This document shows positions 1-64,000 of a stretch of DNA of 64,000 nucleotides, piece after piece. Origin of the DNA: Streptomyces lycii (GTDB lineage Bacteria > Actinomycetota > Actinomycetes > Streptomycetales > Streptomycetaceae). The stretch covers positions 1 to 64,000 of the forward strand of contig NZ_WHPN01000268.1 of assembly GCF_009735685.1 (NCBI RefSeq). The letters run 5' to 3'. The notes below the pieces were generated by a model. The model had not been told where the DNA came from, ran no database searches, and was given only the letters and a program-made list of their open reading frames with translations. A program made the translations under genes and the position numbers. Within the stretch, counting starts at the first letter, position 1. Each line of letters opens with the position of its first letter.

Positions 1-97
1 GCGGCGTTGTCCGCGCGCCGACGGGACCGACGAGGACGGCGCGCACCGCCGGCCGCTCAGGTGCCGCCGTGGGCGACGCCCCGTGGGCCGGGTGGTG

Positions 98-1019
<922 letters not shown>

Positions 1020-1056
1020 CCCGTGGTCCGCCGCATCCGGTCAGCTGCCTTGCCTG

Positions 1057-1809
1057 TCAGGTGAGGGCGTCGGTGAGCATGAAGGCCGCCACGGCCAGCA
1101 GCACGGCGGCGAAGACGCGCTGCAGCACGGTGCCGGTGGCCTTGGCGGCCAGGCGTTTGCCGTCCCGGGCGCCCAGGAGCGCCGCCCCGGTGAAGGGGCC
1201 GATCACCGCCCAGTCGATGCCCGCGGTGGTGGCGCCGCGGGTGGCCAGGGAGGCCAGCGAGTTCGCCGAGATGACCAACAGGCTCGTGCCGACGGCGGCC
1301 TGCATTTCGAACGCCAGCAGGGTGACCAGGGCAGGGACGGCGAGGAAGCCTCCCCCGACACCGAGCAGACCGGTCAGCGCCCCCAGTCCGGCGCCGCTGC
1401 CTGCTGCCTTGGTGAGCCGTGCCCCGCCGGCCGCCGGGCCGGTGGCGGCACGGCCGGGGCGGAGCATGGTGACGGCGGCGAGTGCGGCGATGGCCGCGAA
1501 CGCCCCGGTCAGCACGGTCTGGGGCAGACGGGATGCGGCGGCTCCGGCCGCCGCGGCGGGCAGGAGCCCGGTCGCGGCGAACAGCGCGCCGGTCTTCCAG
1601 CGGACGCCGCCGGTGCGCGCGTGGGCGTACAGGGCGGTGAGCGAGGTGGCCGTGACGATGATCAGGCCGGCGGTGGTGGCGGCGGCCGGGGTGAAGCCGA
1701 GCAGGTAGATCAGTGCGGGTACCGCCAAGACGCTGCCGCCCCCGCCGAGCGCGCCGAGCGCGAGTCCGACCACGGCCCCCGCGATCAGGGCCAGGATCAG
1801 CGGACTCAC
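1057..1809 (-). CDS. TauE/SafE-family membrane permease (sulfite/sulfur anion export)
   Basis: A 250-residue, strongly hydrophobic protein with seven to eight likely membrane helices and two internally similar halves, each starting with a Gly-rich loop (GALGGGGSVLAVPAL near 19-33 and GLLGVGGGFLAVPAL in the second half). This duplicated loop is typical of TauE/SafE transporters of sulfur-containing anions. The start is GTG at 1809, and its GTGA overlaps the stop of the rhodanese gene upstream, so the two are translationally coupled. In CstR-type operons a TauE protein is thought to export sulfite or thiosulfate formed by persulfide oxidation; substrate here is inferred from context. Confidence 0.87.
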   Translation of the reverse strand: MSPLILALIAGAVVGLALGALGGGGSVLAVPALIYLLGFTPAAATTAGLIIVTATSLTALYAHARTGGVRWKTGALFAATGLLPAAAAGAAASRLPQTVLTGAFAAIAALAAVTMLRPGRAATGPAAGGARLTKAAGSGAGLGALTGLLGVGGGFLAVPALVTLLAFEMQAAVGTSLLVISANSLASLATRGATTAGIDWAVIGPFTGAALLGARDGKRLAAKATGTVLQRVFAAVLLAVAAFMLTDALT

Positions 1810-2180
1810 GCCACGACACCGCCCCTGCCCACCCGACCGGTGACCGGCAGGCCCGCACGGGCCCGGGCGGCCATGCCGCCGGTGACGTCCGCGGCCTCGG
1901 CGTCGCGTCCGGCCGGGAGCCCGGCCGCCTGCTGGGAGTGGCGGCCGGAGCGGCGGCCGGAGCGGCAGACCGCAGCCACCGGCTTGCCCCGCGCGGCTGC
2001 CCGGAGCGGCGGCCCGGCCGTCGGGCGGGAAAGCGGCAGGTGTGGCGGGCCGGGCGCGTACCGGGCTTTCCGCTCCGGTGACTCGCGGACGTCCAGCAGT
2101 ACGGCCCCGCCGTCGCCGGTGCGCTGGCGGGCCTGCTGGGAGGTGGGGCGGCCGGGGCCGCGGCGAAGAGGCGAGAACAT
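1806..2180 (-). CDS. Small single-domain rhodanese sulfurtransferase
   Basis: A 124-residue cytoplasmic protein with one rhodanese domain: VLLDVRESPE at about 27-36 and the active-site loop VCRSGRRS with Cys72. The stretch between the two is unusually rich in Pro and Arg and lacks the usual GH.PGA motif (APGPPHLPL instead), so it is somewhat diverged. It lies between the CstB-like gene (40 bases upstream) and the TauE permease (4-base overlap), in one probable leftward operon. Likely job: passing sulfane sulfur between thiols, thiosulfate or the CstB-like enzyme. Confidence 0.8.
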   Translation of the reverse strand: MFSPLRRGPGRPTSQQARQRTGDGGAVLLDVRESPERKARYAPGPPHLPLSRPTAGPPLRAAARGKPVAAVCRSGRRSGRHSQQAAGLPAGRDAEAADVTGGMAARARAGLPVTGRVGRGGVVA

Positions 2181-2219
2181 CGTTTGACCACTTTCGTGCA
2201 GATGGCGCGAGAGGACGTG

Positions 2220-3596
2220 TCAGTCGGTGCTGCCGGGGCGGGTGAGGGCCAGCCCCGCCTCGGCGGCCGCGTGGAAGCCGTCGTCGACGGCGACCACGTC
2301 GCGGCCGGCGGCATCGATCAGGGAGGCTGCGATCGCGGCGCGCATCCCGCCGGCGCAGTGCACCCATACCGTCCCGTCCGGTACTTCGCCGATACGGCCG
2401 TGCAGCTCGTGGACCGGGATGTGGACCGAGCCGTCGATGTGGCCGCTCGCACGCTCCGAGTCCCGGCGCACATCCAGGACGACCACGTCGTCACCTCGCC
2501 GACGGGCCCCGGCGAGGTCGGCGAAGCGGGCGCGGGGGAAGGAAGCGAGCTGCTCGCCCTCACGGACCCAGCCCGCCGGATCGCCGGTGGCGGCGGCGGC
2601 CGGGCGGTCGATGCCCACCCGCACCAGCTCCCGCTGCGCCTCGGCGATCCGGCCGGGCGTCTCGGCGAGCAGGGTGACGGGCTTGCCCCAGGGGATCAGC
2701 CAGGGCAGGTAGGTCGCGAGCTTGCCCTCGCCCTCGAAGTTGAACGAGCCGGCCACATGCCCCTCGGCGAAAGCCGTGCGGCTGCGCAGGTCCACCACCC
2801 ACTCGCCCGCGGCCAGCCGGGAGGCGATCTCGCCTGCGTCCGCACGCCTCGGCGGGGTGAGGTCGACCGGTGCGGGGCCTGCGGCGTTGGCCGGCCCCAT
2901 GTGCGCGTAGTAGGCGGGCACGTCGTCCAGCCCGGCGAGCACCTGGGTGACGAAGGTGTCCACGTCCAGGGTCAGGGCGTCGTTGGTCCTGCGCTCCTGG
3001 CCGATCGTGGTCGCGTCCCCCTCGGCCCGGGACGAGGCGCAGAAGCTGCCGAACCCGTGGGTGGGCAGCACCGGCACCTCGTCGTCCAGCTCGTCGGCCA
3101 ACCGGTGGGCGGAGGCGTGCTGGGCGCGGGCCAGCTGCTCGGTCAGCCGCGGCTCGACCAGGTCCGGGCGGCCCACGGTGCCGATCAGCATCGACCCGCC
3201 GGTGAACGCCGCGACACCGCGTCCGTCCTCGGCGAGGGCGTAGGAGGTGTGGTGCGGGGTGTGCCCGGGGGTGGCGATGGCGCGCAGCACCAGGCCCTCG
3301 TCCACCGTCATCGTGTCGCCGTCGGCGACGGGGGTGCGGGCGAACGACACGTGGGCCCCGGCCGGCACCAGGTACTCGGCGCCGGTGACGCGGGCCAGTT
3401 CCAGGCCTCCGGTGACGTAGTCGTTGTGCACATGGGTCTCGGCCACGAAGGCGATGCGTACCCCGCGGCGGGCCGCTGCGGCTATGACCTGGTCGATGTC
3501 GCGCGGCGGGTCGATGGCCACCGCGGCACCGGGCCCGCCGGCCAGGTAGCTGCGGTTTCCCAGGCCGTCGAATGCCAGGGTGTCGACGAAGAACAC
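2220..3596 (-). CDS. CstB-like persulfide dioxygenase/sulfurtransferase (MBL plus two rhodanese domains)
   Basis: A 458-residue fusion. The N-terminal ~240 residues are a metallo-beta-lactamase fold of the ETHE1/persulfide dioxygenase type, with the ligand motif THVHNDY (His55, His57, Asp59) and TPGHTPHH near 109-116. Two rhodanese domains follow. The first lacks the catalytic Cys (TLLAETPGR loop), while the second has it (Cys414 in VHCAGGMR). This order, with an inactive then an active rhodanese, matches CstB of staphylococcal persulfide operons, which oxidises persulfide to thiosulfate. It is the first gene of a leftward operon with the small rhodanese and TauE, under two operator palindromes. 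Confidence 0.9.
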   Translation of the reverse strand: MFFVDTLAFDGLGNRSYLAGGPGAAVAIDPPRDIDQVIAAAARRGVRIAFVAETHVHNDYVTGGLELARVTGAEYLVPAGAHVSFARTPVADGDTMTVDEGLVLRAIATPGHTPHHTSYALAEDGRGVAAFTGGSMLIGTVGRPDLVEPRLTEQLARAQHASAHRLADELDDEVPVLPTHGFGSFCASSRAEGDATTIGQERRTNDALTLDVDTFVTQVLAGLDDVPAYYAHMGPANAAGPAPVDLTPPRRADAGEIASRLAAGEWVVDLRSRTAFAEGHVAGSFNFEGEGKLATYLPWLIPWGKPVTLLAETPGRIAEAQRELVRVGIDRPAAAATGDPAGWVREGEQLASFPRARFADLAGARRRGDDVVVLDVRRDSERASGHIDGSVHIPVHELHGRIGEVPDGTVWVHCAGGMRAAIAASLIDAAGRDVVAVDDGFHAAAEAGLALTRPGSTD

Positions 3597-3621
3597 GACT
3601 TACGACTCCTCTCGGGCGGTG

Positions 3622-3635
3622 TACCCCAGGGGGTA
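3622..3635. promoter_or_regulatory. CsoR/CstR-type operator, proximal copy
   Basis: TACCCCAGGGGGTA is an almost perfect inverted repeat 25 bases upstream of the CstB-like start at 3596, the position expected for repression of that operon. Same motif as at 705-718. Confidence 0.75.
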
Positions 3636-3657
3636 TCTGACATCCACCCTAACAGTC

Positions 3658-3673
3658 ATACCCAGGGGGGTAT
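3658..3673. promoter_or_regulatory. CsoR/CstR-type operator, distal copy
   Basis: ATACCCAGGGGGGTAT is a second inverted repeat 36 bases upstream of the first one (same face, allowing for helical repeat). Two tandem sites suggest tight or cooperative repression of the CstB-like operon. Confidence 0.72.
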
Positions 3674-4212
3674 TCCGGAGGGCTGCGGGCCCCGCTCAGG
3701 GGCACCGCCCGACATCACGTGGATACGGGGCAGGGGACAGGGAAATCAGCCGTTCCGCGCTGGCGGGAGTCCGTGCCGCCTCGAGGCCGCGCGGGAGTGT
3801 CCGTGCCCTGCGACCGCGCCGCCTCGAGGCCGCCTTCATTCCGTCGCGCGCGGTGGGCGCGGAGGACCGGCGGCGGGAGGCTGCACCGAGGGGCGGCTTC
3901 CCCGTGCCGCGGCGCGTCCGCGCCCCGGTCGTGCCGGAGGCGCGGGGCCGGCGGCCACCCCGGCGCGACGGCTCGGGCAGTCGGCCCGGCTGTGACGCTT
4001 GGTTACTATGGACACTTCATGCCGGAGGCCGGAGGCCGGAGGCCGGAGACAGGGGCCGTACCGCCCTTGACGGACTCCCGGGGGAGGGACACGACTGTGC
4101 CGGCCAGGACTCCCCGGATTCTCCCCAAGGCTGATCCGGGGCATCTCCCCGGGTTGTGCCGCACGGAGTCCGCCGTGGAGTCCGAGGCACGCGAGCCGCG
4201 AGGTCCTGGAAG
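3674..4212. other. Gene-free stretch upstream of the HipA-like gene
   Basis: About 540 bases with no reading frame that looks like protein. It contains four tandem 7-base CCGGAGG units at 4022-4049, the last one imperfect. A TTACTAT stretch near 4003-4009 could be a -10 for the downstream gene. Nothing else is recognised. Confidence 0.45.
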
Positions 4213-5058
4213 ATGCTGACAAACGTCACCGCAACCCGCTATATCGAGCCCCTGCGGGTCGGCGGCTCCGTGCCCGGTGTCACCGAGGCCGACGACCTGG
4301 GAACGTACGTCGTGAAGTTCACCGGCGCCGCCCAGGGCCGCAAGGCGCTCGTCGCCGAAGTCGTCACCGGTGAGCTGGCCCGCCGGCTCGGTCTGCGCGT
4401 GCCGCGGCTGGTCGGGGTCCGCTTCGACCCCGCGGTCGCAGCCGGCGAGCCCGACCCGGAGATCCAGCATCTGCTGCGGGCCAGCGCCGGGCTCAACCTC
4501 GGCATGGACCTGCTGCCCGGTGCCCGGGACTGGGCCCCGGGGGACCCGCTGCCCGGACCGGCCGAGGCGGGCCGCGTGGTCTGGTTCGACGCGCTGACCG
4601 GCAATGTCGACCGGACCTGGACCAACCCCAACCTCATGCTGTGGCACGGCCGGCTGTGGCTCATCGACCACGGCGCCGCCCTCGTCTTCCACCACCGCTG
4701 GCCGCAGGCGGCGGCCGCCGTGGGCAAGCGGTACGACATGTCCGGCCACGCCCTCGCGGCCGCCGCCCCCGACGTCACCGCGGCCGACGCCGCACTCGCC
4801 CCGCTCGTCACCGAGGAACTGCTCCGGGAGGTCACCGCCCTCGTGCCCGACGCGTGGCTGGCGGACGAGCCCGGCTTCGACTCGCCCGGGCAGCTCCGCG
4901 AGGCGTACGCCGGACACCTCGCCGAGCGGGCCGCCCGGTCCGCCGAGTGGCTGCCGCGGGACTTCGCCGGCCCCGAGGAACTGCGGCGCGCCGAGGCCGC
5001 CCGTGCCGCCGCCGCCCGCGCCGGCCGCCCGTCCTGGCTCCAGCACCTCCCCGGCTGA
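4213..5058 (+). CDS. HipA-family kinase-like protein
   Basis: A 281-residue cytoplasmic protein matching the compact HipA-like kinases common in Streptomyces. Visible hallmarks are the N-terminal segment GTYVVKFTGAAQGRKALVAE with the probable ATP-binding Lys, a catalytic-loop segment WFDALTGNVDRTWTNPNL near 125-142, and LIDHGAALVFHH, where Asp would bind metal. It lacks the N-terminal HipA-1 domain and has no HipB antitoxin next to it, so it is not a classical toxin-antitoxin pair. The ATG at 4213 begins the conserved part, with TGGAAG upstream. Substrate unknown. Confidence 0.8.
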   Translation: MLTNVTATRYIEPLRVGGSVPGVTEADDLGTYVVKFTGAAQGRKALVAEVVTGELARRLGLRVPRLVGVRFDPAVAAGEPDPEIQHLLRASAGLNLGMDLLPGARDWAPGDPLPGPAEAGRVVWFDALTGNVDRTWTNPNLMLWHGRLWLIDHGAALVFHHRWPQAAAAVGKRYDMSGHALAAAAPDVTAADAALAPLVTEELLREVTALVPDAWLADEPGFDSPGQLREAYAGHLAERAARSAEWLPRDFAGPEELRRAEAARAAAARAGRPSWLQHLPG

Positions 5059-5184
5059 CCCCGGCCGGGCCCGCTTCGCGGGGTGCCGCCCGGCGGGACA
5101 GTGGTGCGATCATGCCGGAGAGGCCCGCCCCGCGCGGACCGGAGACCATGGAAGCGCCCGCACCGGGCGCCGGAGGAGGGGACC

Positions 5185-6171
5185 ATGCCGCTCACCGATC
5201 TGCCGCTGGAGCAACTGCGCGACTACCGCGCCGCGATCTCCGAGCCGGAGGACTTCGACGCCTTCTGGGCCAAGACCCTCGCCGAGGCCCGCGACGCCGC
5301 CGACGGAGCCACGACCGGGTGGCGGCCCGTCGACGACCCGCTGCTCGCCACCGTCGACACGTACGACGTCCGCTTCCCCGGCTGGGGCGGCCAGCCCGTC
5401 GCCGCCTGGCTGCTGCTGCCGCGCGGCGCCGCCGGGCCGCTGCCGGGCGTGGTCAGCTACATCGGCTACGGCGGCGGCCGCGGGCTCTCCGTCGAGCACC
5501 TGCTGTTCAGCGCCGCCGGTTACGCCCATCTCGTCGTCGACAGCCGGGGCCAGGGACACGACACCCCCGACCCGGACCCGGTGCCCGGCACCCAGTGGGT
5601 CAGGGGCTACATGACCCGGGGCATCGACAGCCCCGAGCACCACTACTACCGGCGGCTCATGACGGACTGCGTGCGCGCCGTGGACGCGCTGCGGGAACAC
5701 CCGGCCGTCGACCCGGCCCGGGTCGTCGTCGCCGGCGCCAGCCAGGGCGGCGGGCTGGCCCTGGCCACCGCGGGGCTGGCGGGTGACGCGGTCGCCGGGG
5801 CGCTGGTGGACGTACCGTTCCTCTGCCACTACCGGCGGGGCGCGGAGATCGCCTCCCTCGGGCCCTACCCCGAACTCGCCGAATACCTGGGCAGGCACAA
5901 GCGCGTCGACCCCGAGCGGGTCTTCGGCACCCTCGACTACTTCGACGGCGTCCACTTCGCCCGCCGCGCCACCGCGCCCGCCCTGTTCAGCGTCGCCATG
6001 ATGGACCCCATCTGCCCGCCCTCGACGGTCTACGCGGCGCACAACGCGTACGCGGGGGAGGCCTCGATGAAGGTGTGGCACTTCGCCGACCACGCGGGCG
6101 GCCAGGCCGCCCAGGCCGAGGAACAGCTCCGCTGGCTCCGCGGCCGCGGGCTGGCCCCGTCGCGGACCTGA
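5185..6171 (+). CDS. Acetylxylan esterase-like (CE7) alpha/beta-hydrolase
   Basis: A 328-residue alpha/beta-hydrolase resembling cephalosporin-C deacetylase/acetylxylan esterases of family CE7. Features are the N-terminal LTDLPLEQLRDYR, RGQGHDTPDPD, the nucleophile elbow GASQGGG (Ser near 180), an Asp in MMDPICPPST and a His near the C-terminus. No signal peptide is seen, as is usual for CE7 enzymes, so it should act on short acetylated sugars inside the cell. The ATG at 5185 follows GGAGGAGGGG directly. It is 126 bases downstream of the HipA-like gene; no functional link is apparent. Confidence 0.88.
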   Translation: MPLTDLPLEQLRDYRAAISEPEDFDAFWAKTLAEARDAADGATTGWRPVDDPLLATVDTYDVRFPGWGGQPVAAWLLLPRGAAGPLPGVVSYIGYGGGRGLSVEHLLFSAAGYAHLVVDSRGQGHDTPDPDPVPGTQWVRGYMTRGIDSPEHHYYRRLMTDCVRAVDALREHPAVDPARVVVAGASQGGGLALATAGLAGDAVAGALVDVPFLCHYRRGAEIASLGPYPELAEYLGRHKRVDPERVFGTLDYFDGVHFARRATAPALFSVAMMDPICPPSTVYAAHNAYAGEASMKVWHFADHAGGQAAQAEEQLRWLRGRGLAPSRT

Positions 6172-6261
6172 CCGGCGGCACCGCGGGCCCGGTGCCGCCC
6201 GGGCCCGCGGAAGTCCGATTCGTTCAAGACCACCCGGCCGCGGCCCGCCTACGGTGACCGC

Positions 6262-6660
6262 ATGACTCCTCGATTCGACGCCGTGGGCCTGGTCACCGAC
6301 GACATGGCCGCCTCCCTCGCCTTCTACCGCCGCCTCGGCCTGGACCTCCCCGCCGAGGCCGACGGGCAGCCGCACGCGGAGGCCGAGCTGCCCGGCGGGA
6401 CCCGGATGCTCTGGGACACCGCCGACTCCGTCCGGTCCTTCGACCCCGGGTGGACACCGCCGAAGGGCGGGCACCGCATCGGGCTCGCGTTCCTCTGCGA
6501 CAGTCCGGCGGCGGTCGACGCGGCCTACGCCGAGTTCGCCGCGACCGGACACGGCGGCCTCGAACCCTGGGACGCGCCCTGGGGACAGCGCTACGCCTGC
6601 CTGACCGACCCCGACGGCAACGGCGTCGACCTGTTCGCGCCGCTCCCGACGACGGGCTGA
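6262..6660 (+). CDS. VOC/glyoxalase-superfamily protein
   Basis: A 132-residue protein with the paired beta-alpha-beta-beta-beta modules of the vicinal oxygen chelate superfamily: FDAVGLVTDDMAASLAFYRRLGLD at the start, and PWGQRYACLTDPDGNGVDLFA at the end. Only some of the usual metal ligands can be placed, so it may be a resistance-type binding protein or a dioxygenase-like enzyme. It ends at 6660 and faces the AraC-type gene across a repeat-filled gap. Confidence 0.85.
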   Translation: MTPRFDAVGLVTDDMAASLAFYRRLGLDLPAEADGQPHAEAELPGGTRMLWDTADSVRSFDPGWTPPKGGHRIGLAFLCDSPAAVDAAYAEFAATGHGGLEPWDAPWGQRYACLTDPDGNGVDLFAPLPTTG

Positions 6661-7010
6661 GCTGTCCGGCGCGACGGACGCGCCGAGCACGGCGGACGCT
6701 GCCGAGCCCGACGACACACCGAGCAGCAGGAACGATCACAACGAACGCCCGGGCACAGCGACTCCCCGGGCACCATGACGCCCGGGCCGCACGAACGCGG
6801 TGAGGGGACGCCCCCAGCACACCGAACGAAGCGAGGAGACGCACCGAGCGACACGAACGCACCGAGCGGCACCGGGCCACCGAGCCGTGCCGGGCCACCG
6901 AGCCGTGCCGGGCCACCGAGCCGTGCCGGGCCACCGAGCCGTGCCGGGCCACCGAGCCGTTCCGAGCCACCGAACGGCGGCAGCGCGCCGAGCGGCCGTG
7001 GGCGGTCTCC
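6661..7010. other. Repeat-rich gap between convergent genes
   Basis: A 350-base stretch between the VOC and AraC genes. It contains a tandem array of an 18-base unit (6877-6966) set in wider low-complexity sequence full of ACCGAGC words. Frames running through it encode only reiterated peptides such as WPGTAR, so I see no real gene. Confidence 0.6.
6877..6966. repeat. Five tandem copies of an 18-bp unit
   Basis: The unit CCACCGAGCCGTGCCGGG starts at 6877, 6895, 6913, 6931 and 6949; a decayed copy follows to about 6980. Four copies are exact and the fifth ends with a change to TCC. The unit length is a multiple of three, so all frames stay open across it, which creates long spurious reading frames on both strands. 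Confidence 0.9.
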
Positions 7011-7703
7011 TCACCCCGCCGGCGGGTGGAGCAGGGCGCCCGGGGCCACCCCGGCCAGCGCCTTCACGTCGCGGCTGAGATGCGCCTGGTCGGCGAAGCC
7101 CGCCCGCACGGCCACCTCCGCGAGCGGCCGCCCGGCGCGCGCCAGGTCCAGCGCCCGGTTCATCCGCAGCACCCGGGCCAGGGTCTTCGGCCCGTAGCCG
7201 AAGGCGGCCAGCGCGCGCCGGTGCAACTGCCGCGCGCCGAGCCCGGTCTCCCCGGCGACCGCGGACACCGCCCGGCCGGCTCGCAGCCCGGCGACGACCG
7301 CCGTGACCCACGGATCGGCCGGGCCCGCCGCGCGCAGCCGCTCGGCCGCCAGTTCCTCCAGCACCGCCGCCGGGTCCGCGGCCTCGTACAGCCGCTCGGC
7401 GAGCCGCCGCACCTGCCCGCCGGGCCACAGCGCGGCCAGCTCCACCCGCCGGTCCCGCAGTTCCCGGGCGGGCACACCCAGCACCCGCGGTCCGTTGCCG
7501 GGGAGGAGGCGGACCGCGCCGAGGCGTGTCCCGGGGCGGGTGACCGGCAGCTGGGCCCGGGTGTCGGGCCCGGCCACCAGCAGGCCGCCGCCGTCCCAGA
7601 TGATGTCCATGCAGCCGTCGGGCAGCACCCGTTTCGGGCCGCCGTCCGCCGTCAGGGTCCACACCACGGCGCCCGCCCGGGCCGAGGGTCGTTCCGCGTA
7701 CAT
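7011..7703 (-). CDS. AraC-family transcriptional regulator
   Basis: A 230-residue protein. The N-terminal ~110 residues have the DGCMDIIW signature of the DUF6597-type sensor domain found in Streptomyces AraC proteins. The C-terminal ~100 residues are the double helix-turn-helix, with ARQLHRRALAAFGYGPKTLARVLR and AGFADQAHLSRDVKALAGVAPG, the usual AraC end signature. It is convergent with the VOC gene; the target is unknown. Confidence 0.87.
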   Translation of the reverse strand: MYAERPSARAGAVVWTLTADGGPKRVLPDGCMDIIWDGGGLLVAGPDTRAQLPVTRPGTRLGAVRLLPGNGPRVLGVPARELRDRRVELAALWPGGQVRRLAERLYEAADPAAVLEELAAERLRAAGPADPWVTAVVAGLRAGRAVSAVAGETGLGARQLHRRALAAFGYGPKTLARVLRMNRALDLARAGRPLAEVAVRAGFADQAHLSRDVKALAGVAPGALLHPPAG

Positions 7704-7958
7704 GCCTCCAGGGTCTCGCGCGGACGGAGGAGTGCGTCACCCACCCGGCGGCGCGGAGCGCACACGCGCTGCGGCTCTCCGTAACCACCCCGTCGACCTG
7801 CGGCGTTGCGGCATACGCGGGACCGCCTGATGCTCCGTTCGCGGGACCGTGTGGGCGCGTCGGTCGCGCGCGCACCGCGGTTTGTCCGACTTGCATGGTG
7901 CCGACGGCGCGGAGCCGCAGCGGACGAGGGTCCGCCTCCCGCCGCAAGGAGCACCCCC

Positions 7959-8459
7959 ATGCGCATCACGACGCGCGTCCTCGCCGCGACCGCCCCGGCC
8001 GGCCCCGCGCTCGGCGGTCCCGGCACCCCGGCGCAGGCCGGGCCGCGGCCGGACATGAGGACCGGCCGCTCGTTGCCGATGCCCGGTGACAACCGGGTGG
8101 TCGCAACCGTCGCGGGCGGCTGCGGGACCGAGGAGGCGACAGCCGCCTCCCGCGGCCCGGCCGGTGAGATCACGCCGACCGGCCGGGGTCCCGGCAGTGG
8201 CCGGGGCGCCGGACGTGTCGCGGAACGGGCCGAGCCCGGCGGCACCCACCGGGTCCGCCCCCACTGCCTCTCCGGCGGCAGCTCCGTGGTGGGTCGCCTC
8301 GTCGCAAGCCACGGCGCCGAACACGGCTCGGACGCGGCCACCGGGAGCCCGGCGGGCGCCGCGGCCCCCGGGTCGGTCACGGCGGACGGCACCCCGGCGG
8401 CGCCGGCCGCCGGAGGCACGGCGCCCGGCCACGGGAGCCGCGGACACGGCGGCGCCTGA
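7959..8459 (+). CDS. Putative small secreted protein
   Basis: A 166-residue protein of low complexity (Gly, Ala, Pro, Arg). An AAGGAG ribosome site ends 7 bases before the ATG at 7959, which is the best argument that it is translated. The N-terminus MRITTRVLAATAPAGPALGG followed by PAQAG could be a weak secretion signal with cleavage near residue 28. A segment VVATVAGGCGTEEATAA and a later HRVRPHCLSGG carry the only cysteines. No family recognised. It precedes the M23 peptidase gene by 169 bases. Confidence 0.5.
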   Translation: MRITTRVLAATAPAGPALGGPGTPAQAGPRPDMRTGRSLPMPGDNRVVATVAGGCGTEEATAASRGPAGEITPTGRGPGSGRGAGRVAERAEPGGTHRVRPHCLSGGSSVVGRLVASHGAEHGSDAATGSPAGAAAPGSVTADGTPAAPAAGGTAPGHGSRGHGGA

Positions 8460-8628
8460 CCACCCGTCACGCCGCGGGCCCCCTCGCCGCGCGGCGCACC
8501 TCCCGCCCACCGCGGGCCCGGGGGCCGGGGGCCACGGGGGACGGCGGACGAACTCGGCGCAACAGCTCGGGGAACGGCTCGGCAGCTCGGGGAACAGCTC
8601 GGCGGAAACTCGGCAGAAGGGAACGTCC

Positions 8629-9423
8629 ATGACTTCGGCACGCACACCTCGCGGACACCGGCAGGCCGACGGCTCGGCGGCGGCACGGAGGATCCGCCGC
8701 ATGCCCAGGCTGCTGCGCGGCGGCGCCGCGGGAATAGCGGGTGTGCTGCTGACCGCGACCCCGACCTGGGGTGTCGGTCTGGACGCCGCGTACCGGAACC
8801 CGCACCTCCCCGACGGTGACGGCGCCCGGGAACGGACCGTGCGGCAAGCCCGCGCCGAGACGGTGGAGCGGCACCAGGAGGGCCGCTCGGGCACCCCGCG
8901 CGAGGAGCAGCTGTCCGTTCTGGAGGCGCTGGAGATCTCCGCGGACGTCGGCGCCTGGACGAGTTCGGCGCGAGCCGTCCCGGAGGGCGCCCGGACCGCC
9001 GCGCGTCAGGGCACGCCGGGCGGCTGGGCGCACCCCGTCGCCGCGTCCGACGTGTCCGCGGCCTACGGCATCCCGGGCAGCTGGATCGCGGGCCACCACA
9101 CGGGTGTCGACTTCGCCGTACCCGTCGGCACCCCGGTGCGGTCGATCGGCCCCGGCGAGGTGATCCAGGCGGGTCCGGCCGGCGACTACGGACTGACCGT
9201 GACGGTGCGGCTGGAGGACGGCCACCACGTACTCTTCGCGCATCTGTCGAAGATCGTGGTCCGGCAGGGCAGCAAGGTCGGCCCCAACGAACTCCTCGGC
9301 TACTCCGGCAACACCGGCCGGTCGAGCGGGCCGCACCTCCACTTCGAGGTGCGGAAGGGCCCGGGCTACGGAACCGACATCGACCCGGTCCCCTATCTGG
9401 CGGGCAAGGGCGTCGAGCTCTGA
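8629..9423 (+). CDS. Secreted M23-family metallopeptidase (LytM-like)
   Basis: A 264-residue cell-wall peptidase. A twin-Arg-rich N-terminus and hydrophobic segment (about residues 25-48, ending TPTWG) suggests export. The last ~120 residues are the M23 domain with the zinc ligands HHTGVDFA (HxxxD), a VLFAHLSKI segment, and SGPHLHFEVR (HxH). Such enzymes cut peptide cross-links of peptidoglycan during growth or spore development. AGAAGGGAA precedes the chosen ATG. Confidence 0.9.
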   Translation: MTSARTPRGHRQADGSAAARRIRRMPRLLRGGAAGIAGVLLTATPTWGVGLDAAYRNPHLPDGDGARERTVRQARAETVERHQEGRSGTPREEQLSVLEALEISADVGAWTSSARAVPEGARTAARQGTPGGWAHPVAASDVSAAYGIPGSWIAGHHTGVDFAVPVGTPVRSIGPGEVIQAGPAGDYGLTVTVRLEDGHHVLFAHLSKIVVRQGSKVGPNELLGYSGNTGRSSGPHLHFEVRKGPGYGTDIDPVPYLAGKGVEL

Positions 9424-9669
9424 CCCGGAGCCCGTGTCCCGGAGCCCAGAGCCCGGAGCCCGTGTCCCGGACCCGCGACCGCGACCGGGGCCCGGACCCG
9501 CGACCCGGGCCGGAGCCGAGACCGGACTCCGGCCCCTTCCCGGCCCAGGTCCGGCCCATGGCCCGAGGACCGGCCCGGAAACCGGAACCGGAGAAACCGG
9601 AACCGGAAACCGGAGGACCGGGGCCGCGCAGGCCGCCGCCCGCATCCCGGGCGGCGGCCTGCGCGTGGT

Positions 9670-10095
9670 TCAGGCCAGCGACGAGGCGAGCGTGATCGTC
9701 GTGCCCGTCAGGGCCTGGCTCACCGGGCAGTTGGCCTTGGCGTCCTCGGCGGCGGCGGAGAACGCGTCCGCGTCGATGCCGGGCACCTCGCCCCGCACCG
9801 TCAGATGGATGCCGGTGATGCCCGTGCCGGGCTGGAACGTCACCTCCGCCGAGGTCGTGAGGCGGGTCGGCGGCGTACCGGCCTTGGTGAGGCCGTTGGA
9901 GAGGGCCATCGAGAAGCAGCTCGAATGGGCGGCGGCGATCAGCTCCTCCGGGCTGGTGCGTCCGTCGGGCTGTTCGGCGCGGGACGGCCAGGAGACCGCC
10001 TGCTCGCCGATGCCGGAGGAGTCGAAGGTCACGGTCCCCCTGCCCTCGAGCAGGTTGCCCTCCCAGACCGTGTGCGCGTTGCGTGTGGTGGCCAC
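9670..10095 (-). CDS. OsmC/Ohr-family peroxide-detoxifying protein
   Basis: A 141-residue protein with both redox cysteines of the family, in TSPEELIAAAHSSCFSMALS and in AKANCPVSQAL. These reduce organic hydroperoxides. The overall shape matches OsmC more than OhrA. The start is GTG at 10095 (VATTRN), supported by AGGAGG 8 bases upstream; a longer frame upstream lacks a ribosome site. The 250 bases to its right-hand neighbour's side (9424-9669) are only repetitive CCGGAACC-like sequence. Confidence 0.9.
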   Translation of the reverse strand: MATTRNAHTVWEGNLLEGRGTVTFDSSGIGEQAVSWPSRAEQPDGRTSPEELIAAAHSSCFSMALSNGLTKAGTPPTRLTTSAEVTFQPGTGITGIHLTVRGEVPGIDADAFSAAAEDAKANCPVSQALTGTTITLASSLA

Positions 10096-10121
10096 GATGG
10101 ATCCCTCCTGTTGCGGTGGCG

Positions 10122-10409
10122 TCATGCCGATGGTCCGCCCCGGGCGGCGGCTCGGGGCTCCGACGCGCCGTGCGGGCGGTCCCGTCTGCCGGAACCCGGT
10201 TCCGGGTCCGGCCACGGGGGTCGCCGCACCAGTGTGGACCACTCCTCGTCGGCCGCGCCGGGCACCGCCCGGCCCGCGGCGGACCAGCGTTCGGCCAGCG
10301 CCCTGTAGAGGGGCGTCTCCCCGGACGAGGACTCCCCGTCCCCGTCCGCCGGGGGAGCGGCCGCGGCGTTCTCGCGCCGGGCGGCCGGGCGCAGTTGCGT
10401 CGTCGTCAC
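10122..10409 (-). CDS. Small hypothetical protein
   Basis: A 95-residue Arg/Ala/Pro-rich protein beginning with GTG at 10409. Its central part, TPLYRALAERWSAAGRAVPG then EEWSTLVRRPPWP, looks like folded protein rather than random frame, but the ends are low complexity and no ribosome site stands out. It lies between osmC and the anti-sigma-type ATPase on the same strand. Function unknown. Confidence 0.45.
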   Translation of the reverse strand: MTTTQLRPAARRENAAAAPPADGDGESSSGETPLYRALAERWSAAGRAVPGAADEEWSTLVRRPPWPDPEPGSGRRDRPHGASEPRAAARGGPSA

Positions 10410-10517
10410 AGTGGGCCAACGCGCCGTGCGGCCACCGGGTCACTGCCGGGCCGCGCGCTCACCCGCAACGGCGAGCGTCTCGCACGGATCGCCGAACGGG
10501 GTGGGTCCCGCAGCCCG

Positions 10518-10895
10518 TCAGGCGGCAGCGGAGACCGCCAGGTTCCAGGTGGCACGGACGGTCTTGCCGTCCGGCCGGCCGAGGACCTCGAGCCCGTTCG
10601 CCAGCCGGTCGACCAGGATCAGCCCGAGGCCGCCGGCCCCGGAGAGACTCTTCGACGGCCTGACGGCCGGGGCCTGCGTGCTCCGGTCGTCCACGTCCAC
10701 GACCAACCGGTCCCGGTACGCCCGGATCCTGAGCCGCCACCATCCCGCCGTGTGCCGGGAGGCGTTGGCCACCAGTTCGGAGACGACGAGCACCACGGCC
10801 TCGACGTCCACCCGCGCACCGAGGGCGGAGAGGAATTCCGCCGTCGCGTGACGTGCGTCCGCTGTGTCGGCCCGGTTCGACTCCACCACGACCAT
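10518..10895 (-). CDS. RsbW-like ATP-binding (HATPase) regulatory protein
   Basis: A 125-residue GHKL ATPase domain of the anti-sigma/serine-kinase type: LVVSELVANASRHT carries the N-box Asn, VDVDDRSTQAP the G1 box, and GAGGLGLILVDRLAN the G2 box. Streptomyces has many such orphan proteins that bind sigma factors or anti-anti-sigma factors; no partner gene is adjacent. Confidence 0.88.
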   Translation of the reverse strand: MVVVESNRADTADARHATAEFLSALGARVDVEAVVLVVSELVANASRHTAGWWRLRIRAYRDRLVVDVDDRSTQAPAVRPSKSLSGAGGLGLILVDRLANGLEVLGRPDGKTVRATWNLAVSAAA

Positions 10896-11120
10896 GCGGC
10901 TGCACCTCCTCGCTGCTCGCTCACCTTCCGCCTGCCCCGTCCCTCCCCAATCATGGGATACGTCCCGGAACTCTCCGGTTCACAGGGGGCGCGGGGGAGC
11001 GGAGCACCGCGGGACGATGCGCCCTCCGGGTGGTGAGGGGGCCTCACGCGGCGCGCGTCACACGGCCGGCCCGCGGCGGATGCCTAGCCTGCGGGCGACC
11101 GTCAATCCGGAGGTGCCCCC

Positions 11121-12566
11121 ATGCCCCGTCCCGACCGAGCGCCGCGCCACGCCCGGCAGTGGTTCCGTCCGGCCGCGGCCGGGGTGCTCTGCACGCTCCT
11201 GGCCGTCGGCGGCTGCACCCAGGCCCCGGAGCCCCGCCCGGGGAACCCGGGACCGCCCGACACCTCCCGGGTCGCGCCCTTCGACGGGCTGACGGACCGC
11301 CCGGCACCCGGCCCGGGCACCAACTACCTGCTCGTCGGGCTGGACCGGCGCACCGGCATGTCGAAGCAGGAGAAGCAGCGGCTGCACGTCGGCGGCGAGG
11401 GCTGCAACTGCACCGATGTGATGATGCTGCTGCACGTCTCCGAGGACCGCCGCCGCGTCGGCGTCATCAGCATCCCGCGCGACTCCTATGTCGAGTTCGC
11501 GCCGCACCCGGAAGCCGGCGCCCCGGCCCGGACCCTGGTCCGGCACCGGGGAAAGATCAACGCCGCGTACAAGCACGGCGGCCCCGCCCTGGCCGTCGCC
11601 ACCGTCGAACGTGCGACGGGGCTGCGGATCGACCACTATCTGCAGGCGGACTTCACCGGCTTCGTCGACGCCGTGGACCGGCTCGGCGGCGGCACGGTCT
11701 GCACCGACAAGGCCCTCAGGGACCCGGGGTCGGGACTGGACCTGCCACCGGGCACCCACCACGTGGACGGGCGCGGTGCCCTGCAGTACGTACGGGCCCG
11801 CAAGCTCGACCCGCCCGGTGACCTGGGCCGGGTCCGGCGCCAGCAGCGGTTCCTCGTCGGGGTGGCGCAAAGTCTCTTCGGCGGCCGGCCGGCCGGCCGC
11901 GACCGGGCCGTGTCCGCCCGGGCGGCCCGCGACCTGCTCACGACACTGCGCACCGACAAGGGGCTGACCACCGACGGCTTCTCCGAACTCGCCCGGGCGC
12001 TGCGCCGGCTGCCGACCCGCGCGGCCGAGTTCGCCACCGTCCCGATCTCCGAGTTCGACCACCGGGTGCCGGAGTGGGGCTCCACCCTCGTGTGGGACAG
12101 GAACCGGGCGGCCGCGCTGTTCCGGGCGGTCCGCGAGGACCGCTCCATCATTCCGGAGCGGCGGCCCGGCGAGCGGCCGAAGGTCCCGGTCGCCATGGCG
12201 CCCGCGTCCGTACGGGTGCGCGTCGCGGAGGGGCCGGGGGCGGAACCGGGCAGCGCCGGACGCCTGGCGCGGCAGCTGCGGAAGAACGGCTTCACCGTGC
12301 TCGGCGGCCGGCCCGCGGCCCCGCCCTCCGCGACCCCGGCGGCGGTGAAGAGCGCCACCGAGATCCGCTACGACCCGAAGTGGCACCGCTATCTGTCCAC
12401 CCTCGCCTCGGCCCTTCCGGACGCCCGCCCGGTTCCCGAGAAGGGGCACGGCCGGGTCTTCGAGATCACCACGGGCGCGGTGTCGGGGCGCTACGCCGAG
12501 GTCGTCCACGACCGCAGCAGCGTCGAGGGAGCCCCGGTCACGGGGAAGGAACTGAGCTGCGACTGA
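11121..12566 (+). CDS. LCP (LytR-CpsA-Psr) family protein with LytR C-terminal domain
   Basis: A 481-residue envelope protein. An N-terminal hydrophobic segment ends in AVGGC with Cys32, a plausible lipoprotein box. The LCP domain spans roughly 65-290: NYLLVGLDRR, SIPRDSYVE, INAAYKHGGP, VDRLGGGTVC, YVRARKLDPPGDLGRVRRQQ. The Arg/Asp residues there bind the polyprenyl pyrophosphate substrate. LCP enzymes attach glycopolymers to peptidoglycan. The last ~150 residues resemble the LytR_C domain (VRVRVAEGPGAEPGSAGRLA). Confidence 0.9.
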   Translation: MPRPDRAPRHARQWFRPAAAGVLCTLLAVGGCTQAPEPRPGNPGPPDTSRVAPFDGLTDRPAPGPGTNYLLVGLDRRTGMSKQEKQRLHVGGEGCNCTDVMMLLHVSEDRRRVGVISIPRDSYVEFAPHPEAGAPARTLVRHRGKINAAYKHGGPALAVATVERATGLRIDHYLQADFTGFVDAVDRLGGGTVCTDKALRDPGSGLDLPPGTHHVDGRGALQYVRARKLDPPGDLGRVRRQQRFLVGVAQSLFGGRPAGRDRAVSARAARDLLTTLRTDKGLTTDGFSELARALRRLPTRAAEFATVPISEFDHRVPEWGSTLVWDRNRAAALFRAVREDRSIIPERRPGERPKVPVAMAPASVRVRVAEGPGAEPGSAGRLARQLRKNGFTVLGGRPAAPPSATPAAVKSATEIRYDPKWHRYLSTLASALPDARPVPEKGHGRVFEITTGAVSGRYAEVVHDRSSVEGAPVTGKELSCD

Positions 12567-12744
12567 CCGCATCCCCGCCACCGGCCGCGCGCCCCCGGTG
12601 GCCCGGGCGGGGACAGGGACCCGGCGGCCCCCGCCGGCTCCGGAACGCGCGACCGCCCGGACCCCCGCCGCCCGGACCGCCACGCGTCACCGCTCCGAGC
12701 CCGGGTAAGCGCCCAGCCAGCCAAGACGGAAGCGGGGCGAAGCG

Positions 12745-13779
12745 ATGAGCGTGGTGCGGAAGCAGCGGGAGGAGCGCGCCGACGGCCGGCGCCGGGAGGA
12801 CCGGAGGACGCGGGCGACCGTCCTCGTGGCGCTCGCCGCGAATCTGGTGATCGCGGTGGCCAAGGCCGTCGGAGGGCTGTTCGCCGGCTCGCCCGCGCTG
12901 CTCTCCGAGGCCGCGCACTCGGTGGCCGACAGCCTCAACGAGGTCTTCCTGCTGGCCTCCCTGCGCCGCAGCCGCCGGGCTCCCGACGCCGAGCACCCCT
13001 TCGGCTACGGCAAGGAGCGCTTCTTCTGGTCGCTGCTCGCCGCCGTCGGCATCTTCGTGATGGGCGGCTGCTTCTCCTTCTACCAGGGGATCTCCGCGCT
13101 CAGCTCCGGCGGCTCGGAGAGCCGTGCCGGTTACGTCGCGGGCCTGGTCGTCCTCGGCGTCGCGCTGCTCGCGGAGGGCTCCTCACTGCTGAAGGCCCTG
13201 CACCAGGTCCGCGGCCACGCGCGCCGGAGCGGCCGCGGGATGCTCCGGGAACTGCGGCGCAGCGAGGATCCGGCGCTGCGGACCGTGCTCGCCGAGGACA
13301 GCAGCGCCTGCCTCGGAGTGCTCCTGGCGATGGCGGGCATGGCGCTGCACATGCTCACCGGCCGGATCGTGTACGAGGCGGTCGCCTCGCTGCTCATCGG
13401 CTTCCTACTGGTGTACGTCGCCTACCGGCTCGGCCGTGAGACGCGGGACCAGCTGATCGGGGAGGCGCTGGACCCGGCGCTGCGGCAGGAGATCCACGAG
13501 TTCCTCGACCGGCAGCCGGAGATCGACACCGTGACCGCGCTGCTGACCATGCGTCTCGGGATGGACTCCACCCTCGTCGCCGTCCGCCTCGACCTGTACG
13601 GCGGGCTGGACAGCGAGGAGGTGGAGGACGTCTCGGAGCGCGTCAAGGCGGCGATGGAGGAGCACTGGCCGGTGGTCGACCAGGTCTTCCTGGACATCAC
13701 GGACGCGTCGGCCGAGGACCGTCGCCGCGCCCGCCGCGCGCGGCGGGAACTCGACCGTGTCGTCGACGAGTCCCGCTGA
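12745..13779 (+). CDS. Cation diffusion facilitator (CDF) metal exporter
   Basis: A 344-residue membrane protein with six likely helices: NLVIAVAKAVGGLFAGSPALLSEAAHSVADS contains the HxxxD/DxxxH-like metal site of helix II in the SEAAHSVADSLNE form, followed by FGYGKERFFWSLLA. The cytosolic C-terminal domain starts near 250. The N-terminus RKQREERADGRRREDRR is very basic. It probably exports divalent metal (Zn, Mn or Fe) by proton antiport; the specificity cannot be read. The gene ends directly in a tandem repeat. Confidence 0.9.
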   Translation: MSVVRKQREERADGRRREDRRTRATVLVALAANLVIAVAKAVGGLFAGSPALLSEAAHSVADSLNEVFLLASLRRSRRAPDAEHPFGYGKERFFWSLLAAVGIFVMGGCFSFYQGISALSSGGSESRAGYVAGLVVLGVALLAEGSSLLKALHQVRGHARRSGRGMLRELRRSEDPALRTVLAEDSSACLGVLLAMAGMALHMLTGRIVYEAVASLLIGFLLVYVAYRLGRETRDQLIGEALDPALRQEIHEFLDRQPEIDTVTALLTMRLGMDSTLVAVRLDLYGGLDSEEVEDVSERVKAAMEEHWPVVDQVFLDITDASAEDRRRARRARRELDRVVDESR

Positions 13780-13818
13780 CGCCCGGACGCCCGGACGCCC
13801 GGACGCCCGGACGCCCGG
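13779..13818. repeat. Five tandem copies of ACGCCCGG
   Basis: An 8-base unit repeated exactly five times, beginning on the last base of the CDF stop codon. It sits between two genes of the same strand; possible slippage locus, no function evident. Confidence 0.9.
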
Positions 13819-13995
13819 TCCCGGTCCGGGGCCCGGCCCGGGGAGTATCGAAGGCCGAGCCGAGGGCACCCGGGGACCGCCGGGGGCGCCCGGTCCGTAC
13901 CGGGCCCCGGGTGTCCGACGCGTACGGCCGCCCGGTCCGGCGCTTCCGCCCGGTTCCGCCCGGCGGCACACCCCCGAAGACGAGAGGCGAACGGC

Positions 13996-16158
13996 ATGGC
14001 CGAGCCCACGGCACCGCGACTGTCCGACGACGACCTCGCCACCCTCGACCGCTACTGGCGGGCCGCGAACTACCTCGCCGTCGGCCAGATCTACCTGCTG
14101 GACAATCCGCTGCCCGCCGGGCCGCTGACCGCCGAGCACGTCAAGCCGCGGCTGCTGGGCCACTGGGGCACCACCCCGGGCCTCAACCTGATCTACGCCC
14201 ATCTCAACCGGGCCGTCTCCGCCCGCGGGCTGGACGCCGTGCACATCACCGGGCCGGGCCACGGCGGACCGGCGACGCTGGCCTGCTGCTGGCTCGACGG
14301 CAGCTATTCGGAGATCTACCCGGACGTCTCCCGGGACGCCGAGGGCATGGCCCGGCTCTTCCGGCAGTTCTCCTTCCCCGGCGGCGTACCGAGCCATGTC
14401 GCGCCCGAGACCCCCGGATCGATCCACGAGGGCGGCGAGCTGGGCTACGCCCTGAGCCACGCCTACGGTGCCGCGTTCGACAATCCGGACCTGCTCGTCG
14501 CCGCGATCGTCGGCGACGGGGAGGCCGAGACCGGCCCGCTGGCGGCCGGCTGGCACGGCAACAAGTATCTCGACCCGGTCCACGACGGGGCCGTGCTGCC
14601 GATCCTCCATCTCAACGGCTACAAGATCGCCAATCCGACGGTGCTCGCCCGGATCCCCGAGGAGGAGCTCGACCAGCTGCTGCGCGGCTACGGCCACGAG
14701 CCCGTGCACGTGGCGGGCGACGACCCGGCCGAAGTGCACCACGCGATGGCCGCCGCCCTCGACCACTGCCTCGACCGGATCGCGGAACACCAGCGGGCGG
14801 CCCGCGTGGACGGCGTCACCGAACGCCCCCGCTGGCCCGTGATCGTGCTGCGCACCCCGAAGGGCTGGACGGGTCCCGGCAGCGTCGACGGCAAGCCGGT
14901 CGAGAACACCTGGCGCTCGCACCAGGTGCCGCTCTCCGCCGTCCGGGAGGACCCCCGCCATCTCGCGCAGCTGGAGGAGTGGCTGCGCTCGTACCGCCCC
15001 GAAGAACTGTTCGACGGCGAGGGCAGGCCCCGCCCCGAGGTGCTCCGGCAGGTGCCCGAGGGCGACCGCCGGCTCGGCTCCACCCCGCACGCCAACGGCG
15101 GCCGTCTGCTGCGCAGCCTGCCCGTGCCGGAGATCCGCGACTACGCCGTCGACGTACCCCGTCCGGGCACGTCCCTGCACGAGCCGACCCGGGTCCTCGG
15201 CGGGCTGCTGCGGGACCTGATGCGGGCCACCGCACGCAGCCGCGACTTCCGGCTGTTCGGGCCGGACGAGACCGCCTCCAACCGGCTCCAGGACGTCTAC
15301 GAGGCCACGGGCAAGGGCTGGCAGGCGGGGATCCTCGGCACCGACGAGCACCTGGCGCGGGACGGGCGGGTGCTGGAGATGCTCTCCGAGCACAACTGCC
15401 AGGGCTGGCTGGAGGGGTACCTGCTGACCGGGCGGCACGGCCTGTTCGCGTCGTACGAGGCGTTCATCCACATCGTCACCTCGATGGCCAACCAGCACGC
15501 CAAGTGGCTCAAGGTCTCCCGCCGGCTGCCGTGGCGGATGCCGATCGCCTCGCTGAACTACCTGCTGACCTCGCACGTCTGGCGCCAGGACCACAACGGC
15601 TTCTCGCACCAGGACCCCGGTTTCATCGACCACATGGTCAACAAGGACCCGCAGACCATCCGGGTCTATCTGCCGGCCGACGCCAACACCCTCCTCGCCG
15701 TGGCCGACCGGACCCTGAACAGCCGGGACCTGATCAACATCGTCGCCGCCGGGAAACAGCCCTGCTTCGACTGGCTGCCGGTCGAGGACGCCGTCCACCA
15801 CGTCCAGCGCGGCGTCAGCGTCTGGGACTGGGCGGGCACCGACACCGGCCGTGAGCCGGACGTCGTGCTGGCCGCCGCGGGCGACGTACCCACCCAGGAG
15901 GTGATGGCCGCCGCGCGGCTGCTGCGCGACCGGCTGCCGGATCTGGCGGTGCGGGTGGTGAACGTCGTCGACCTGATGCGGCTGCTGCCCGCCGGCCAGC
16001 ACCCGCACGGGCTGAACGACCACGGCTTCGACGCCGTATTCACCGCCGACAAGCCCGTCATCTTCGCCTACCACGGCTACCCGTGGCTGATCCACCGGCT
16101 CACCTACAAACGGAACGGCCACGACAACATCCACGTCCGCGGCTACAAGGAACGTTGA
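13996..16158 (+). pseudogene. xfp: Phosphoketolase, 5' part, cut by the prophage
   Basis: Encodes 720 residues, of which 719 are native. It is a thiamine-diphosphate phosphoketolase (xylulose-5-P/fructose-6-P to acetyl-P): [15 protein letters not shown] and HITGPGHGG at the N-terminus, the TPP motif GDGEAETG near 172-179, and [17 protein letters not shown] in the middle domain. The frame stops at 16156-16158, one codon after the phage core sequence. The missing C-terminal 70 residues lie 46.7 kb away at 62,842-63,054. The truncated protein lacks the end of the third (XFP_C) domain, so it is probably inactive; this is inferred. The ATG at 13996 has GAGAGGCG upstream. Confidence 0.95.
16146..16153. 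other. attL: attL core (left prophage-chromosome junction)
   Basis: CAAGGAAC occurs here at the end of homology to phosphoketolase (…GYKE) and again at 62,835-62,842, where phosphoketolase homology resumes (…KEQGTTTT). Bases left of it are chromosomal, bases right of it are phage. The short identical core is typical of serine integrases. Confidence 0.9.
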
Positions 16159-16184
16159 GCACTCCCCCAACCCAGGGAGAGACC

Positions 16185-16274
16185 ATGGTCTACCTACTCG
16201 CGCTCGTCCCGTCCGTGCTGGTGCTGGCCTGCGGGATCGCTGGTGCCCGCAACGCCGCTCGCCGCGCCCGCTGA
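16185..16274 (+). CDS. 29-residue membrane microprotein at the left prophage end
   Basis: ATG at 16185 preceded by AGGGAGAG. The peptide is one hydrophobic helix (YLLALVPSVLVLACGIAG) followed by a basic tail ARNAARRAR. It is one of only two prophage genes on the plus strand and lies 30 bases inside attL. Transcripts of xfp reading through the junction would include it. Function unknown. Confidence 0.45.
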   Translation: MVYLLALVPSVLVLACGIAGARNAARRAR

Positions 16275-16289
16275 AGCTGCACGCGCGAA

Positions 16290-16318
16290 AGCCCCTGCCC
16301 GGGTGACGGACAGGGGCT
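16290..16318 (-). terminator. Intrinsic terminator closing the leftmost leftward operon
   Basis: AGCCCCTG and CAGGGGCT form a perfect 8-bp stem; a T-run (complement of GAAA) follows on the minus strand. It may also stop rightward transcripts coming from xfp. Confidence 0.75.
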
Positions 16319-16331
16319 AGGCACGGCCTTG

Positions 16332-16658
16332 CTAGGCGGTTGACGGGCCGGGTGCCGTGGCTCCGCATCTCGTGCAGCGCCAGCCGTACCCGTGCTGCTC
16401 CATTGAGCCCCCGCAGCCCTGCACTGGGCACGTGGCCATGGTGGGTGACGTCCGCTCGACGTACACGCCGGAGCCCTTCAGTGTGCGGACGAGACCTTCG
16501 CGCCGGAGCGCCTGCACTGCCCGCTGAACGGTGGACACCGCCATGCCGTGTTCCTCGCTGAGCGACAGCATGGATGGCAGCCTGCCAGTCAGCTCGCCGC
16601 TGGTGATCTTCCGGCGTAACTCGTCGGCCAGCGGCTTGCTCCGCGTCGGATAGGCCAT
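16332..16658 (-). CDS. GntR-type winged-helix regulator with C-terminal zinc ribbon
   Basis: A 108-residue protein. Residues 1-70 are a GntR wHTH: PLADELRRKITSGELTGRLPS, MAVSTVQRAVQALRREGLVRTLKGSGVYV. Instead of an effector domain it ends with a short zinc ribbon containing CPVQGC and CTRCGA. It is the last gene of the leftward cluster 17,231-16,332, one base after the preceding gene. A phage-borne regulator, possibly acting with the divergent GntR at 17,333. Confidence 0.8.
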   Translation of the reverse strand: MAYPTRSKPLADELRRKITSGELTGRLPSMLSLSEEHGMAVSTVQRAVQALRREGLVRTLKGSGVYVERTSPTMATCPVQGCGGSMEQHGYGWRCTRCGATAPGPSTA

Positions 16659-16659
16659 C

Positions 16660-16851
16660 TCAGCTCCTGCATCCGCATCGGCACGGCGGGTACGCCGATG
16701 GGTTGGAGATCACAGCGGGGTCGACTACTCCCGCTGTCTCGGTTGCCGGCACGAGATCGCGCACGATTCCAGCCGGGTCCACCTGGTAGACGCGCAGCGT
16801 CATTCGGTGGTCAAGCGACATTCGCTCACGTAGTGAGTCCGCTTGGGTCAT
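16660..16851 (-). CDS. Hypothetical 63-residue protein
   Basis: Small protein ending in a Cys-rich tail PPCRCGCRS that could bind metal. It is tightly packed between the GntR/zinc-ribbon gene (1-base gap) and the 61-residue gene (3-base gap), which argues for a shared operon. No family recognised. Confidence 0.6.
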   Translation of the reverse strand: MTQADSLRERMSLDHRMTLRVYQVDPAGIVRDLVPATETAGVVDPAVISNPSAYPPCRCGCRS

Positions 16852-16854
16852 GGC

Positions 16855-17040
16855 TTAGTCCTTCACGTTGTAGATGGTGTGCCCTACTTGAACGCGATCC
16901 GCTCCGTTTCGCAGCTCGTTGACCGCGGCTTTTGCCTGCTGTGACAGTTCGTCGTTGCCGAGGCACCGCCAGCCCTGCACGGAGTCCTCGATTTCGTCGG
17001 CGAGTTGCTGCCGGTCGCCGTCTATCTCCCTCGGCTTCAC
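16855..17040 (-). CDS. Hypothetical 61-residue protein
   Basis: Mostly helical, charged (IDGDRQQLADEIEDSVQGW, SQQAKAAVNELRNG). Its start overlaps the stop of the upstream gene by 4 bases (ATGA), indicating translational coupling. Function unknown. Confidence 0.6.
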   Translation of the reverse strand: MKPREIDGDRQQLADEIEDSVQGWRCLGNDELSQQAKAAVNELRNGADRVQVGHTIYNVKD

Positions 17041-17231
17041 CGGTAGAGGACTCTCGTGCCGAGACTGTCCTCGGGGTGTTCGTCAATGGGGAGGATGCCG
17101 AGCCGGTCCGTGTGCGCCTGACAGGCGATCACGGTTCCGCCTGATCCTGAGTTGGATTCCGTGATCGCCACTCGTACGGCTGGCCCGGAGCACTCGATTT
17201 CTCTGCCTACCCACCGGCAATGAACGGCCAT
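17037..17231 (-). CDS. Hypothetical 64-residue protein, first gene of leftward regulatory cluster
   Basis: Starts at the ATG at 17231 (MAVHCRWVGREIEC) with GGGGGT upstream; a start at 17255 is less well supported. Contains three cysteines. It lies across the divergent promoter region from the plus-strand GntR regulator and is probably under its control. No family recognised. Confidence 0.55.
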   Translation of the reverse strand: MAVHCRWVGREIECSGPAVRVAITESNSGSGGTVIACQAHTDRLGILPIDEHPEDSLGTRVLYR

Positions 17232-17276
17232 GGGACCCCCTTTCCTGTCCCACAAGCATAGTGCAGTCTGCTACCC

Positions 17277-17289
17277 CTAGCCAGGCTAG
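17277..17289. promoter_or_regulatory. Probable operator between divergent GntR-type genes
   Basis: CTAGCCAGGCTAG is a perfect 13-bp palindrome in the 100-base divergent region. The half GGCTAGCT occurs at 17284-17291 and again at 17322-17329, just ahead of the GntR ATG. A regulator binding here would control both directions, as in a lysogeny switch. Confidence 0.55.
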
Positions 17290-17332
17290 CTACGGATTGC
17301 CGAGCGCGGCACGGCCAGGTTGGCTAGCTGTC

Positions 17333-17566
17333 ATGATCAAGTTTCGTCCCGACGTGCCCCGCTGGAAGCAGGTGGCGGACGTCATCCGTGAGCGCATTGC
17401 CGGTGGCACGTATTCGCCCGGTGCACGCATCCCGTCCGTGATCGAGCTGCAAGCCGAGTTCGGCATTGCCACATCCACGGGCCAGAAGGTGCACCGGGCG
17501 CTACGTGCTGAAGGGCTTGTCTACAGCGAGCCGGGGATGGGTACCTTCGTAGTGCAGAAGGACTAG
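17333..17566 (+). CDS. Short GntR-family regulator (candidate lysogeny regulator)
   Basis: A 77-residue protein that is only a GntR winged helix: WKQVADVIRERIAGGTYSPGA, IPSVIELQAEFGIATSTGQK, LRAEGLVYSEPGMGTFVV. No effector domain. It is one of only two plus-strand genes in the prophage and faces the leftward cluster across a palindromic region, the arrangement expected of a phage switch gene. Whether it is the immunity repressor is inference. Confidence 0.83.
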   Translation: MIKFRPDVPRWKQVADVIRERIAGGTYSPGARIPSVIELQAEFGIATSTGQKVHRALRAEGLVYSEPGMGTFVVQKD

Positions 17567-17591
17567 AAACCCCCGTTAAGGCTGTGCTAAC

Positions 17592-17972
17592 TTACACGCG
17601 AAGCAGATCCGCGATCCGATCCGGCGTCAGCTCCCGGGAAGGGATGGGCACCCCCGTGTGTTTAGGGCCGTCGTTGTTCAGCGGCATGATCCACGGCTCG
17701 TCATGCGGCAGAAAGATCCCGCGGGCACGGTCGAGCAGCCAGGCATCCCGCCCGCGTATGGGTCCGTTCATGCAGAACGCGACCACATTGAAGCGATCCA
17801 GCCGGCTGCTTCGTAGGCAAGCCGCCAGCGCGCTTCCGTACGCGCGGAACACGCCCGTCAACTCGGCGTCCGACCGCGCCTCTTCGATGCCGAGCGGCTC
17901 ACGCACCCACGCCCAACGCCAGCCGCTCGCCATTGGTTTGGGCAACTGAGCCCATAGTTCAACTGAGTACAC
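17592..17972 (-). CDS. Hypothetical 126-residue protein
   Basis: Unrecognised soluble protein with LTPDRIADLL at its end and GRDAWLLDRARGIFLPHDEPW in the middle. I prefer GTG at 17972, which has GGGGGG 5 bases upstream; an in-frame TTG at 18032 would add 20 residues but lacks a ribosome site. It is convergent with the GntR gene. Confidence 0.6.
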   Translation of the reverse strand: MYSVELWAQLPKPMASGWRWAWVREPLGIEEARSDAELTGVFRAYGSALAACLRSSRLDRFNVVAFCMNGPIRGRDAWLLDRARGIFLPHDEPWIMPLNNDGPKHTGVPIPSRELTPDRIADLLRV

Positions 17973-18107
17973 AGCAACCCCCCATGTGATTCCTGTAGCG
18001 CTGCGTGCTGTGAAGGATAGGTGAAAGTCCAACCAGTGGGACAGGCGGGAGCGGAGTACATCAATCCGTTGTAATCATGTGAACTTGTGAATCAGCGGGC
18101 ATGGGAA

Positions 18108-18131
18108 AACCCCCGGACGGCGCCGGGGGTT
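18108..18131 (-). terminator. Intrinsic terminator
   Basis: AACCCCCGG/CCGGGGGTT perfect 9-bp stem with a TTTT run on the minus strand, just after the stop of the 69-residue gene. Confidence 0.8.
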
Positions 18132-18137
18132 AAGCTC

Positions 18138-18347
18138 TCACTTCAAATATTCCAAGATCTCTGCGTCACTGGCTACCAGCTCGGCCAACACGGCGCGGTA
18201 CTTGCGTCGGCCCTTCATGATGTCTGACAGGCAGTCGATCACGTCGTCAACCGTCTCTGCCTGCCGCTGCTGCGCTGTGGTACGGAGAGTCGTGATCACC
18301 GCGCCGATCTCGTCCTGAACGATGCGAAGAACCTGGTCTTCCGTCAT
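18138..18347 (-). CDS. Hypothetical 69-residue helical protein
   Basis: Start at ATG 18347 (MTEDQVLRIVQDE), chosen for the GAGGGGG just upstream. Predicted helical and acidic-basic mixed (TTLRTTAQQRQAETVDDVIDC). A composite promoter/operator lies 33-61 bases upstream, so this is an operator-controlled monocistronic gene with its own terminator. Function unknown. Confidence 0.6.
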   Translation of the reverse strand: MTEDQVLRIVQDEIGAVITTLRTTAQQRQAETVDDVIDCLSDIMKGRRKYRAVLAELVASDAEILEYLK

Positions 18348-18379
18348 GCCCCGCCCCCTCTCGCTGTGGTGTGCTTCCA

Positions 18380-18408
18380 ACAGTAGACCTCACGAAACGT
18401 GAAGTCAA
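18380..18408 (-). promoter_or_regulatory. Composite promoter with palindromic operator in the spacer
   Basis: On the minus strand: TTGACT (-35), exactly 17 bases containing the palindrome TCACGTTTCGTGA, then TACTGT (-10). Operator core 18390-18402. Same layout as at 20,469, 26,366 and 37,544. Confidence 0.7.
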
Positions 18409-18584
18409 TCCCCCTTGCTGATCCGATCCGCGAGCTTCACGCCGTAGCCGAACAGGATCGCGAACACGCCGACGAACACGGCGCCCACGGCGAGCCCGTT
18501 CGCCCCGCTGTCGTGAACCCAGCGAGCCAGCAGGCCGGCGACAGCGGCAGCGATGACGAGTAACGCGTATGAGACTCTGGTCAT
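18405..18584 (-). CDS. 59-residue membrane protein
   Basis: Read directly from the sequence: an ATG at 18584 opens a frame with two hydrophobic helices (YALLVIAAAVAGLLA and GAVFVGVFAILFGYG) separated by RWVHDSGANG. Its stop codon lies inside the -35 of the next promoter. Probably a small inner-membrane phage protein; function unknown. Confidence 0.55.
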   Translation of the reverse strand: MTRVSYALLVIAAAVAGLLARWVHDSGANGLAVGAVFVGVFAILFGYGVKLADRISKGD

Positions 18585-18625
18585 GGCGGCAGACTAGCGG
18601 GAGCGGCTGCGCCAGGCATGAGAAA

Positions 18626-18650
18626 GCCCCCGACGGAGTCCGCCAGGGGC
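18626..18650 (-). terminator. Intrinsic terminator
   Basis: GCCCC…GGGGC stem with inner CGG/CCG pairs, followed by T residues on the minus strand; directly after the 55-residue gene. Confidence 0.65.
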
Positions 18651-18659
18651 CAGGCTCAG

Positions 18660-18827
18660 TTACTCGCTCAGTTCGATCGGAATGTGTACAGTGTCCCGGG
18701 CTACCTCGACCCTGTCCGTGACGATGTCGAAGGTCTGCGCGGTGTCCGCGTCAACGATCAGAATCGGCATTGCATCTGCCTCAAGTGGCAGGGTGTTCAG
18801 CAGTCGGCGAAGCTCTCCGAGTGTCAT
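18660..18827 (-). CDS. Hypothetical 55-residue protein
   Basis: Read directly: ATG at 18827, MTLGELRRLLNTLPLEADAM… to …HIPIELSE. A typical short phage protein with LGELRRLLNTLP helix and a beta-rich end (DTVHIPIEL). Function unknown. Confidence 0.6.
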   Translation of the reverse strand: MTLGELRRLLNTLPLEADAMPILIVDADTAQTFDIVTDRVEVARDTVHIPIELSE

Positions 18828-18848
18828 GCAGCTCATCCTCTCAGCGCG

Positions 18849-19046
18849 TCAGCGCGTGTACGTCTTCAGGAACACCGGCAGCCGTAGCGAGCTGTGGTAG
18901 TCCGCCCACTGGCCTCCCGGCTCGCGCCGACTGTATGTGAACGACACCGCGGCTTCGCCGTTGACGTCTCGCCACACGCGGGTCACCACGACCGCGGGTC
19001 CGGCGGAACGCCTGTGCCAGGTCTGGCCGATCTTGACGTTGCACAT
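18849..19046 (-). CDS. Hypothetical 65-residue protein
   Basis: Beta-rich small basic protein (GPAVVVTRVWRDVNGEAAVSF). GAGGGGG precedes the ATG at 19046, and a 14-base operator palindrome sits immediately before it. Function unknown. Confidence 0.65.
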   Translation of the reverse strand: MCNVKIGQTWHRRSAGPAVVVTRVWRDVNGEAAVSFTYSRREPGGQWADYHSSLRLPVFLKTYTR

Positions 19047-19059
19047 GGGTGCCGCCCCC

Positions 19060-19073
19060 TCACGAATTCGTGA
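19060..19073. promoter_or_regulatory. 14-base operator palindrome TCACGAATTCGTGA
   Basis: Perfect inverted repeat overlapping the last codons of the dCMP deaminase gene and ending 14 bases before the next start codon. One of about ten related sites in the prophage. Confidence 0.6.
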
Positions 19074-19452
19074 ACACAGTCCGATGAATGCCAGCCGCTG
19101 TGATCAGCGTTGAACACGCCGGGCACGGCTCGCGGGTCACATAGAGCGTGGCTCCGGGTAGCTCATGAGCCGGCGCGTGGTAGATCGCATTAGCCTCCGC
19201 GTGGACAGCGATGCAGTTCGCGTAGTCGCTGTTCGGCGCGCACGCTGACGCGTCGAGTCGTCCCCGCGGACAGTTGCCGGCGGAGGCACATCCGGGGATT
19301 CCGGCCGGGGCCCCGTTATAGCCGACGGACAGCACCCGATGAGTCCGCGACAGGATGACCGCGCCGACCTGCGAACGCGTACAGTCAGCGCGAGTGGCTA
19401 CGGCTGCCGCCAGGGCAAGCGCCCACTCGTCCCAGCTCGGGCGGTCACTCAT
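19060..19452 (-). CDS. dCMP deaminase-like zinc enzyme
   Basis: A 130-residue cytidine/deoxycytidylate deaminase. The zinc site is complete: HAEANAI (His84, Glu86) and EPCPACS (Cys110, Cys113). Extra cysteines in ADCTRSQVG and CASAGNC fit dCMP deaminases with a second zinc. It would turn dCMP into dUMP for thymidylate synthesis during phage replication. The start at 19452 overlaps the upstream stop (ATGA). Confidence 0.92.
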   Translation of the reverse strand: MSDRPSWDEWALALAAAVATRADCTRSQVGAVILSRTHRVLSVGYNGAPAGIPGCASAGNCPRGRLDASACAPNSDYANCIAVHAEANAIYHAPAHELPGATLYVTREPCPACSTLITAAGIHRTVFTNS

Positions 19453-19985
19453 GTCCGCTGCCCTCCCGCTGTCTGCTTCCACCCGGACAGAGTCCACCGA
19501 AAGCCGGCCTCCGCGCGCTCGTGGCATACCGGATGGTGGCACTCCGGGTCTACGGCCGGGCCTCTGCACGCGTACCACCACCGAGCCGTGGCAGTTTGCA
19601 CGGACGCCTCTTCAGGGTTGAGCTGGTCATCGCGCACCCTGGCAGCTTTCAGGGTGGCCGCCGTGCCGTCTCCCGCGCAGTTGTGCCGCCCCATTCGCTG
19701 TTCGAGTGTCACCGGAACGACGTCGCCGCACACCGGGCAAGCCGTAACGTACAGCCGCTCGGCACAGTTCCGGTCCCAATGCCGGCTCCATGCCACCTGA
19801 CCCGGCATTGGGTAGGTCTCCGGGCTGTATCTGTCGTACTCGCCGACGGTGTCCGGTATGTCCCGCCAGTGGTGCACCAGGTCCCCGCCGTCGGTACGCA
19901 GCCGGAACACCTTGACCTCATAGGGCGTAGCGTTGAACCAGTAGCGGACGCCGTTGAAGACGCGCTCCCAGGCTTTCATGTGCAT
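19449..19985 (-). CDS. Hypothetical 178-residue protein with CxxC motif
   Basis: Contains RLYVTACPVCGDVVPVTLEQ and later Cys/His pairs (CRGPAVDPECHHPVCHE), so a metal-binding fold is likely. Start at ATG 19985 because GGAGGGG lies 6 bases upstream; the longer frame to 20015 has none. Coupled to dCMP deaminase by a 4-base overlap. Function unknown. Confidence 0.68.
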   Translation of the reverse strand: MHMKAWERVFNGVRYWFNATPYEVKVFRLRTDGGDLVHHWRDIPDTVGEYDRYSPETYPMPGQVAWSRHWDRNCAERLYVTACPVCGDVVPVTLEQRMGRHNCAGDGTAATLKAARVRDDQLNPEEASVQTATARWWYACRGPAVDPECHHPVCHERAEAGFRWTLSGWKQTAGGQRT

Positions 19986-20063
19986 GTGGCTCCCCTCCAT
20001 CAACTGTCCGGACACAGCGAAGCGGACACGGCGACGTCCGCCATGCCCGCTGCTGCGCTGGGC

Positions 20064-20438
20064 TCACTTGGTCAGGATGCGCAGCTTGCGCCCCGCCGGG
20101 TGAATGATCTTGCGGGCGCCATCGCTGTCATAGCAGTGGAGTCGGCCCGCGCTGTCGGCCACGTACCGCGTGCGGCTGAAGCGCTCCACACCTCCGACGT
20201 GGCCGAACGACTCGAACATCACGCCTTCCGGCGCCAGCCCTGCCAACTCGCGTGCGTCCCAGGTGGTGACACGGAACTTCCGGCCCGCCGTAGCCGTGTG
20301 GCGTCCGGTGTACGTGTCCGGACTGATGTGGTCCGGCGCTGCGTGACACTCCAGATCCCGACCGTCAAGCAGCGCAGCGAAGCACTCCTCGCAGTGGACG
20401 TTGAACCGGTTGGTCTGAGTCTCGCAGCAAGGGCACAT
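20064..20438 (-). CDS. Hypothetical 124-residue protein with N-terminal zinc ribbon
   Basis: Begins MCPCCETQTNRFNVHCEECF, a compact four-Cys zinc knuckle, followed by a beta-rich domain. A composite promoter/operator at 20,469-20,497 drives it. Function unknown. Confidence 0.7.
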   Translation of the reverse strand: MCPCCETQTNRFNVHCEECFAALLDGRDLECHAAPDHISPDTYTGRHTATAGRKFRVTTWDARELAGLAPEGVMFESFGHVGGVERFSRTRYVADSAGRLHCYDSDGARKIIHPAGRKLRILTK

Positions 20439-20468
20439 GGTGTTCTCTCTTCCGCTCGGTGTTCCTTC

Positions 20469-20497
20469 AGCGTAGACCTCACGAATCGTGAAGTCAA
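20469..20497 (-). promoter_or_regulatory. Composite promoter with palindromic operator in the spacer
   Basis: Minus strand: TTGACT, a 17-base spacer containing TCACGATTCGTGA, then TACGCT. Operator core 20479-20491. The predicted transcript starts about 25 bases before the ATG at 20438. Confidence 0.7.
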
Positions 20498-20522
20498 CAT
20501 CCGGACACAGCGGAGCGTCCGC

Positions 20523-21350
20523 TTACTTGCTGTCCGCTGTCCGCAGCTTGTCCGCGTACCGCTGTCCGGTCCGAGCGGCCACGTCGAAGTAGTCCGCCAG
20601 TGTCCGGCCGGTGACCTCTGCTCCGCTGTCCGCGATGTCCGCCGCTGCCGCCTTGATGTCCGCCAGCGAGGGGGTGCGCTTGCGCGGTGTCCGGACACTG
20701 TCCGTGGGCTTCACCTGCGCGTTGTCCGCGGACTGTCCGTCGTCCTCGATCATGTGCACCTCTGTCCGGACAGGCGAAGCCATGTCCGCCATGGCCCGGT
20801 TGATCGTGTCCGCCGACGTGACTGTCTGTCCGGCGTATGCAGACAGTGTCCGCCGCTCCCGGACACCCGCGGCCGTACCCGCCGGCAGGTCGTGGATTAG
20901 GTCCATGCGCGTGTCCGCAATCCTTTGGGCTAAGCCCGTGCCCACCGCCTCCGTCCGCAGCAGCCGCGCCACCAGGTCCGAGCCGAAGAAGATCGCGCCA
21001 ACCGGCAGTGCCGTCGCCAGCAGGACCAGCGGCCAGGCGAGGCCCACCGTGCCCTCCGGCTGATGCAGCTCCGGCATGATGCCGTGCAGGTGGTTCAGCC
21101 CCAGGGACGCCAGCGTGTAGGCGCCCAGCACGCGGAATGCCAGCTTCCGGGCACTCCCGTCCAGCACCATGCCGGCGACCAGGGCGACCGCCATGAGGCC
21201 GTCAACCACCAGCGGATAAAGGATCGCAGCCTGCGCGTCCGCGCCGATGGCGGTTGCTACGTCGCGCAGCGCGTTCCACGACACCCGGAAGGCCATAACA
21301 ACGATCAGGCCCAGCGCCAGCAGAAGAGTGATCTTGGCCTTGCGGTTCAT
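20523..21350 (-). CDS. DUF2637-type membrane protein with C-terminal HTH-like region
   Basis: A 275-residue protein. Residues 1-135 carry four hydrophobic helices with the pattern YPLVVDGLMAVALVAGM typical of DUF2637, a family mostly seen on actinobacterial plasmids and integrative conjugative elements (Spd-like). A charged linker leads to TLADYFDVAARTGQRYADKLR, a possible helix-turn-helix. GGGAGG overlaps an operator-like palindrome and lies 5 bases before the ATG. The coding strand is very rich in CGGACA. Role in the phage unknown. Confidence 0.8.
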   Translation of the reverse strand: MNRKAKITLLLALGLIVVMAFRVSWNALRDVATAIGADAQAAILYPLVVDGLMAVALVAGMVLDGSARKLAFRVLGAYTLASLGLNHLHGIMPELHQPEGTVGLAWPLVLLATALPVGAIFFGSDLVARLLRTEAVGTGLAQRIADTRMDLIHDLPAGTAAGVRERRTLSAYAGQTVTSADTINRAMADMASPVRTEVHMIEDDGQSADNAQVKPTDSVRTPRKRTPSLADIKAAAADIADSGAEVTGRTLADYFDVAARTGQRYADKLRTADSK

Positions 21351-21357
21351 GTTGACC

Positions 21358-21370
21358 TCCCGTTTCGTGA
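21358..21370. promoter_or_regulatory. Operator-like palindrome overlapping a ribosome site
   Basis: TCCCGTTTCGTGA, a one-mismatch form of the TCACG-N3-CGTGA site. On the minus strand it includes GGGAGG, the ribosome site of the DUF2637 gene. Confidence 0.5.
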
Positions 21371-21383
21371 ACTCAACGTACCG

Positions 21384-21659
21384 CTACTCGGGCGCAGCCG
21401 CAAGACGCGCGTGCAGACGGGCGATCAGCGTTTCGCCGATCAACCCGTCCTCGCCGTTCGTGTCGATGTCAAACGAGACGATGTCCTCTGCGCTGACGCG
21501 CTCGCCGTGCCCGAACCAGTCGAAAAGATCGTCCTCGTCCACTTCGAGGAACAGGGCCACCGCATACTGCGGGAAGAGGATGGCGCTGCCGGTCTCCGCG
21601 AGCAGGATGATGATTGCGCCCAGGTGCGTACGCAGATTCTCCGCGTCGTCATTCGGCAT
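21384..21659 (-). CDS. Hypothetical 91-residue acidic protein
   Basis: Starts at ATG 21659 (MPNDDAENLRTHLG). Acidic (FLEVDEDDLFDWFGHGE). Overlaps the upstream gene end by 11 bases. No family recognised. Confidence 0.6.
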   Translation of the reverse strand: MPNDDAENLRTHLGAIIILLAETGSAILFPQYAVALFLEVDEDDLFDWFGHGERVSAEDIVSFDIDTNGEDGLIGETLIARLHARLAAAPE

Positions 21660-21894
21660 AGTGGTCTCCCGCCAGTTGGCGCGCTGCGCGCAGTGCCTTG
21701 CTGTTCTCGTAGCGGATCGACGCCTCCGCCTTGCCTGCGCGAAGCGCCGCGTCCGGCGAGCTGAAGTCCTCGACGCACAGCCAGACATCGGCCAAGCGAC
21801 GGGAGCCGATCAGTCGGCGCTTGCGGAGCTGGACGACCATAACGGTTCCGCCGAGGCGGAAAGAGACGCGGTAGAAGTGGCCGTGCTCAAGCAT
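21649..21894 (-). CDS. Hypothetical 81-residue basic protein
   Basis: Short protein with a beta-strand start (HFYRVSFRLGGTVMVVQL) and a helical tail (DAALRAGKAEASIRYENSKALRAAR). Overlaps the methyltransferase end by 8 bases, so co-translated. Function unknown. Confidence 0.62.
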   Translation of the reverse strand: MLEHGHFYRVSFRLGGTVMVVQLRKRRLIGSRRLADVWLCVEDFSSPDAALRAGKAEASIRYENSKALRAARQLAGDHYAE

Positions 21895-22940
21895 CGAGCA
21901 GCCTCCTGTACGCCTCGTATGCCTGCTGTGGGACGACGCCGTTGCCGATGGCGTGAAGCTGGTCCGCTCGGCTGAGCCCCGGCGTAGCCGTCACCCACCC
22001 GTCCGGGAGTCCCATCAGCCACTCAGCGAACCGGGCCGTAAGGCGACGACCACCACGCGGACCGGTCTCTGTCGGTATGGGCGCAGCCCTGCCCATCCAT
22101 GCCTCTTGCCGCCGAATGGCAGGCTCGTACTTGCCCCAATCCTGAACCAGATCAGCATCCGGATCCGGCAGGGTGGTGACTGCCGTGCGCAGGTTCATCC
22201 CGCCTTTGCGATGCGGACTTGTGCCCGGCCCTCCCGTGCCGTCCGATGTGGTCGGGGTGGGCAAGAGGTAGACCACCTCGTCATCCAAGGTGGGCCCGTG
22301 CCCTCCGGCCTTTCGCTTGTCCGGGTGCTGAGCCGCGCCGTTGCGGCCGAGCTGTGCCGTGGGAGTCTTGAACAACAGCACCACTTCGCTCAGTGGGCGA
22401 CTGTTCTTGCCGTGCTGGTTCGACGCCCCCGATTTCCAGTCACGCGCCGTGGGCGTGGGAAGGAGTTGCAAGTCCGAACCACCGGTTCCGGTGGTGCGCA
22501 CCCCCCACGTCGGACGCTCGAAGAGTTGTCCAGCGCAGGTCATACCCGATTTCGGCCAGGTCTGCGGCGACAACGTCGAGCCCGCGGGTTCGGAGGACTG
22601 CGACGTTTTCCAGGAAGAGGTAGCGCGGTCGAAGTACCCGAGTAGCTTTGGCGACGTGCTTCCAGACTCCCGAGCGCTTCCCATGGATGCCAACCCTTCG
22701 TCCCGCGTTGCTGATGTCCTGACAGGGGAACCCCGCTGTGATGACGTCCGCCTGGCCGTCCAGTTCAGACCAGTCGTAATCCGTGATGTCCCCGATGTTC
22801 TCTGCACCGGGGAACCTCTCCTCAAGGATCTTGCACGCGTGCTTGGTGACCTCCGCAACGTGCGTCACCTTGTCGCCTACGAGCGGTTCCACGGCCAGGC
22901 CAATGCCCCCGTAGCCGGCGCACAGTTCAAGAATTGCCAT
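21887..22940 (-). pseudogene. DNA cytosine-5 methyltransferase with a frameshift
   Basis: The N-terminal frame (22,940 to 22,440) has the C5-methyltransferase motifs: LELCAGYGGIGLAVEPL (motif I), GFPCQDISNAG (motif IV with catalytic Cys), LFLENV (VI), ASDVGGAHHRNRWFGLA (VIII). It then stops at 22,440. The target-recognition region and motif X (QLHAIGNGVVPQQAYEAYR) continue in the +1 frame down to 21,887. The break lies between about 22,500 and 22,440; both halves are otherwise intact, so the mutation is recent, a sequencing error, or bypassed by frameshifting. An active enzyme would protect phage DNA from host nucleases. Confidence 0.82.
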
Positions 22941-23133
22941 CGCCGCAACCCCCACACTCGTAGCTGTCGACTTCGCTCACCAGCTCGCCCAGCAGGCCGC
23001 GCGCGTCGTCCTCGGGCATCTCAACGGTGCACACCGTGCGTCCCGCCGCGCCCCGCGTGTGCAGCAGGAAGACGTGCCCGGCGCGTTCAAGATCCACCGT
23101 GCCGCCGTCGTATGTGGAACTGCGAAGCTCCAT
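22927..23133 (-). CDS. Hypothetical 68-residue protein
   Basis: Beta-rich start (LRSSTYDGGTVDLERAGHVFLL) and a Cys/Gly tail (YECGGCGDGNS). Overlaps the methyltransferase start and abuts the upstream gene. Function unknown. Confidence 0.6.
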   Translation of the reverse strand: MELRSSTYDGGTVDLERAGHVFLLHTRGAAGRTVCTVEMPEDDARGLLGELVSEVDSYECGGCGDGNS

Positions 23134-23463
23134 TCAGACCAGCCCCGCAATGGCGTCGCCCCAGGTCTCGCCGTCGTCCTGTCGAATCTGCGCACGGTTG
23201 AGGCAACCCGCGGTCACGTCGCTGACGCTCAGCAGGTCACGAGCCACGTGGAGCGCCTTGTCTCCCTCGCGCTCCCGCAGCACGTCCAGCGGCACGCCGA
23301 GCCGGTGCAGTACGTGACCCACCAGGCAGCTCGGAGCGCCGTTGTTGACGTACTGGCAGCTGCCGTCCTCGTCCTGCTCGTCGTACACGTACTCCGGCCG
23401 TTCCAGCGCAACGGTGCGCAGCACGCTCCGCACCTGCTCGTCGCTGACGTTGATCTTGTCCAT
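23134..23463 (-). CDS. Hypothetical 109-residue protein
   Basis: Contains DEDGSCQYVNNGAPSCLVGH, a pattern seen in several actinophage small proteins, and acidic helices. GAGGGAG precedes the ATG; an operator-like palindrome lies 13 bases upstream of the start. Function unknown. Confidence 0.65.
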   Translation of the reverse strand: MDKINVSDEQVRSVLRTVALERPEYVYDEQDEDGSCQYVNNGAPSCLVGHVLHRLGVPLDVLREREGDKALHVARDLLSVSDVTAGCLNRAQIRQDDGETWGDAIAGLV

Positions 23464-23475
23464 GGCAGCTCCCTC

Positions 23476-23491
23476 TTCTCGATTTCGTGAA
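23476..23491. promoter_or_regulatory. Operator-like palindrome TTCTCGATTTCGTGAA
   Basis: One-mismatch form of the TTCACG-N4-CGTGAA site, placed 13 bases upstream of the ATG at 23463. Confidence 0.5.
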
Positions 23492-23557
23492 CGTGCGTGC
23501 TCCCGGTGGCCTACGACGGCCGTATCCCTGGTACAGATCCGGGAGCTGAGCTGACGC

Positions 23558-24010
23558 TCAGATGCGCTCTACGGCGCTGACCCACCAGGCCGCCCCGTCG
23601 ATGTCGTCGCGCACCAGGTACGGCATGTCGGGGTCCGCTGCGTCGATCTCCACCAGCACACCGGTCCGGCCTGGTACGAGCGCCGACGTCTCCGGAACCC
23701 GGACCCGGTCGCCAACAGCCAGGGGCGCAGCCCGCTCCGCATCCAGCGCAACCAGCACCATGTGCGCCAGCGTTTCCGCGTGACCCCGGGCGTACAGGGT
23801 GTTTGCAACGAGCACGTCAGCCACGGTCTTGACCCGCGGGTCAGCGGCGCGCAGTTCGTCAGCGTCCACCGCGAACACGCCTCCGCCTTGCGTCCAACGC
23901 ACCATGTACCGATCAGCACCGCTCGCCTCGCTGTACTCCGGCCCGTGCAGAATCTCAACTGCGCCATGCGCACCGACTTCGGCGATGTCGCCTCGCTTGA
24001 AAGTGGTCAC
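23558..24010 (-). CDS. Hypothetical 150-residue protein
   Basis: Two SH3-like beta segments appear: KRGDIAEVGAHGAVEIL at the start and GDRVRVPETSALVPGRTGVLV later. Such barrels occur in nucleic-acid or protein-binding proteins. Coupled (ATGA overlap) to the upstream 55-residue gene. Function unknown. Confidence 0.66.
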   Translation of the reverse strand: MTTFKRGDIAEVGAHGAVEILHGPEYSEASGADRYMVRWTQGGGVFAVDADELRAADPRVKTVADVLVANTLYARGHAETLAHMVLVALDAERAAPLAVGDRVRVPETSALVPGRTGVLVEIDAADPDMPYLVRDDIDGAAWWVSAVERI

Positions 24011-24174
24011 TTCGTACCCTCCTGCGCCAGCGCCTCCGCTTCACTGCGCGTGGCCTTCACGGTCGCCGTGCTCTCGCCGTTCGCGTTCCGCAGGTGCATG
24101 TCCACCCGGTTGCCGCCCAGCGGCGTGATCGTGAGCTGCTGTCCGTCCCGCAGCTTGTAGGTTGTAGGGCGCAT
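24007..24174 (-). CDS. Hypothetical 55-residue protein
   Basis: ATG at 24174 with GGGAGGTGG upstream. Beta-rich small protein (TYKLRDGQQLTITPLGG). Its leader contains a TAACCGCC element shared with other prophage genes and an operator-like palindrome. Function unknown. Confidence 0.6.
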   Translation of the reverse strand: MRPTTYKLRDGQQLTITPLGGNRVDMHLRNANGESTATVKATRSEAEALAQEGTK

Positions 24175-24183
24175 GGCGCCACC

Positions 24184-24198
24184 TCCCGAAATCGAGGA
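24184..24198. promoter_or_regulatory. Diverged operator-like palindrome
   Basis: TCCCGAAATCGAGGA keeps the AAATCG centre of the prophage operator with mismatched arms; it overlaps the ribosome site of the 55-residue gene. Confidence 0.35.
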
Positions 24199-24229
24199 CT
24201 GCTCTGTTGGCTGATAGGGGGATCGGCGG

Positions 24230-25070
24230 TTAGGCGCGCAGCGCGCCGTCCGCGATGTCCAGCACGGTGGCGAGGACCCTCGCCGGGTAGTACTCGCGGC
24301 CTCGGACAGGGGTTTCGCCGGCGTCGCGCAGAGCGTTGATGATGCGTCGCTCAAGGTCGGGCGCGGCCGTGCCGGGCATGTCGGTGTGCAGGCGGATCAC
24401 GTCCGTCAGGCCGTCAGCGGCGTGGGTGCGCAGGCGCGGTCGCGGATCGCCGGACGTTATGCCGAACTTGACGGTGTTGGTGTCGGGATCGCGGACTACG
24501 TAGAAGGCATCCCAGGTCTGACCCGCGCAGTAGCGGCAGATGCCCTTGCCCCTCTGGACGCTGTTCGGTCGTGTCGTCGTCTCATGACCCTCCGCACAGC
24601 GGACCCGGTGAGGGGTGGGGCTGCCCAACCACATCTGCTCAAGGACTGTTCCGCCCAACTCCGTCACGCGCCGGATGAACTCTCGGTGTGCGGTCTCGGA
24701 GCCGGTGGCGCAGATGCGGCAGATGCCCCGGCCCTTTTGGACGCTGGTCGGGCGGGGCGTCGTCTCGTGGCCATTAGCGCAACGGACCCGATGGGGGGGT
24801 GCGGTTGCCCAGCCACTCCGATTCCAGGACCGTCCCGCCCAGTTCCCCCACGCGACCCAGGAACGCCCACCAGGCGTAATAGGGGTCATTCCCGGCGCAC
24901 GCGCGGCAGATGCCTTGGCCCTGCTGGACCCTGTTCGGACGCGGACGTGCCAGATGCCCAACGCGACAGCGCACCAGCATCGGCGTCCTGTGGCCCTTCC
25001 ACCCACTCGTAATGACCGTCCCGCCCTGCGCCTCAACAGCGGCGCGGAACGCGGCCTCTGCCGCCTTCAC
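24230..25070 (-). pseudogene. Zinc-repeat protein with C-terminal GIY-YIG-like nuclease domain, frameshifted at a C7 run
   Basis: Three copies of a ~50-residue treble-clef-like repeat are visible, each with GGTV…, RVRC..GHE…RP.SVQ.G.GIC..CAG (four Cys/His ligands). After them comes FYVVRDPDTNTVKFGITSGD…GREYYP, which resembles the GIY-YIG nuclease fold. The first frame (from ATG 25070) stops at 24774 inside repeat two. Removing one C from the C7 run around 24,792-24,798 rejoins it to the frame ending at 24,230 and restores the repeat. Such proteins are often selfish or homing-type nucleases. Its start overlaps the sigma-like gene by 4 bases. Confidence 0.78.
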
Positions 25071-26224
25071 AGCGCACCGCGCACGCGCACGAAGCGGAGA
25101 CCGATGAACCGCGCGAACTCGTTGATGTGCTCCCGCCGCCAGTCCTCCGACGTGCTGCGCAGGTAGAGCGCCGTGCGCGTGTCGGTGTCCGCGAGCCAGG
25201 CGACCCGGCGGGAGGACGGCACTTCCAGCCCGAGGGCGACGAAGTCGAACCAGTCCTGCTGCTGCTCCGCGGTCAGCTCGTGCAGCTCTTGCGCCATGGC
25301 CAGGCCGTGAACGCCCTCGCTGCTGTCAGTCGGCTCCGCGGCTTCAGCGGAGGAGGGGGTGGCCTGCTGAGCTTCCCTTTCGGCAACGGCAGTTGCCACG
25401 CGCTCGTGTACGCCGGCGGTAGCGTCGAGTGCGTCTGCGACGTCGCCGTATGTCGCTTCCCAGCGCTTGGCGAACATCTCCCGCCCCTGCCGGCGCCAGC
25501 CCTTAACCTGTGACTTGGTGCGCGCGGCGAGGTCTTCGGCAATCGAAGCGTCATCCGTGTAGACGCCACAGCCGATGCCGAAGTCAGCGCGCAGGACGGC
25601 CGCCTGCGACGGATTCAGGGTGTTCAGCACGGAGTGCACCCGCTGCGTCGTCTGCTTCCGCCGGTAGGCCGCCCGGTCCTCCGACGTCACGTAGTCAGCC
25701 GGAACGCCTGCGCTGTCAGCGATGACGTCCAGCAGCGTGCCGCCATCCTCCGTAGTGGGTGCGTCCAGCCGGGCGTAGCCTCCGGTTGCCAGGCGCGCGG
25801 CGTACGCGTTCTCGGGAGAGAGCGAACCGACAGCCTGCATCGCCTCCGAGTCCTGTGCGAGAAGCTCGGCCGCAGCCGCATCGCCCTCGCACTGCCGGAG
25901 TGCGTGCGCGAAACGCTTGGCAGTCGCCACGCTGACCCCGGGATACCGATCGGCCGCCACGCTGTTGGACACGGCGCCGGCAATGGTCTTCTTCAGCCAG
26001 CGGACCAACGTGCCCACGGTCGCGCCGCGGAACTTCGGCAGGTCAGCGAGCACCTGAACGATCGCGTCCTGCGCCAGGTCCTCGGCCAACTGCGTGTGCC
26101 CGTGCGCGTAGCTGCGACCTGCTGCTTCCGCGAACGGCTGCACGTGCTCGATGATCTTGGCGACTGCGTACGCCTTACCGGCCACCGCATCGTTGACCGT
26201 GCCTATGCTGATGTCCCACGACAT
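25067..26224 (-). CDS. Sigma-70-like phage transcription factor
   Basis: A 385-residue protein. Residues ~40-95 resemble sigma region 2 (AEDLAQDAIVQVLADLPKFR, LVRWLKKTIAGAVSNS), and ~200-260 resemble region 4 with an HTH (LNTLNPSQAAVLRADFGIG, SIAEDLAARTKSQVKGWRR). A longer C-terminal part is unique. It may steer host RNA polymerase to phage promoters, possibly the two duplicated control elements at 36.9 and 61.0 kb; that link is inference. ATG at 26224 with GCGGGAG upstream inside a leader hairpin. Confidence 0.7.
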   Translation of the reverse strand: MSWDISIGTVNDAVAGKAYAVAKIIEHVQPFAEAAGRSYAHGHTQLAEDLAQDAIVQVLADLPKFRGATVGTLVRWLKKTIAGAVSNSVAADRYPGVSVATAKRFAHALRQCEGDAAAAELLAQDSEAMQAVGSLSPENAYAARLATGGYARLDAPTTEDGGTLLDVIADSAGVPADYVTSEDRAAYRRKQTTQRVHSVLNTLNPSQAAVLRADFGIGCGVYTDDASIAEDLAARTKSQVKGWRRQGREMFAKRWEATYGDVADALDATAGVHERVATAVAEREAQQATPSSAEAAEPTDSSEGVHGLAMAQELHELTAEQQQDWFDFVALGLEVPSSRRVAWLADTDTRTALYLRSTSEDWRREHINEFARFIGLRFVRVRGAL

Positions 26225-26365
26225 GTCTGCTCCCGCTGCTCGATGTGCTCGAAAGGGGGCGCAGCGGTTACAGGCATGGCGAAGCCGGAGGCACACCAGC
26301 CAGCGGGAGGGTCCCGTGAAACCGTGGGGGGACGCTGCTGGCCGGTGCGCATCCGGCGTAGTTCA

Positions 26366-26394
26366 AGGGTGGACCTCACGAAACGTGAAGTCAA
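26366..26394 (-). promoter_or_regulatory. Composite promoter with palindromic operator, ahead of the sigma-like gene
   Basis: Minus strand: TTGACT, a 17-base spacer containing TCACGTTTCGTGA (26376-26388), then CACCCT, a weaker -10 than at the sister sites. A leader of about 135 bases follows, with a TAACCGCTGCG element at 26,260-26,270. Confidence 0.62.
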
Positions 26395-26413
26395 CTCCTG
26401 AGACTCAAGCGAA

Positions 26414-26430
26414 CCACGCAGTTCGCGTGG
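26414..26430 (-). terminator. Hairpin downstream of DNA polymerase
   Basis: CCACGC/GCGTGG perfect 6-bp stem with a 5-base loop, 80 bases after the polymerase stop and just ahead of the sigma promoter. No T-run, so termination is uncertain. The rest of 26,395-26,509 shows nothing else. Confidence 0.4.
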
Positions 26431-26509
26431 GGCGCCAGGGATTGGGCCGCGTTCAGCCCATGTGTGACCCCGGGATCATCCGCGGGTAGGACGGTTGTGG
26501 CGCGGGACG

Positions 26510-28456
26510 TTACGAAGCGCCCATCAGCTCGGCGATCAGCTCCGGACGCTCGCGGAACAGCGGATCGGACTGGGCCAACAGCCCGCGGTCAGGCTTGCCC
26601 TTCTTGGTCTTCATGTACAGCGATCCCCAAGACCGTCCGCCGATCTCCGGTTCAGCGTCGATGGGTACGCCGAACAGGTTCATGGTCATGCAGCGCTTGA
26701 ACTCTGCCGCGATCTCCCGCGCATCCCCCCGCGGCACGCTGGCCAAGATCTCGTCGTGAACCGGCAGCCGCATGTACGGCAGCAGGCCGGCAGCCTCGCA
26801 GTTGTCCATGGCCTGACCGAGCACGTCCCGAGCGGTCGACTGGACCTTGTAGTTGACGACGGCGTACGCCCGCGAGCGATCCAGCGGCAGACGCCGACCC
26901 GTCGCTGACCGCGTCACGTAGCCGTCCCACCGTGCCTCGCGCTGCCAGCGGTTCGACGCCTGCCGGATCTCCGGGTAGGCCCGGTCGTAGGCGGCCATGG
27001 TTTCGCGGATCTGGGCAATCGGCGCGCCCGTCTGCTTGCTGGCAGTTTCCGCTCCGCTGCCGTAGACCTTGCCCAGCCCCACGACCTTGGCAATCTTGCG
27101 CTGTGCCTTGGTGAACCCCGGCCCGAAGACGAGTCGCGCGGTGAAATCGTGCAGATCCTCGCCTGCTGCAATTGCCGTCTTCATACGCGACACGTCCGCC
27201 ATGCCCGCCAGCACGCGCAGTTCGATCGCGCTGAAGTCAATCGACACCATCACGTGACCCGGCTCCGCCAGCAGACAGCGGCGGATCGTCCAGTCGCCCG
27301 ACGGCAGGGTTTGCAGCGCCGGACCAGTGACCGACATGCGCCCCGTTCGCGCTTCCAACGTGTTGATGTTGGGGTGAATCCGACCGTCCGCATCAACGTC
27401 GCCAAGGAACTGATCCACGTAGCCGGTGTTCCACTTTCCCGCCCGCTGAGCGCGGAGAATCGCGTTCGCCAGCGGGTTGGACTTGCGCGCGCCGATGGGC
27501 TCCCAGTCCCGGTCAAGGTCCGCCATGGGCAGCAGTACGTCCTTGGCCACGGAGGGCTTACCGGTGTCGGTCTTCTCGGACCAGACCTCGCCCATGCCGC
27601 GAAGCGCTTCGATGATCTGATTGTTGCTGTTGACGTTCTCCACGCCGTAGCGCGCGGCGATCTCGCCGTACTTCGCTTGTTCCTCTTCGAGCTGCCCGCC
27701 CAGCTCCGCTGTCCAGTCGGGGTCAACGATCATCCCGGCGCGAGCCATGATGGCGCACTGGCGGGACTTGTTGTGCTCGTACGGGATGAGCGCCTGGCGC
27801 ACGCCGAGCCGCCTCATTTCGCGCTCATGCGCGGTGATCAGCCGGGAGCCAAGGATCACGTCCAACATGGAGTACACGACGTAGATCGGGTGGTCCCACG
27901 GGATCAGGTCCCAGCCCACGGGATTCTTCTTCGTGTGACCGACCTTGAGCCCCTTGAAGACGGCGGTAAGTCCCTCTTGTGTGTCCGGCGCAGCCGGGTC
28001 GATGAACTTCGCGGACTGTGCCTTGAGCCCGGACCCGATGCCGCCGGCGTGAGCCTCGCGCGGATCGATCTGCTTCGCCGTGATCATGGTGTCTTCGGTC
28101 TTCGGGCAGAACTCTTCCAGCGGGATGCTGAGATGACGGTCGACCGCCAACCCGTCATGCATCAGCACGTTGTGCCCGACCAGCGAGGGCAGGATGCGGA
28201 GCGCGTCAGCCGCTGCCTGGCGGAAGGCGGGACCGAGTTCCACGGGGACTACCCACGCTTCAGTCTCCGTACCGAACTGACAAAGGCGCAGGTAGTCCGG
28301 CCTGGTGAAGATCTTCAGCCCGCGGCCCTCGGTGTCGAATGCGACGCGACCGCGCTGCCGTCGGACCCACTCCATGAACGGACGCAGATCCTCCGGCCGC
28401 TCACACAGCCACCCGGCCCACGGCACACCGCCGAGCGATCCTCGGTACTCACGCAT
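26510..28456 (-). CDS. Family A DNA polymerase with 3'-5' exonuclease domain
   Basis: A 648-residue replicative polymerase. The exonuclease motif I is VAFDTEGRG near residue 40. Polymerase motif A is SIDFSAIELRVLAG, motif B is QRKIAKVVGLGKVYGSGA (O-helix), and motif C is LPVHDEI. Motif A has Ala where many family A enzymes have Gln (DYSQIELR). No 5'-3' exonuclease domain. The ATG at 28456 has GGGAGGGG upstream. It follows the primase-helicase gene, forming the replication module. Confidence 0.93.
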   Translation of the reverse strand: MREYRGSLGGVPWAGWLCERPEDLRPFMEWVRRQRGRVAFDTEGRGLKIFTRPDYLRLCQFGTETEAWVVPVELGPAFRQAAADALRILPSLVGHNVLMHDGLAVDRHLSIPLEEFCPKTEDTMITAKQIDPREAHAGGIGSGLKAQSAKFIDPAAPDTQEGLTAVFKGLKVGHTKKNPVGWDLIPWDHPIYVVYSMLDVILGSRLITAHEREMRRLGVRQALIPYEHNKSRQCAIMARAGMIVDPDWTAELGGQLEEEQAKYGEIAARYGVENVNSNNQIIEALRGMGEVWSEKTDTGKPSVAKDVLLPMADLDRDWEPIGARKSNPLANAILRAQRAGKWNTGYVDQFLGDVDADGRIHPNINTLEARTGRMSVTGPALQTLPSGDWTIRRCLLAEPGHVMVSIDFSAIELRVLAGMADVSRMKTAIAAGEDLHDFTARLVFGPGFTKAQRKIAKVVGLGKVYGSGAETASKQTGAPIAQIRETMAAYDRAYPEIRQASNRWQREARWDGYVTRSATGRRLPLDRSRAYAVVNYKVQSTARDVLGQAMDNCEAAGLLPYMRLPVHDEILASVPRGDAREIAAEFKRCMTMNLFGVPIDAEPEIGGRSWGSLYMKTKKGKPDRGLLAQSDPLFRERPELIAELMGAS

Positions 28457-28493
28457 GCTGTCCCCTCCCGAGACACGGAAGCGGGCACCGCCG

Positions 28494-28509
28494 TTCACGA
28501 AATCGTGAA
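28494..28509. promoter_or_regulatory. Operator palindrome TTCACGAAATCGTGAA
   Basis: Perfect 16-base inverted repeat 38 bases upstream of the polymerase start codon. Confidence 0.65.
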
Positions 28510-28539
28510 GAGCAATGCCCGCTGATGTGTGGTTGCTGA

Positions 28540-30951
28540 TCAGTTGTCGCTGAAGATCCCCGGCCCCGCCGGCTCGTGTGAAGCCACCTCGCGCAGCCCG
28601 TAGAAGGTCATCCCGGCAGACCCCTTGCGCCGCTGACAGCCGCGCTCGTCCATCGCGCGGTAGAGCGTCGTCCGCTTCCAGACCTCTGCCTTGGACAACC
28701 CCTCTTCGTCACTCCACGCCACGTACGCCCGGTACAGATCGGAACCAAGGATCGTGTCTGCGTCGTCGCCCGTGATCTCGATGACGTCTCCGATGAACCC
28801 GTTCAGCGCGTCGGACGTCTCCTTGTAGTCCGCGGTCGCCTGGCGGATCAGCTCCGGATCATCGAGCCCCTGCCGGAACCACTGCTGCGCTCCGCGGACG
28901 GCCCACGCGATGATGCCGGCCCGTTCGCTGAGAAGCTTCGTGTCAAGGTGGTAGTCCCGCTCGTGCTTGGCGAAGTACCGCGCGAACGGCACCAGCTTGA
29001 CCCGGCGCCACAGCCCTTCATCCTGGCCGCGGAAAGACGGCTTGTGGTTCGTGGACAGGATAATTTGGAACGTCGGCCGGAACTCGAAGAACTCCTGACG
29101 GAGAAACCGGGCAGACATCTTGTCCTTGCCCGTCATGCGCTTGATCAGCGCCTCGGACATGGGCTTGTTGCTCTCGCCCTCGGCAGCCATGACGAGCCGT
29201 GCCCCGCGCAGCCGAGCCACGTCATTGGGCACCCCGCCCGACTGCTTGGCCTCGAACGTCTCATAAGGCGCAGTAGTAGTGATCTCCTTGAACACCTCGG
29301 TCAGCGTGTCCGTGAATACCGACTTTCCGTTCGCGCCCTTACCGTGCAGCACGGTGAAACACTGCTCCGACGTGTGCCCGGTGATCCCGTATCCGGTGAG
29401 CCGCTGAAGGTAGTCCACCATTTCCGGGTGGCCCGGCATGATCTCGGCGAGGAACTGTTCCCAGCGCGGAGCGCGAGCCTCCGGATCGTAGTCGGCGTCG
29501 AGCATCACGGTCAGCATGTCGCCCTTGTCGTGCGGGCGCAGCTCTCCGGATTCCAGATCCACCGTGCCATTTCGGAAGCACAGCAGTTCCGGCCGCGCAT
29601 CGAACTCGTCCGGATCAACGTACACGGAGGGGACCGAGCGCAGTTCCGTCAGCAGGTTGTCAATCCGCGTGGTGGAGTTGAACCCCTTCGCCGCTTCGCT
29701 GTCGCCCGAGAGCATCAGCGCCGCGCCCATGCGATGGATCTCCTGCCGCACACGGACGTCACTGCGCTGCCAGATCCGGCCGTCGAACACGTAGAAGCCG
29801 AGGCCGGGCGCGTACTTGACCCTGCCGTCCGTCCACGCCACCAGCGCGTAGGCGTTGAGAACGTCACTCGCGCTACCGTATTGCTTCACGAGATCAGCGA
29901 GGACGGCAGCCGCCTCATGCCCGTGATCAGCGGTGACAGGCTCCGCACCCGTGCGCCGCGAAACCTCCGCGCTGGGCTCGTTGCGCGGTCTGCCGATCGG
30001 CGCTGCGTGCTTCACGGCCTGATGGAACCGGTAGTCGAACGCGTCCGGATCAATCTCGCGCCAGCGCGTCAGGTCCGCGCCGTCGTGCGGAATGCGCAGC
30101 TCATAGACCGCGATGCCGTGCTCGGCCAGGCCGTCGGCAAGGGCCCTGTTGAACCTCTTGCCGGCTGCGTCGTTGTCGCCGGCTGCAATGACCTGCTGAC
30201 CGCGCAGGCCGGAGGCGAGTTCCGCCAGCAGCTCGGGTGAACCCGCCAACGCGGCACCGCGGATGACAACTGCGTCATAGCCCAGCGCAACGGCTGTGAG
30301 CCCATCTCCGGGCCCCTCGGACACGACAGTCGCCCCGTAGCCACCCTGCCCGCGGAACACGCCGTAGGCCGCCCAGCGGTGCCCCTGCGGGTTCGTCAGC
30401 GACACCCAGCGGTGCGAGCACTCGCCGCTGAGATCACGGCCTTGCAAGCCCTTCGGGCGACCCGCGAAATCGTTCAGCGGCACGACCAGTCGCGGGTACT
30501 TCGTGTACGTCCTTGACGCGTGCTTGAACCCGTAGCCATCACAGTCGTCATATCCGAGGCCGAGCGCGTTGCCCAGCTCAAGGCTGACGCCGAAGCGCTT
30601 CAGCGCGTACTCATGCGCAGCGGGGGAGTGCACGAACTCCTCTCCCGCTGAGTCAAGGTACGACGCCAGCGCAGCAATGTGGGAGCCGCCGACAATCGCC
30701 GGCTTCTCGCTGGGTATGGTCGGCACGTCGCCTTCGACGTCGAACATGTCGCGCCACTCCAATCCCATCGCGCTAACGACGTCGTCGGCCGCGCAGCCGG
30801 CCCGGCAGGTAAGGCGGACCTTGCGGTTCTCGCCAACCCAGACACGAAGAGAGGGACGGGAATCCGCGTGCGCTGGGCAAGCCGCCGTGAATCCCCCGTC
30901 CGTCGATTCGCTCACCGAGTCCAGCCGAGAAAGGATCTCGGTGAACTGCAT
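28540..30951 (-). CDS. Primase-helicase (CHC2-type zinc finger, Toprim, D5/P4-type helicase)
   Basis: An 803-residue fusion. A zinc finger (Cys25, His28, Cys49, Cys53) is followed by a Toprim region with VVSEGPGDGLTAVALG and VIAAGDNDAAGKRF. The C-terminal half is a D5-type superfamily 3 helicase: LHGKGANGKSVFTDTL (Walker A, about residue 537), RLVMAAEGE (Walker B) and ILSTNHKP (sensor 1). It would unwind and prime phage DNA for the adjacent polymerase. Confidence 0.93.
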   Translation of the reverse strand: MQFTEILSRLDSVSESTDGGFTAACPAHADSRPSLRVWVGENRKVRLTCRAGCAADDVVSAMGLEWRDMFDVEGDVPTIPSEKPAIVGGSHIAALASYLDSAGEEFVHSPAAHEYALKRFGVSLELGNALGLGYDDCDGYGFKHASRTYTKYPRLVVPLNDFAGRPKGLQGRDLSGECSHRWVSLTNPQGHRWAAYGVFRGQGGYGATVVSEGPGDGLTAVALGYDAVVIRGAALAGSPELLAELASGLRGQQVIAAGDNDAAGKRFNRALADGLAEHGIAVYELRIPHDGADLTRWREIDPDAFDYRFHQAVKHAAPIGRPRNEPSAEVSRRTGAEPVTADHGHEAAAVLADLVKQYGSASDVLNAYALVAWTDGRVKYAPGLGFYVFDGRIWQRSDVRVRQEIHRMGAALMLSGDSEAAKGFNSTTRIDNLLTELRSVPSVYVDPDEFDARPELLCFRNGTVDLESGELRPHDKGDMLTVMLDADYDPEARAPRWEQFLAEIMPGHPEMVDYLQRLTGYGITGHTSEQCFTVLHGKGANGKSVFTDTLTEVFKEITTTAPYETFEAKQSGGVPNDVARLRGARLVMAAEGESNKPMSEALIKRMTGKDKMSARFLRQEFFEFRPTFQIILSTNHKPSFRGQDEGLWRRVKLVPFARYFAKHERDYHLDTKLLSERAGIIAWAVRGAQQWFRQGLDDPELIRQATADYKETSDALNGFIGDVIEITGDDADTILGSDLYRAYVAWSDEEGLSKAEVWKRTTLYRAMDERGCQRRKGSAGMTFYGLREVASHEPAGPGIFSDN

Positions 30952-30960
30952 GGGGCCCCC

Positions 30961-31077
30961 TTAGCTCAGTGTCCGGTTGTGGAGTTCAGTGACGTGCTCG
31001 GCTATGTCCTCGGAGAGGAAGTCACAGATCCTGTCGTTCGGCTGAGCCCGCCACTTCTCGAATAGAGGCTCTGTCAT
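30961..31077 (-). CDS. 38-residue hypothetical protein
   Basis: ATG at 31077 preceded by GGAGGGG. Short charged peptide (MTEPLFEKWRAQPNDRICDF). Coupled by overlap to the HNH gene upstream and 9 bases before the primase-helicase start. Function unknown. Confidence 0.55.
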   Translation of the reverse strand: MTEPLFEKWRAQPNDRICDFLSEDIAEHVTELHNRTLS

Positions 31078-31505
31078 GGCCCCTCCTCCCTGTTCACAAC
31101 GCCCGGAAAAGTCAGGCACCACTGCCACGGGAGCAGGGCCCCCTTGCTGAGGTTGCACGGCGCACACGCCGGCAGAATGTTGTGCTCTGCATCGGCGCCA
31201 CCGCGCGACAGCGGCGTGAAATGGTCAAGGTGCTCGGCGCGATCGTCGCAATAGGCGCACTTGTGCCCCCACCGGTTCATGATCTCCGTGCGCGAATACG
31301 GCTCGTGCTCTGCGCCGTAGTGCTCGACCCGCCGGCGCTGTGTCAGCTCGTGCCGCTTGTCGGTGTCCAGTCGGGCGTAATAGGTGCGCCTGTGCCGCGC
31401 CGCAGCATTCCGGCGACAGCCGGAACACCAGGACGATTCCTTGTTGCCGGTCTTCATGAACTCGTCTATCGGCCGTCGGCGCCCGCAGTTGGCACAGTTC
31501 TTCAT
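31074..31505 (-). CDS. HNH endonuclease
   Basis: A 143-residue protein. An N-terminal zinc knuckle (CANCGRRRP…CSGCRR) precedes the HNH core EHLDHFTPLSRGGADAEHN then CAPCNLSKG. The ATG at 31505 overlaps the upstream stop (ATGA). Placed beside the replication module, it could be a free-standing homing-type nuclease or a processing enzyme. Confidence 0.88.
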   Translation of the reverse strand: MKNCANCGRRRPIDEFMKTGNKESSWCSGCRRNAAARHRRTYYARLDTDKRHELTQRRRVEHYGAEHEPYSRTEIMNRWGHKCAYCDDRAEHLDHFTPLSRGGADAEHNILPACAPCNLSKGALLPWQWCLTFPGVVNREEGP

Positions 31506-31687
31506 GCCTGACATGCCCGGTTGCGCAGCCGCTCGACGTGGGAAGCAGCGCGGTCGGGGCTTCGATGCCTGCCGAACGGTACGGCCTTGTCGTTTACCAC
31601 GTCCCACACGACGTACATCGGGTAGTCCATGCCGTACGACTTGGCCAAATCGCTTGGCTCTTGCGCACGGATCTCGTAATCACCCAT
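31502..31687 (-). CDS. Hypothetical 61-residue protein
   Basis: Contains YPMYVVWDVVNDKAVPFGRH, a fold-like beta segment seen in small actinophage proteins, then a helix SHVERLRNRA. Coupled to the HNH gene. Function unknown. Confidence 0.62.
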   Translation of the reverse strand: MGDYEIRAQEPSDLAKSYGMDYPMYVVWDVVNDKAVPFGRHRSPDRAASHVERLRNRACQA

Positions 31688-31699
31688 CCCGACCCCTCC

Positions 31700-32224
31700 C
31701 TAGAACTGCCCCGCTATGCGCACATCCCGCAGCAGGCGAGCGAAGTCGTCCAGCGTTAGCGAGACGTACCACTTCGCCGTATCGATCCCGCGGACGGCAA
31801 AGGCCGCGCCGTAGGCGTATGCCGCTTCGCGACTTTCCGCACCGAGGATCATCCGAAGCCGAGTCCACTGGCGGACCGTCATCGCTACGCGACTCTGCCG
31901 AACGTTCGCGCGCCGCGTCTTGTGCACAGCGACCGAGAACGGGAATCCGGCGAACCGCGCTTGCCGGCCGGCTGCGCCGATCCATTTCGGCGTGCTCGGC
32001 TTCGCCACGTCCTTGCATTGCAGCACGAACGGCCAGGCGTGAATGTCGCCCACGTCGTGCTGCCGTTCCTGGTTCGGCCGGCGCACGTTGAAGCGGTCGA
32101 CCGGATTGCGGAACGGGGTATCGCACTCCCGCCAATTCTCGCGGTACCGGCCTGTTGTCTCATTCAGGTAGTCCCGGACCGCGACTTCGAACCGGGACCC
32201 CTTCGCCGCGTTGTGAATGGACAT
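31700..32224 (-). CDS. PD-(D/E)xK nuclease, Holliday-junction-resolvase-like
   Basis: A 174-residue protein. The nuclease signature is visible: NAAKGSRFEVAVRDYL with Glu13, HDVGDIHA with Asp60, and FVLQCKD with Gln69-x-Lys71. This order fits archaeal-type Hjc/phage resolvase-like enzymes that resolve branched DNA. It lies in the replication/recombination cluster. Confidence 0.78.
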   Translation of the reverse strand: MSIHNAAKGSRFEVAVRDYLNETTGRYRENWRECDTPFRNPVDRFNVRRPNQERQHDVGDIHAWPFVLQCKDVAKPSTPKWIGAAGRQARFAGFPFSVAVHKTRRANVRQSRVAMTVRQWTRLRMILGAESREAAYAYGAAFAVRGIDTAKWYVSLTLDDFARLLRDVRIAGQF

Positions 32225-32511
32225 CAGCGGCGCAGCCTCGCAATCGCAGCGCGAGCGCGCAGCATGATCTGCCGGTTGATCTCGGCGGATTCGCCAACGC
32301 TGTCGCGGTAGGCGTACTCGGCGTCATCCGCCAGGACTTCGAGAACACCGGCGATGATCGTTTCCGTCTCGGCGTTGACCGGCGTCAGCGGGCCGAAGTC
32401 GTCGTCAAGCTCGGCGTAGCATTCGGCGATCGGGCCGCCCGGCGTGCACGCATAGCTGCCGTCAGCGCGCTCGGTCCAAACGTCGCCCTCGTAATCGCGA
32501 AACTGCTTCAT
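32224..32511 (-). CDS. phiSA1p31-like domain protein (copy 1)
   Basis: A 95-residue protein with the pattern FRDYEGDVWTERADGSYAC … DDFGPLTPV. The same layout recurs in the proteins at 33,067 and 35,498. The C-terminal half is a helix (EINRQIMLRARAAIARLRR). Function unknown. Confidence 0.7.
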   Translation of the reverse strand: MKQFRDYEGDVWTERADGSYACTPGGPIAECYAELDDDFGPLTPVNAETETIIAGVLEVLADDAEYAYRDSVGESAEINRQIMLRARAAIARLRR

Positions 32512-32515
32512 GCGG

Positions 32516-32611
32516 CTACCTCCCCTGCCTTACGGCGTACGCCACGCCCAGATGGAACCCGAGTGATACACAGCTGGTACCGATCGCCACTAGCGCAGCT
32601 ACCGCAGCCAT
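32516..32611 (-). CDS. 31-residue membrane microprotein
   Basis: Read directly: ATG at 32611, MAAVAALVAIGTSCVSLGFH then LGVAYAVRQGR. One hydrophobic helix. GAAGGGGG lies about 10 bases upstream. It overlaps the end of the next gene. Function unknown. Confidence 0.42.
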   Translation of the reverse strand: MAAVAALVAIGTSCVSLGFHLGVAYAVRQGR

Positions 32612-32790
32612 ACGACATCCGCCCCCTTCGAAACGGCCGACGCGATCGCATCGACCAGCCGGCTCCAATCCCGACGGCGCTCGGCACCGGGGGAGAGGAA
32701 GATGGTTGAACCCGCGCTAGCGCGCCGAATGTCGCCAGCCGCAGGCGACGCCTTTTCGCTGATGCGCAGCTCAGCCGGCGTTGAAGTCAT
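32599..32790 (-). CDS. Hypothetical 63-residue protein
   Basis: Charged small protein (RISEKASPAAGDIRRA, ERRRDWSRLVDAIASAVSKG). Overlaps both neighbours, consistent with a dense operon. Function unknown. Confidence 0.55.
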   Translation of the reverse strand: MTSTPAELRISEKASPAAGDIRRASAGSTIFLSPGAERRRDWSRLVDAIASAVSKGADVVWLR

Positions 32791-32998
32791 GGCAGATCAC
32801 ACCCCGTTCGCCGCTCTCGCGAATGCGCTTGATCTGCACGTTGCTGCCGTCCGGCTCGATGCCGTGCAGCCACGGACCTGAATCGAGGCGTTCCCGCAGC
32901 AGCGCAAGCGCATCCAAATGACTCGCTGCGCGAACGACAACCGCGTTCGTCTCATCCCACCCGACCGTGTCCGTGCGCTCAACCAGGTATAGTTTCAT
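32771..32998 (-). CDS. Hypothetical 75-residue protein
   Basis: Starts MKLYLVERTDTVGWDETNAV, with a later helix SHLDALALLRERL; a pattern common among short actinophage proteins. GGAGGAATC precedes the ATG. Function unknown. Confidence 0.62.
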   Translation of the reverse strand: MKLYLVERTDTVGWDETNAVVVRAASHLDALALLRERLDSGPWLHGIEPDGSNVQIKRIRESGERGVICHDFNAG

Positions 32999-33023
32999 CG
33001 GCGATTCCTCCTAACACCACAAA

Positions 33024-33051
33024 GCCGGACACCCCGTGAAGGGCATCCGGC
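33024..33051 (-). terminator. Intrinsic terminator
   Basis: GCCGGA/TCCGGC outer stem with CCCC/GGGG inner pairs and TTT on the minus strand, after the 178-residue gene. Confidence 0.62.
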
Positions 33052-33066
33052 AGAGTGGTCGGGCGG

Positions 33067-33603
33067 CTACGCCCGAGTTAGTGGTCCGTACTTGTCAACT
33101 GCGTCGGCAAGCCGCGTGTAGCTGCTCCCGGAACAACTGACCTCGGGCATTCCGTCCGGGTGCGTGTCGCCCGTAAATCGCCAAACGTCGCCCTCGTTGT
33201 CGCGGTAATCCGCAGTCAGGTCGTAGGTGACGCCGTCGAGTGTGTACGAGTTCAGCGCAGTCGGCGCAGCCACCAGCCGCATGCTGCCGGCGTCCCACAC
33301 TTCGTCCCTGCCGCCTTCCACGCTGACCGCGTACCAGGGCTTACACGCTCCGCGGAACGGACCACCCTTGACGGTTCCGCGCCCGCCGACGTAGTCGTGC
33401 TCGACGCTGTCGCCATGTGCGAAGACCCGCGCGACCGGGTCGAGGAAACTCGACATCGCCACCTGCTCGCGCCCGTCAAGCTTCTTCAACACGTAGAACT
33501 CATCCGGTCGACCCGCGTTGAACGGCCCAGCGTGAACCGCGCTTACGCTGCCAGTCACCCTGTCCTTGACCTTCTCGTTTCTGGCGTAACCCGCCATGCC
33601 CAC
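33067..33603 (-). CDS. Hypothetical protein with C-terminal phiSA1p31-like domain (copy 2)
   Basis: A 178-residue protein. The first ~110 residues are unrecognised; the C-terminal part has YRDNEGDVWRFTGDTHPDG … DKYGPLTRA, the same motif as the proteins at 32,224 and 35,498. Function unknown. Confidence 0.7.
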   Translation of the reverse strand: MGMAGYARNEKVKDRVTGSVSAVHAGPFNAGRPDEFYVLKKLDGREQVAMSSFLDPVARVFAHGDSVEHDYVGGRGTVKGGPFRGACKPWYAVSVEGGRDEVWDAGSMRLVAAPTALNSYTLDGVTYDLTADYRDNEGDVWRFTGDTHPDGMPEVSCSGSSYTRLADAVDKYGPLTRA

Positions 33604-33606
33604 TCC

Positions 33607-33780
33607 CTAAAGTGCGTCGTCGTCCCAGCCGAATCGCCTCTTACGCTGATGGATCACGGCGCGCGCCGCAGCAGGCGGGAACGTCCACATCGGAGAACGA
33701 ATAGCGTCGTCATCCAACTGCGGAGCAATTCCCGCCCAATGCGCTAGCGCCGCGTCCCAGCTACTCGCCGGAAACCGCAT
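33607..33780 (-). CDS. Hypothetical 57-residue protein
   Basis: Read directly: ATG at 33780, MRFPASSWDAALAHWAGIAP … HQRKRRFGWDDDAL. Overlaps the end of the directionality-factor gene by 20 bases. Function unknown. Confidence 0.5.
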   Translation of the reverse strand: MRFPASSWDAALAHWAGIAPQLDDDAIRSPMWTFPPAAARAVIHQRKRRFGWDDDAL

Positions 33781-34465
33781 CGTTGTACGACTTCAGCGAG
33801 TGAATCTCGCCGTGGTAATACTCCACGGTGTGCGTGTCGGTTTCGTAGTTCACGTGGTTCAGCTTCAGCGTGCCAACAGCCGGACCGCCGATCCGCTCAA
33901 GCTCCGCGACGACTGTGCGGAGGTTCAGCAGAAAATCCCACGCGTTCGACTTGACGTAGCCACGCCCAAGGTCTTCGTCTTCCGCCAGCCGGAACCAGAC
34001 CTTGATTTCCGGCTTGGGACCGCGGCCCTTGCGCGCGAGCTGCTTGCGCTGCTTCAGCTCCCGCGGGCAGCCGCACGGCTTGCCGATGTCTTCCTTGTCG
34101 GGGCCCAGCATGGTGACGCCGTCGCAGATGTGGATCGGCTGCTTGTTCGGCCCCCACTGGATAAGCGGCACGTCGATCGCGTCCGGCCCGTCCAGCAGAA
34201 TGGGCACCTCGACCGTGTCCGTGAACACCTGAAGGAAGTCGTCCCCGCTGGTCTCCCACTCGGTCACCGAGCCACCCATGCTCTGCGCCACGGCAGCCGC
34301 GATGTCCCGGTCATGCGTGGTCACGCGCCACTTGCTGAGCTTCTGCGGAAGGTTGTTCTCCTGATAGCCGGCCCGGAAGATGAACGCGCTATCCGGCTTC
34401 TCGAACTTCGGCTTGCGCTCGGTGTGCTCCGGGTCCGTCTCGAAGATCCCCATGGGAAGCGGCAT
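33761..34465 (-). CDS. Gp3-like recombination directionality factor
   Basis: A 234-residue protein matching the family that includes phiC31 Gp3. Recognised segments are MGIFETDPEH at the start, WRVTTHDRDIAAAVAQSMGG, PIHICDGVTMLGP, GKPCGCPRELKQRKQLARKG, GRGPKPEIKVWFRLAEDEDLG and SNAWDFLLNLRTVVAEL. In phiC31-type phages this protein binds the serine integrase and turns it from integration (attP x attB) to excision (attL x attR). It lies 27 kb from the integrase, with the early genes, as expected for induction-only expression. Its leader carries the TAACCGCCGCG/CCCCCTT element. Confidence 0.82.
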   Translation of the reverse strand: MPLPMGIFETDPEHTERKPKFEKPDSAFIFRAGYQENNLPQKLSKWRVTTHDRDIAAAVAQSMGGSVTEWETSGDDFLQVFTDTVEVPILLDGPDAIDVPLIQWGPNKQPIHICDGVTMLGPDKEDIGKPCGCPRELKQRKQLARKGRGPKPEIKVWFRLAEDEDLGRGYVKSNAWDFLLNLRTVVAELERIGGPAVGTLKLNHVNYETDTHTVEYYHGEIHSLKSYNDAVSGE

Positions 34466-34500
34466 CTGTAATCCCCTCTCGCTGTGCCCGTTGGGCTGTC

Positions 34501-34526
34501 AGGTAGAAGGGGGCGCGGCGGTTACA
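34501..34526 (-). promoter_or_regulatory. Leader element (copy ahead of directionality factor)
   Basis: On the minus strand TGTAACCGCCGCG followed by CCCCCTTCTACCT. All but one base match the copy at 36,881-36,906, ahead of the RecB-like gene. The CCCCCTT block could pair with the AGAGGGG next to the start codon. Confidence 0.5.
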
Positions 34527-34534
34527 TGAGAAAA

Positions 34535-34558
34535 GCCCCCGGCGGCTTCGCCAGGGGC
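34535..34558 (-). terminator. Intrinsic terminator
   Basis: GCCCCCGGC…GCCAGGGGC hairpin with TTTT on the minus strand, after the 29-residue gene. Confidence 0.72.
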
Positions 34559-34566
34559 CAGTCTCG

Positions 34567-34656
34567 TTACACAGGCTCTACGCCCACCAGTGTGCGGCGG
34601 TCGGCGTGGACCCAGATGTCTCCAGTACCGACAGCCAGATCAGCGCCGCCAGTCAT
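34567..34656 (-). CDS. 29-residue hypothetical peptide
   Basis: Read directly: ATG at 34656 (MTGGADLAVGTGDIWVHADR). ATGA overlap with the 52-residue gene upstream suggests real translation. Function unknown. Confidence 0.42.
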   Translation of the reverse strand: MTGGADLAVGTGDIWVHADRRTLVGVEPV

Positions 34657-34811
34657 TCGAACCCCGCCTTCCGCCTGTCAGGCGTAGCCGGCGCAGCAGC
34701 CAGCGACCACAGCCGCGAGGCCGTTGCTTCGGCGCGCGCCAGCGTTTCCGCGTCAGCGCCCTTGATCTGGATCTCCACGCGCTTCGCGTCGGTGGCCAGG
34801 ATGATGATCAT
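34653..34811 (-). CDS. 52-residue hypothetical protein
   Basis: Read directly: ATG at 34811 (MIIILATDAKRVEIQIKGAD), then a helix AETLARAEATASRLWSL. ATGA overlaps on both sides. Function unknown. Confidence 0.52.
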   Translation of the reverse strand: MIIILATDAKRVEIQIKGADAETLARAEATASRLWSLAAAPATPDRRKAGFE

Positions 34812-34981
34812 CGGCGCTGTCCCCACTTCGGACCGCGCAGCGCGACGGGCACAGCAGGCGGGAAGATGTGCGGCCGGCTGGCACGCAGCATCTCGCGACG
34901 AATGCCAGCCGCAGGATCGGGCGTTGCCGACAGGGACGCAGCCCAGTCAGCGAACAGGAGTCGTGCGGTTGCCGGGTCCAT
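34808..34981 (-). CDS. 57-residue hypothetical protein
   Basis: MDPATARLLFADWAASLSAT … GPKWGQRR, starting at ATG 34981, which overlaps the upstream stop. Part of a chain of overlapping small genes. Function unknown. Confidence 0.5.
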   Translation of the reverse strand: MDPATARLLFADWAASLSATPDPAAGIRREMLRASRPHIFPPAVPVALRGPKWGQRR

Positions 34982-35187
34982 CAGTTCTCTCCTCTCGACG
35001 CAGCAGCGGGGGCGACCAGCAGGCCGGCGATCCACGCCACGATCAGCGCTTCGCCGAATCCGATGGCCGGGACAGCGGGGCGCATGCCGTGCCAGACGCC
35101 GACGAGAATCATCACTGCCCACGCGGTCACGCAGGCGATCCCGATGACCAGCGCGTACGCGGCCAGTGCGTATCCGGCGAGCTTCAC
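34981..35187 (-). CDS. 68-residue membrane protein
   Basis: Two hydrophobic helices (YALAAYALVIGIACVTAWAV and FGEALIVAWIAGLLVAPA). Small inner-membrane phage protein; 4-base overlap with the upstream gene. Function unknown. Confidence 0.65.
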   Translation of the reverse strand: MKLAGYALAAYALVIGIACVTAWAVMILVGVWHGMRPAVPAIGFGEALIVAWIAGLLVAPAAASRGEN

Positions 35188-35498
35188 CGTGTGATCCTCT
35201 CAACCCAGCGGGTAACCGTGACCTCGCGCTGTACCATCTCGGTGGCCTCGATGATCTCGCCGTGGTAGTCGAACGGCTCGACTTCCTGTTCCTCCGTCAG
35301 CCCCTGTACGTACGTCACGCGCCACGCCTTGCCGTCGTCGGGAGCGCGAAAGATCAGCTCATGTTCCGACACCCAGCGCCGCTTGCTGATCTGCTCGCGG
35401 TGAAGCTCCGTGGCGTAGCCGTCCTCCTCCTCGCTGTCGCACTCGAAGGGAACGCCGATGGCTTCCAGCTCGTCACGCGTGAACTTGCGCGTGGCCAT
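35184..35498 (-). CDS. Hypothetical 104-residue protein
   Basis: Acidic protein with beta-rich centre (SEHELIFRAPDDGKAWRVTY) and EREVTVTRWVERITR-like end. Overlaps both neighbours. No family recognised. Confidence 0.65.
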   Translation of the reverse strand: MATRKFTRDELEAIGVPFECDSEEEDGYATELHREQISKRRWVSEHELIFRAPDDGKAWRVTYVQGLTEEQEVEPFDYHGEIIEATEMVQREVTVTRWVERITR

Positions 35499-36025
35499 CA
35501 GCTCTCCTTCCGCTTCAGCTCGCTCGCGAGGCCGTCCACGCAGTTGCGCACCAGGTCCAGCGCGCGGCGCACGTCCCAGGCTTCGCCGTCAGCAGCGTCT
35601 TCGAGGCGCACGCCCAGGCGGAGCAGGGCGTCAGCAAGGGGGGGCGCAGCCTCGACCAGCGGCGTCAGCGGGCTGTAGCTGCCTCGCACCCACTCCTCGG
35701 ACCTGACCAGCCCGATTTCCGTGTCAGGGTCGTTGCTCGCGATCAGCTTCAGCATCCCGTCCGCCTGGCGCTCCCATGTGTCGCCGTCGCAGTCGAGGTA
35801 GTGGGCTGCCTCCTTCGGCGTGGCAGGATCACCGAGGACAACCAGCGGGCGCGGGTCTACTTGATCCGCAGCGAGGTTCAGCGCGAGCGCGAGTTCCCGC
35901 GCAGCAGCGGGGGAGAGGATCGCGTCGCTGCTGAGCCGGGGGACATCCGGGTCCTCCCAATCCAGCGTTACGTCACGGCCGGCGCCAGAGACGGTGAACA
36001 CCTTGCCGAACTCAGACCTGATCAT
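35498..36025 (-). CDS. Hypothetical protein with phiSA1p31-like domain (copy 3)
   Basis: A 175-residue protein. Residues ~80-125 show YLDCDGDTWERQADGMLKL … YSPLTPLVE, the same layout as the proteins at 32,224 and 33,067. The N-terminal part has DVTLDWEDPDVPRLSSDAI. Coupled to the nuclease gene by overlap. Function unknown. Confidence 0.68.
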   Translation of the reverse strand: MIRSEFGKVFTVSGAGRDVTLDWEDPDVPRLSSDAILSPAAARELALALNLAADQVDPRPLVVLGDPATPKEAAHYLDCDGDTWERQADGMLKLIASNDPDTEIGLVRSEEWVRGSYSPLTPLVEAAPPLADALLRLGVRLEDAADGEAWDVRRALDLVRNCVDGLASELKRKES

Positions 36026-36855
36026 TTTCCACGCCTCTCAGTTCCCGTGACCAGCCGCGAGCTGCTGCCCGCGATGGGCTTGCCGATGACCGTCTTGCTG
36101 ATCTCGCGGTCCCAGCGGAAGATCTCTCGCAGGTGCAGGAACGTCGCGAACACGTCCTCGCGATTCGTGCGCACCGGCTTCAGCGACCACTGATCGGGCG
36201 TGATGTGCAGCACCATGCCGCCGTCGATCTCAGGCACCGGGACGCTCGTGCCGTCAGCGAGGATGAGTCGATCGGCGTGCTCGTACGCGCTGTTCTGAAG
36301 CCCCACTTCGGGATACGTGGACTTGCCCGTCTTGTTGTCCAGCACGACCGTGAACGGGTCGCCAGCCTGGTCAGGCTTACCCGCCGGGTCCAGCTTCACG
36401 CGAACAATGGTGTCCGGCGAGCCGGCGTACTCGTGCGTGTCAGACCAGGCGATGTCCTCGGCGTACAGCAGCTCGGGCTGCACGGTCTGGAGAAACGCGT
36501 CGTAGTGGTCCCGGTACGGGATCAGATGCTCAGCGACGTGGCCAACGGCTTCGCCGCGGATCTGCCGTTCGAAGCAGTCATGCGCCTCGCTGCCGATCTT
36601 GCTGCGCTCCGATGTGTACCGGCGAGCGGCACCCTTGATGAGATCGATTGCGCCGTCTCGGTCGCGAGCCACCAGCGCGGGAAGGAAGTCGAGCGAATCA
36701 ACCGCCATCTCAGCGGCGAGCTTCGCGTTCCACGGCGCGAGGAAGGGCTTCGCCAGCGTGCCGATAATGCTGGTTACCCCGGGTACGGTGACTCGCGTCT
36801 CCGTATCGACGTAGAACCGGCTGCCGCCCTTGTGCTCCGTTTTGATCTTGGCCAT
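36022..36855 (-). CDS. RecB/Cas4-like PD-(D/E)xK exonuclease
   Basis: A 277-residue protein. VTVPGVTSIIGTLAKPFLAPW at the start, a central SKIGSEAHDCFER, and the nuclease site YAGSPDTIVRVK plus VVLDNKTGKSTYPEVGLQNSAY (Asp and Lys ligands, then the RecB-type Q…Y motif) define the family. ATG at 36855. It is the first gene after the control element at 36.9-37.0 kb and has a leader with the CCCCCTT/AGGGGG pair. Likely role: DNA end processing for recombination. Confidence 0.82.
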   Translation of the reverse strand: MAKIKTEHKGGSRFYVDTETRVTVPGVTSIIGTLAKPFLAPWNAKLAAEMAVDSLDFLPALVARDRDGAIDLIKGAARRYTSERSKIGSEAHDCFERQIRGEAVGHVAEHLIPYRDHYDAFLQTVQPELLYAEDIAWSDTHEYAGSPDTIVRVKLDPAGKPDQAGDPFTVVLDNKTGKSTYPEVGLQNSAYEHADRLILADGTSVPVPEIDGGMVLHITPDQWSLKPVRTNREDVFATFLHLREIFRWDREISKTVIGKPIAGSSSRLVTGTERRGK

Positions 36856-36880
36856 GAGGGGCCCCCTGTCTTTGTCGGAC

Positions 36881-36906
36881 AGGTAGAAGGGGGAGCGGCG
36901 GTTACA
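36881..36906 (-). promoter_or_regulatory. Leader element (copy ahead of RecB-like gene)
   Basis: Minus strand TGTAACCGCCGCT then CCCCCTTCTACCT, followed by a stem with GACAGGGGG next to the ATG at 36855. Sister copy at 34,501. Confidence 0.5.
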
Positions 36907-36923
36907 GCGCGAGCGGAGCCGAA

Positions 36924-37034
36924 TGACGTTTTGACGAAATGACGGAGGTCCCGGTAATCCCATAGGGTTTCCATAGGGGTTTAGATTTTTATGTAAAAAC
37001 GTCAAAACGTCATAAGTGCTGGTCAGCGGCCCCC
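36924..37034 (-). promoter_or_regulatory. Control element E1: two inverted 14-bp sites 75 bp apart
   Basis: TGACGTTTTGACGA at 36924-36937 faces its near-exact inverse ACGTCAAAACGTCA at 36999-37012; a shared flank ATAAGTGCTGGTCAGCG follows. The same arrangement, with the same 75-base offset, occurs at 61,029-61,134. AT-rich sequence between the sites (TTTACATAAAAAT on the minus strand) could hold a promoter for the leftward genes. No gene is present from 36,856 to 37,093. Confidence 0.7.
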
Positions 37035-37057
37035 GCCTCGCTGAAGGCATGACGAAA

Positions 37058-37083
37058 CCCCCTCACCGCTGTGGGCAAGGGGG
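37058..37083 (-). terminator. Intrinsic terminator
   Basis: CCCCCT/AGGGGG stem followed by TTTCGTC on the minus strand, after the 65-residue gene and before control element E1. Confidence 0.62.
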
Positions 37084-37093
37084 CTCGGGTTGG

Positions 37094-37291
37094 TCAGGCG
37101 CTGCACGCCTCGCAGGTGCGCCGGGGCTGCTCGTCATCGCGGTGTTCCTGGCACATCTCATCCACGCTGATCAGGTCGGCGTAGTACCCGCCGTCCGCAG
37201 CTCGGTACTCCTCTGCCTTGCTGGCGGCTTCGTCCGCGGAGTCCGACACGAACACACAGCCTTCGTCGCTGAACACGCCGTACTCAGTCAC
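37094..37291 (-). CDS. Hypothetical 65-residue protein
   Basis: FVSDSADEAASKAEEYRAADG and a C-terminal CxxC-like tail (RRTCEACSA). Overlaps the next gene by 4 bases. Function unknown. Confidence 0.6.
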   Translation of the reverse strand: MTEYGVFSDEGCVFVSDSADEAASKAEEYRAADGGYYADLISVDEMCQEHRDDEQPRRTCEACSA

Positions 37292-37512
37292 TGCTGCTCA
37301 TCCTCCACGATGCGGGCGATGTACTCCAGTGCCTCGCGCTTGGTCGGCTTGGACGCGTCCGCCACCTCTTCGCCCGGAGCGATGATCACCCAATTGGGGC
37401 CGGACCCGTACCCAGACCCCTTGGGCGCCGGCTTGTTCTCCACGCGGTACGTGCCATCCGGCGTGTCGACCTCGTAGTAACCGGTCCCGGTGCGCTTTGC
37501 CTTGAGCTTCAT
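37288..37512 (-). CDS. Hypothetical 74-residue protein
   Basis: MKLKAKRTGTGYYEVDTPDG … KREALEYIARIVEDEQQ, starting at ATG 37512. A composite promoter/operator ends 32 bases upstream. Function unknown. Confidence 0.6.
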   Translation of the reverse strand: MKLKAKRTGTGYYEVDTPDGTYRVENKPAPKGSGYGSGPNWVIIAPGEEVADASKPTKREALEYIARIVEDEQQ

Positions 37513-37543
37513 CGCCCTGCCCTCTCGCTGCTGACTTGCCCCC

Positions 37544-37572
37544 AGACTAGACCTCCCGAAACGGGAAGTCAA
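37544..37572 (-). promoter_or_regulatory. Composite promoter with palindromic operator in the spacer
   Basis: Minus strand: TTGACT, a 17-base spacer with TCCCGTTTCGGGA (37554-37566), then TAGTCT. Both arms carry the same compensating change (A to C, T to G), keeping the palindrome perfect. Confidence 0.7.
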
Positions 37573-37575
37573 CCG

Positions 37576-38463
37576 CTAGAGCGTAGCCTGAATCAGCGCC
37601 TTGATCCGCTCCAGCGTGTCGTCCAGCTCCCGGCGTACGGCTCGCTTCTCGTCATCCGGCAGCTCTCGCACGGCGTCAGGAGTCAAACTGCTCATGCTCA
37701 TGACAGCGGCGCGCACCTGGTCGGCCGTGCCCGTCAGTTGGTTGTTCTCGCCGCGCCACTTCAGGATTGCGCGTTGGCTCCCGCCCATCTTCGGCAGTCG
37801 GATGCCCTTCGCCTCGTACAGCGCATAGACCGCCTCTGCCGGCGTCAGGTGGGGGTACTGTTCCGCGGCTGCGGGAAAGGCTTTCCGGAATTCCGCCTTC
37901 CGCCGATTGAGACCCTTGATGTACTCCACCGTCTGTGCGGACATCTGCCGGCGCACGGCACGGGCGAGCTTATCGACGGCCTCGGACACCGCCTTCGCGT
38001 CGCTGGTGTTTTTGGCGATCTGCTTGCCGGCCGCTGTGTAGATCGCGTGCGACGCCGCGCGGTATTCCATGGTTGTGCCCATGAGGTCCGGCAAGCCTTG
38101 CTTGTTGCGTACGCATTTGCGGATATCCAGCAGAACGGCGGCAAGATCCTTTGCGAGATCCGCCGCCTTGATGTACGCACCCACGCTGCTGGTGACAAGC
38201 TTGGTGCCCCGCTGCACGAGGTTCATAACGCCGGGCACGGCCGCATAGTCGATCGCTTCGAGCTTCTCGGCTCCGCCCCACGCTTTGCCTTCCACTGCGT
38301 GGCGTACTTTGATTTTCAGCAATTTCCGCTCGCTGACTGGCAGCTTCTCGATCAGGTCCCCCGTCTGCTGCGCGAGCGTGTCTCTCAGATGCTGGTCACA
38401 CATCTCGCGCAGTTGTTCGATATTGCTGGCGATCTCGTCGCGGATCTCTGCCCGGGTAGCCAT
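37576..38463 (-). CDS. Hypothetical 295-residue helical protein
   Basis: Long, highly charged alpha-helical protein (REMCDQHLRDTLAQQTGDL, VSEAVDKLARAVRRQMSAQT, DDEKRAVRRELDDTLERIKAL). No catalytic motif seen. It has GGAGAG upstream of the ATG and an operator palindrome 53 bases upstream, so it belongs to the same regulon as other operator genes. Function unknown. Confidence 0.7.
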   Translation of the reverse strand: MATRAEIRDEIASNIEQLREMCDQHLRDTLAQQTGDLIEKLPVSERKLLKIKVRHAVEGKAWGGAEKLEAIDYAAVPGVMNLVQRGTKLVTSSVGAYIKAADLAKDLAAVLLDIRKCVRNKQGLPDLMGTTMEYRAASHAIYTAAGKQIAKNTSDAKAVSEAVDKLARAVRRQMSAQTVEYIKGLNRRKAEFRKAFPAAAEQYPHLTPAEAVYALYEAKGIRLPKMGGSQRAILKWRGENNQLTGTADQVRAAVMSMSSLTPDAVRELPDDEKRAVRRELDDTLERIKALIQATL

Positions 38464-38515
38464 GGGGAGGTCTCTCCGTTAGGTGGTCAGCGGTCGGCAA
38501 CCAACCTACCAAGCG

Positions 38516-38531
38516 TTCACGATTTCGTGAA
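38516..38531. promoter_or_regulatory. Operator palindrome TTCACGATTTCGTGAA
   Basis: Perfect 16-base inverted repeat upstream of the gene at 37,576-38,463. A TAGGTT hexamer further downstream on the minus strand could be the -10. Confidence 0.65.
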
Positions 38532-38539
38532 TGACGAAA

Positions 38540-38576
38540 GCCCCTGCCTACCGGCGCATAGCCAGCAGACAGGGGC
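38540..38576 (-). terminator. Intrinsic terminator
   Basis: GCCCCTG/CAGGGGC perfect stem with TTTCG on the minus strand, after the Cys-rich peptide gene. Confidence 0.68.
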
Positions 38577-38590
38577 AAAGGGGGCGCGCG

Positions 38591-38659
38591 CTAGCGCTGG
38601 TTGGTCATGCAGTTGTCGTCATGCCCGCACTCGTTGCAGCAGGTTCCGCAGTCACACAC
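38591..38659 (-). CDS. 22-residue cysteine-rich microprotein
   Basis: Read directly: a GTG at 38659, overlapping the stop of the coiled-coil gene, opens MCDCGTCCNECGHDDNC plus MTNQR. Five cysteines fall among the first eleven residues and a sixth plus a His close by, a pattern suited to binding one zinc ion or forming disulfides. Coupled translation with the upstream gene and a terminator straight after support it. Function unknown. Confidence 0.45.
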   Translation of the reverse strand: MCDCGTCCNECGHDDNCMTNQR

Positions 38660-39065
38660 CGGGCTCACTCCGTTCGCCGTTCAGTGCGTCGCGCACGTCC
38701 ATGAAGAACCCGGTTTCACGGTCGTTGGTGTCGGCGCGATCAACGACAGCCTTGGCAGCTTCCAGCTCAGCGCGGAGCCGGGTGATGGTCTCGCGCATCT
38801 CTGCAAGCTGCTGTGTGTCCTCGTGGTGATCCCGCTGTGCGTCTGCCAACTGCTCACGCAGCCGGGCGTTCTCGTCCGCGAGGTTGTCAGCACGATCCCG
38901 GGCGCTGTCGAACAGAAACCGCAGGTCGCTCAGCTCAGCGTCCGCAACGGCTAGGGCTGCGTCGGCGATGGTTTTCGCCTGCTCGTAGCTGAGCTGACCC
39001 GCTTCGTCCGCGTCGTGAACCGCATCCGCCCACCGCTCCCGCCGCGCTTCGCGATCCTCACTCAT
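38652..39065 (-). CDS. Coiled-coil protein
   Basis: A 137-residue protein with a long heptad region (ELSDLRFLFDSARDRADNLA through ITRLRAELEAAKAVVDRA, about residues 44-113). Function unknown; possibly structural or regulatory. Start ATG 39065 overlaps the upstream stop. Confidence 0.68.
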   Translation of the reverse strand: MSEDREARRERWADAVHDADEAGQLSYEQAKTIADAALAVADAELSDLRFLFDSARDRADNLADENARLREQLADAQRDHHEDTQQLAEMRETITRLRAELEAAKAVVDRADTNDRETGFFMDVRDALNGERSEPGV

Positions 39066-39295
39066 GCGTTCGCCCCTCCCTTGAACACGTGCGGAATGAA
39101 CCAGGCCACTGCTGTGCCCACCACGACCGTCCCGGCAGCCCTGTGGACGCGGCTACCGCCAGCTCCCAGCGCAGGCCGGAGATAGGCGCACAGCGGCGCG
39201 TACGGCTGCCGCGAGCGGACAGCGATGGTCTCTGCGATGCAGAAGTAGGCGACCCAGCCGGCCCAGATGACAGCCCAGCGCGTACGCGCGTTCAC
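39062..39295 (-). CDS. Small membrane protein
   Basis: A 77-residue protein from GTG 39295 (overlapping the upstream TGA). Two hydrophobic segments (WAVIWAGWVAYFCIAETI, AGTVVVGTAVAWFIPHVF). Function unknown. Confidence 0.58.
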   Translation of the reverse strand: MNARTRWAVIWAGWVAYFCIAETIAVRSRQPYAPLCAYLRPALGAGGSRVHRAAGTVVVGTAVAWFIPHVFKGGANA

Positions 39296-39543
39296 CGCGC
39301 CATCACCTTGACCATGTTCGCCGCTACACGGAAGGCTCCGCCGGCGTTGGTCGTGTGTCCGCACAGCACGTCCATGTCGTCGCCCTGCTGATGCAGTCGG
39401 GCGCTGGCGCGATGGGCGAACTCCCGGCGGATCTCGTCCGCGTAGGCGTCGAGCAGCGCGTTGGCGCTCTCCTCTTCACCCGGCGCGTACTGGGACCGGT
39501 ACGGCGGCATAAGCGCCTCAAACAGTTCTTCTCGCGCGCTCAC
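39292..39543 (-). CDS. Hypothetical protein, paralogue pair member A
   Basis: An 83-residue protein with ELFEALMPPYRSQY and LLDAYADEIRREFAHRASAR. The latter segment is repeated in the next protein, so the two genes look like a tandem duplication. Function unknown. Confidence 0.62.
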   Translation of the reverse strand: MSAREELFEALMPPYRSQYAPGEEESANALLDAYADEIRREFAHRASARLHQQGDDMDVLCGHTTNAGGAFRVAANMVKVMAR

Positions 39544-39788
39544 GACGGCTTCGCCTCCGGGTCGACCAGGTCAGCGGCGGCGTCCATCGCGTCGCACCCT
39601 TCCAGCGCTTCATAGGCCCCGTCGTACTCACGGAACCGCGCGTCTGCCGAAGCCCGGATCTCCGCCGCAGCCTCCCGGCGGATCTCGTCTCGGTAGGCGT
39701 CGAGCAGTCGAGCCACGTCACCCCACCCGGAGGACATCTCGTGCAGGCCCGCGCCGAGGCGGTTGTATAGGTCGTCGTACGCGCTCAT
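39540..39788 (-). CDS. Hypothetical protein, paralogue pair member B
   Basis: An 82-residue protein with DDLYNRLGAGLHEM and LLDAYRDEIRREAAAEIRAS, matching member A in order and spacing. Overlaps by ATGA with its neighbours. Function unknown. Confidence 0.62.
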   Translation of the reverse strand: MSAYDDLYNRLGAGLHEMSSGWGDVARLLDAYRDEIRREAAAEIRASADARFREYDGAYEALEGCDAMDAAADLVDPEAKPS

Positions 39789-39862
39789 GACTCATCCTTC
39801 CCGGACATGCAGAATGCGACGAACAGAATGATCACGATGACGGCTAATCCCGCGTTGTTCAC
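39785..39862 (-). CDS. 25-residue membrane microprotein
   Basis: Read directly: GTG at 39862 overlapping the kinase stop, MNNAGLAVIVIILFVAFCMS then GKDES; its own stop overlaps the next start. A single membrane helix translated in a coupled chain. Function unknown. Confidence 0.48.
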   Translation of the reverse strand: MNNAGLAVIVIILFVAFCMSGKDES

Positions 39863-40410
39863 GCGATCACGCCCTCAATCTGCGCGTACAGCTCGGCCAG
39901 CGTTCCGCTGTTGTTGATCGTCACGTCAGCGGCGAAGCCGTCGAGTTCCGTTTCGCTGACGTGGCTGTCATCGCCGGTTCCCGGCCGCACGATGCGCACG
40001 AAGGTGAACCCGGCTTCGCGCAGCGCGTGAACCTCGTTCCAGTACCGGACGTCGGTGACGACAGTGGGGACGTGGGCGGCACCGTTGACGCAGATCGCAT
40101 TCGCCACCGGGTGAATCCAGATGTACGGCGCGAGCTGTCGCATGGAGTGGCCCAGGTGCTGAAGGAAGCGGCGGACCTCGGGCACCTCTTCCTTGGCGCG
40201 CTCCCACCCGCGTACGCCGACCACTTCCTGAAGCCTGTATTCCTCGTCCCACCGGTGGTCCACGTGAACGACCGGGTCCACTTCCAGCGCAGCGGCCTTG
40301 AGCCGGTCCGCGAACGCCTCTCGCCGGTAGCCGTGCTGCGCGACCAGGTGCGCCGCTGCACTGTCCTTGCCGGCCTGCGCCTTGCCGATCAGCGCGATGT
40401 TCGGATACAC
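39859..40410 (-). CDS. Deoxynucleoside monophosphate kinase-like protein
   Basis: A 183-residue P-loop kinase: MYPNIALIGKAQAGKDSAAA (Walker A at 9-17), then RREAFADRLKAAAL, LQHLGHSMRQLAPYIW and VTDVRYWNE typical of phage dNMP kinases. It would phosphorylate dNMPs for phage DNA synthesis. The start is GTG 40410; its ribosome site AGGGGG is part of the preceding terminator-like hairpin. Confidence 0.82.
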   Translation of the reverse strand: MYPNIALIGKAQAGKDSAAAHLVAQHGYRREAFADRLKAAALEVDPVVHVDHRWDEEYRLQEVVGVRGWERAKEEVPEVRRFLQHLGHSMRQLAPYIWIHPVANAICVNGAAHVPTVVTDVRYWNEVHALREAGFTFVRIVRPGTGDDSHVSETELDGFAADVTINNSGTLAELYAQIEGVIA

Positions 40411-40415
40411 GAAAA

Positions 40416-40455
40416 CCCCCTACCTGCCGACGTGTCGTTGTCAGCAGGCAGGGGG
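40416..40455 (-). terminator. Long hairpin: terminator of the lysis genes that hides the next ribosome site
   Basis: CCCCCTACCTGCCGAC pairs with GTCAGCAGGCAGGGGG (one mismatch, 8-base loop) and TTTTC follows on the minus strand. The AGGGGG arm is also the ribosome site for the dNMP kinase. Confidence 0.72.
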
Positions 40456-40463
40456 CGCGATGG

Positions 40464-40664
40464 TTACTTCGTGATGTCCGTCAGATACGCGTCGACCGTC
40501 TTCCGGTTCTCCGTGCGCTGAGTGGCCTCGCCCACACCGAGAACAGCAGCGGCACCGGCAAGCAGGGCCTCAACGGGCAGCTCGACGTACTGCGAGGCAA
40601 CGGCGACAGCCGCGGCAAACACGGCGTAGAGCCGTACGGCGTGGTTGCGAACGAACTCGGTCAT
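40464..40664 (-). CDS. Holin-like small membrane protein
   Basis: A 66-residue protein with one or two membrane helices (LYAVFAAAVAVASQY, ALLAGAAAVLGVGEA) and a charged tail. Directly downstream of the endolysin cassette; ATG at 40664 overlaps the upstream stop. Likely part of the lysis timing system. Confidence 0.75.
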   Translation of the reverse strand: MTEFVRNHAVRLYAVFAAAVAVASQYVELPVEALLAGAAAVLGVGEATQRTENRKTVDAYLTDITK

Positions 40665-40891
40665 GCTTGTCCAATCGATCGGGCCGCGGTGATGGCGGCA
40701 GATGTGATGGCGGTGACCAGTGCCGCACCGACTCCATACCGCCAACGCTCTAAGGCATTGAGCCGGGCCTCGTGCTTCTCGATGTCCGCCGCTGTCCGCT
40801 TCAACTCCTGCACGTCCGCGTGCACAGCTTCTAGCTTGTCGTAAATCTCGCGGGCGCCAATGCGGACGAAGGGCGGCTCGTCCTCGTTCAT
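40661..40891 (-). CDS. Holin/anti-holin-type membrane protein (XhlA-like layout)
   Basis: A 76-residue protein: soluble coiled-coil N-terminus (YDKLEAVHADVQELKRTAAD) followed by one C-terminal membrane helix (GVGAALVTAITSAAITAA). This layout matches small phage lysis accessory proteins next to endolysin. Overlaps both neighbours by 4 bases. Confidence 0.72.
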   Translation of the reverse strand: MNEDEPPFVRIGAREIYDKLEAVHADVQELKRTAADIEKHEARLNALERWRYGVGAALVTAITSAAITAARSIGQA

Positions 40892-42093
40892 GCGGACACC
40901 TTGAACCCGTAGCGCGCGGCCAGAACGGACAGCGAGGAGTGTCCCGGGATTCCGTCCGCGTCACGTCCGCGGTAACCAAGCTTGCGCTGCCACTTGGCGT
41001 ACGCGCGCACCGTGTCCGAGCCGAAGTGTCCGTCCACCCGTCCGGACGCCAGGAACCCAGCAGCGGACAGTGCGGCCTCAACTGTCCGGACACCCGAGTA
41101 CGTGACCGGCGTACCGGACATGGGCGGGTTGGACTTGGCCGCGGACACCAGCTTGGCGACGGACACTGTCCGGACACCGGAGCGCTTCAGCAGCTTGCCG
41201 AGCGACGTGGCGCCGGGCACACCGTCCGCGTCCGATCCGCTGTAGCCGAGACTCCGCTGGTAGTCGGCGTAATTCTTCGTGTCCGCGTCTGTCCACTTCG
41301 GTCCGGGACCGGACTTGTAGTGACGTCCGAAGCCAGCGGACACCAGCGCGCGGCCAACAGCGGTCACGTGGGGGCCATAGGCGCCATAGCCGTAGCGCTG
41401 TCCGTTGATGGTGACTTGGTAGCGGGCAGGGTGTCCGGACACCTTCGGCGGATTCGGCTTACTGTCCGGCGCGGGAGCAGATACATCGGGCGCAGCCCCG
41501 CCCTGTCCGGACAGCCTTGCGGCCACGTTTGCCCGGAACTTGTCCATGCTGAACGTCGGATCGATCTTGCGCCGCGTGCCTTCCTTGTGTCCGATCACGC
41601 TGTCCGCCGACCAGCCATGCGCACGGCAGATGGCCGCAGCCCAACGGACAGCCGCGTCGTACTGGACAGCGGGATAGGGGTCGCGTCCGTTGCCCAGGTT
41701 CTCGATCTCGATGCCGTATGTCCGCGCGTTGGCGTCGATCGGCTCAGCGCTGTCCGGCCGCGGGTGGTTGTCCGACTCGTTTAGCATCGCGTTGAACGCG
41801 TTGGCCGCGAAGCTGCCCGCGTGGTTGGCCCGGCCGTTGCTGATCAGCGACAGCGTGCCGTCCTTCGCCAGGTGCGCGTGACACAGCGGACCGGGCAGGG
41901 ACGACGTGCCGTTGTAGCAGAGGTTCAGCGAGTTACGGCCGGCTGTGTGGTGGACGACGATGCCGTTCACCGGGCCCCATGCGCCCTTGTGGTTCCGGTT
42001 GTGGGTGCGCCAGCTCCGGTACTCAACCGGACGCAGCCCTTCCGCACGGAGCGCAGATACCATCCGGCTTGCGCTGAGTGGTGTGGCCATCAT
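40888..42093 (-). CDS. Endolysin: N-acetylmuramoyl-L-alanine amidase with two C-terminal binding repeats
   Basis: A 401-residue lysin. The N-terminal ~185 residues are a PGRP/amidase_2 domain: NGIVVHHTAGRNS (zinc His), YGIEIENLGNG, SVIGHKEGTRRKIDP (zinc His). Two peptidoglycan-binding-like repeats follow, each with YADYQRSLGYSGSDADGVPG or YAKWQRKLGYRGRDADGIPG. It cleaves the amide between muramic acid and the stem peptide at lysis. No signal peptide; export relies on holin. The gene is packed with CGGACA words on the coding strand. Confidence 0.93.
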   Translation of the reverse strand: MMATPLSASRMVSALRAEGLRPVEYRSWRTHNRNHKGAWGPVNGIVVHHTAGRNSLNLCYNGTSSLPGPLCHAHLAKDGTLSLISNGRANHAGSFAANAFNAMLNESDNHPRPDSAEPIDANARTYGIEIENLGNGRDPYPAVQYDAAVRWAAAICRAHGWSADSVIGHKEGTRRKIDPTFSMDKFRANVAARLSGQGGAAPDVSAPAPDSKPNPPKVSGHPARYQVTINGQRYGYGAYGPHVTAVGRALVSAGFGRHYKSGPGPKWTDADTKNYADYQRSLGYSGSDADGVPGATSLGKLLKRSGVRTVSVAKLVSAAKSNPPMSGTPVTYSGVRTVEAALSAAGFLASGRVDGHFGSDTVRAYAKWQRKLGYRGRDADGIPGHSSLSVLAARYGFKVSA

Positions 42094-42290
42094 GCCTCCC
42101 GAGCAAGTGCAGCGTTAGCCCAGAACATGACCTCTTCGAGCTTGGTCACGGCAAGGGACTTCTCTCGGCCGTCAGGTACCTGCTCGTTGAGTTGGTCCGC
42201 CAGCCGCCTGCACGCCTGTCGTATGGACGTATGTGCGTCGGTCGTGGCCGCGTGGAATGCAAACCGGTGCTCGATGTCGCTCGGTGTCAT
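42090..42290 (-). CDS. Acb2/Tad1-like small anti-defence protein
   Basis: A 66-residue helical protein: IEHRFAFHAA, then [19 protein letters not shown], then GREKSLAVTKLEEVMFWAN, AALARE. This is the pattern of the Acb2/Tad1 hairpin family, short phage proteins that bind the cyclic nucleotide signals of CBASS (and related defence systems) and so keep the defence effector off. Assignment is by recognising the C-terminal signature. It lies between tail and lysis genes with a 4-base overlap to endolysin, so it would be made late and possibly carried over from the lysogen. Confidence 0.72.
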   Translation of the reverse strand: MTPSDIEHRFAFHAATTDAHTSIRQACRRLADQLNEQVPDGREKSLAVTKLEEVMFWANAALAREA

Positions 42291-42302
42291 GAAGTCCCCC
42301 TC

Positions 42303-44060
42303 TTAGTAGGTGATCGTCACGTCAGACCAGAACGGGCGCTCAGCGTCGTTCACGATGCTGCCGTTGCTGATGTGCCAGTAGCGCCCGCGGTAGGTCGTGT
42401 TCGTCGTGCTGACGGAGTACGCGACGTCGGTCCTCGAGAACGTAATGGCGCCGGGCGCCACCTCGATCGTGAACGTCATCGGGACGCCGGCAACGGGTGC
42501 AGTGGCCGCTGCAATGTCCATCGTCGCGAGCTGCGTGCCGCTGGTTGATCCGCGTACGTGGCTGTAGATCTGGATCACGCCGCTGCGCCTGACCAGGCAG
42601 TGATAGCCGCCGGCGCTGGTGAACGCGCTGTACGTGTTGTTCGCGTTGAAGAACGACCACGGATCGTCCCGCTCGCGGCAGATCGCGACGTCAGCGTGAA
42701 GGTTCACATCCGAGCCGAGATCATCGAACGTCAGCGTGAAGCCGATCGTGTAGGTGCCCGCGTCCGGCGCACGCAGACCGCCCAGCAGGTTGCCAGTGTT
42801 CGGCGCGTCGTTGACGTAGGCGCGGCCGTTGGCGTCGAATTTCAGCGCGAAGATTTCGTTATACCGCTCAAGCCCGATGGTGCCAACCGGCGCAATGCCC
42901 GTTTCGAAGTGCGCGTCGAGCAGCGACGGCTGCGTGTTCAGGTACGTCCAGTTCGAACACATCAGTCCGGACACGCCCATCGATTCGAAACGCTCGACGT
43001 CGCAATGGCGGTGAACTTCCCAGATGATGACCGGCTTGCCGCGGGCGACGACTTCCGCGATTCTCGCATCCGTCGCTGTGTGCGGAACTCCCCACCAGTC
43101 GATAACTTCGTCAACCGCCGTCATGGCCGCGTCGAGCGTATCGGCGTTGATATAGCCCCACGTCACGAATCCGTTGTCCGTCGCCCACTGCATCGACGTG
43201 TGCTCGAAATACGCTTTCCACACCACGCTGCGCGCCGCGTCCGGGTAATTCAGCAGCAGCCAGTTTTGCAGCAGCGGGACGGACGGATTTGACTTCGCTT
43301 CAAGGAAAATCACGCACTTGCCGTAGAGCGCCTTCATGACGTCAGCGAGCAGCGGGATGTCCTGGTCGCGCCAGCTCTCGCCGAGCATGGGCCGCGGGTT
43401 GACCTTGATGGCCTCGCGAAGCTGCGCGTACGTGTAGTCGGCGATCGACCCGGTCAGCCCGGTCATGCGCGAAATGTCGGTGTCGTGGAAACACACGAGG
43501 ACACCGTCTGCGGTGCTGTGCACGCTGACCTCGATTGCCTCCGCGCCGGCGGCCAGGGCTGATTCGTACGCGGTCAGCGTGTGCTCCGGATATTCGCCAC
43601 CCGAACCGCGATGGGCGATGCGGAATGTGCCCGTCCCCGCGGCTGCTGTGAAAGCCTCGATACTCGGCGCGTAAACGTCGGACAGGTCACTCAGCTTGGT
43701 GCCGTGCGGGTTCTCCTCGCTTTCGTGCTGGGAGAGTTCGGCGTCAGCGGAGGAGAGGAGATCGCCGATATCCGTGGCGAGCGTGCGGCGACGCGGTCCG
43801 CTCCCGCTGTTGGCGTCGAGATAGACCGAGGTGATTCCGTCCGGACCGTAGAACTCGGGAACCGCGCCCGTGCTGTCCGTGACGAGTTCGCCACCTGTGA
43901 TGACGGTCACACCATCGGTTTCAGTGAGATCGGTCAACTGCGAGCCGCCCACCGCCTGGTTCCAGCAGGTGACGATCACGCCAGGCTGCAATGTTGCGAC
44001 GTCGTCAGTGCCGGCGGAAATGACGTAATCGGCGATACCGCCGAAGAGATGCCGAGCCAT
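42303..44060 (-). CDS. Minor tail protein with glycerophosphodiesterase-like domain
   Basis: A 585-residue tail-tip protein. The N-terminal ~140 residues look like a tail-attachment region. Residues ~145-390 are GDPD-like: FRIAHRGSGGEYPEHTLTAY, AGAEAIEVSVHSTADGVLVC, FHDTDISRMTG, IFLEAKSNPSV, WGVPHTATD. The metal-ligand position that is usually Asp (E-x-D) is Ser here (EVS). The last ~190 residues are a beta-rich, carbohydrate-binding-like domain. It may cut wall teichoic acid or glycerol-phosphate polymers during infection. Confidence 0.82.
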   Translation of the reverse strand: MARHLFGGIADYVISAGTDDVATLQPGVIVTCWNQAVGGSQLTDLTETDGVTVITGGELVTDSTGAVPEFYGPDGITSVYLDANSGSGPRRRTLATDIGDLLSSADAELSQHESEENPHGTKLSDLSDVYAPSIEAFTAAAGTGTFRIAHRGSGGEYPEHTLTAYESALAAGAEAIEVSVHSTADGVLVCFHDTDISRMTGLTGSIADYTYAQLREAIKVNPRPMLGESWRDQDIPLLADVMKALYGKCVIFLEAKSNPSVPLLQNWLLLNYPDAARSVVWKAYFEHTSMQWATDNGFVTWGYINADTLDAAMTAVDEVIDWWGVPHTATDARIAEVVARGKPVIIWEVHRHCDVERFESMGVSGLMCSNWTYLNTQPSLLDAHFETGIAPVGTIGLERYNEIFALKFDANGRAYVNDAPNTGNLLGGLRAPDAGTYTIGFTLTFDDLGSDVNLHADVAICRERDDPWSFFNANNTYSAFTSAGGYHCLVRRSGVIQIYSHVRGSTSGTQLATMDIAAATAPVAGVPMTFTIEVAPGAITFSRTDVAYSVSTTNTTYRGRYWHISNGSIVNDAERPFWSDVTITY

Positions 44061-44070
44061 ATCCGCCCCC

Positions 44071-44988
44071 TTACGGTATGTAGGTCATGGTGAGTTCGAG
44101 CACGCGGCCGACGGTGACGTTCTCCGTGGGATAGCGCGCCCAGATCTCGCCGTTGTTGCGGACCTCGACCCGGCATACGCCGCCCGAGGAGGTAAATCGG
44201 CCCGTAAACATCTGCCATTCGTTCGTCGGGCGCAGTTCAGCGGGAACGGTGGCGAGGAGAGAGCCGTCGCTGTCGTTCACGCTGAATGTGGAATCGACAC
44301 GGCGCAGCGCCAGGCGGAGCGAGACGACGCCGTTCACCTTCCGGCCGTAACAGGCAGCGGACTGCTCCCACGTCGCGAATCCGGTGCCCAGGTTGACCTT
44401 GCCGGTGTCCTCGCTGATGGTCTGCGTCGTGCTGCCGTTGTAGCCAACCCAGCGGCCGGTATCGGTTTCGTAGTTGATCTCTCCGACGCGGCGCGCTGGG
44501 CGGACAGACGACGTTGTCGGCCGCACCCGGGTGCCGATGAACTGCGTGTAGGGAGTGACGATCACGCTCGTTGCGCCGTTGACCACGTAGACAGCGGCAA
44601 GCGGGATTTCCCATACGCCCGTGGACAGGTCTTGCCGCAGTAGCGTGGGGACGTTCGCGCCGGGCGTGCCTTCCTTGATCGCAGCGCGAACAGTCCAGTC
44701 GGCGCGGTCGAGTCGCAGGCACACCCAGTCCCAGCGGGTCAGGCCGGAGGCATTAGCCGAAATCGGCAGCGTGACATCCGTCGTGCCCGATTCCCAGGCG
44801 TGTCCGCGGACCGAGCCGTACAGCCCAGCGGGGATAACGACCGACAGGCCCGTACCGGCGGTAACAACGGTGTCACTCGGGTCGCCGTCAACCCCGTCGT
44901 CCGAGAACCGCGAGGCAATGCGCTCGTATTCGTCATCAGTGACGTTCCGCGCGTTGTGCGCCGGGGAAGGCCAGGAATTCTGAGCCAT
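44071..44988 (-). CDS. Minor tail protein
   Basis: A 305-residue beta-rich protein. SWPSPAHNARNVTDDEYERI at its start is the hallmark opening of actinophage tail-tip proteins, followed by GTGLSVVIPAGLYGSVRGHA. The C-terminal part (VVSLRLALRRVDSTFSVN) is likely the receptor-side fold. It sits between the Gp37-like tail protein and the phosphodiesterase-like protein. Confidence 0.8.
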   Translation of the reverse strand: MAQNSWPSPAHNARNVTDDEYERIASRFSDDGVDGDPSDTVVTAGTGLSVVIPAGLYGSVRGHAWESGTTDVTLPISANASGLTRWDWVCLRLDRADWTVRAAIKEGTPGANVPTLLRQDLSTGVWEIPLAAVYVVNGATSVIVTPYTQFIGTRVRPTTSSVRPARRVGEINYETDTGRWVGYNGSTTQTISEDTGKVNLGTGFATWEQSAACYGRKVNGVVSLRLALRRVDSTFSVNDSDGSLLATVPAELRPTNEWQMFTGRFTSSGGVCRVEVRNNGEIWARYPTENVTVGRVLELTMTYIP

Positions 44989-46149
44989 CTATCGGCCCTC
45001 CAATCTGCCCAGCCGGCGGGCGAGTTCGCGAATGGCTCGTGCTGTCTGGGACGACGTCGCTTCGTCGCTCTGGCCGATGCTCGTTGTCACCAGCTCTCCG
45101 GTATCCGGGGTGGCCTGTAGCGTGATCGCCTGTACCGTGTCCTGCACTTCGAGGCCGTGTGGCAGCGCGATAGTTACCAGGTCGCCCAGATCGAAATCCC
45201 GGCCGGCCCGGAGATTGGGGGTATCGATGGTCTCCGCGGACACGACGGTTTCGGCGTGCTCTTCGGCGAGCAGTTCGAAATTCATCCGGACCAACTCGTC
45301 ACCGCGGTCCGGCACCTGAACGGTGTTGTCCGTGATCGACTGTTCCGCGAACTTCTCTATCCGCCACCAGGTGAGATGTTGGCCGCTGTTCGTCTCGCGG
45401 TAGACCCGGTCGCCCTTCTCGCCGGCCATGCCGAGCAGTGCGGTCGCGGTGGGCGCGGTAATGCTGTACTTCAGGCTGCGCAGGTTGCCGAGCCCGGTCG
45501 AGAATCGGGCTGTGCCTGTCTTGTCAGCGGGCTGGTAGACGTCGAACACGATCGTGTCGTCCACCTGCGAAGTGCGGAAACCTAGTCCGTCCTCACTCGC
45601 TGTGCGCCGGGCGAAATCAAGCAGCGGCTCAAATCGCGTCAGCGCTTGGAAGGTGGAGCCGATTCCGGTCCCGGTGCCCATGACGAGTTTCGGAATCACG
45701 CGGCTGGTCAGCGCGGCGGGTCCGCAGGTGTTGTTGACCATCGCCTTGATGTTCCCGCCGGCCGATGCCGTGATAGACGAGTAGTCGTCCGCCGCTGCGT
45801 TCTGGAGATTGAAAATCTGGTCGTCGTCCGGGTAAGTGACGTATCCGGCAATGCGTCCAAGATCATCCGTGAAATGGCAGGTGACCTTGCCAACGCCGTC
45901 TTCCTGGCCTACGGACCATTCGTAGTCCTGCGCCACTTCCAGTGGACCGGCGCACCAGATCTCGCCATCGCGCACGACGACTAGCCGATTGCCGGGTTGC
46001 AACTGCGCCATAACGTCGGGCGTGGCTACGAACGTCGCCTTGCCGGACGCCGGAGCGTTGAAGCGGCGCGTGACGTCGAGATCCTGCCAGTGAGTCAGCG
46101 GGTCACCCTGAATGACGAGATCTTCGTCTGTAACGAGGAAATAGATCAC
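44989..46149 (-). CDS. Tail protein, siphovirus ReqiPepy6 Gp37-like
   Basis: A 386-residue baseplate/tail-hub-type protein: WQDLDVTRRFNAPASGKATF and RLVVVRDGEIWCAGPLEVAQ at the start, NLRSLKYSITAPTATALLG centrally, and RDFDLGDLVTIALPHG late. This family follows the distal tail protein in many actinophages, as here (4-base overlap). Confidence 0.85.
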   Translation of the reverse strand: MIYFLVTDEDLVIQGDPLTHWQDLDVTRRFNAPASGKATFVATPDVMAQLQPGNRLVVVRDGEIWCAGPLEVAQDYEWSVGQEDGVGKVTCHFTDDLGRIAGYVTYPDDDQIFNLQNAAADDYSSITASAGGNIKAMVNNTCGPAALTSRVIPKLVMGTGTGIGSTFQALTRFEPLLDFARRTASEDGLGFRTSQVDDTIVFDVYQPADKTGTARFSTGLGNLRSLKYSITAPTATALLGMAGEKGDRVYRETNSGQHLTWWRIEKFAEQSITDNTVQVPDRGDELVRMNFELLAEEHAETVVSAETIDTPNLRAGRDFDLGDLVTIALPHGLEVQDTVQAITLQATPDTGELVTTSIGQSDEATSSQTARAIRELARRLGRLEGR

Positions 46150-47102
46150 GGCGTCTCGTACCTCGGGTAGTAGACGAGATCGACCCGGCTGCCCGCGGAC
46201 GCGCCGTCGAGCTGGAAGGTGACCGGGGTCTCGCCAGGCGGCAGCGGCCAGAGCTGCGCAGACGGCCAGTTGAGGCTGGCGACCCAGTTGCTGCCGTCCT
46301 GGTAGCGCACGCTCGGCGGATCAGTTGACACGGTGACGGACTCGCCGGCAAGCAGAGCACCATGGGCTACGCCGGTCGCGTTCGGGTCGAGGACGAAGGA
46401 TTCGCCGCTGTCGCTGTTCGTGAACGTGACCAGGCTCGCCGGACCCGTGATCGCCCACTCGGGCCAGACTTGGACGTCGCCCGGGTTGGTAACCGTCGTC
46501 GCGCCAAGCACTTGCCCGCTGGACACTGATGGGTACGGGACGAAGAAATCTTCACCGGCACCGCCGTACTCACGGACCACGCTGACCGGGTTGACGTCCT
46601 CCCAATACGGGTCCTCGCACCACAGCGTGATCACCGCGCTGTCCCAGGTGATGCCCGTGGCGTGCTGTCCGCGACCGTCGAAGCCCTCGGCGTAGTAGAC
46701 CTCGATGCGCCGGCGGGTGCCGTCAGGTCGAGCCACTTCAAGCACGCCCGGACCATCACGAAGCGTCCTCGTGAAGGCTTTCGCCATTGCCCGCCAATTG
46801 GCCGTGAACTCCGTGTGATTGGAGCCGCGGACCAGCAGCGGCCAGACGATCGTCCGCGCCTGGGGCTGCGCATGCCGAAGGCGGGAACCTCCCCGCGGGT
46901 GCGGGTCTGTCGTCAGCGTGTAAGGGGCTGCGCCCAGACCCGAAACGCCTTCGGCAAGCGCGAATTGCGCCGCGCTTGTGTCCGTCATCGACCAGGCGCG
47001 GCCGGACGGGTCGTAGTACGTGATGGACGCATAGCCGACCTCGGGAATTTGGGTAGGCGGGGGAGTGGTCCCGCCACCACCACCCTTAATGACGATCGGC
47101 AT
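46146..47102 (-). CDS. Distal tail (phage tail family) protein
   Basis: A 318-residue protein with YDPSGRAWSMTDTSAAQFAL, an NHTEF segment then WRAMAKAFTRTLRDGPGVLEV, and a galectin-like C-terminal half with WPEWAITGPASLVTFTN and VSTDPPSVRYQDGSNWVASL. This is the Dit-like protein found directly downstream of the tape measure. Confidence 0.85.
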   Translation of the reverse strand: MPIVIKGGGGGTTPPPTQIPEVGYASITYYDPSGRAWSMTDTSAAQFALAEGVSGLGAAPYTLTTDPHPRGGSRLRHAQPQARTIVWPLLVRGSNHTEFTANWRAMAKAFTRTLRDGPGVLEVARPDGTRRRIEVYYAEGFDGRGQHATGITWDSAVITLWCEDPYWEDVNPVSVVREYGGAGEDFFVPYPSVSSGQVLGATTVTNPGDVQVWPEWAITGPASLVTFTNSDSGESFVLDPNATGVAHGALLAGESVTVSTDPPSVRYQDGSNWVASLNWPSAQLWPLPPGETPVTFQLDGASAGSRVDLVYYPRYETP

Positions 47103-49792
47103 TAGTGCGGCCTCCGAACTCGCAGCTTGGCGTCTTCCTGTCGCTGGATCAGTCGGAAGTCGTCAGCGTCGATTACCGACTTGCGCGGATAGATGTTGTA
47201 CGTGCTGCCGGCAGGCGCAGAGTCCGTTACCGCAGCACCGGACAGACGAGCAGACGTGGGCCGGGTGCCGACTGGGAGTCGCATGTCATTCAGCGCCTCG
47301 AAGAGATCGGCACCGTAATGCCGAACAGCCTTGGCCTTGATCATGAACTCGTTGTTTGATGCCCAGATCGGGATACTGTCCGACGTGCCCGTTCCCGGAC
47401 CGCGGAGCATTCCACCGCCGCCGTTGATCCCGCCGCCCGTGGCGTAGCCGATCAGACCGCCGCTGGCGTACTTCAGCGAGGAACCGGCCGACTTGCCGAT
47501 TCGCGCATGGGCCCCCGACACCACATAGTGCGCGCGAATCGTGACCGTCTTGCCGTGCACCGAAGCGATATCCGCTTTCGCCCGGCTGATCTTCCGCTGA
47601 AGGTCGTCAATCCGGGCCAGCAGATCGGACCGCTTGGATTTCGGAACCGACTTGAGCTGACCCTTGGCGTTCTCGACCTTGACGCGCAGATCGTTGAGGT
47701 TACCCAGCAGCTTGGACAGCTTGGACGGCGGAACGGATTTGATATCCCGTGTCGCCTTGCCAACCTTGGCTTCGAGGTCGTCAAGGTTTCCCTTGAACAC
47801 GACGTTCTTGTCCGGCACCTTCAGGATTTCAGCGGCAAGAGCCGTGGCCTCGGACTTGGTCAGACCCATCTGCATGGCGTACTTGACCAGGTTGCTACGG
47901 CCTCGGGTATAGATGCCGTTGACGGTTTCCCACGAAGCGCCGGATTCGCGAGCAGATGCAGCCGCTTCATCGGTCTTGGTGCCGAGATCGCTCAGCGCGG
48001 TAGCCGCGTTGCGCGCGCCTTCACTGTTCAGGTTCAACTTGCCGTTGACCATGTCCAGCGCGCCAGCGTTTTCCTTCGCCGCTTTAGCCGCATTGTCGAT
48101 CGCCGCTTCGAACCCGATCATGCCACCGAGCCCAGCGCGGTTGACGTCGTTCAGCGCCTGAATAGCCTGGCGCAGGCCGTCGGCCGATGCCTTCTGCTCA
48201 TCGAGCTTGGACTTCGTTGCAATCGCCTGGTCACCGAAAAGGCCCATGGCGTCCGCGGCGAGCTGCTGTTCAAATGCCTGGTCAGCAAGGGCCGACTTGT
48301 AATCGTCAAGCTTGCTGCGAAGCTCACCTGTCGTCAGGCCCTGCTCACGCATTCCGGCAGCGAGTCGCTTGAAAGCGGATTCGGCGAGATCGGCGTTACC
48401 GCCCTTGACCAAATTCGACAGCGCCTTGTCCGCGCCGTCCAGTCGTTCCTTCCATTCCTTGACCGGCGTCGAGTCCATGCCGATCAGCGAGGTGAGGAAC
48501 TGCTGAGTCTTCTCAAGGTTGCTCGGTCGGGCCAGCCCGCGCAGCGCCTCGGCCATTGCGCCGAGATCCTTGCCGAGCACGCGGGCAGCCTCGCCGGTGA
48601 CCTTGCCGGTGTCGCCCAGCTTGGCCATGCTGCGGGTCATGCGGTCGATGTTCGGCGGAGCTTCCTGGCCTATGTTGGACAGCTTCGTCAGGCCGATGAC
48701 CAGCAGCGCAATACCGGCGACCACGACGGATGCCTTGGCCGTGGCGCTCATGGCGAGGAACGCGGCTCGGAGACCGAGCATTGCCCCGCCGGCGCCTGTG
48801 GCAGCGAGCTGCATGCCGAACAGGGACACGCCCAGCGTTCGGGCAGCAGCGCCCAGCGCGACTACTCCGGCCGCCACTGTGGACAGCAGGCGAAACGTCG
48901 CGTAGAGCTGAATCAGTGTACCGAGAACGCCAGGCGGGATAGCCGCAACGATCTTGGCCAGGGCGTTAGCCACCGTCAGCAGGACGGACCCCACCTCGCT
49001 GGCGCCAAGCATGAGATTGATCAGCGCACGGGCGATATTCTGCATCGCCTCACTGACAAGCGGACCGTTCTCCCTGGCTATCTGCATGAACTGGCCGAAC
49101 GCGCCGCCGGACGGGTCGAAACTGCCCAGCGTGCGCGCGAAGTGGATCAGCGCGTCATTGGCCTTGCGCAGCGTGCCGACAGCGAATTCGGTGAACTGCC
49201 CGGTGAGTTTCCCGAAGCCGTCCGACGCAACCCCGCCGGCGACGATCGTCATCAGCCGGTCAAGCTCAGCGGACGTACCGCGAACCAGCGGAGTCAGTTT
49301 CGGCAATATCCCGCCGAATACCGCGAAGCTCTTCGTCAGCACGGGCATGGTGTCTGCCGCTGTGCTGTCCGACCATTCCTGGTAGGCGTCGTTCAGCACC
49401 ATCAGCGCGGCGGACGCTTCGCGCGTAGCCGGCGGCAGTTTGGCAGCGGCGCGCGAATAGGCGAGCTGAGCTTCCGCGGCTTTCGAGGAGGTCCGCCCGG
49501 ATTCCTCAACAGCGTCTGCGTACTTCTTCTGTGCCTGACTGACCTCCCCCATGGCTTTCGCCTGCGGGATGACGGCAGCGCCGAACACGCCTACAGCGAC
49601 CGCGGCAGCGCCGAATGCGGCACCGAGCGATCCGACAGCGGCAGCGCCGGTAACGGCCGTGCTGACCGCGGATGCCGCGCCGAGAAGCTTCAGATCCTTT
49701 GAGAGCCGATTCGCGTTCACGCCGGCTTCGCGGAATGCGCGAGACAGGTTGTCGCGACCGACCAGGGTGAAAGTCATTCTCTGATCGGCCAC
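47102..49792 (-). CDS. Tape measure protein
   Basis: An 896-residue protein, the longest in the prophage, which sets tail length. It has the N-terminal signature FTLVGRDNLSRAFREAGVNA, a coiled-coil body (SQAQKKYADAVEESGRTSSK), a hydrophobic membrane-like centre (VVAGIALLVIGL), and a C-terminal helical part (VPKSKRSDLLARIDDLQRKI) followed by GGGINGGGGMLRGPGTGTSD. The start is GTG 49792. It follows the tail chaperone frameshift pair. Confidence 0.93.
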   Translation of the reverse strand: MADQRMTFTLVGRDNLSRAFREAGVNANRLSKDLKLLGAASAVSTAVTGAAAVGSLGAAFGAAAVAVGVFGAAVIPQAKAMGEVSQAQKKYADAVEESGRTSSKAAEAQLAYSRAAAKLPPATREASAALMVLNDAYQEWSDSTAADTMPVLTKSFAVFGGILPKLTPLVRGTSAELDRLMTIVAGGVASDGFGKLTGQFTEFAVGTLRKANDALIHFARTLGSFDPSGGAFGQFMQIARENGPLVSEAMQNIARALINLMLGASEVGSVLLTVANALAKIVAAIPPGVLGTLIQLYATFRLLSTVAAGVVALGAAARTLGVSLFGMQLAATGAGGAMLGLRAAFLAMSATAKASVVVAGIALLVIGLTKLSNIGQEAPPNIDRMTRSMAKLGDTGKVTGEAARVLGKDLGAMAEALRGLARPSNLEKTQQFLTSLIGMDSTPVKEWKERLDGADKALSNLVKGGNADLAESAFKRLAAGMREQGLTTGELRSKLDDYKSALADQAFEQQLAADAMGLFGDQAIATKSKLDEQKASADGLRQAIQALNDVNRAGLGGMIGFEAAIDNAAKAAKENAGALDMVNGKLNLNSEGARNAATALSDLGTKTDEAAASARESGASWETVNGIYTRGRSNLVKYAMQMGLTKSEATALAAEILKVPDKNVVFKGNLDDLEAKVGKATRDIKSVPPSKLSKLLGNLNDLRVKVENAKGQLKSVPKSKRSDLLARIDDLQRKISRAKADIASVHGKTVTIRAHYVVSGAHARIGKSAGSSLKYASGGLIGYATGGGINGGGGMLRGPGTGTSDSIPIWASNNEFMIKAKAVRHYGADLFEALNDMRLPVGTRPTSARLSGAAVTDSAPAGSTYNIYPRKSVIDADDFRLIQRQEDAKLRVRRPH

Positions 49793-49801
49793 GACGTCCC
49801 C

Positions 49802-49956
49802 TTACTGCTGCTTCTCAAGCTGGTCGATGAAGCCCATAAGGGCGATCACTTCGTCCGCGGCCATCAGGTCCCATTCCCACGGGCGAATGCCAAGGTGGTA
49901 GGCGAACAGGCCCAAATATTCGAGCTGCCTCGCTGCTAGGCGGTTTCGGCTTTTGG
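49802..49956 (-). CDS. Tail assembly chaperone, frameshift extension (gpGT-type)
   Basis: Beyond the stop of the upstream chaperone, the -1 frame is open and conserved-looking: ARQLEYLGLFAYHLGIRPWE, then WDLMAADEVIALMGFIDQLE. It has no start of its own. The heptamer CCCAAAA at 49950-49956 is in the correct X-XXY-YYZ phase, so a -1 slip would fuse the two parts, exactly as in lambda-type G/GT proteins needed for tail assembly. Confidence 0.85.
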
Positions 49957-50331
49957 GGCGTCAGCCTCCGGCTCGTCTTCAAGTTCGAGCATCTTCAGCG
50001 TCGCGGCACGCTCCGGCTCCGACAGACTCGGATCCGTGAGAATGTGCTCACGCATGAACTGCTTTTCCGCAGGGCTGTGCTCAACGGCGACAGCGCCAAG
50101 CGGGAGGTCTTCGAGATCGGCGAACTTCAGCGTGGGCTCTTCGCGCTTACGGAGAATCCAGAGCGCAGCCTGAAGCACGGCGAGATTGCCTTCGCCGAGT
50201 TCCTGCCCGAGCCGAACCCACGAGAAGTTGGCGACGGCCTCAGCAGCCTTGGCCTCGGCGAACGTGGCCTTGACGTTGTCCAGATCCCAGCGCTGGGCTT
50301 CGCCGGTTTCCGGCTTGTAGACGAGAATCAT
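49936..50331 (-). CDS. Tail assembly chaperone (gpG-type)
   Basis: A 131-residue protein: TFAEAKAAEAVANFSWVRLG, LAVLQAALWILRKREEPTL, FADLEDLPLGAV, and an acidic C-terminus. It lies directly upstream of the tape measure and ends past a slippery heptamer that gives the longer GT form. GGGAGGGAA precedes the ATG. Confidence 0.85.
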   Translation of the reverse strand: MILVYKPETGEAQRWDLDNVKATFAEAKAAEAVANFSWVRLGQELGEGNLAVLQAALWILRKREEPTLKFADLEDLPLGAVAVEHSPAEKQFMREHILTDPSLSEPERAATLKMLELEDEPEADAPKAETA

Positions 50332-50346
50332 GTTTGGGTTCCCTCC

Positions 50347-50853
50347 CTATTCGAGCGAGTTGCGAACGTCGTTCAGTACGCGCTCGATTTCTGCGGCCAT
50401 GCGTGGTTCGTTCTTGGTGACCGTCCGGCCCCACCAATTTGAAGGCGAGGCGTACTGCCACACCCATCGGTGCTTGTTGCCGAACACCGGATGCCGCCAT
50501 GAGCCGTCATTCAGGCGGTCGGGCATCCACTCAAGATCAATCGGCAGTGAGCCGCGGTCAATCCAGATCCGGGCGCCAGGACTGCTGCCTGCACGAACGC
50601 TGATGCGGACGGCGCGCGCGATCGTGGCGCGCAGCGGACGGGTCTGGTGCGACGGGCCACCGGTAGTCCTGCGCCCGGTTCCGGCAATGCGGAGCGACGT
50701 GACCGCGGTTCGCATGTCCCGGTGCGTGGGCTCGGCAGCGCGGCGGACACGGCGCGAGAAGTTCTGCGCGAGTCTCGGTCCGCCGGCGGCCTTGAGCCTG
50801 CGCTGTAGTTCTACGAGTTGGCCCGTACCCGTGATCCGTACGAGCCCGGCCAT
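50347..50853 (-). CDS. Head-tail joining protein, HK97 gp10-like
   Basis: A 168-residue protein with LVELQRRLKAAGGPRLAQNF at the start and WRHPVFGNKHRWVWQYASP near the end, followed by helix MAAEIERVLNDVRNSL; typical of the gp10 family of neck/tail-completion proteins. Its position between the tube protein and chaperone is slightly unusual. Confidence 0.72.
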   Translation of the reverse strand: MAGLVRITGTGQLVELQRRLKAAGGPRLAQNFSRRVRRAAEPTHRDMRTAVTSLRIAGTGRRTTGGPSHQTRPLRATIARAVRISVRAGSSPGARIWIDRGSLPIDLEWMPDRLNDGSWRHPVFGNKHRWVWQYASPSNWWGRTVTKNEPRMAAEIERVLNDVRNSLE

Positions 50854-51341
50854 CAGACAGTCGGCGGGATCGCGACGTTCTCGGCAGGCTCGCTGGTGAC
50901 GGCGAACTGCACCTGAATTTTCGCCGCGTCATCGAGTGACCGGATCTTGCCCTGGCTCAGCACGCGGACGGGGAAGACGTCCATCAGGTTGGCCGCGACG
51001 TCGCCTTCATCCATCCACACGACATAGCCGTCCGTGCCCCGGGTGAGCAGCGTGCGGACGTCGTCGCCCTGCTTGCTGGCGTACATGGTCAGTGAGCTGT
51101 CATCGGCGGTGATCGGGCCGTCGATCTTGGACGTGAACCGGGAGCCCAGCGACGGAGTCTCGGTAACCTCGCTGGTGACCTGCCAGCCGTCTACCTCGCC
51201 GACTTCCACGGACAGCTCAGTGCCGGCGTCCAGCTCAGCGCGGGTGGGGGCGGACTTGTCAGCGATCGTGGGGACCCAACTGACCTTGGTGGTGCCGCGC
51301 CGGTAATACCGGACAGCGGCAGTGATGGGCGTAGCAGCCAT
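50853..51341 (-). CDS. Major tail (tube) protein
   Basis: A 162-residue beta-rich protein (TAAVRYYRRGTTKVSWVPTI, LSVEVGEVDGWQVTSEVTET, MDVFPVRVLSQGKIRSLDDA) of the size and fold pattern of actinophage tube proteins. Located after the tail terminator and before the chaperones. Confidence 0.78.
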   Translation of the reverse strand: MAATPITAAVRYYRRGTTKVSWVPTIADKSAPTRAELDAGTELSVEVGEVDGWQVTSEVTETPSLGSRFTSKIDGPITADDSSLTMYASKQGDDVRTLLTRGTDGYVVWMDEGDVAANLMDVFPVRVLSQGKIRSLDDAAKIQVQFAVTSEPAENVAIPPTV

Positions 51342-51490
51342 CAGGCATCATCCTTCTGTGTCCGGCGACGTCTGGCCGGGGGAGTGGTGGACTCGAGAAC
51401 CCAGCCGGAGCGCTCGTAATGAGCTACAGCGCGGGGGTCAACTTCGAGAACCCGGCCCTCAAGGCGCGGGTGAGTGAGGCGAATGATCAT
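51341..51490 (-). CDS. 49-residue head-tail cassette protein
   Basis: From ATG 51490: MIIRLTHPRLEGRVLEVDPR, then AHYERSGWVLE and an Arg-rich end. Short proteins with the HPRL…Y..SGW pattern are common in actinophage connector regions. Function unknown. Confidence 0.62.
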   Translation of the reverse strand: MIIRLTHPRLEGRVLEVDPRAVAHYERSGWVLESTTPPARRRRTQKDDA

Positions 51491-51933
51491 GGGATCTCGC
51501 AGAGCAGGGAGAGGGTGAGCCGTGCTGTCGCGCCCTGGTCCGTCTGTGGCTGCTGAAGCGTGCTGGACTGCACCGCGCACTGAGCAGAGTTCAGGCCGAG
51601 CGAAGGATCATCGGCGAGCACCTGGCGAACGGCGGCAGCCATCTGGAATACGCGGTTCCGCACGGTGCGAACATCCGTATCCCCGCTGGAAGCAATCAGC
51701 GTGATGGGGACCGAGATCCGCTCGCTGCGACCGAGACCGAGACTCGACCAATCCTCATCAGCGGTAGCCGCTTCGAAGGCGCCCTCGGCGTCACCGTCAA
51801 ATCCCACCAGGACCCAGTCAGGGGCGCGCGAGTCGGACACCAGCGGGCCGTCAGTGACCGTGACCTCCGACAGCGCGGGAGCTGCGGCCAGGCGCCCGTA
51901 CAAGGCGTCCAGCACGGCGGGTATCTGGGACAT
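51487..51933 (-). CDS. Tail terminator-like protein
   Basis: A 148-residue protein: IPAVLDALYGRLAAAPALSE, APDWVLVGFDGDAEGAFEAA, ISVPITLIASSGDTDVRTVR, ATARLTLSLLCEIP. Size, pattern and position after the connector fit a tail terminator (gpU-like). Confidence 0.68.
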   Translation of the reverse strand: MSQIPAVLDALYGRLAAAPALSEVTVTDGPLVSDSRAPDWVLVGFDGDAEGAFEAATADEDWSSLGLGRSERISVPITLIASSGDTDVRTVRNRVFQMAAAVRQVLADDPSLGLNSAQCAVQSSTLQQPQTDQGATARLTLSLLCEIP

Positions 51934-52709
51934 CAGGCGACTCCGGGCGGCAGGCGGAAGGGCTCCATGAGCTGCAAGGCGCGGTTGGGGATCGCGTAGC
52001 CAAAGCCCTGCACCGGCTCAGTGACGCTGTAATCCGTCGAGCCGGCGACACCTCCGCGGGCGGGGCCTCGCTGTGTGCGCCAGATGTGCTGAAGAATGAT
52101 CAGCGCGGCATCGGTCAGCGCGGAAGGAACGATCTCGCGGCCCGCGGTATACGTGAACGTAGTCGGGCCGTAGTAGTCGCCCGTTACCACACCCGTGTCA
52201 GGGTCGAAAACCGCGTCAACCGGCGTCTCCACGCTGATCACAGGAGTGTGCCGCAGCGCGACCGAGCGAACGCCCAGCGACGACAGGTGCCGGACTTCCG
52301 TGAATGTGCGGCGAGCAACGATCCCGCAGAATCCTTCAACACCGGACGTAACCGTTTCGATCATCCGGCGCAGCTCGGCATCCTCACGGGTGCTCGTGAT
52401 ATTCAGATGCGCCTTGGCATCCGCCAGCGAGACGATCAGCGGTGGAGCAGCCGGGCGAACGTCGAACTGATCCGTGTAAGCGCAGGCGGGATCGGACCAG
52501 ACCCAGCGCACCAGGTGCCGGCCCGGGACTGCGCTCACGAAATCGTGAACGTACTGCCCGGCACTGGCGGGGGTGGCGACAGCCGGTGTCTCGGTTGTCC
52601 CGTCAGGGAGCGTGACAGTCAGCGCGACCGCGGAAGCCGTCGCCGGATTGCCGTCCGGGTCCGTGCACTCAGCGGCCAGCCTGACCGTGTCGCCCAGGTC
52701 GAACGGCAT
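51933..52709 (-). CDS. Ig-like plus head-tail connector (gp6-like) fusion protein
   Basis: A 258-residue protein. Residues 1-90 are a beta domain (VRLAAECTDPDGNPATASAV, GRHLVRWVWSDPACAY), and ~95-258 are the gp6-like connector: VSLADAKAHLNITSTREDAE, VEGFCGIVARRTFTEVRHL, PSALTDAALIILQHIW. Start at ATG 52709. The gene contains an operator-type palindrome at 52,535. Confidence 0.78.
   Translation of the reverse strand: MPFDLGDTVRLAAECTDPDGNPATASAVALTVTLPDGTTETPAVATPASAGQYVHDFVSAVPGRHLVRWVWSDPACAYTDQFDVRPAAPPLIVSLADAKAHLNITSTREDAELRRMIETVTSGVEGFCGIVARRTFTEVRHLSSLGVRSVALRHTPVISVETPVDAVFDPDTGVVTGDYYGPTTFTYTAGREIVPSALTDAALIILQHIWRTQRGPARGGVAGSTDYSVTEPVQGFGYAIPNRALQLMEPFRLPPGVA
52535..52548. promoter_or_regulatory. 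Operator palindrome TCACGAAATCGTGA inside a structural gene
   Basis: Identical in its 14 core bases to the site at 28,495, but inside the connector gene, far from any start codon. Could be an intragenic repressor site of the stoperator kind, or coincidence. Confidence 0.5.
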
Positions 52710-52722
52710 CAGCGCCTCCCGG

Positions 52723-52953
52723 CTACTTGCTGGACGTGCGGCGAGGACGAGCAGCCGGCTTGGACGCGGGCTTGGTCTCGGGATCAGGCTCCGCGGGAAC
52801 GTAGTCAGGGAACCTGCGAGCGACATAGGCCGAGACAGGCTCGAACATGCTCGGGAACCGCTTAACCAGCGGGTGAGCAGCCGGATAAAGGCCACCCTCG
52901 TTGCCACCGACACCCGCGGACCGGAACGACTTGGTACAGCGAACGATCTCCAC
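52723..52953 (-). CDS. Small head protein
   Basis: A 76-residue protein: FRSAGVGGNEGGLYPAAHPL, FEPVSAYVARRFPDYV, then a Pro/Lys/Arg-rich tail. It follows the capsid gene as in many HK97-like head cassettes. Function unknown. Confidence 0.66.
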   Translation of the reverse strand: MEIVRCTKSFRSAGVGGNEGGLYPAAHPLVKRFPSMFEPVSAYVARRFPDYVPAEPDPETKPASKPAARPRRTSSK

Positions 52954-53025
52954 TTGAAACCTCCTAAGAGAGAACGGGGCCCCCAGCGCGGGAGGGGTTA
53001 CGCCAGAGGCCCCGTAAGCGGGTCG

Positions 53026-54525
53026 TTACGCCTTGAGCTGACGGAAGGCGCCGGCGTTGGTCACACCGGCACCGACGCGGTAGTACGTGTACCAGCCGCG
53101 CTGACCGGTTGGACGCTGCGCAGCGCCGAACAGGTGGTTGATGAACTCGACCTGCATACCGACGCGGTCAGCGATCACGTAGTGATGGAAGTCACCGAAG
53201 ACCAGGACCGAGTCACTGCGCTGACCCTCAAGGCCCGTGGTGCCGTCCGTGGTCGTGGTGGTGCCGACCGCCATAGCCTCGGCCTCGTAGGCCGGACGGC
53301 CCAGAAGCTGGGAGGGCATGCCGTTGCCGATCCGCTCCCACATGTCCGAGCCGCCACCCTCGCCGAGTGCGCGAACCTCGTTGTAGGTGGACCGGTTGGC
53401 AAGGAACGACGCGTTCCCCCGGAAGCGGGCAGGCAGGTCACTGTCCAGCGCGTACACGTCCGCAGCAGCAACGGCGTTGGCCGCAGTGCTGTTCACGACC
53501 ACGCCGGCACCCGCAGCGTCAAGGGCGGTGATCAGGCCCTGCGGCTGTCCGGTACCCGTACCGCTGATGAACGCGTTCGCCTCAAGGCTGTCCTTGCCGA
53601 ACGCCAGCAGACGGCCGACCTCGGCAGTCACGTTGGCCGCGTCCTCAAGCGCCTCGATGGAGATCGGGACGAACCCGTGGGCCTTGTGGATGTTGATGCT
53701 CGGCTGCGCAAAGGTCGGGCTGTCGTCCGTCGCCTGAGCAGCTTCAGCGGCCCAGCTCCACGTCACAGCGCCCGCGCTGACGCCATTCCAGACATCGCCG
53801 GACGCGACAACGCTGCGCGCCGCCTGGCGGATCTGGTTGGCAGAGCCATCGCTGGTGATAACGACAGTCGGATCAAGCTGGAAAGGCACCAGGTACCCAC
53901 CAGCGGAGTCCGTCAGCGACAGGGCGCGCTCAAGGGCACGCTGCTCGTCGGGAGAGACCATGTGGCCGCGACCAGACGCCAGCTTGGACCAGGCGCGCAG
54001 GTACTCCGGGCTAGACGTCGCCAGCGCCATACGGGCGATGCTGCCGGACGCGTCGTCGTGCCGCTCGATGATCTTGGTCGCGGCAGAACGGACACCGTCG
54101 CTGGCACCCGTCATCTTCTCGACAGCGGACAGCGCGCGGGCACGGTACTCGGCGCCCAGCTCGTCACGGGACCGGCCGAACTGCCGGATCTCGGAGACGT
54201 CCCACGGGTTGCGGAAACGGCACTCCTCAACAGAGTCCGGGTTGAGAATCGGGTCCGCGTCGTAGGTGTCAGCGGACGGAGCGCCCCGCTCAACGCGCAG
54301 GCTCGACGGCCCGCGGTCGGTAGCCTTGACAGCGCTGCGAACCTTCTCAAGAGCGGACTTGCGCTCAAGCTGCCGGCGGTGCTGGTCGACCTCGGCGAAC
54401 TCGCGAGTCAGCTCGTCAAACGACTGCTCGTCCTCGCCGGTCAGTTCGTCGCGCGACTCAAGGTCTTCGAGCGCAGCGCGGATGTCCTTCAGACGGATGA
54501 CCGCCTGGCCGTGAGTGAGATCCAT
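53026..54525 (-). CDS. HK97-like major capsid protein
   Basis: A 499-residue protein. The N-terminal ~110 residues are a charged coiled-coil scaffold/delta region (DLESRDELTGEDEQSFDELT). The capsid fold follows: ALSLTDSAGGYLVPFQLDPT, WSWAAEAAQATDDSPTFAQP, KAHGFVPISIEALEDAANVT, FISGTGTGQPQGL and VLVFGDFHHYVIADRVGM. The adjacent protease probably removes the N-terminal region during maturation. Confidence 0.93.
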   Translation of the reverse strand: MDLTHGQAVIRLKDIRAALEDLESRDELTGEDEQSFDELTREFAEVDQHRRQLERKSALEKVRSAVKATDRGPSSLRVERGAPSADTYDADPILNPDSVEECRFRNPWDVSEIRQFGRSRDELGAEYRARALSAVEKMTGASDGVRSAATKIIERHDDASGSIARMALATSSPEYLRAWSKLASGRGHMVSPDEQRALERALSLTDSAGGYLVPFQLDPTVVITSDGSANQIRQAARSVVASGDVWNGVSAGAVTWSWAAEAAQATDDSPTFAQPSINIHKAHGFVPISIEALEDAANVTAEVGRLLAFGKDSLEANAFISGTGTGQPQGLITALDAAGAGVVVNSTAANAVAAADVYALDSDLPARFRGNASFLANRSTYNEVRALGEGGGSDMWERIGNGMPSQLLGRPAYEAEAMAVGTTTTTDGTTGLEGQRSDSVLVFGDFHHYVIADRVGMQVEFINHLFGAAQRPTGQRGWYTYYRVGAGVTNAGAFRQLKA

Positions 54526-55433
54526 CAGGATTCCTTGTCTTCGAGAGCGGCGATGGTGTCGCCCATGAGTGCGGTGATTTCGCGGATATGAGCGCGGAGC
54601 TTCTGCGTGCGCTCGTTCGGCGGGTGGCTCACGGCCGGCGCGCCATCGCTGCTGGAATCCGGGTGGTCATCGACCGGCGCGTCATCAGCAGCAGGGGAGG
54701 GAGTCGCATTGCGGAGCAGCAGCGCGGTTGCAACTTCGCGCCGAAGCTCCGGGTCTTCGGGGACCTCGTCCATGGCCGCGCTGTCCTGTGCGAGCGAGCG
54801 GCGAATTTCGCGGACAAGGTCGGGAGTTGTGATCAGGTTGTGCGCCATGCCGGCGGCACGAACGCCAACCTCGGTTTGGTCGTACGCAGGGAAGACAACA
54901 GGCCCCAGCTCGCGCACCTTCAGTTCGATCAGCTCACGGCGCAGCGGTTCGGCGTCAGGGCCGGACATCCACATGCGCTCGTAAGCCTGCTGCGGAGTCA
55001 GCTTCTTGCCGCCCTCGTCGTACCACTGCTCGCGCACGACTTCGAAGCGGAAGGACATTCCGGACACGCTGCGCTCAGCAATCGCGTCGCGAATCGGCTG
55101 GACAAGCCAGTTATCGCTTAGCGTCGCCTCGGTGTAGAGCCCGTGGTCGTCCTCGCGGACATCCTCGATACGGCCGATCGGAATGGAGCCAATCAGCGGG
55201 TGACGGCCGTGGTCGAACTGCATAACCGGAGTGCGCTCGCGAAGGGACTTGCGGAACGCGCCCTTGCGAATGAACTCCGTGAACCGGCCTTCCCAAGAAT
55301 CGATCTCGGTCTCAGCGCCGAACACGGCGGCATAGCCGGTCAGATTGCGGCCGGTACTCTCGTCGTCAGCGGTAGCGGGCTCGAAGTCGACCGAGCGGCA
55401 CAGATCCCGCGCTATGTAGTGGGAATCACCCAT
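54525..55433 (-). CDS. HK97-type prohead protease
   Basis: A 302-residue protein. Protease domain (residues ~1-190) shows LTGYAAVFGAETEIDSW, RKGAFRKSL, the catalytic His in MQFDHGRHPLIGSI, and the catalytic Ser in ERSVSGMSFRFEVV. The last ~100 residues are acidic with a helical end (LRREVATALLLRNATP), possibly scaffold-like. Start ATG 55433 overlaps the portal gene by 8 bases. Confidence 0.9.
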   Translation of the reverse strand: MGDSHYIARDLCRSVDFEPATADDESTGRNLTGYAAVFGAETEIDSWEGRFTEFIRKGAFRKSLRERTPVMQFDHGRHPLIGSIPIGRIEDVREDDHGLYTEATLSDNWLVQPIRDAIAERSVSGMSFRFEVVREQWYDEGGKKLTPQQAYERMWMSGPDAEPLRRELIELKVRELGPVVFPAYDQTEVGVRAAGMAHNLITTPDLVREIRRSLAQDSAAMDEVPEDPELRREVATALLLRNATPSPAADDAPVDDHPDSSSDGAPAVSHPPNERTQKLRAHIREITALMGDTIAALEDKES

Positions 55434-56763
55434 CGGGGGAATCCTCCGGTTCGGTGGAAGGCTGAAGCTTGTCCGGCGGCAAAAGCTGCACGGAGAAGAG
55501 CCCGGAATGCTGAAGCAAGGACAGATCGTCCGACTCGATGGCCAGAACCACGGAATCCGCGGTGAAACCAGCGTCCGTGAGCTGCCGGATAGCGCTCGCG
55601 CGGTTCTGAAGGATCTCGCTCGCCTCGCGCTGGTCTTCGCGGAGGAATGGAACGTTCCGCGAGTCGTACCAGAGACGTACGCCGCTGGGCTGCGCCACGG
55701 ACGGCCTGACCAGGGTTTCCAGCGTGCCTGCGGCGTTCTGCCACAGCGGGTGAATAGTGCCGTCAGCGAATCGCCTGCGGGCTTGTCCGTAGTTGCTGTA
55801 CGTCGCGGCCTTGAGCCCTTCGGACAGACCCACGATGATCGGCGGGACACCAGCGGCAGCAGCGATGCGGGTTTCGCCGGCTCCCTGCACCTCGCTGAAG
55901 TCCAGACCCTTGAAATCGGACCCGACAACCGTGACGTCAGCACCGCCGCCGATATACAGCGTTTTGCCGGCGTTCTCGGTACCCTTGTGCGAAGAGTCCA
56001 TGCGAGAGACAAACTTTTCGAATGCCTCCGGCGAGACCTCGCGCGCCAGGCTGACGACCATGTTGGGTGTCGCCGCGTTTTCGAGGTAGCGCCGCTTGTG
56101 GCCCGACATCAGGTTGTCGTTCTGCGTCTCGCGAATGGTCGGCGTGAGCCACGACATACCGCGGAACGTGGCCAGCGGGTCGGGCTTGGGCGCGAAATGC
56201 GCGACCTCATGAGCCAGCAGCGGGACGGGGTCGATTCCGCCTCCGCGACCGCCCTCGCTGTAGATGTAGCCGGCCAGCTTGTAGCCGACGATGCCGCCAT
56301 TCACGAAGCGCGGCTCCACGACGATGTCAACCCAGTCCGGGCGAAGCCGGATCAGCTCACCGTCGCTGAGCGTCCAGTACGAGTTGCCGCACAGGTCCGC
56401 GTCCTGAATCATCCGGGCGAGCAGATCCTGAGTGGTTCCGCCAGGCCACGGGCGTTCCAGAACAGCGAGATCGGGAGTCCCGAACATCGTGCTCGGTGAG
56501 CCGTTGTTCAGCCGCTGCCATTGGAAGCGCGTTGCGCTGAATACGGACTGACGGACCGACATGCACGCGTCGACCACGCCGTTGGTCCGCGCGAGATTCG
56601 CGAATCCCACGAAATCAGCGGGAGCGCGCTCTACCTTCTCGCCGGGCATCGTCGTCTGAACCGACTCGGGAAAGGTGTAGGTGTTGCCGTTGAACTGCAT
56701 GGCGAAGTCGTTAACGCTCGTTATCGCGCGTTCGCCGCGAATTTGACGCCAGAGATTAGCCAC
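55426..56763 (-). CDS. Portal protein
   Basis: A 445-residue HK97-family portal: VVDACMSVRQSVFSATRFQW, LLARMIQDADLCGNSYWTLS, WLTPTIRETQNDNLMSGHKR, NAATPNMVVSLAREVSPEAF, SEVQGAGETRIAAAAGVPPI and IVGLSEG. It forms the dodecameric DNA gate of the capsid. Lies between terminase and protease in standard order. Confidence 0.93.
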   Translation of the reverse strand: MANLWRQIRGERAITSVNDFAMQFNGNTYTFPESVQTTMPGEKVERAPADFVGFANLARTNGVVDACMSVRQSVFSATRFQWQRLNNGSPSTMFGTPDLAVLERPWPGGTTQDLLARMIQDADLCGNSYWTLSDGELIRLRPDWVDIVVEPRFVNGGIVGYKLAGYIYSEGGRGGGIDPVPLLAHEVAHFAPKPDPLATFRGMSWLTPTIRETQNDNLMSGHKRRYLENAATPNMVVSLAREVSPEAFEKFVSRMDSSHKGTENAGKTLYIGGGADVTVVGSDFKGLDFSEVQGAGETRIAAAAGVPPIIVGLSEGLKAATYSNYGQARRRFADGTIHPLWQNAAGTLETLVRPSVAQPSGVRLWYDSRNVPFLREDQREASEILQNRASAIRQLTDAGFTADSVVLAIESDDLSLLQHSGLFSVQLLPPDKLQPSTEPEDSPDG

Positions 56764-56911
56764 CGGCGTTCACCACGAACAGCGAGAAGAGCGTCAGCAG
56801 GATACCGCCGGCCATGAGCGCGACAGCAGGGCCAAAGGCCAGCACAAGACCGAGAGAGAAGAGAACTCCTCCGGCCGCAGTGCCCGCCTTGTTCAGCGGA
56901 ATACGATCCAC
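56756..56911 (-). CDS. 51-residue membrane protein between terminase and portal
   Basis: Starts at GTG 56911 with GGAGGA upstream. Nearly all hydrophobic (GGVLFSLGLVLAFGPAVALM, GGILLTLFSLFVV): two membrane helices. Overlaps both neighbours. Function unknown. Confidence 0.58.
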   Translation of the reverse strand: MDRIPLNKAGTAAGGVLFSLGLVLAFGPAVALMAGGILLTLFSLFVVNAGG

Positions 56912-58344
56912 GGTTCCGGTTCCTCCGTCTCTACATAGGTCTGAGAGCCCCACAGGGCGAGCGTCACGGCGACAAGCGGGGAAATGTCAGTGCCAGTGCC
57001 GCGACGGGCCCAGGCCCAGGCATCGCCCAGCGGACGGCGGTCGGCAGCGGCAAGAGCCGTGCGCAGCGGAGCCTGATTGCGATGGGCTATCGACTGGTCT
57101 GCTACCGCGTCAAAGAACATGCCGCACGCCTGCGCGATGTCCCGGACCCGCGGCGTGATGACGTTCAGTCCCGCCTTCTCGAATTCGGGAACGAGGCTGC
57201 CAGCCGGTGAGCCTGCGTCGATGACGAAACCGATCGGCTTCCAGCGCTCTTGCAGCTCAAGTGCACGCTTCAGCACCCACGACGTGCCCGTGCGATGGTC
57301 GATGACCTCGACAGCGCGGCGATCACCAAACGGTCCGGCAACTCCGATGGCTGCGTGTGTGCGCTCCGGGGTGACCTCGATAGCGAACGTCAGCGGCGCA
57401 GCAGGTGCAGCCGTGTCATCCGTGATCGCGTTCCACGCCGCCTCGCTGATCACCGGCCAGGCGGCGGCAGCGTCAGACGGGTAGTTGCCTACGCCGAGCC
57501 GTTCCGTAGCGAAGATCTCGTCCGACATGGACAGGCGCTCGCGTCCGATGTGCTCAGCGCTGATGCGGATGCCGAGCGAGGGGTTGGCTTTCGCCCATGA
57601 GGCTTCGTCGTCCGGTGAGTCATGCTCAGCGCAGTCCGGAGGGCACTCGTCGCGGCACGTGTCCGCTGACCACTCCATATAGGCGAGCGCCGCGTCACCA
57701 CCAGCGAGAGCGCGAGCGCGGAGCCGGCCGAGCTGCTTGGACGGCGCACCGATGCCGGCGGAACCGAGGTACCAGAGCTGCGGGTTCGGGCGAGCGGACA
57801 TCGTCGGCATCAGCGCGCCCATGGCGTCATCGCCGAGGATCATGGCCTCATCGAGGATGTTGCAGTCACCCGTGAAGCCACGACCGGAGCCACCGGAGCG
57901 CGCGAGGAACCGCAGCCGCTGACCGGTGAGGAGTTCTATCGCCTCTTCGCCGGTCGTACGGCGGACGCGGTGAACCCGCTTGCGCAGCATGTCGCAGTTG
58001 GAGATCAGCGACTCGACACGGCGGAATGCCTCGATCGACGTCTTGAACTCGTGAGCCGAGTGCAAGATCAACTGTTCGTTCAGCAGGAAGAGACCCGCGA
58101 GCTGTCGGGCCTCGATGATGGCGCCCTTACCGTTCTGCCGGGGCACGTTCACGCAGACCTCGAAGGCGGACCACTTGCCGTCAGCGCGCTCGCCCAGACC
58201 TTGCGTGAGCACGAGTTGCTGCCAGGGGTCGAGGATCAGGCCGGCCTCTGCGGCAAGCTCAATCGCTTCCTGCCCGGTGGTCGACGCGTACTCGGGAGCC
58301 GTGAAGATCCGCGGACGCTGAGCACCGTTAGGCAGACTGGTCAC
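56893..58344 (-). CDS. Terminase large subunit
   Basis: A 483-residue packaging ATPase-nuclease. Walker A VNVPRQNGKGAIIEARQ near 66-82; Walker B GDCNILDEAMILG near 160; nuclease region with FAIEVTPERTHAAIGVAG (metal Asp replaced by Glu-type residue), IGFVIDAGSPAGSLVPEFEK and DISPLVAVTLALWG at the end. It cuts and pumps phage DNA into proheads. Confidence 0.93.
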   Translation of the reverse strand: MTSLPNGAQRPRIFTAPEYASTTGQEAIELAAEAGLILDPWQQLVLTQGLGERADGKWSAFEVCVNVPRQNGKGAIIEARQLAGLFLLNEQLILHSAHEFKTSIEAFRRVESLISNCDMLRKRVHRVRRTTGEEAIELLTGQRLRFLARSGGSGRGFTGDCNILDEAMILGDDAMGALMPTMSARPNPQLWYLGSAGIGAPSKQLGRLRARALAGGDAALAYMEWSADTCRDECPPDCAEHDSPDDEASWAKANPSLGIRISAEHIGRERLSMSDEIFATERLGVGNYPSDAAAAWPVISEAAWNAITDDTAAPAAPLTFAIEVTPERTHAAIGVAGPFGDRRAVEVIDHRTGTSWVLKRALELQERWKPIGFVIDAGSPAGSLVPEFEKAGLNVITPRVRDIAQACGMFFDAVADQSIAHRNQAPLRTALAAADRRPLGDAWAWARRGTGTDISPLVAVTLALWGSQTYVETEEPEPWIVFR

Positions 58345-58600
58345 GCTTGCGCCTTTCGGCTCGCCGCTGGTTCAGCTCGTCAAGCCGGTCGTTGTGAGCG
58401 CGGACCGGAGCGACAGCGCGCAGCGTCTCCATGATCATGCGCAGCTCGCGGGCAGCGTTGGACAGCGCGGTCGCGTTGCCGGTGCTGTCGATGGCGCGGG
58501 CGAGGGCAAGGGCAGAGGCGCACTGGCCGGGGGACACCGACTCGACAGCGAGCAGGTCCAGTTCAGCGGCAGTGGCGTCGTACACGCTCAGCGGCTCCAT
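58328..58600 (-). CDS. Probable terminase small subunit
   Basis: A 90-residue helical protein starting at ATG 58600 with GGGAGGGAA upstream: LSVYDATAAELDLLAVESVS, CASALALARAID, AARELRMIMETLRAVAPV, ending in ELNQRRAERRKRDQSA. It overlaps the terminase large gene by 17 bases, and its position and size fit the DNA-recognition subunit. No clear HTH is visible, so the call is mostly contextual. Confidence 0.62.
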   Translation of the reverse strand: MEPLSVYDATAAELDLLAVESVSPGQCASALALARAIDSTGNATALSNAARELRMIMETLRAVAPVRAHNDRLDELNQRRAERRKRDQSA

Positions 58601-59244
58601 GGGGTTCCCTCCCTCGGGCACCGAGTGGTAGCGTGGTCGGTCAACGGGCTTCGCGCGTCACGCAGAGTGAGACAGCGGAGAGTGAGCGGCGGCCGGCGTC
58701 GGGAGTGATCACCGAGCGGCGCGCACGCAGAGTGACGGAGAGGGGGTGACGGTCAGTGACAGCCGCTAATGACGCCGAACGAAGTTCGGGGTGGATAGCT
58801 GCATATCGAGTGCATAAGGATCTTGGAAGGATATGCAAGATCACGAATGGATATGCAGTCACAGAGCGTGATGATTACGCTGAGTTCAAGATCGTCACGC
58901 TGAGTATCCGTCACGCGCAAACGAGGGACAAAAGAGCGAAGCGGGTGGCGACCTGCGACGATGCGCGATCGGGCCCCCTCCCCCCGCCTGCCGGCCGGAT
59001 GTCAAGGGGTTGGGCCATGATCCTTTGAGTTGATCATGGATTGAGCGATGCATGACCATGCAGTACGTCTATGCAGTGGTGTGTATGGCTATGCAGTGCA
59101 GCATGCAGGCACGTGACCAGACCAGCAGGCACAGGCAGTGACCTACCGTGCTGGCCGGCAGGGGCAGTCACCTACCGTGAGGGGCGCTAGCCCACTACCC
59201 TCCGCGCCCATGTGCCGGCTACCCAGCGTGGCGGACACAGGCTG
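58601..59244. other. Repeat-rich non-coding region beside terminase (cos/pac candidate)
   Basis: About 640 bases without a convincing gene. It contains ATGCAG five times (58853, 59058, 59071, 59091, 59103), an 8-bp inverted repeat CCATGATC/GATCATGG at 59015-59039, CACGCAGAGTGA twice (near 58,658 and 58,722), and GACCTACCGTG/CACCTACCGTG at about 59,140 and 59,170. Iterated sites next to terminase are typical of terminase recognition regions. A plus-strand frame (58,756-59,028) is present but looks like chance. Confidence 0.5.
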
Positions 59245-59694
59245 TCACCAGTCGCGCGACGGGGCACCTGATACCGGCGTGGTACCACTGGCTCGCTGCT
59301 GCCGGTACCACCGGGTCACCACGCCGTCCATGCCGGGACCACGCAGCGCACGCACGCGTTGGCGCACGACAGCTTCGCCAGGGTCCACCGTGACCAGCTT
59401 GGCGCCGTGATGCCGGTACCGAGCCAGGTGCTTCGCGGCCGGCATGGAGTGGATCAGGTAGACGTCCGTCCCCCGCATTCGAGGCAGCCGGTCCAGCGCC
59501 TTGTTGATCGCGGCACTGCGCGCGCTGTACGCCACCTCGCGGACCTCGCGGCCGTAGCCGTGGTCATCGGTGCCCGGTCCGCTCAGCGCAACAGCGAGAG
59601 CGTCAAGGTCGATGACGATGTCCTCGGGCTTGGCGTGCGCGCGTACCCATGTCGTCTTGCCGCTGGCCGGCGGGCCCATCACGACGTAGAGCAA
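59245..59694 (-). CDS. P-loop nucleotide/polynucleotide kinase-like protein
   Basis: A 149-residue AAA-type/zeta-like kinase: MLYVVMGPPASGKTTWVRAH (Walker A), IVIDLDALAVALSG, and an Arg-rich lid RQRVRALRGPGMDGVV. Found in many Streptomyces phages near HNH and terminase genes; substrate unknown. Confidence 0.8.
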   Translation of the reverse strand: MLYVVMGPPASGKTTWVRAHAKPEDIVIDLDALAVALSGPGTDDHGYGREVREVAYSARSAAINKALDRLPRMRGTDVYLIHSMPAAKHLARYRHHGAKLVTVDPGEAVVRQRVRALRGPGMDGVVTRWYRQQRASGTTPVSGAPSRDW

Positions 59695-59876
59695 GGCACC
59701 GCAGCCATGTCGATGTCTTCAGCGAACAGGACCACTTGGGTGTCCGGGAGCAGATCGCGAAGAAGCCCGCCAAGCAGACTCACCTGCTCCGCATCCACAT
59801 CCCCGACGTTGCCGAACACCAGGACGTCACCGGGCTTAACGAGCACCACGCGGGTACCTGAATCCGACACGCTCAC
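59679..59876 (-). CDS. Hypothetical 65-residue protein
   Basis: From GTG 59876, whose GTGA overlaps the HNH gene stop: TRVVLVKPGDVLVFGNVGDV, then [20 protein letters not shown]. This short protein is a frequent actinophage head-region companion. Function unknown. Confidence 0.65.
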   Translation of the reverse strand: MSVSDSGTRVVLVKPGDVLVFGNVGDVDAEQVSLLGGLLRDLLPDTQVVLFAEDIDMAAVPCSTS

Positions 59877-60163
59877 CAGTCCCTTGACTTGTTCGGCACC
59901 AACTGCGCCGGCCGGTTGCCCTTGCTGCGGTTGCACCGCATGTGCGCTGTCCGGGCGTTCAGCGGGTCGAGCAGGCTGCCGCCTTTGGACAGAGGGACGA
60001 CGTGGTCCAGCGAGAAGGCCCAGGGATGGGAGCGAGCGGCTACACCCTTGACGCTGTAGTCCACGGGGCGACCGCACAGCCAGCAGGGGAGACCAAGTGC
60101 CCGTTGCTGATCGCGCAGTTGCCGATAGGCGTAGGTGTTGCGGCCTTCGCGTGGGCTGGCCAT
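59873..60163 (-). CDS. HNH endonuclease (terminase-proximal copy 2)
   Basis: A 96-residue HNH protein: CWLCGRPVDY, FSLDHVVPLSKGGSLLDPLN, TAHMRCNRSKGN. HNH nucleases next to terminase assist DNA cutting at cos in HK97-like phages. ATG 60163 follows AGGAGA. Confidence 0.88.
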   Translation of the reverse strand: MASPREGRNTYAYRQLRDQQRALGLPCWLCGRPVDYSVKGVAARSHPWAFSLDHVVPLSKGGSLLDPLNARTAHMRCNRSKGNRPAQLVPNKSRDW

Positions 60164-60171
60164 GGGGTCTC

Positions 60172-60432
60172 CTAGAACGGCGGAGAGGTGCAGCCGAGAT
60201 CCCGCCGTGTCTTCGCACGGTGGCAGACAGCGCGGCACAGGTACTGGACATTGCCGTCAACGTCGGCACCACCAGCGCACAGCGGGACAATGTGATCGAC
60301 ATCCACAGCGGAGGCGAGGTACCGGAGTCCGCAGGACTCACAGCGCACGTAGCCAGCTCGGCGAGCCGCCTTGCGCATGCGAGCTGCTGCGCCTGTGCCC
60401 GCGGCTATGACGCTGGCGCGTGAGTAGGGCAT
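60172..60432 (-). CDS. HNH endonuclease (terminase-proximal copy 1)
   Basis: An 86-residue HNH protein: YVRCESCGLRYLASAVDVDH, IVPLCAGGADVDGNVQYLC. Start at ATG 60432 with CGGAGG upstream. Two small HNH proteins in tandem are unusual; they differ in sequence, so this is not a recent duplication. One may serve packaging, the other homing. Confidence 0.82.
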   Translation of the reverse strand: MPYSRASVIAAGTGAAARMRKAARRAGYVRCESCGLRYLASAVDVDHIVPLCAGGADVDGNVQYLCRAVCHRAKTRRDLGCTSPPF

Positions 60433-60604
60433 AGCGCCTCCGGCGGAGAAGAGGAAGGCCAGGCAGGCGGACATCAGCGGGAGAGCGCGAGTCAACGCCT
60501 ACCTGGCAAGCTAGAGCCGATGGCTCCGCAAGAGCAGACAGGTCGCTACTCCTGCTCCATGCCGGGCACGTGGGGTACCTGGTATGCGCCGCTTGGCTCC
60601 GCAG

Positions 60605-60677
60605 CAGGAACGGCGAGGCTCGAACTCGCAACCGCCGGTTTTGGAGACCGGTGCTCTTCCAGTTGAGCTACGTCCCA
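60605..60677 (-). tRNA. tRNA-Trp (anticodon CCA)
   Basis: A 73-base cloverleaf on the minus strand: D-arm GCTCAACTGGAAGAGC, anticodon arm CCGGT-CTCCAAA-ACCGG with CCA, variable loop CGGTT, T-arm GCGAG-TTCGAGC-CTCGC. The acceptor pairs GGGACG with CGTTCC; base 1-72 is T-T, unpaired. No CCA is encoded. Phage-borne tRNA. Confidence 0.9.
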
Positions 60678-60823
60678 AAAATCGCCGAAGCGATCTACCA
60701 CGCTCGTGGGCGTGGACGTTGTTGCTGACCGGGTCCCGCCGTCGGTCAGCGTGGGTTGCGTCCGGTTGCCCGGGGCCCACCTGCTGAGCGCGCACTGCGC
60801 AGTTGCACACGGGACGCCCCATG

Positions 60824-60901
60824 TGGAGTTGCGGAGAATCGAACTCCGTTCCGTCCCGGCTCCGCGTGCGGCTTTCCGAAACGTCGAATCCTTCCAACCC
60901 C
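60824..60901 (-). ncRNA. tmRNA-like tRNA domain (78 bases, no room for a tag reading frame)
   Basis: On the minus strand the RNA begins GGGGTTG, then GAAGGATTCGACG, the invariant GG-TTCGAC block of tmRNA 5' ends. It ends with T-arm CGGAG-TTCGATT-CTCCG, acceptor CAACTCC and A73. The acceptor pairs fully and has G3-U70, the alanine identity pair found in tmRNA. No 5+7+5 anticodon arm can be drawn in the 46 bases between, so it is not an ordinary tRNA; a small CCG-CACG-CGG hairpin is there instead. The mRNA-like part of tmRNA is missing. Confidence 0.55.
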
Positions 60902-61028
60902 GATACGGTGCCGATCTCCGCTACGGCGTAGGGCCCTCGGTCCGCCATGTCTGTAGTTGATCGCGCGGGAGTCCCTACTAGTAAGGGATCTCGTCGGTTA
61001 CAGCGGGGGAGGGAGGGTAAGATCATCC

Positions 61029-61134
61029 TGACGTTTTGACGATTTTACGAGAGAATCTGGTTACCCTATATGCGTGGGGAGTTAATTGGAATCTTATGTA
61101 AAATCGTCAAAACGTCATACCTGCTGGTCAGCGC
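61029..61134 (-). promoter_or_regulatory. Control element E2: two inverted 14-bp sites 75 bp apart
   Basis: TGACGTTTTGACGA at 61029-61042 and its inverse TCGTCAAAACGTCA at 61104-61117, followed by TACCTGCTGGTCAGCG. Offset and flanks match E1 (36.9 kb). A third partial TGACGTTTT lies at 61155. It precedes the RNA genes and the whole late operon, so a late promoter here is likely. Confidence 0.7.
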
Positions 61135-61166
61135 CTTGATCTTTCCCGCTGTTATGACGTTTTCGC

Positions 61167-62783
61167 TTAGCCCTCCTCCGCTGGCTCCGTTTCGCCACCC
61201 ACCCACGTGAATTCTGTGCGCTTCCAGCCGTCGAACGGGCACCCGCGGTACGGCGCCTTGAACACGCGCACACGCTCCAACGTGATCCGCAACAGCTCCC
61301 GCCGCTTCGCCAGGTCCGCCGACTCCCATACGTCCCCGCAACTCTCCGGGTCCAGCAGGAACGTGACGTCTACGCGCCGCTTGCCGCCCGCAGCGTCAGC
61401 CGCCTTCCGCGCTTCCACGACAGCGGCGTTCGCCTCCGCCAGCGCTGGTGCGAAGAACGACTCTGACGGCCCGTCGTAGAGACCCGCCTTGCGATCCGCC
61501 CAGACCCGCGCCAGATCGCTCTCAGCGGCTGCCAGAGCCTTCCGCGCCCGCGCTGCGTCCTCTGTCCCGTCCGGGTCCTGCTGGGCCGCCCAGCGCTCTG
61601 CTACGGCCGCCACGAAGGGATCGGTCACCTCGCTGTTGTTCAGCCGCTCGTGCCATCGGTAGTGCACCCATTCCTCAATGGACTTGCGCGCGACCGATAC
61701 GCAGCCGCTGCCGCACCGGTAGCCGTTCCCCGTGAACGACATGGCCCCGCCGCAGACTCCGCACCTCACCAAGCCCGTCAGCAGGTGCCTGGGGCGCGTG
61801 TCGTGCTTGCTGCCGTCCCGCGGGACCCCACGGCCCTGTTCGCCCCGCAGAGCGGCTTGTGCGGCTCTCAGTTCGTCGTCAGTCAGCAGCGACGGCCCCT
61901 GCATCACGCTGACACGCTCTCCCGCCGGGTTTCGGTACAGCATCCGCCTCGTGCCCCCTTCCTGCCGTCCTGATATCTGCCAGCCGGCATAGGCAGGGTT
62001 GTGTGCCATCCCGTGGATTGTTGAGTACGCCCACCGCCTCCCGCGTAGTCCGGAGATACCGATTTCCTCCAACCGGTTAATCACGCCGTACCCGGACAAC
62101 CCTTCTTGCACCAGCATCCGGACGAGAATGTCCCGCGCGACGTCTGCCTTGCTCCGGCCGGCGCCTGCTGGCGAATCGTCAATTTCAAGTTTCCGCTCAG
62201 TGACAATGTCGCCGTCTTCGTCCTCGACATCCACCAGCACGACGCGCAGCCCATACGGGGCATGGGCACTCACCCATTCGCCGTTCTCCCGCTGATGCGC
62301 CTTGGTGCTGCGTACACGCTCCGACAGGATCTCGGTTTCCTCCCTCGCTGCTTCAGCGCGCCGGATGAGTTCGGACCTGTCCCGCGGGTTGGAGCTGTCG
62401 AGCCCGATACCGGGGCTCTCCGGATCGCCGTTGTCGAACAGCAGGCGACGCGGTCGGCCGTCCTCCGGTTCCACGATGCGCAGGATTGCACCCGCTCCGC
62501 GCCGGTCCCAGCGGTCGAGCCGGTAGACCCACAGCGCGCCGATCTCGCCCCGCTCAAGCGCGGCCAGCGCCTTGTCCTGGTCGGTCCGCGCACTCTTTTT
62601 CCGCCGGAACCGACTAGCGCTGCCGACCTCCCGCCAGACGTGCCGCACAGTGAGCCCGAGTTGTGCGGCTACCGCGCGACCGCGCGTCTCCTGCGCGCTG
62701 ATGCTGATCTCCCGCTTACCCTTGCCCGCCTTGGTCCGCGACTTCCGGCAGAACAGGTCGATAAGGGTTGTGGTGTCCGTCAT
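61167..62783 (-). CDS. int: Serine integrase (large serine recombinase)
   Basis: A 538-residue recombinase. Catalytic domain: LFCRKSRTKAG with the probable nucleophile Ser15, SISAQETRGRAVAAQLG, and VYRLDRWDRRGAG. The recombinase domain follows (ILVRMLVQEGLSGYGVINRL, HNPAYAGWQ), then a zinc ribbon (RCGVCGGAMSF … CGSGC) and a C-terminal coiled-coil part (ARARKALAAAESDLARVWAD). It starts 52 bases from the attR core, the usual place beside attP. It integrates attP into xfp and, with the Gp3-like factor, excises. Confidence 0.95.
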   Translation of the reverse strand: MTDTTTLIDLFCRKSRTKAGKGKREISISAQETRGRAVAAQLGLTVRHVWREVGSASRFRRKKSARTDQDKALAALERGEIGALWVYRLDRWDRRGAGAILRIVEPEDGRPRRLLFDNGDPESPGIGLDSSNPRDRSELIRRAEAAREETEILSERVRSTKAHQRENGEWVSAHAPYGLRVVLVDVEDEDGDIVTERKLEIDDSPAGAGRSKADVARDILVRMLVQEGLSGYGVINRLEEIGISGLRGRRWAYSTIHGMAHNPAYAGWQISGRQEGGTRRMLYRNPAGERVSVMQGPSLLTDDELRAAQAALRGEQGRGVPRDGSKHDTRPRHLLTGLVRCGVCGGAMSFTGNGYRCGSGCVSVARKSIEEWVHYRWHERLNNSEVTDPFVAAVAERWAAQQDPDGTEDAARARKALAAAESDLARVWADRKAGLYDGPSESFFAPALAEANAAVVEARKAADAAGGKRRVDVTFLLDPESCGDVWESADLAKRRELLRITLERVRVFKAPYRGCPFDGWKRTEFTWVGGETEPAEEG

Positions 62784-62834
62784 AGCAAGCTAATGTACCT
62801 GATCAGAAGCCGCCTCCGGTAGTGCTCATCTCTC

Positions 62835-62842
62835 CAAGGAAC
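62835..62842. other. attR: attR core (right prophage-chromosome junction)
   Basis: CAAGGAAC, identical to the attL core at 16,146. Phage sequence lies to its left and phosphoketolase coding sequence resumes to its right, in frame with the 5' part. Confidence 0.9.
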
Positions 62843-63054
62843 AGGGAACGACCACGACCCCCTTCGACATGGTCGTGCTGAACGACATGGACCGCTACCG
62901 GCTGGTCATGGACGTCATCGACCGGGTGCCGGGGCTGGCGCTGCGCGCGATCGGCGTCCGGCAGGAGATGAAGGACAAGCGCAACGAGCACCGGGCGTAC
63001 ATCAGGAAGCACGGCCAGGACATGCCCGAGGTCCGCGACTGGTCCTGGGCCTGA
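62842..63054 (+). pseudogene. xfp: Phosphoketolase, 3' part (last 70 residues)
   Basis: In frame across the core, the codons give [20 protein letters not shown], then [20 protein letters not shown] and a final PEVRDWSWA, the conserved end of phosphoketolases. A start at ATG 62869 exists, but no ribosome site, so it is probably not translated alone. Joined to residues 1-719 it makes a 789-residue enzyme. It lies 80 bases upstream of gnd, on the same strand. Confidence 0.95.
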
Positions 63055-63134
63055 CCACACCCCCCGGCCGGACCCGGTCGCGGCCCGCGACCGGGACCGG
63101 GCGGCACACGAGCACCGACCGAGGAGTCGCAACG

Positions 63135-64000
63135 ATGGGGATCAAGGCGAGCACGGAGACGAAGGCCCGGATCGGGGTGGCCGGGCTGGCGGTGATGGGC
63201 CGCAACCTGGCCCGCAATCTCGCCCGGCACGGCCATACGGTCGCGCTCTACAACCGCACCCCGACCCGGACCCGCGCGCTGGTCGAGGAGTACGGCCACG
63301 AGGGCGCCTTCGTCCCGGCCGACGACCCGGCGGCCTTCGTCGCCTCGCTGGAGCGGCCACGCCGGGTCGTGATCATGGTGAAGGCGGGGCAGTCCACCGA
63401 CGCCGTGATCGAGGAGTTCGCCGCGCTGCTGGACCAGGGCGACATGATCGTCGACGGCGGTAACGCGCACTTCGAGGACACCCGCCGCCGCGAGGCCGCG
63501 CTGCGGGAACGCGGCATCCACTTCGTCGGCGCGGGCATCTCCGGCGGCGAGGAGGGCGCCCTGAACGGCCCCAGCATCATGCCCGGCGGCTCCGCCGAGT
63601 CCTACGTCTTCCTCGGCCCGCTGCTGGAGGACATCGCGGCCAAGGCCGCCGACGGCAGCCCCTGCTGCGCGCACATCGGCCCCGACGGTGCCGGGCACTT
63701 CGTGAAGATGGTGCACAACGGCATCGAGTACGCCGACATGCAGCTCATCGCCGAGGCGTACGACCTGCTGCGGCACGTCGCCGGCTACCGCCCCGACGAG
63801 ATCGCCGGGATCTTCCGCACCTGGAACACCGGGCGGCTCGACTCCTATCTCATCGAGATCACCGCCGAGGTGCTCGCGCACACCGACGCCGCCACCGGGC
63901 AGCCCTTCGTCGACGTCGTCGCCGACCGGGCCGAGCAGAAGGGCACGGGCCGCTGGACCGTGCAGACCGCGCTCGACCTGGGCGTCCCCGTGTCGGGGAT
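63135..64000 (+). CDS. gnd: 6-phosphogluconate dehydrogenase, decarboxylating (5' part; runs off window)
   Basis: The first 288 codons of 6PGDH. NADP-binding GVAGLAVMGRNLARNLARHG, VDGGNAHFEDTRRREAALRE, the substrate motif GAGISGGEEGALNGPSIMPG, and catalytic GAGHFVKMVHNGIEYADMQL with Lys and Asn-Gly-Ile-Glu-Tyr. It makes ribulose-5-P and NADPH; its product can feed xylulose-5-P to phosphoketolase, so xfp and gnd form a logical pair. GAGGAG lies 8 bases before the ATG. The prophage may reduce its transcription if it depends on an upstream xfp promoter. Confidence 0.95.
   Translation, partial: MGIKASTETKARIGVAGLAVMGRNLARNLARHGHTVALYNRTPTRTRALVEEYGHEGAFVPADDPAAFVASLERPRRVVIMVKAGQSTDAVIEEFAALLDQGDMIVDGGNAHFEDTRRREAALRERGIHFVGAGISGGEEGALNGPSIMPGGSAESYVFLGPLLEDIAAKAADGSPCCAHIGPDGAGHFVKMVHNGIEYADMQLIAEAYDLLRHVAGYRPDEIAGIFRTWNTGRLDSYLIEITAEVLAHTDAATGQPFVDVVADRAEQKGTGRWTVQTALDLGVPVSG

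Follow-up and report, generated by a model that had tools for sequence, protein, structure and literature searches.

Palindromic sites with two half-site spacings as probable operators of the c repressor in a phiC31-like Streptomyces prophage

The window, a 64,000-nucleotide stretch of Streptomyces lycii DNA (contig NZ_WHPN01000268.1, positions 1 to 64,000), contains a phiC31-like prophage. Between its late genes and its exonuclease-primase-polymerase early block, whose three genes follow phiC31 order in 19 of 19 relatives, lies a gene for a c repressor that matches PF25746, 'Streptomyces phage repressor protein c' (E = 2.6e-38, bit score 132.6, cut-off 27). In 9 of the 19 relatives, a gene related to the putative sigma factor of the window was found behind the polymerase; none was found there in phiC31 itself. 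When the prophage ends were compared for att sites, no direct repeat longer than 11 bp was found between them.

The c protein has 295 residues, as opposed to 683 in phiC31, and is only 20–28% identical to 12 other family members. The phiC31 repressor is made as three isoforms, according to one account (PMC4557955). Because the window's open frame spans only 300 codons, there is no room for much longer forms, and three N-terminally different isoforms were not found in the window; Dubu and G315 likewise have a short c protein (312 residues each), so that three isoforms are not required of the family. Compared with viral structure models (BFVD), the c model gives three matches at E ≤ 1e-3, to proteins of Shawty, Nesbitt, and Vash, which are Streptomyces phages with phiC31-like polymerases, one of the matched proteins bearing the name immunity repressor. 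TM-scores are low, at 0.42–0.44 of the query. No relative was found in the PDB by sequence (best E 0.017) or by fold (best E 0.38), and most of the structural alignments are to helical bundles or to repeats and have no evident meaning. Across 392 genomes, c was found in 6 by sequence and in 8 by PF25746, its own genome counted in both, while peptide patterns from c had no match in GTDB or IMG/VR contigs. The collections searched yielded no close relative of the prophage.

On the minus strand, the sequence TTGACT is followed after 17 bp by a hexamer (TAGTCT, TACGCT, TACTGT, or CACCCT) at four sites, each with a palindrome in the spacer (class A, Table 1). These are the four promoters that a first-pass annotation had described, and they stand where it placed them, with a TAnnnT hexamer at three and CACCCT at 26366. 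The palindrome does lie in the spacer, yet it is not the 13-base element then proposed: the shared dyad is 21 bp long (GACTTCACG-N3-CGTGAGGTC, complementary at 8 of 9 arm positions) and therefore extends over the GAC of the -35 box. Its mirror GTC adjoins the -10 hexamer, a place where promoters have no need of GTC. The paired arm change described for the promoter at 37544 is real, and the dyad at 37550 reads TTCCCG...CGGGAG. The promoter-like pairs were picked by rule, and transcription starts are a separate matter.

On its own and with up to two mismatches, the 13-bp pattern is no commoner in the window than chance predicts (45 against 53.9). The 17-bp pattern TCACGNNNCGTGARGTC, with at most one mismatch, occurs at three further places elsewhere in the same genome, once exactly. 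For the 21-bp pattern with up to three mismatches, 8 matches counted by strand, at 5 places, were found where 0.12 are expected, a count reached by none of 100 shuffles. When the pattern is extended to a 23-bp form with TTGACT (up to two mismatches), all five matches in the 7.65-Mb genome fall inside the window, and the other 391 Streptomyces genomes hold 10 isolated two-mismatch matches in 9 genomes, compared with 2 matches in 2 genomes for the backward control. Within the prophage (16301–62800, both strands), TTGACN-(16 to 19)-TAnnnT occurs four times, and three of these are class A sites. The class A pattern with W at its centre has no match in IMG/VR or GTDB contigs; a looser form matches eight IMG/VR stretches, all with similar flanks that resemble one coding motif, and thus probably not promoters. 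In one ranking of palindromes, a GC-rich, coding-like cluster outranked both window classes.

The first-pass annotation had suggested a motif scan of the prophage and related phages; the prophage also has a fifth, diverged N3 copy and a second class of palindrome, and 15 relatives have palindromes of their own. The second class (class B) shares the TTCACG half-site of class A at N4 spacing (TTCACGAAATCGTGAA) and is found upstream of c, in a hairpin lying between the primase and polymerase genes, and at two translation starts. In all, nine dispersed, mostly intergenic sites lie in the early region, with one doubtful late copy that may be a chance occurrence. The window thus holds two half-site spacings, N3 and N4, rather than a single operator class; as one class per phage is a generalisation from the relatives, we take the two spacings as variation.

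Table 1. Predicted operators and associated genes in the window
Feature	Position	Strand	Context
c repressor, phiC31 c family (PF25746)	37576..38463	-	proposed binding protein; gene directly upstream of 37550 site
Class A operator (predicted), GACTTCCCG-TTT-CGGGAGGTC in TTGACT-17-TAGTCT	37550..37570	-	between c and exonuclease operon
Class A operator (predicted), GACTTCACG-TTT-CGTGAGGTC after TTGACT	26372..26392	-	-10 position is CACCCT
Class A operator (predicted), GACTTCACG-ATT-CGTGAGGTC in TTGACT-17-TACGCT	20475..20495	-	upstream of gene 20064-20438
Class A operator (predicted), GACTTCACG-TTT-CGTGAGGTC in TTGACT-17-TACTGT	18386..18406	-	upstream of small gene (about 18138-18347)
Fifth, diverged class A copy, GAGTTCACG-AAA-CGGGAGGTC	21354..21374	-	2 mismatches; no -10; overlaps RBS of gene 20523-21350
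Putative gp12-like sigma factor gene	about 25067-26224		downstream of 26372 site
Class B operator (predicted), TTCACGAAATCGTGAA	38516..38531	-	upstream of c; left arm 17 bp from TAGGTT -10
Class B operator (predicted), TTCACGATTTCGTGAA	28494..28509	-	tip of terminator-like hairpin between primase and polymerase
Class B copy, TTCACGAATTCGTGAG	19059..19074	-	directly upstream of ATG at 19046
Class B copy, TTCACGAAATCGAGAA	23476..23491	-	directly upstream of gene 23134-23463
Possible class B copy, TTCACGATTTCGTGAG	52534..52549	-	late region, apparently within coding frame

The places of these sites can be compared with those in 15 relatives, in each of which the thresholds used gave 5 to 18 copies of the relative's own palindrome; Samy, G044, G224, and Attoomi (4 of 19) were left out of the place counts because no operator was recognised there. 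A relative's own operator is found at the c promoter in 11 of 14 (2.4 expected by random placement; the c start of G337 is uncertain), between primase and polymerase in 13 of 15 (3.7 expected), and between polymerase and gp12 in 13 of 15 (4.0 expected, the interval being set to 700 bp behind the polymerase where gp12 had no match). The window has class B, B, and A (N4, N4, and N3) at these three places, with 38516–38531 as the operator at the c promoter. No conserved operator lies behind c: the c-exonuclease gap holds one in 3 of 14 relatives (Dubu, G315, and G337) against 3.0 by chance. Dubu and G315 have no site between polymerase and gp12 or within 350 bp upstream of c. Seven of nine new loci were also looked at (L078 and L079 being left out); the Dubu-like and other IMG/VR contigs L073–L077 likewise carry an operator behind c, and L072 has no clear operator. 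Among the relatives examined, none has two spacings of one half-site.

The operators are near-identical in the 9 phage pairs, among those listed, whose c proteins are at least 55% identical. Over 15 c proteins, the window's included, the correlation between c similarity and operator similarity is not significant (Mantel rho 0.25, p 0.11, with half-site strings compiled by hand from search outputs). By a loose fold criterion, 112 of 154 operators lie in hairpins, compared with 246 of 1600 random positions, a criterion biased by the operator's pairing with itself; a stricter flank count, which in part also counts longer operators, gives 0 of 9 for the window.

We propose, with a probability of about 0.7, that the prophage's own c repressor, of the phiC31 type, binds both classes of palindrome as its operators and silences promoters from the spacer. 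In the lysogen, c would occupy the dyad as a dimer or a larger oligomer; at 37550, 20475, 18386, and probably 26372, where the dyad fills the 17-bp spacer between TTGACT and -10, bound c would keep RNA polymerase off both sigma contacts. The N4 copy upstream of c could serve autoregulation, while N4 copies within operons could block transcription or reinforce termination. Since the N4 class lies at the c promoter, a terminator-like hairpin, and translation starts, promoter occlusion would be only part of the system. The earlier idea of one operator family silencing promoters thus keeps its core, a family present in several promoters and here read as repressor sites, but the set is wider than promoters. 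What the analysis shows is the existence of the sites, two spacings among them, the family of the repressor, and synteny at three places. That c binds both classes, that it occludes promoters, that these act early, and that N3 is a fit to the 17-bp spacer are inferences; for the early action of class A promoters and their silence in the lysogen, the basis is synteny. A more tentative proposal, to which we give somewhat less than even odds, is that a single repressor recognises one half-site at two spacings in the same genome, with the 1-bp shorter N3 dyad wherever an operator has to fit a 17-bp promoter spacer and N4 at the c promoter, in the terminator-like hairpin, and at translation starts.

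A less likely arrangement is that two proteins share the sites, with c on the N4 class and a second, unrecognised phage protein on the N3 class. A difference of 1 bp in half-site spacing would throw a rigid dimer out of register by about 34 degrees, the arms reach 9 bp in class A whereas class B flanks do not, and class B sites are even palindromes, like most of the relatives' sites. Synteny, moreover, supports class A at one place only, between polymerase and gp12 (26372). Against this, the TTCACG half-site is common to both classes, and in relatives the operator between polymerase and gp12 is the same as that at the c promoter. Dubu, close to the window by c score, has an odd palindrome, so parity varies within the family. 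In addition, at three of the class A sites the first gene downstream matches no DNA-binding family, 21 prophage frames having been scanned; the first gene behind the fourth has a sub-threshold sigma factor match.

It is very improbable that the dyad is a promoter feature that an activator or the putative sigma factor of the phage, for example, would read. In favour of this, copies go with TTGACT and TAnnnT, one precedes the sigma-like gene, and spacer palindromes also occur in MerR-type activated promoters, spacer operators being known generally; however, the N4 copies and the 21354 copy lie outside spacer-type promoters, TTGACT at 17 bp is near-standard and should need no activator, and the relatives' palindromes also occur in terminator-like hairpins. 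The GntR-type helix-turn-helix proteins at the prophage left end (17306–17566 and 16332–16658), which the first-pass annotation had put forward as binders, are equally hard to sustain: GntR operators usually sit at the gntR gene's own promoter (autoregulation), no class A or B site was found there, the nearest copy (18386) is about 820 bp from the 17306–17566 gene and beyond another open frame, an imperfect inverted repeat unrelated to the palindromes lies upstream of that gene and extends over its start, and in relatives the operators lie beside c at corresponding places. The strong candidate for the binding protein is the c-family repressor.

The c repressor reading fits what is known of phiC31, whose repressor sites are named conserved inverted repeats (CIRs). 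Both share the repressor family, a c gene downstream of the virion genes, and many dispersed palindromes, with copies at the c promoter and between primase and polymerase; phiC31 has two between polymerase and gp12. Its sites, CCTACTCAC/GTGAGTAGG, are gapless (11 copies in the stretch examined), in contrast to the window's TTCACG half-sites with N3 or N4. For phiC31 and L5, one account gives 18–30 dispersed repressor sites (PMC4557955). In mycobacteriophage L5 and Streptomyces phage R4, dispersed sites are described as acting on initiation and perhaps elongation (PMC6550527, PMC10276819), and these repressor-stoperator systems resemble the window in their many dispersed sites. The L5 sites are asymmetric and monomer-bound (PMC4557955), whereas the window's sites are palindromic rather than asymmetric and oriented with transcription, as L5 stoperators are. 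Spacer-embedded operators with TTGAC overlapping or touching the dyad are also present in phiSASD1 (3 of 5 sites) and the G057 prophage (1 of 6), but with other arm sequences and one spacing each; phiSASD1 further differs in its 18-bp spacer and in having no annotated c.

The system appears to be the phiC31 repressor system already known, and the two half-site spacings are what seems new. With a candidate binding protein named, a motif observation becomes a repressor circuit that can be tested. The integrase of this phage family is in wide use, and for the family's repressor searches of the PDB by sequence and fold found no solved relative. If true, the two-spacing reading would couple promoter geometry to operator affinity, setting the order of derepression. 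Across the catalogue of operators in 15 relatives, site sequence and spacing vary while several places stay, so that the evolution of both immunity specificity and half-site spacing can be tested directly.

The four minus-strand promoters described in the first-pass annotation, in which TTGACT is followed at 17 bp by a second hexamer, were all found. The palindrome reported in their spacers exists as well, but its 13-bp length was too short; the full dyad of these N3-spaced (class A) operators measures 21 bp, GACTTCACG-N3-CGTGAGGTC, so that the GAC of TTGAC forms its left end and the mirror-image GTC lies directly against the -10. Taken alone, the 13-bp pattern shows no enrichment in the window (45 matches versus 53.9 expected, allowing up to two mismatches), and a 17-bp pattern, allowing up to one mismatch, occurs at three more places elsewhere in the genome. 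The 21-bp form occupies five places in the window, with eight strand-wise matches versus 0.12 expected, a level reached in 0 of 100 shuffles. When combined with TTGACT (up to two mismatches), its five matches in the genome all lie inside the window, while 391 other Streptomyces genomes hold ten matches in total, at most two per genome. Across both strands of the prophage, TTGACN-(16 to 19)-TAnnnT occurs four times, three of these being class A sites. The leader from the 26372 promoter to a putative sigma-factor gene (a weak assignment, with Sigma70_r2 below cut-off) is occupied by a very stable predicted fold (26225-26366, -73.7 kcal/mol), a possible attenuator.

Treating the palindromes as one operator family was correct, but the extent of the set was misjudged, as a second, N4-spaced class (class B) is also present. 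When palindromes were searched for with no motif set beforehand, four TTCACGANNTCGTGAA-type copies emerged, which carry the class A half-site around a centre one base longer. With up to one mismatch, the class B pattern occurs at seven places in the 7.65-Mb genome, five of them within the window; with up to two, the window holds six (the sixth at 57176) versus 0.12 expected. The spacings are partly sorted by place: TTGACT accompanies four of the five N3 copies, three of these with TAnnnT at 17 bp, whereas none of the five N4 copies is located in a TTGAC promoter. At the promoter of c, the phiC31-type repressor gene, the left arm TTCACG of the class B copy itself provides a possible -35, 17 bp from TAGGTT. 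Three copies (21354-21374, 23476-23491 and 19059-19074) lie across or directly beside ribosome-binding sites of apparent genes, suggesting a role as a roadblock or at translation start.

Operator copies and promoters in the window, with operator palindromes of three relatives
Feature	Position	Strand	Sequence or place
Class A promoter	18380	minus	TTGACT-17-TACTGT
Class A promoter	20469	minus	TTGACT-17-TACGCT
Class A promoter	26366	minus	TTGACT-17-CACCCT
Class A promoter	37544	minus	TTGACT-17-TAGTCT
Class B	19059		directly before start codon
Class B	23476		directly before start codon
Class B	28494		primase-polymerase gap
Class B	38516		upstream of c
Class B, fifth copy (may be chance)	52534		late region
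phiC31 operator palindrome			CCTACTCACGTGAGTAGG
Heather operator palindrome			CCTACTCTTAAGAGTAGG
Shady operator palindrome			CACCTAGTAACGTTACTAGGTG

Operators also sit at the tips of terminator-like hairpins, both in the window (28470-28530) and in relatives (L009, which is phiC31, L025, L028, L067, L070 and L071). Flanks are complementary at seven or more of ten positions at 28 of 154 sites in the window and relatives, compared with <1% of random positions; this strict count is 0 of 9 in the window alone. The 28494 copy is predicted to form a long hairpin including G-U pairs (-36.2 kcal/mol). Separately, the C5 cytosine methylase gene (21887-22955) looks truncated or split, because the Pfam match of frame 22440-22955 is limited to model positions 1-161 of 324 and no match was obtained for frame 21887-22858 beside it.

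The sites most probably serve as operators for a c repressor of the phiC31 type, whose gene (37576-38463, minus; PF25746, 132.6 bits versus a cut-off of 27) lies immediately upstream of the 37550 site. Its AlphaFold2 model is nearly all helix (mean pLDDT 79.7, pTM 0.55) and matches three viral models at E<=1e-3, those of Shawty, Nesbitt (immunity repressor) and Vash, with low TM-scores; the PDB gave no significant match. Published work places the phiC31 repressor gene downstream of the virion genes, with three isoforms produced, and counts 18-30 dispersed repressor binding sites in phiC31 and L5 (PMC4557955). A putative immunity repressor is named for Samy, in a paper whose main text does not use the words operator or promoter (PMC11302927). 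Searches of an open library for work on phiC31 operators gave no primary paper; spacer-embedded or two-spacing operators may already have been published for this family. GntR proteins, proposed earlier as binders, are unlikely: the nearest operator copy (18386) and the closer GntR gene are ~820 bp apart with another open frame between, and the plus-strand GntR gene at 17306 bears a separate imperfect 14-bp inverted repeat, CTAGCCAGGCTAGC / GCCAGGTTGGCTAG (17260-17330), that lies upstream of the start, overlaps it and may serve as the gene's own operator.

That c would read both classes is argued mainly from place, because both occupy positions where relatives use one operator. The polymerase of this prophage shares 47-58.5% identity with Streptomyces phage polymerases (among the 50 best matches), and each of the 19 relatives examined keeps exonuclease, primase and polymerase in the phiC31 order; tblastn matched c in 13 of them, and nine, not including phiC31, have a gene related to that for the putative sigma factor. 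Of these phiC31-like phages and prophages, 15 of 19 showed a recognisable repeated palindrome, with 5 to 18 matches each; none was recognised in Samy, G044, G224 and Attoomi (L010, L040-L043, L068) despite their phiC31-like early genes, and the sites there may have a different construction or be more degenerate. In 11 of 14 relatives an operator lies <=350 bp upstream of c (2.4 expected; class B in the window), 13 of 15 have one between primase and polymerase (3.7 expected; class B) and 13 of 15 have one between polymerase and gp12 (4.0 expected; class A), a somewhat generous contrast, since random placement disregards the operators' preference for intergenic DNA. For class A, the argument depends on the single copy at 26372; the c-exonuclease gap, the place of 37550, is not a common operator place (3 of 14 relatives versus 3.0 expected), although Dubu, G315 and IMG/VR contigs L073-L077 carry one in this gap or directly after c. 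Overall, c similarity correlates weakly with similarity of the operators (Mantel rho 0.25, p 0.11), which counts against c reading both classes; the nine listed pairs whose c proteins share at least 55% identity nevertheless have near-identical operators. Odd-centred operators exist among relatives (Dubu).

A second repeated element of phiC31 (L009/L066), approximately GGGTTGCCGACTCCCTTA, is weakly palindromic, with ten matches at >=13 of 16 letters and none at that threshold in the window's early region; it is perhaps a phage promoter element. phiSASD1 (L026) has no annotated c gene or c match, yet retains three spacer-embedded palindromes; its repressor has perhaps been lost.

The two half-site spacings, found together in none of the relatives examined, are an unusual feature of this operator system. 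Operators between the -35 and -10 are a familiar general design for repression. Dyads in the spacer, in sequences other than the window's, occur at three of five sites in phiSASD1 (18-bp spacer) and one of six in G057 (TTGACC-17-TAGATT), while in some sites of phiC31, Shawty and G260 the left-arm TACTCA instead provides a possible -35, 17 bp from TAnnnT. The promoters of the window thus represent one variant of a theme found in this phage family.
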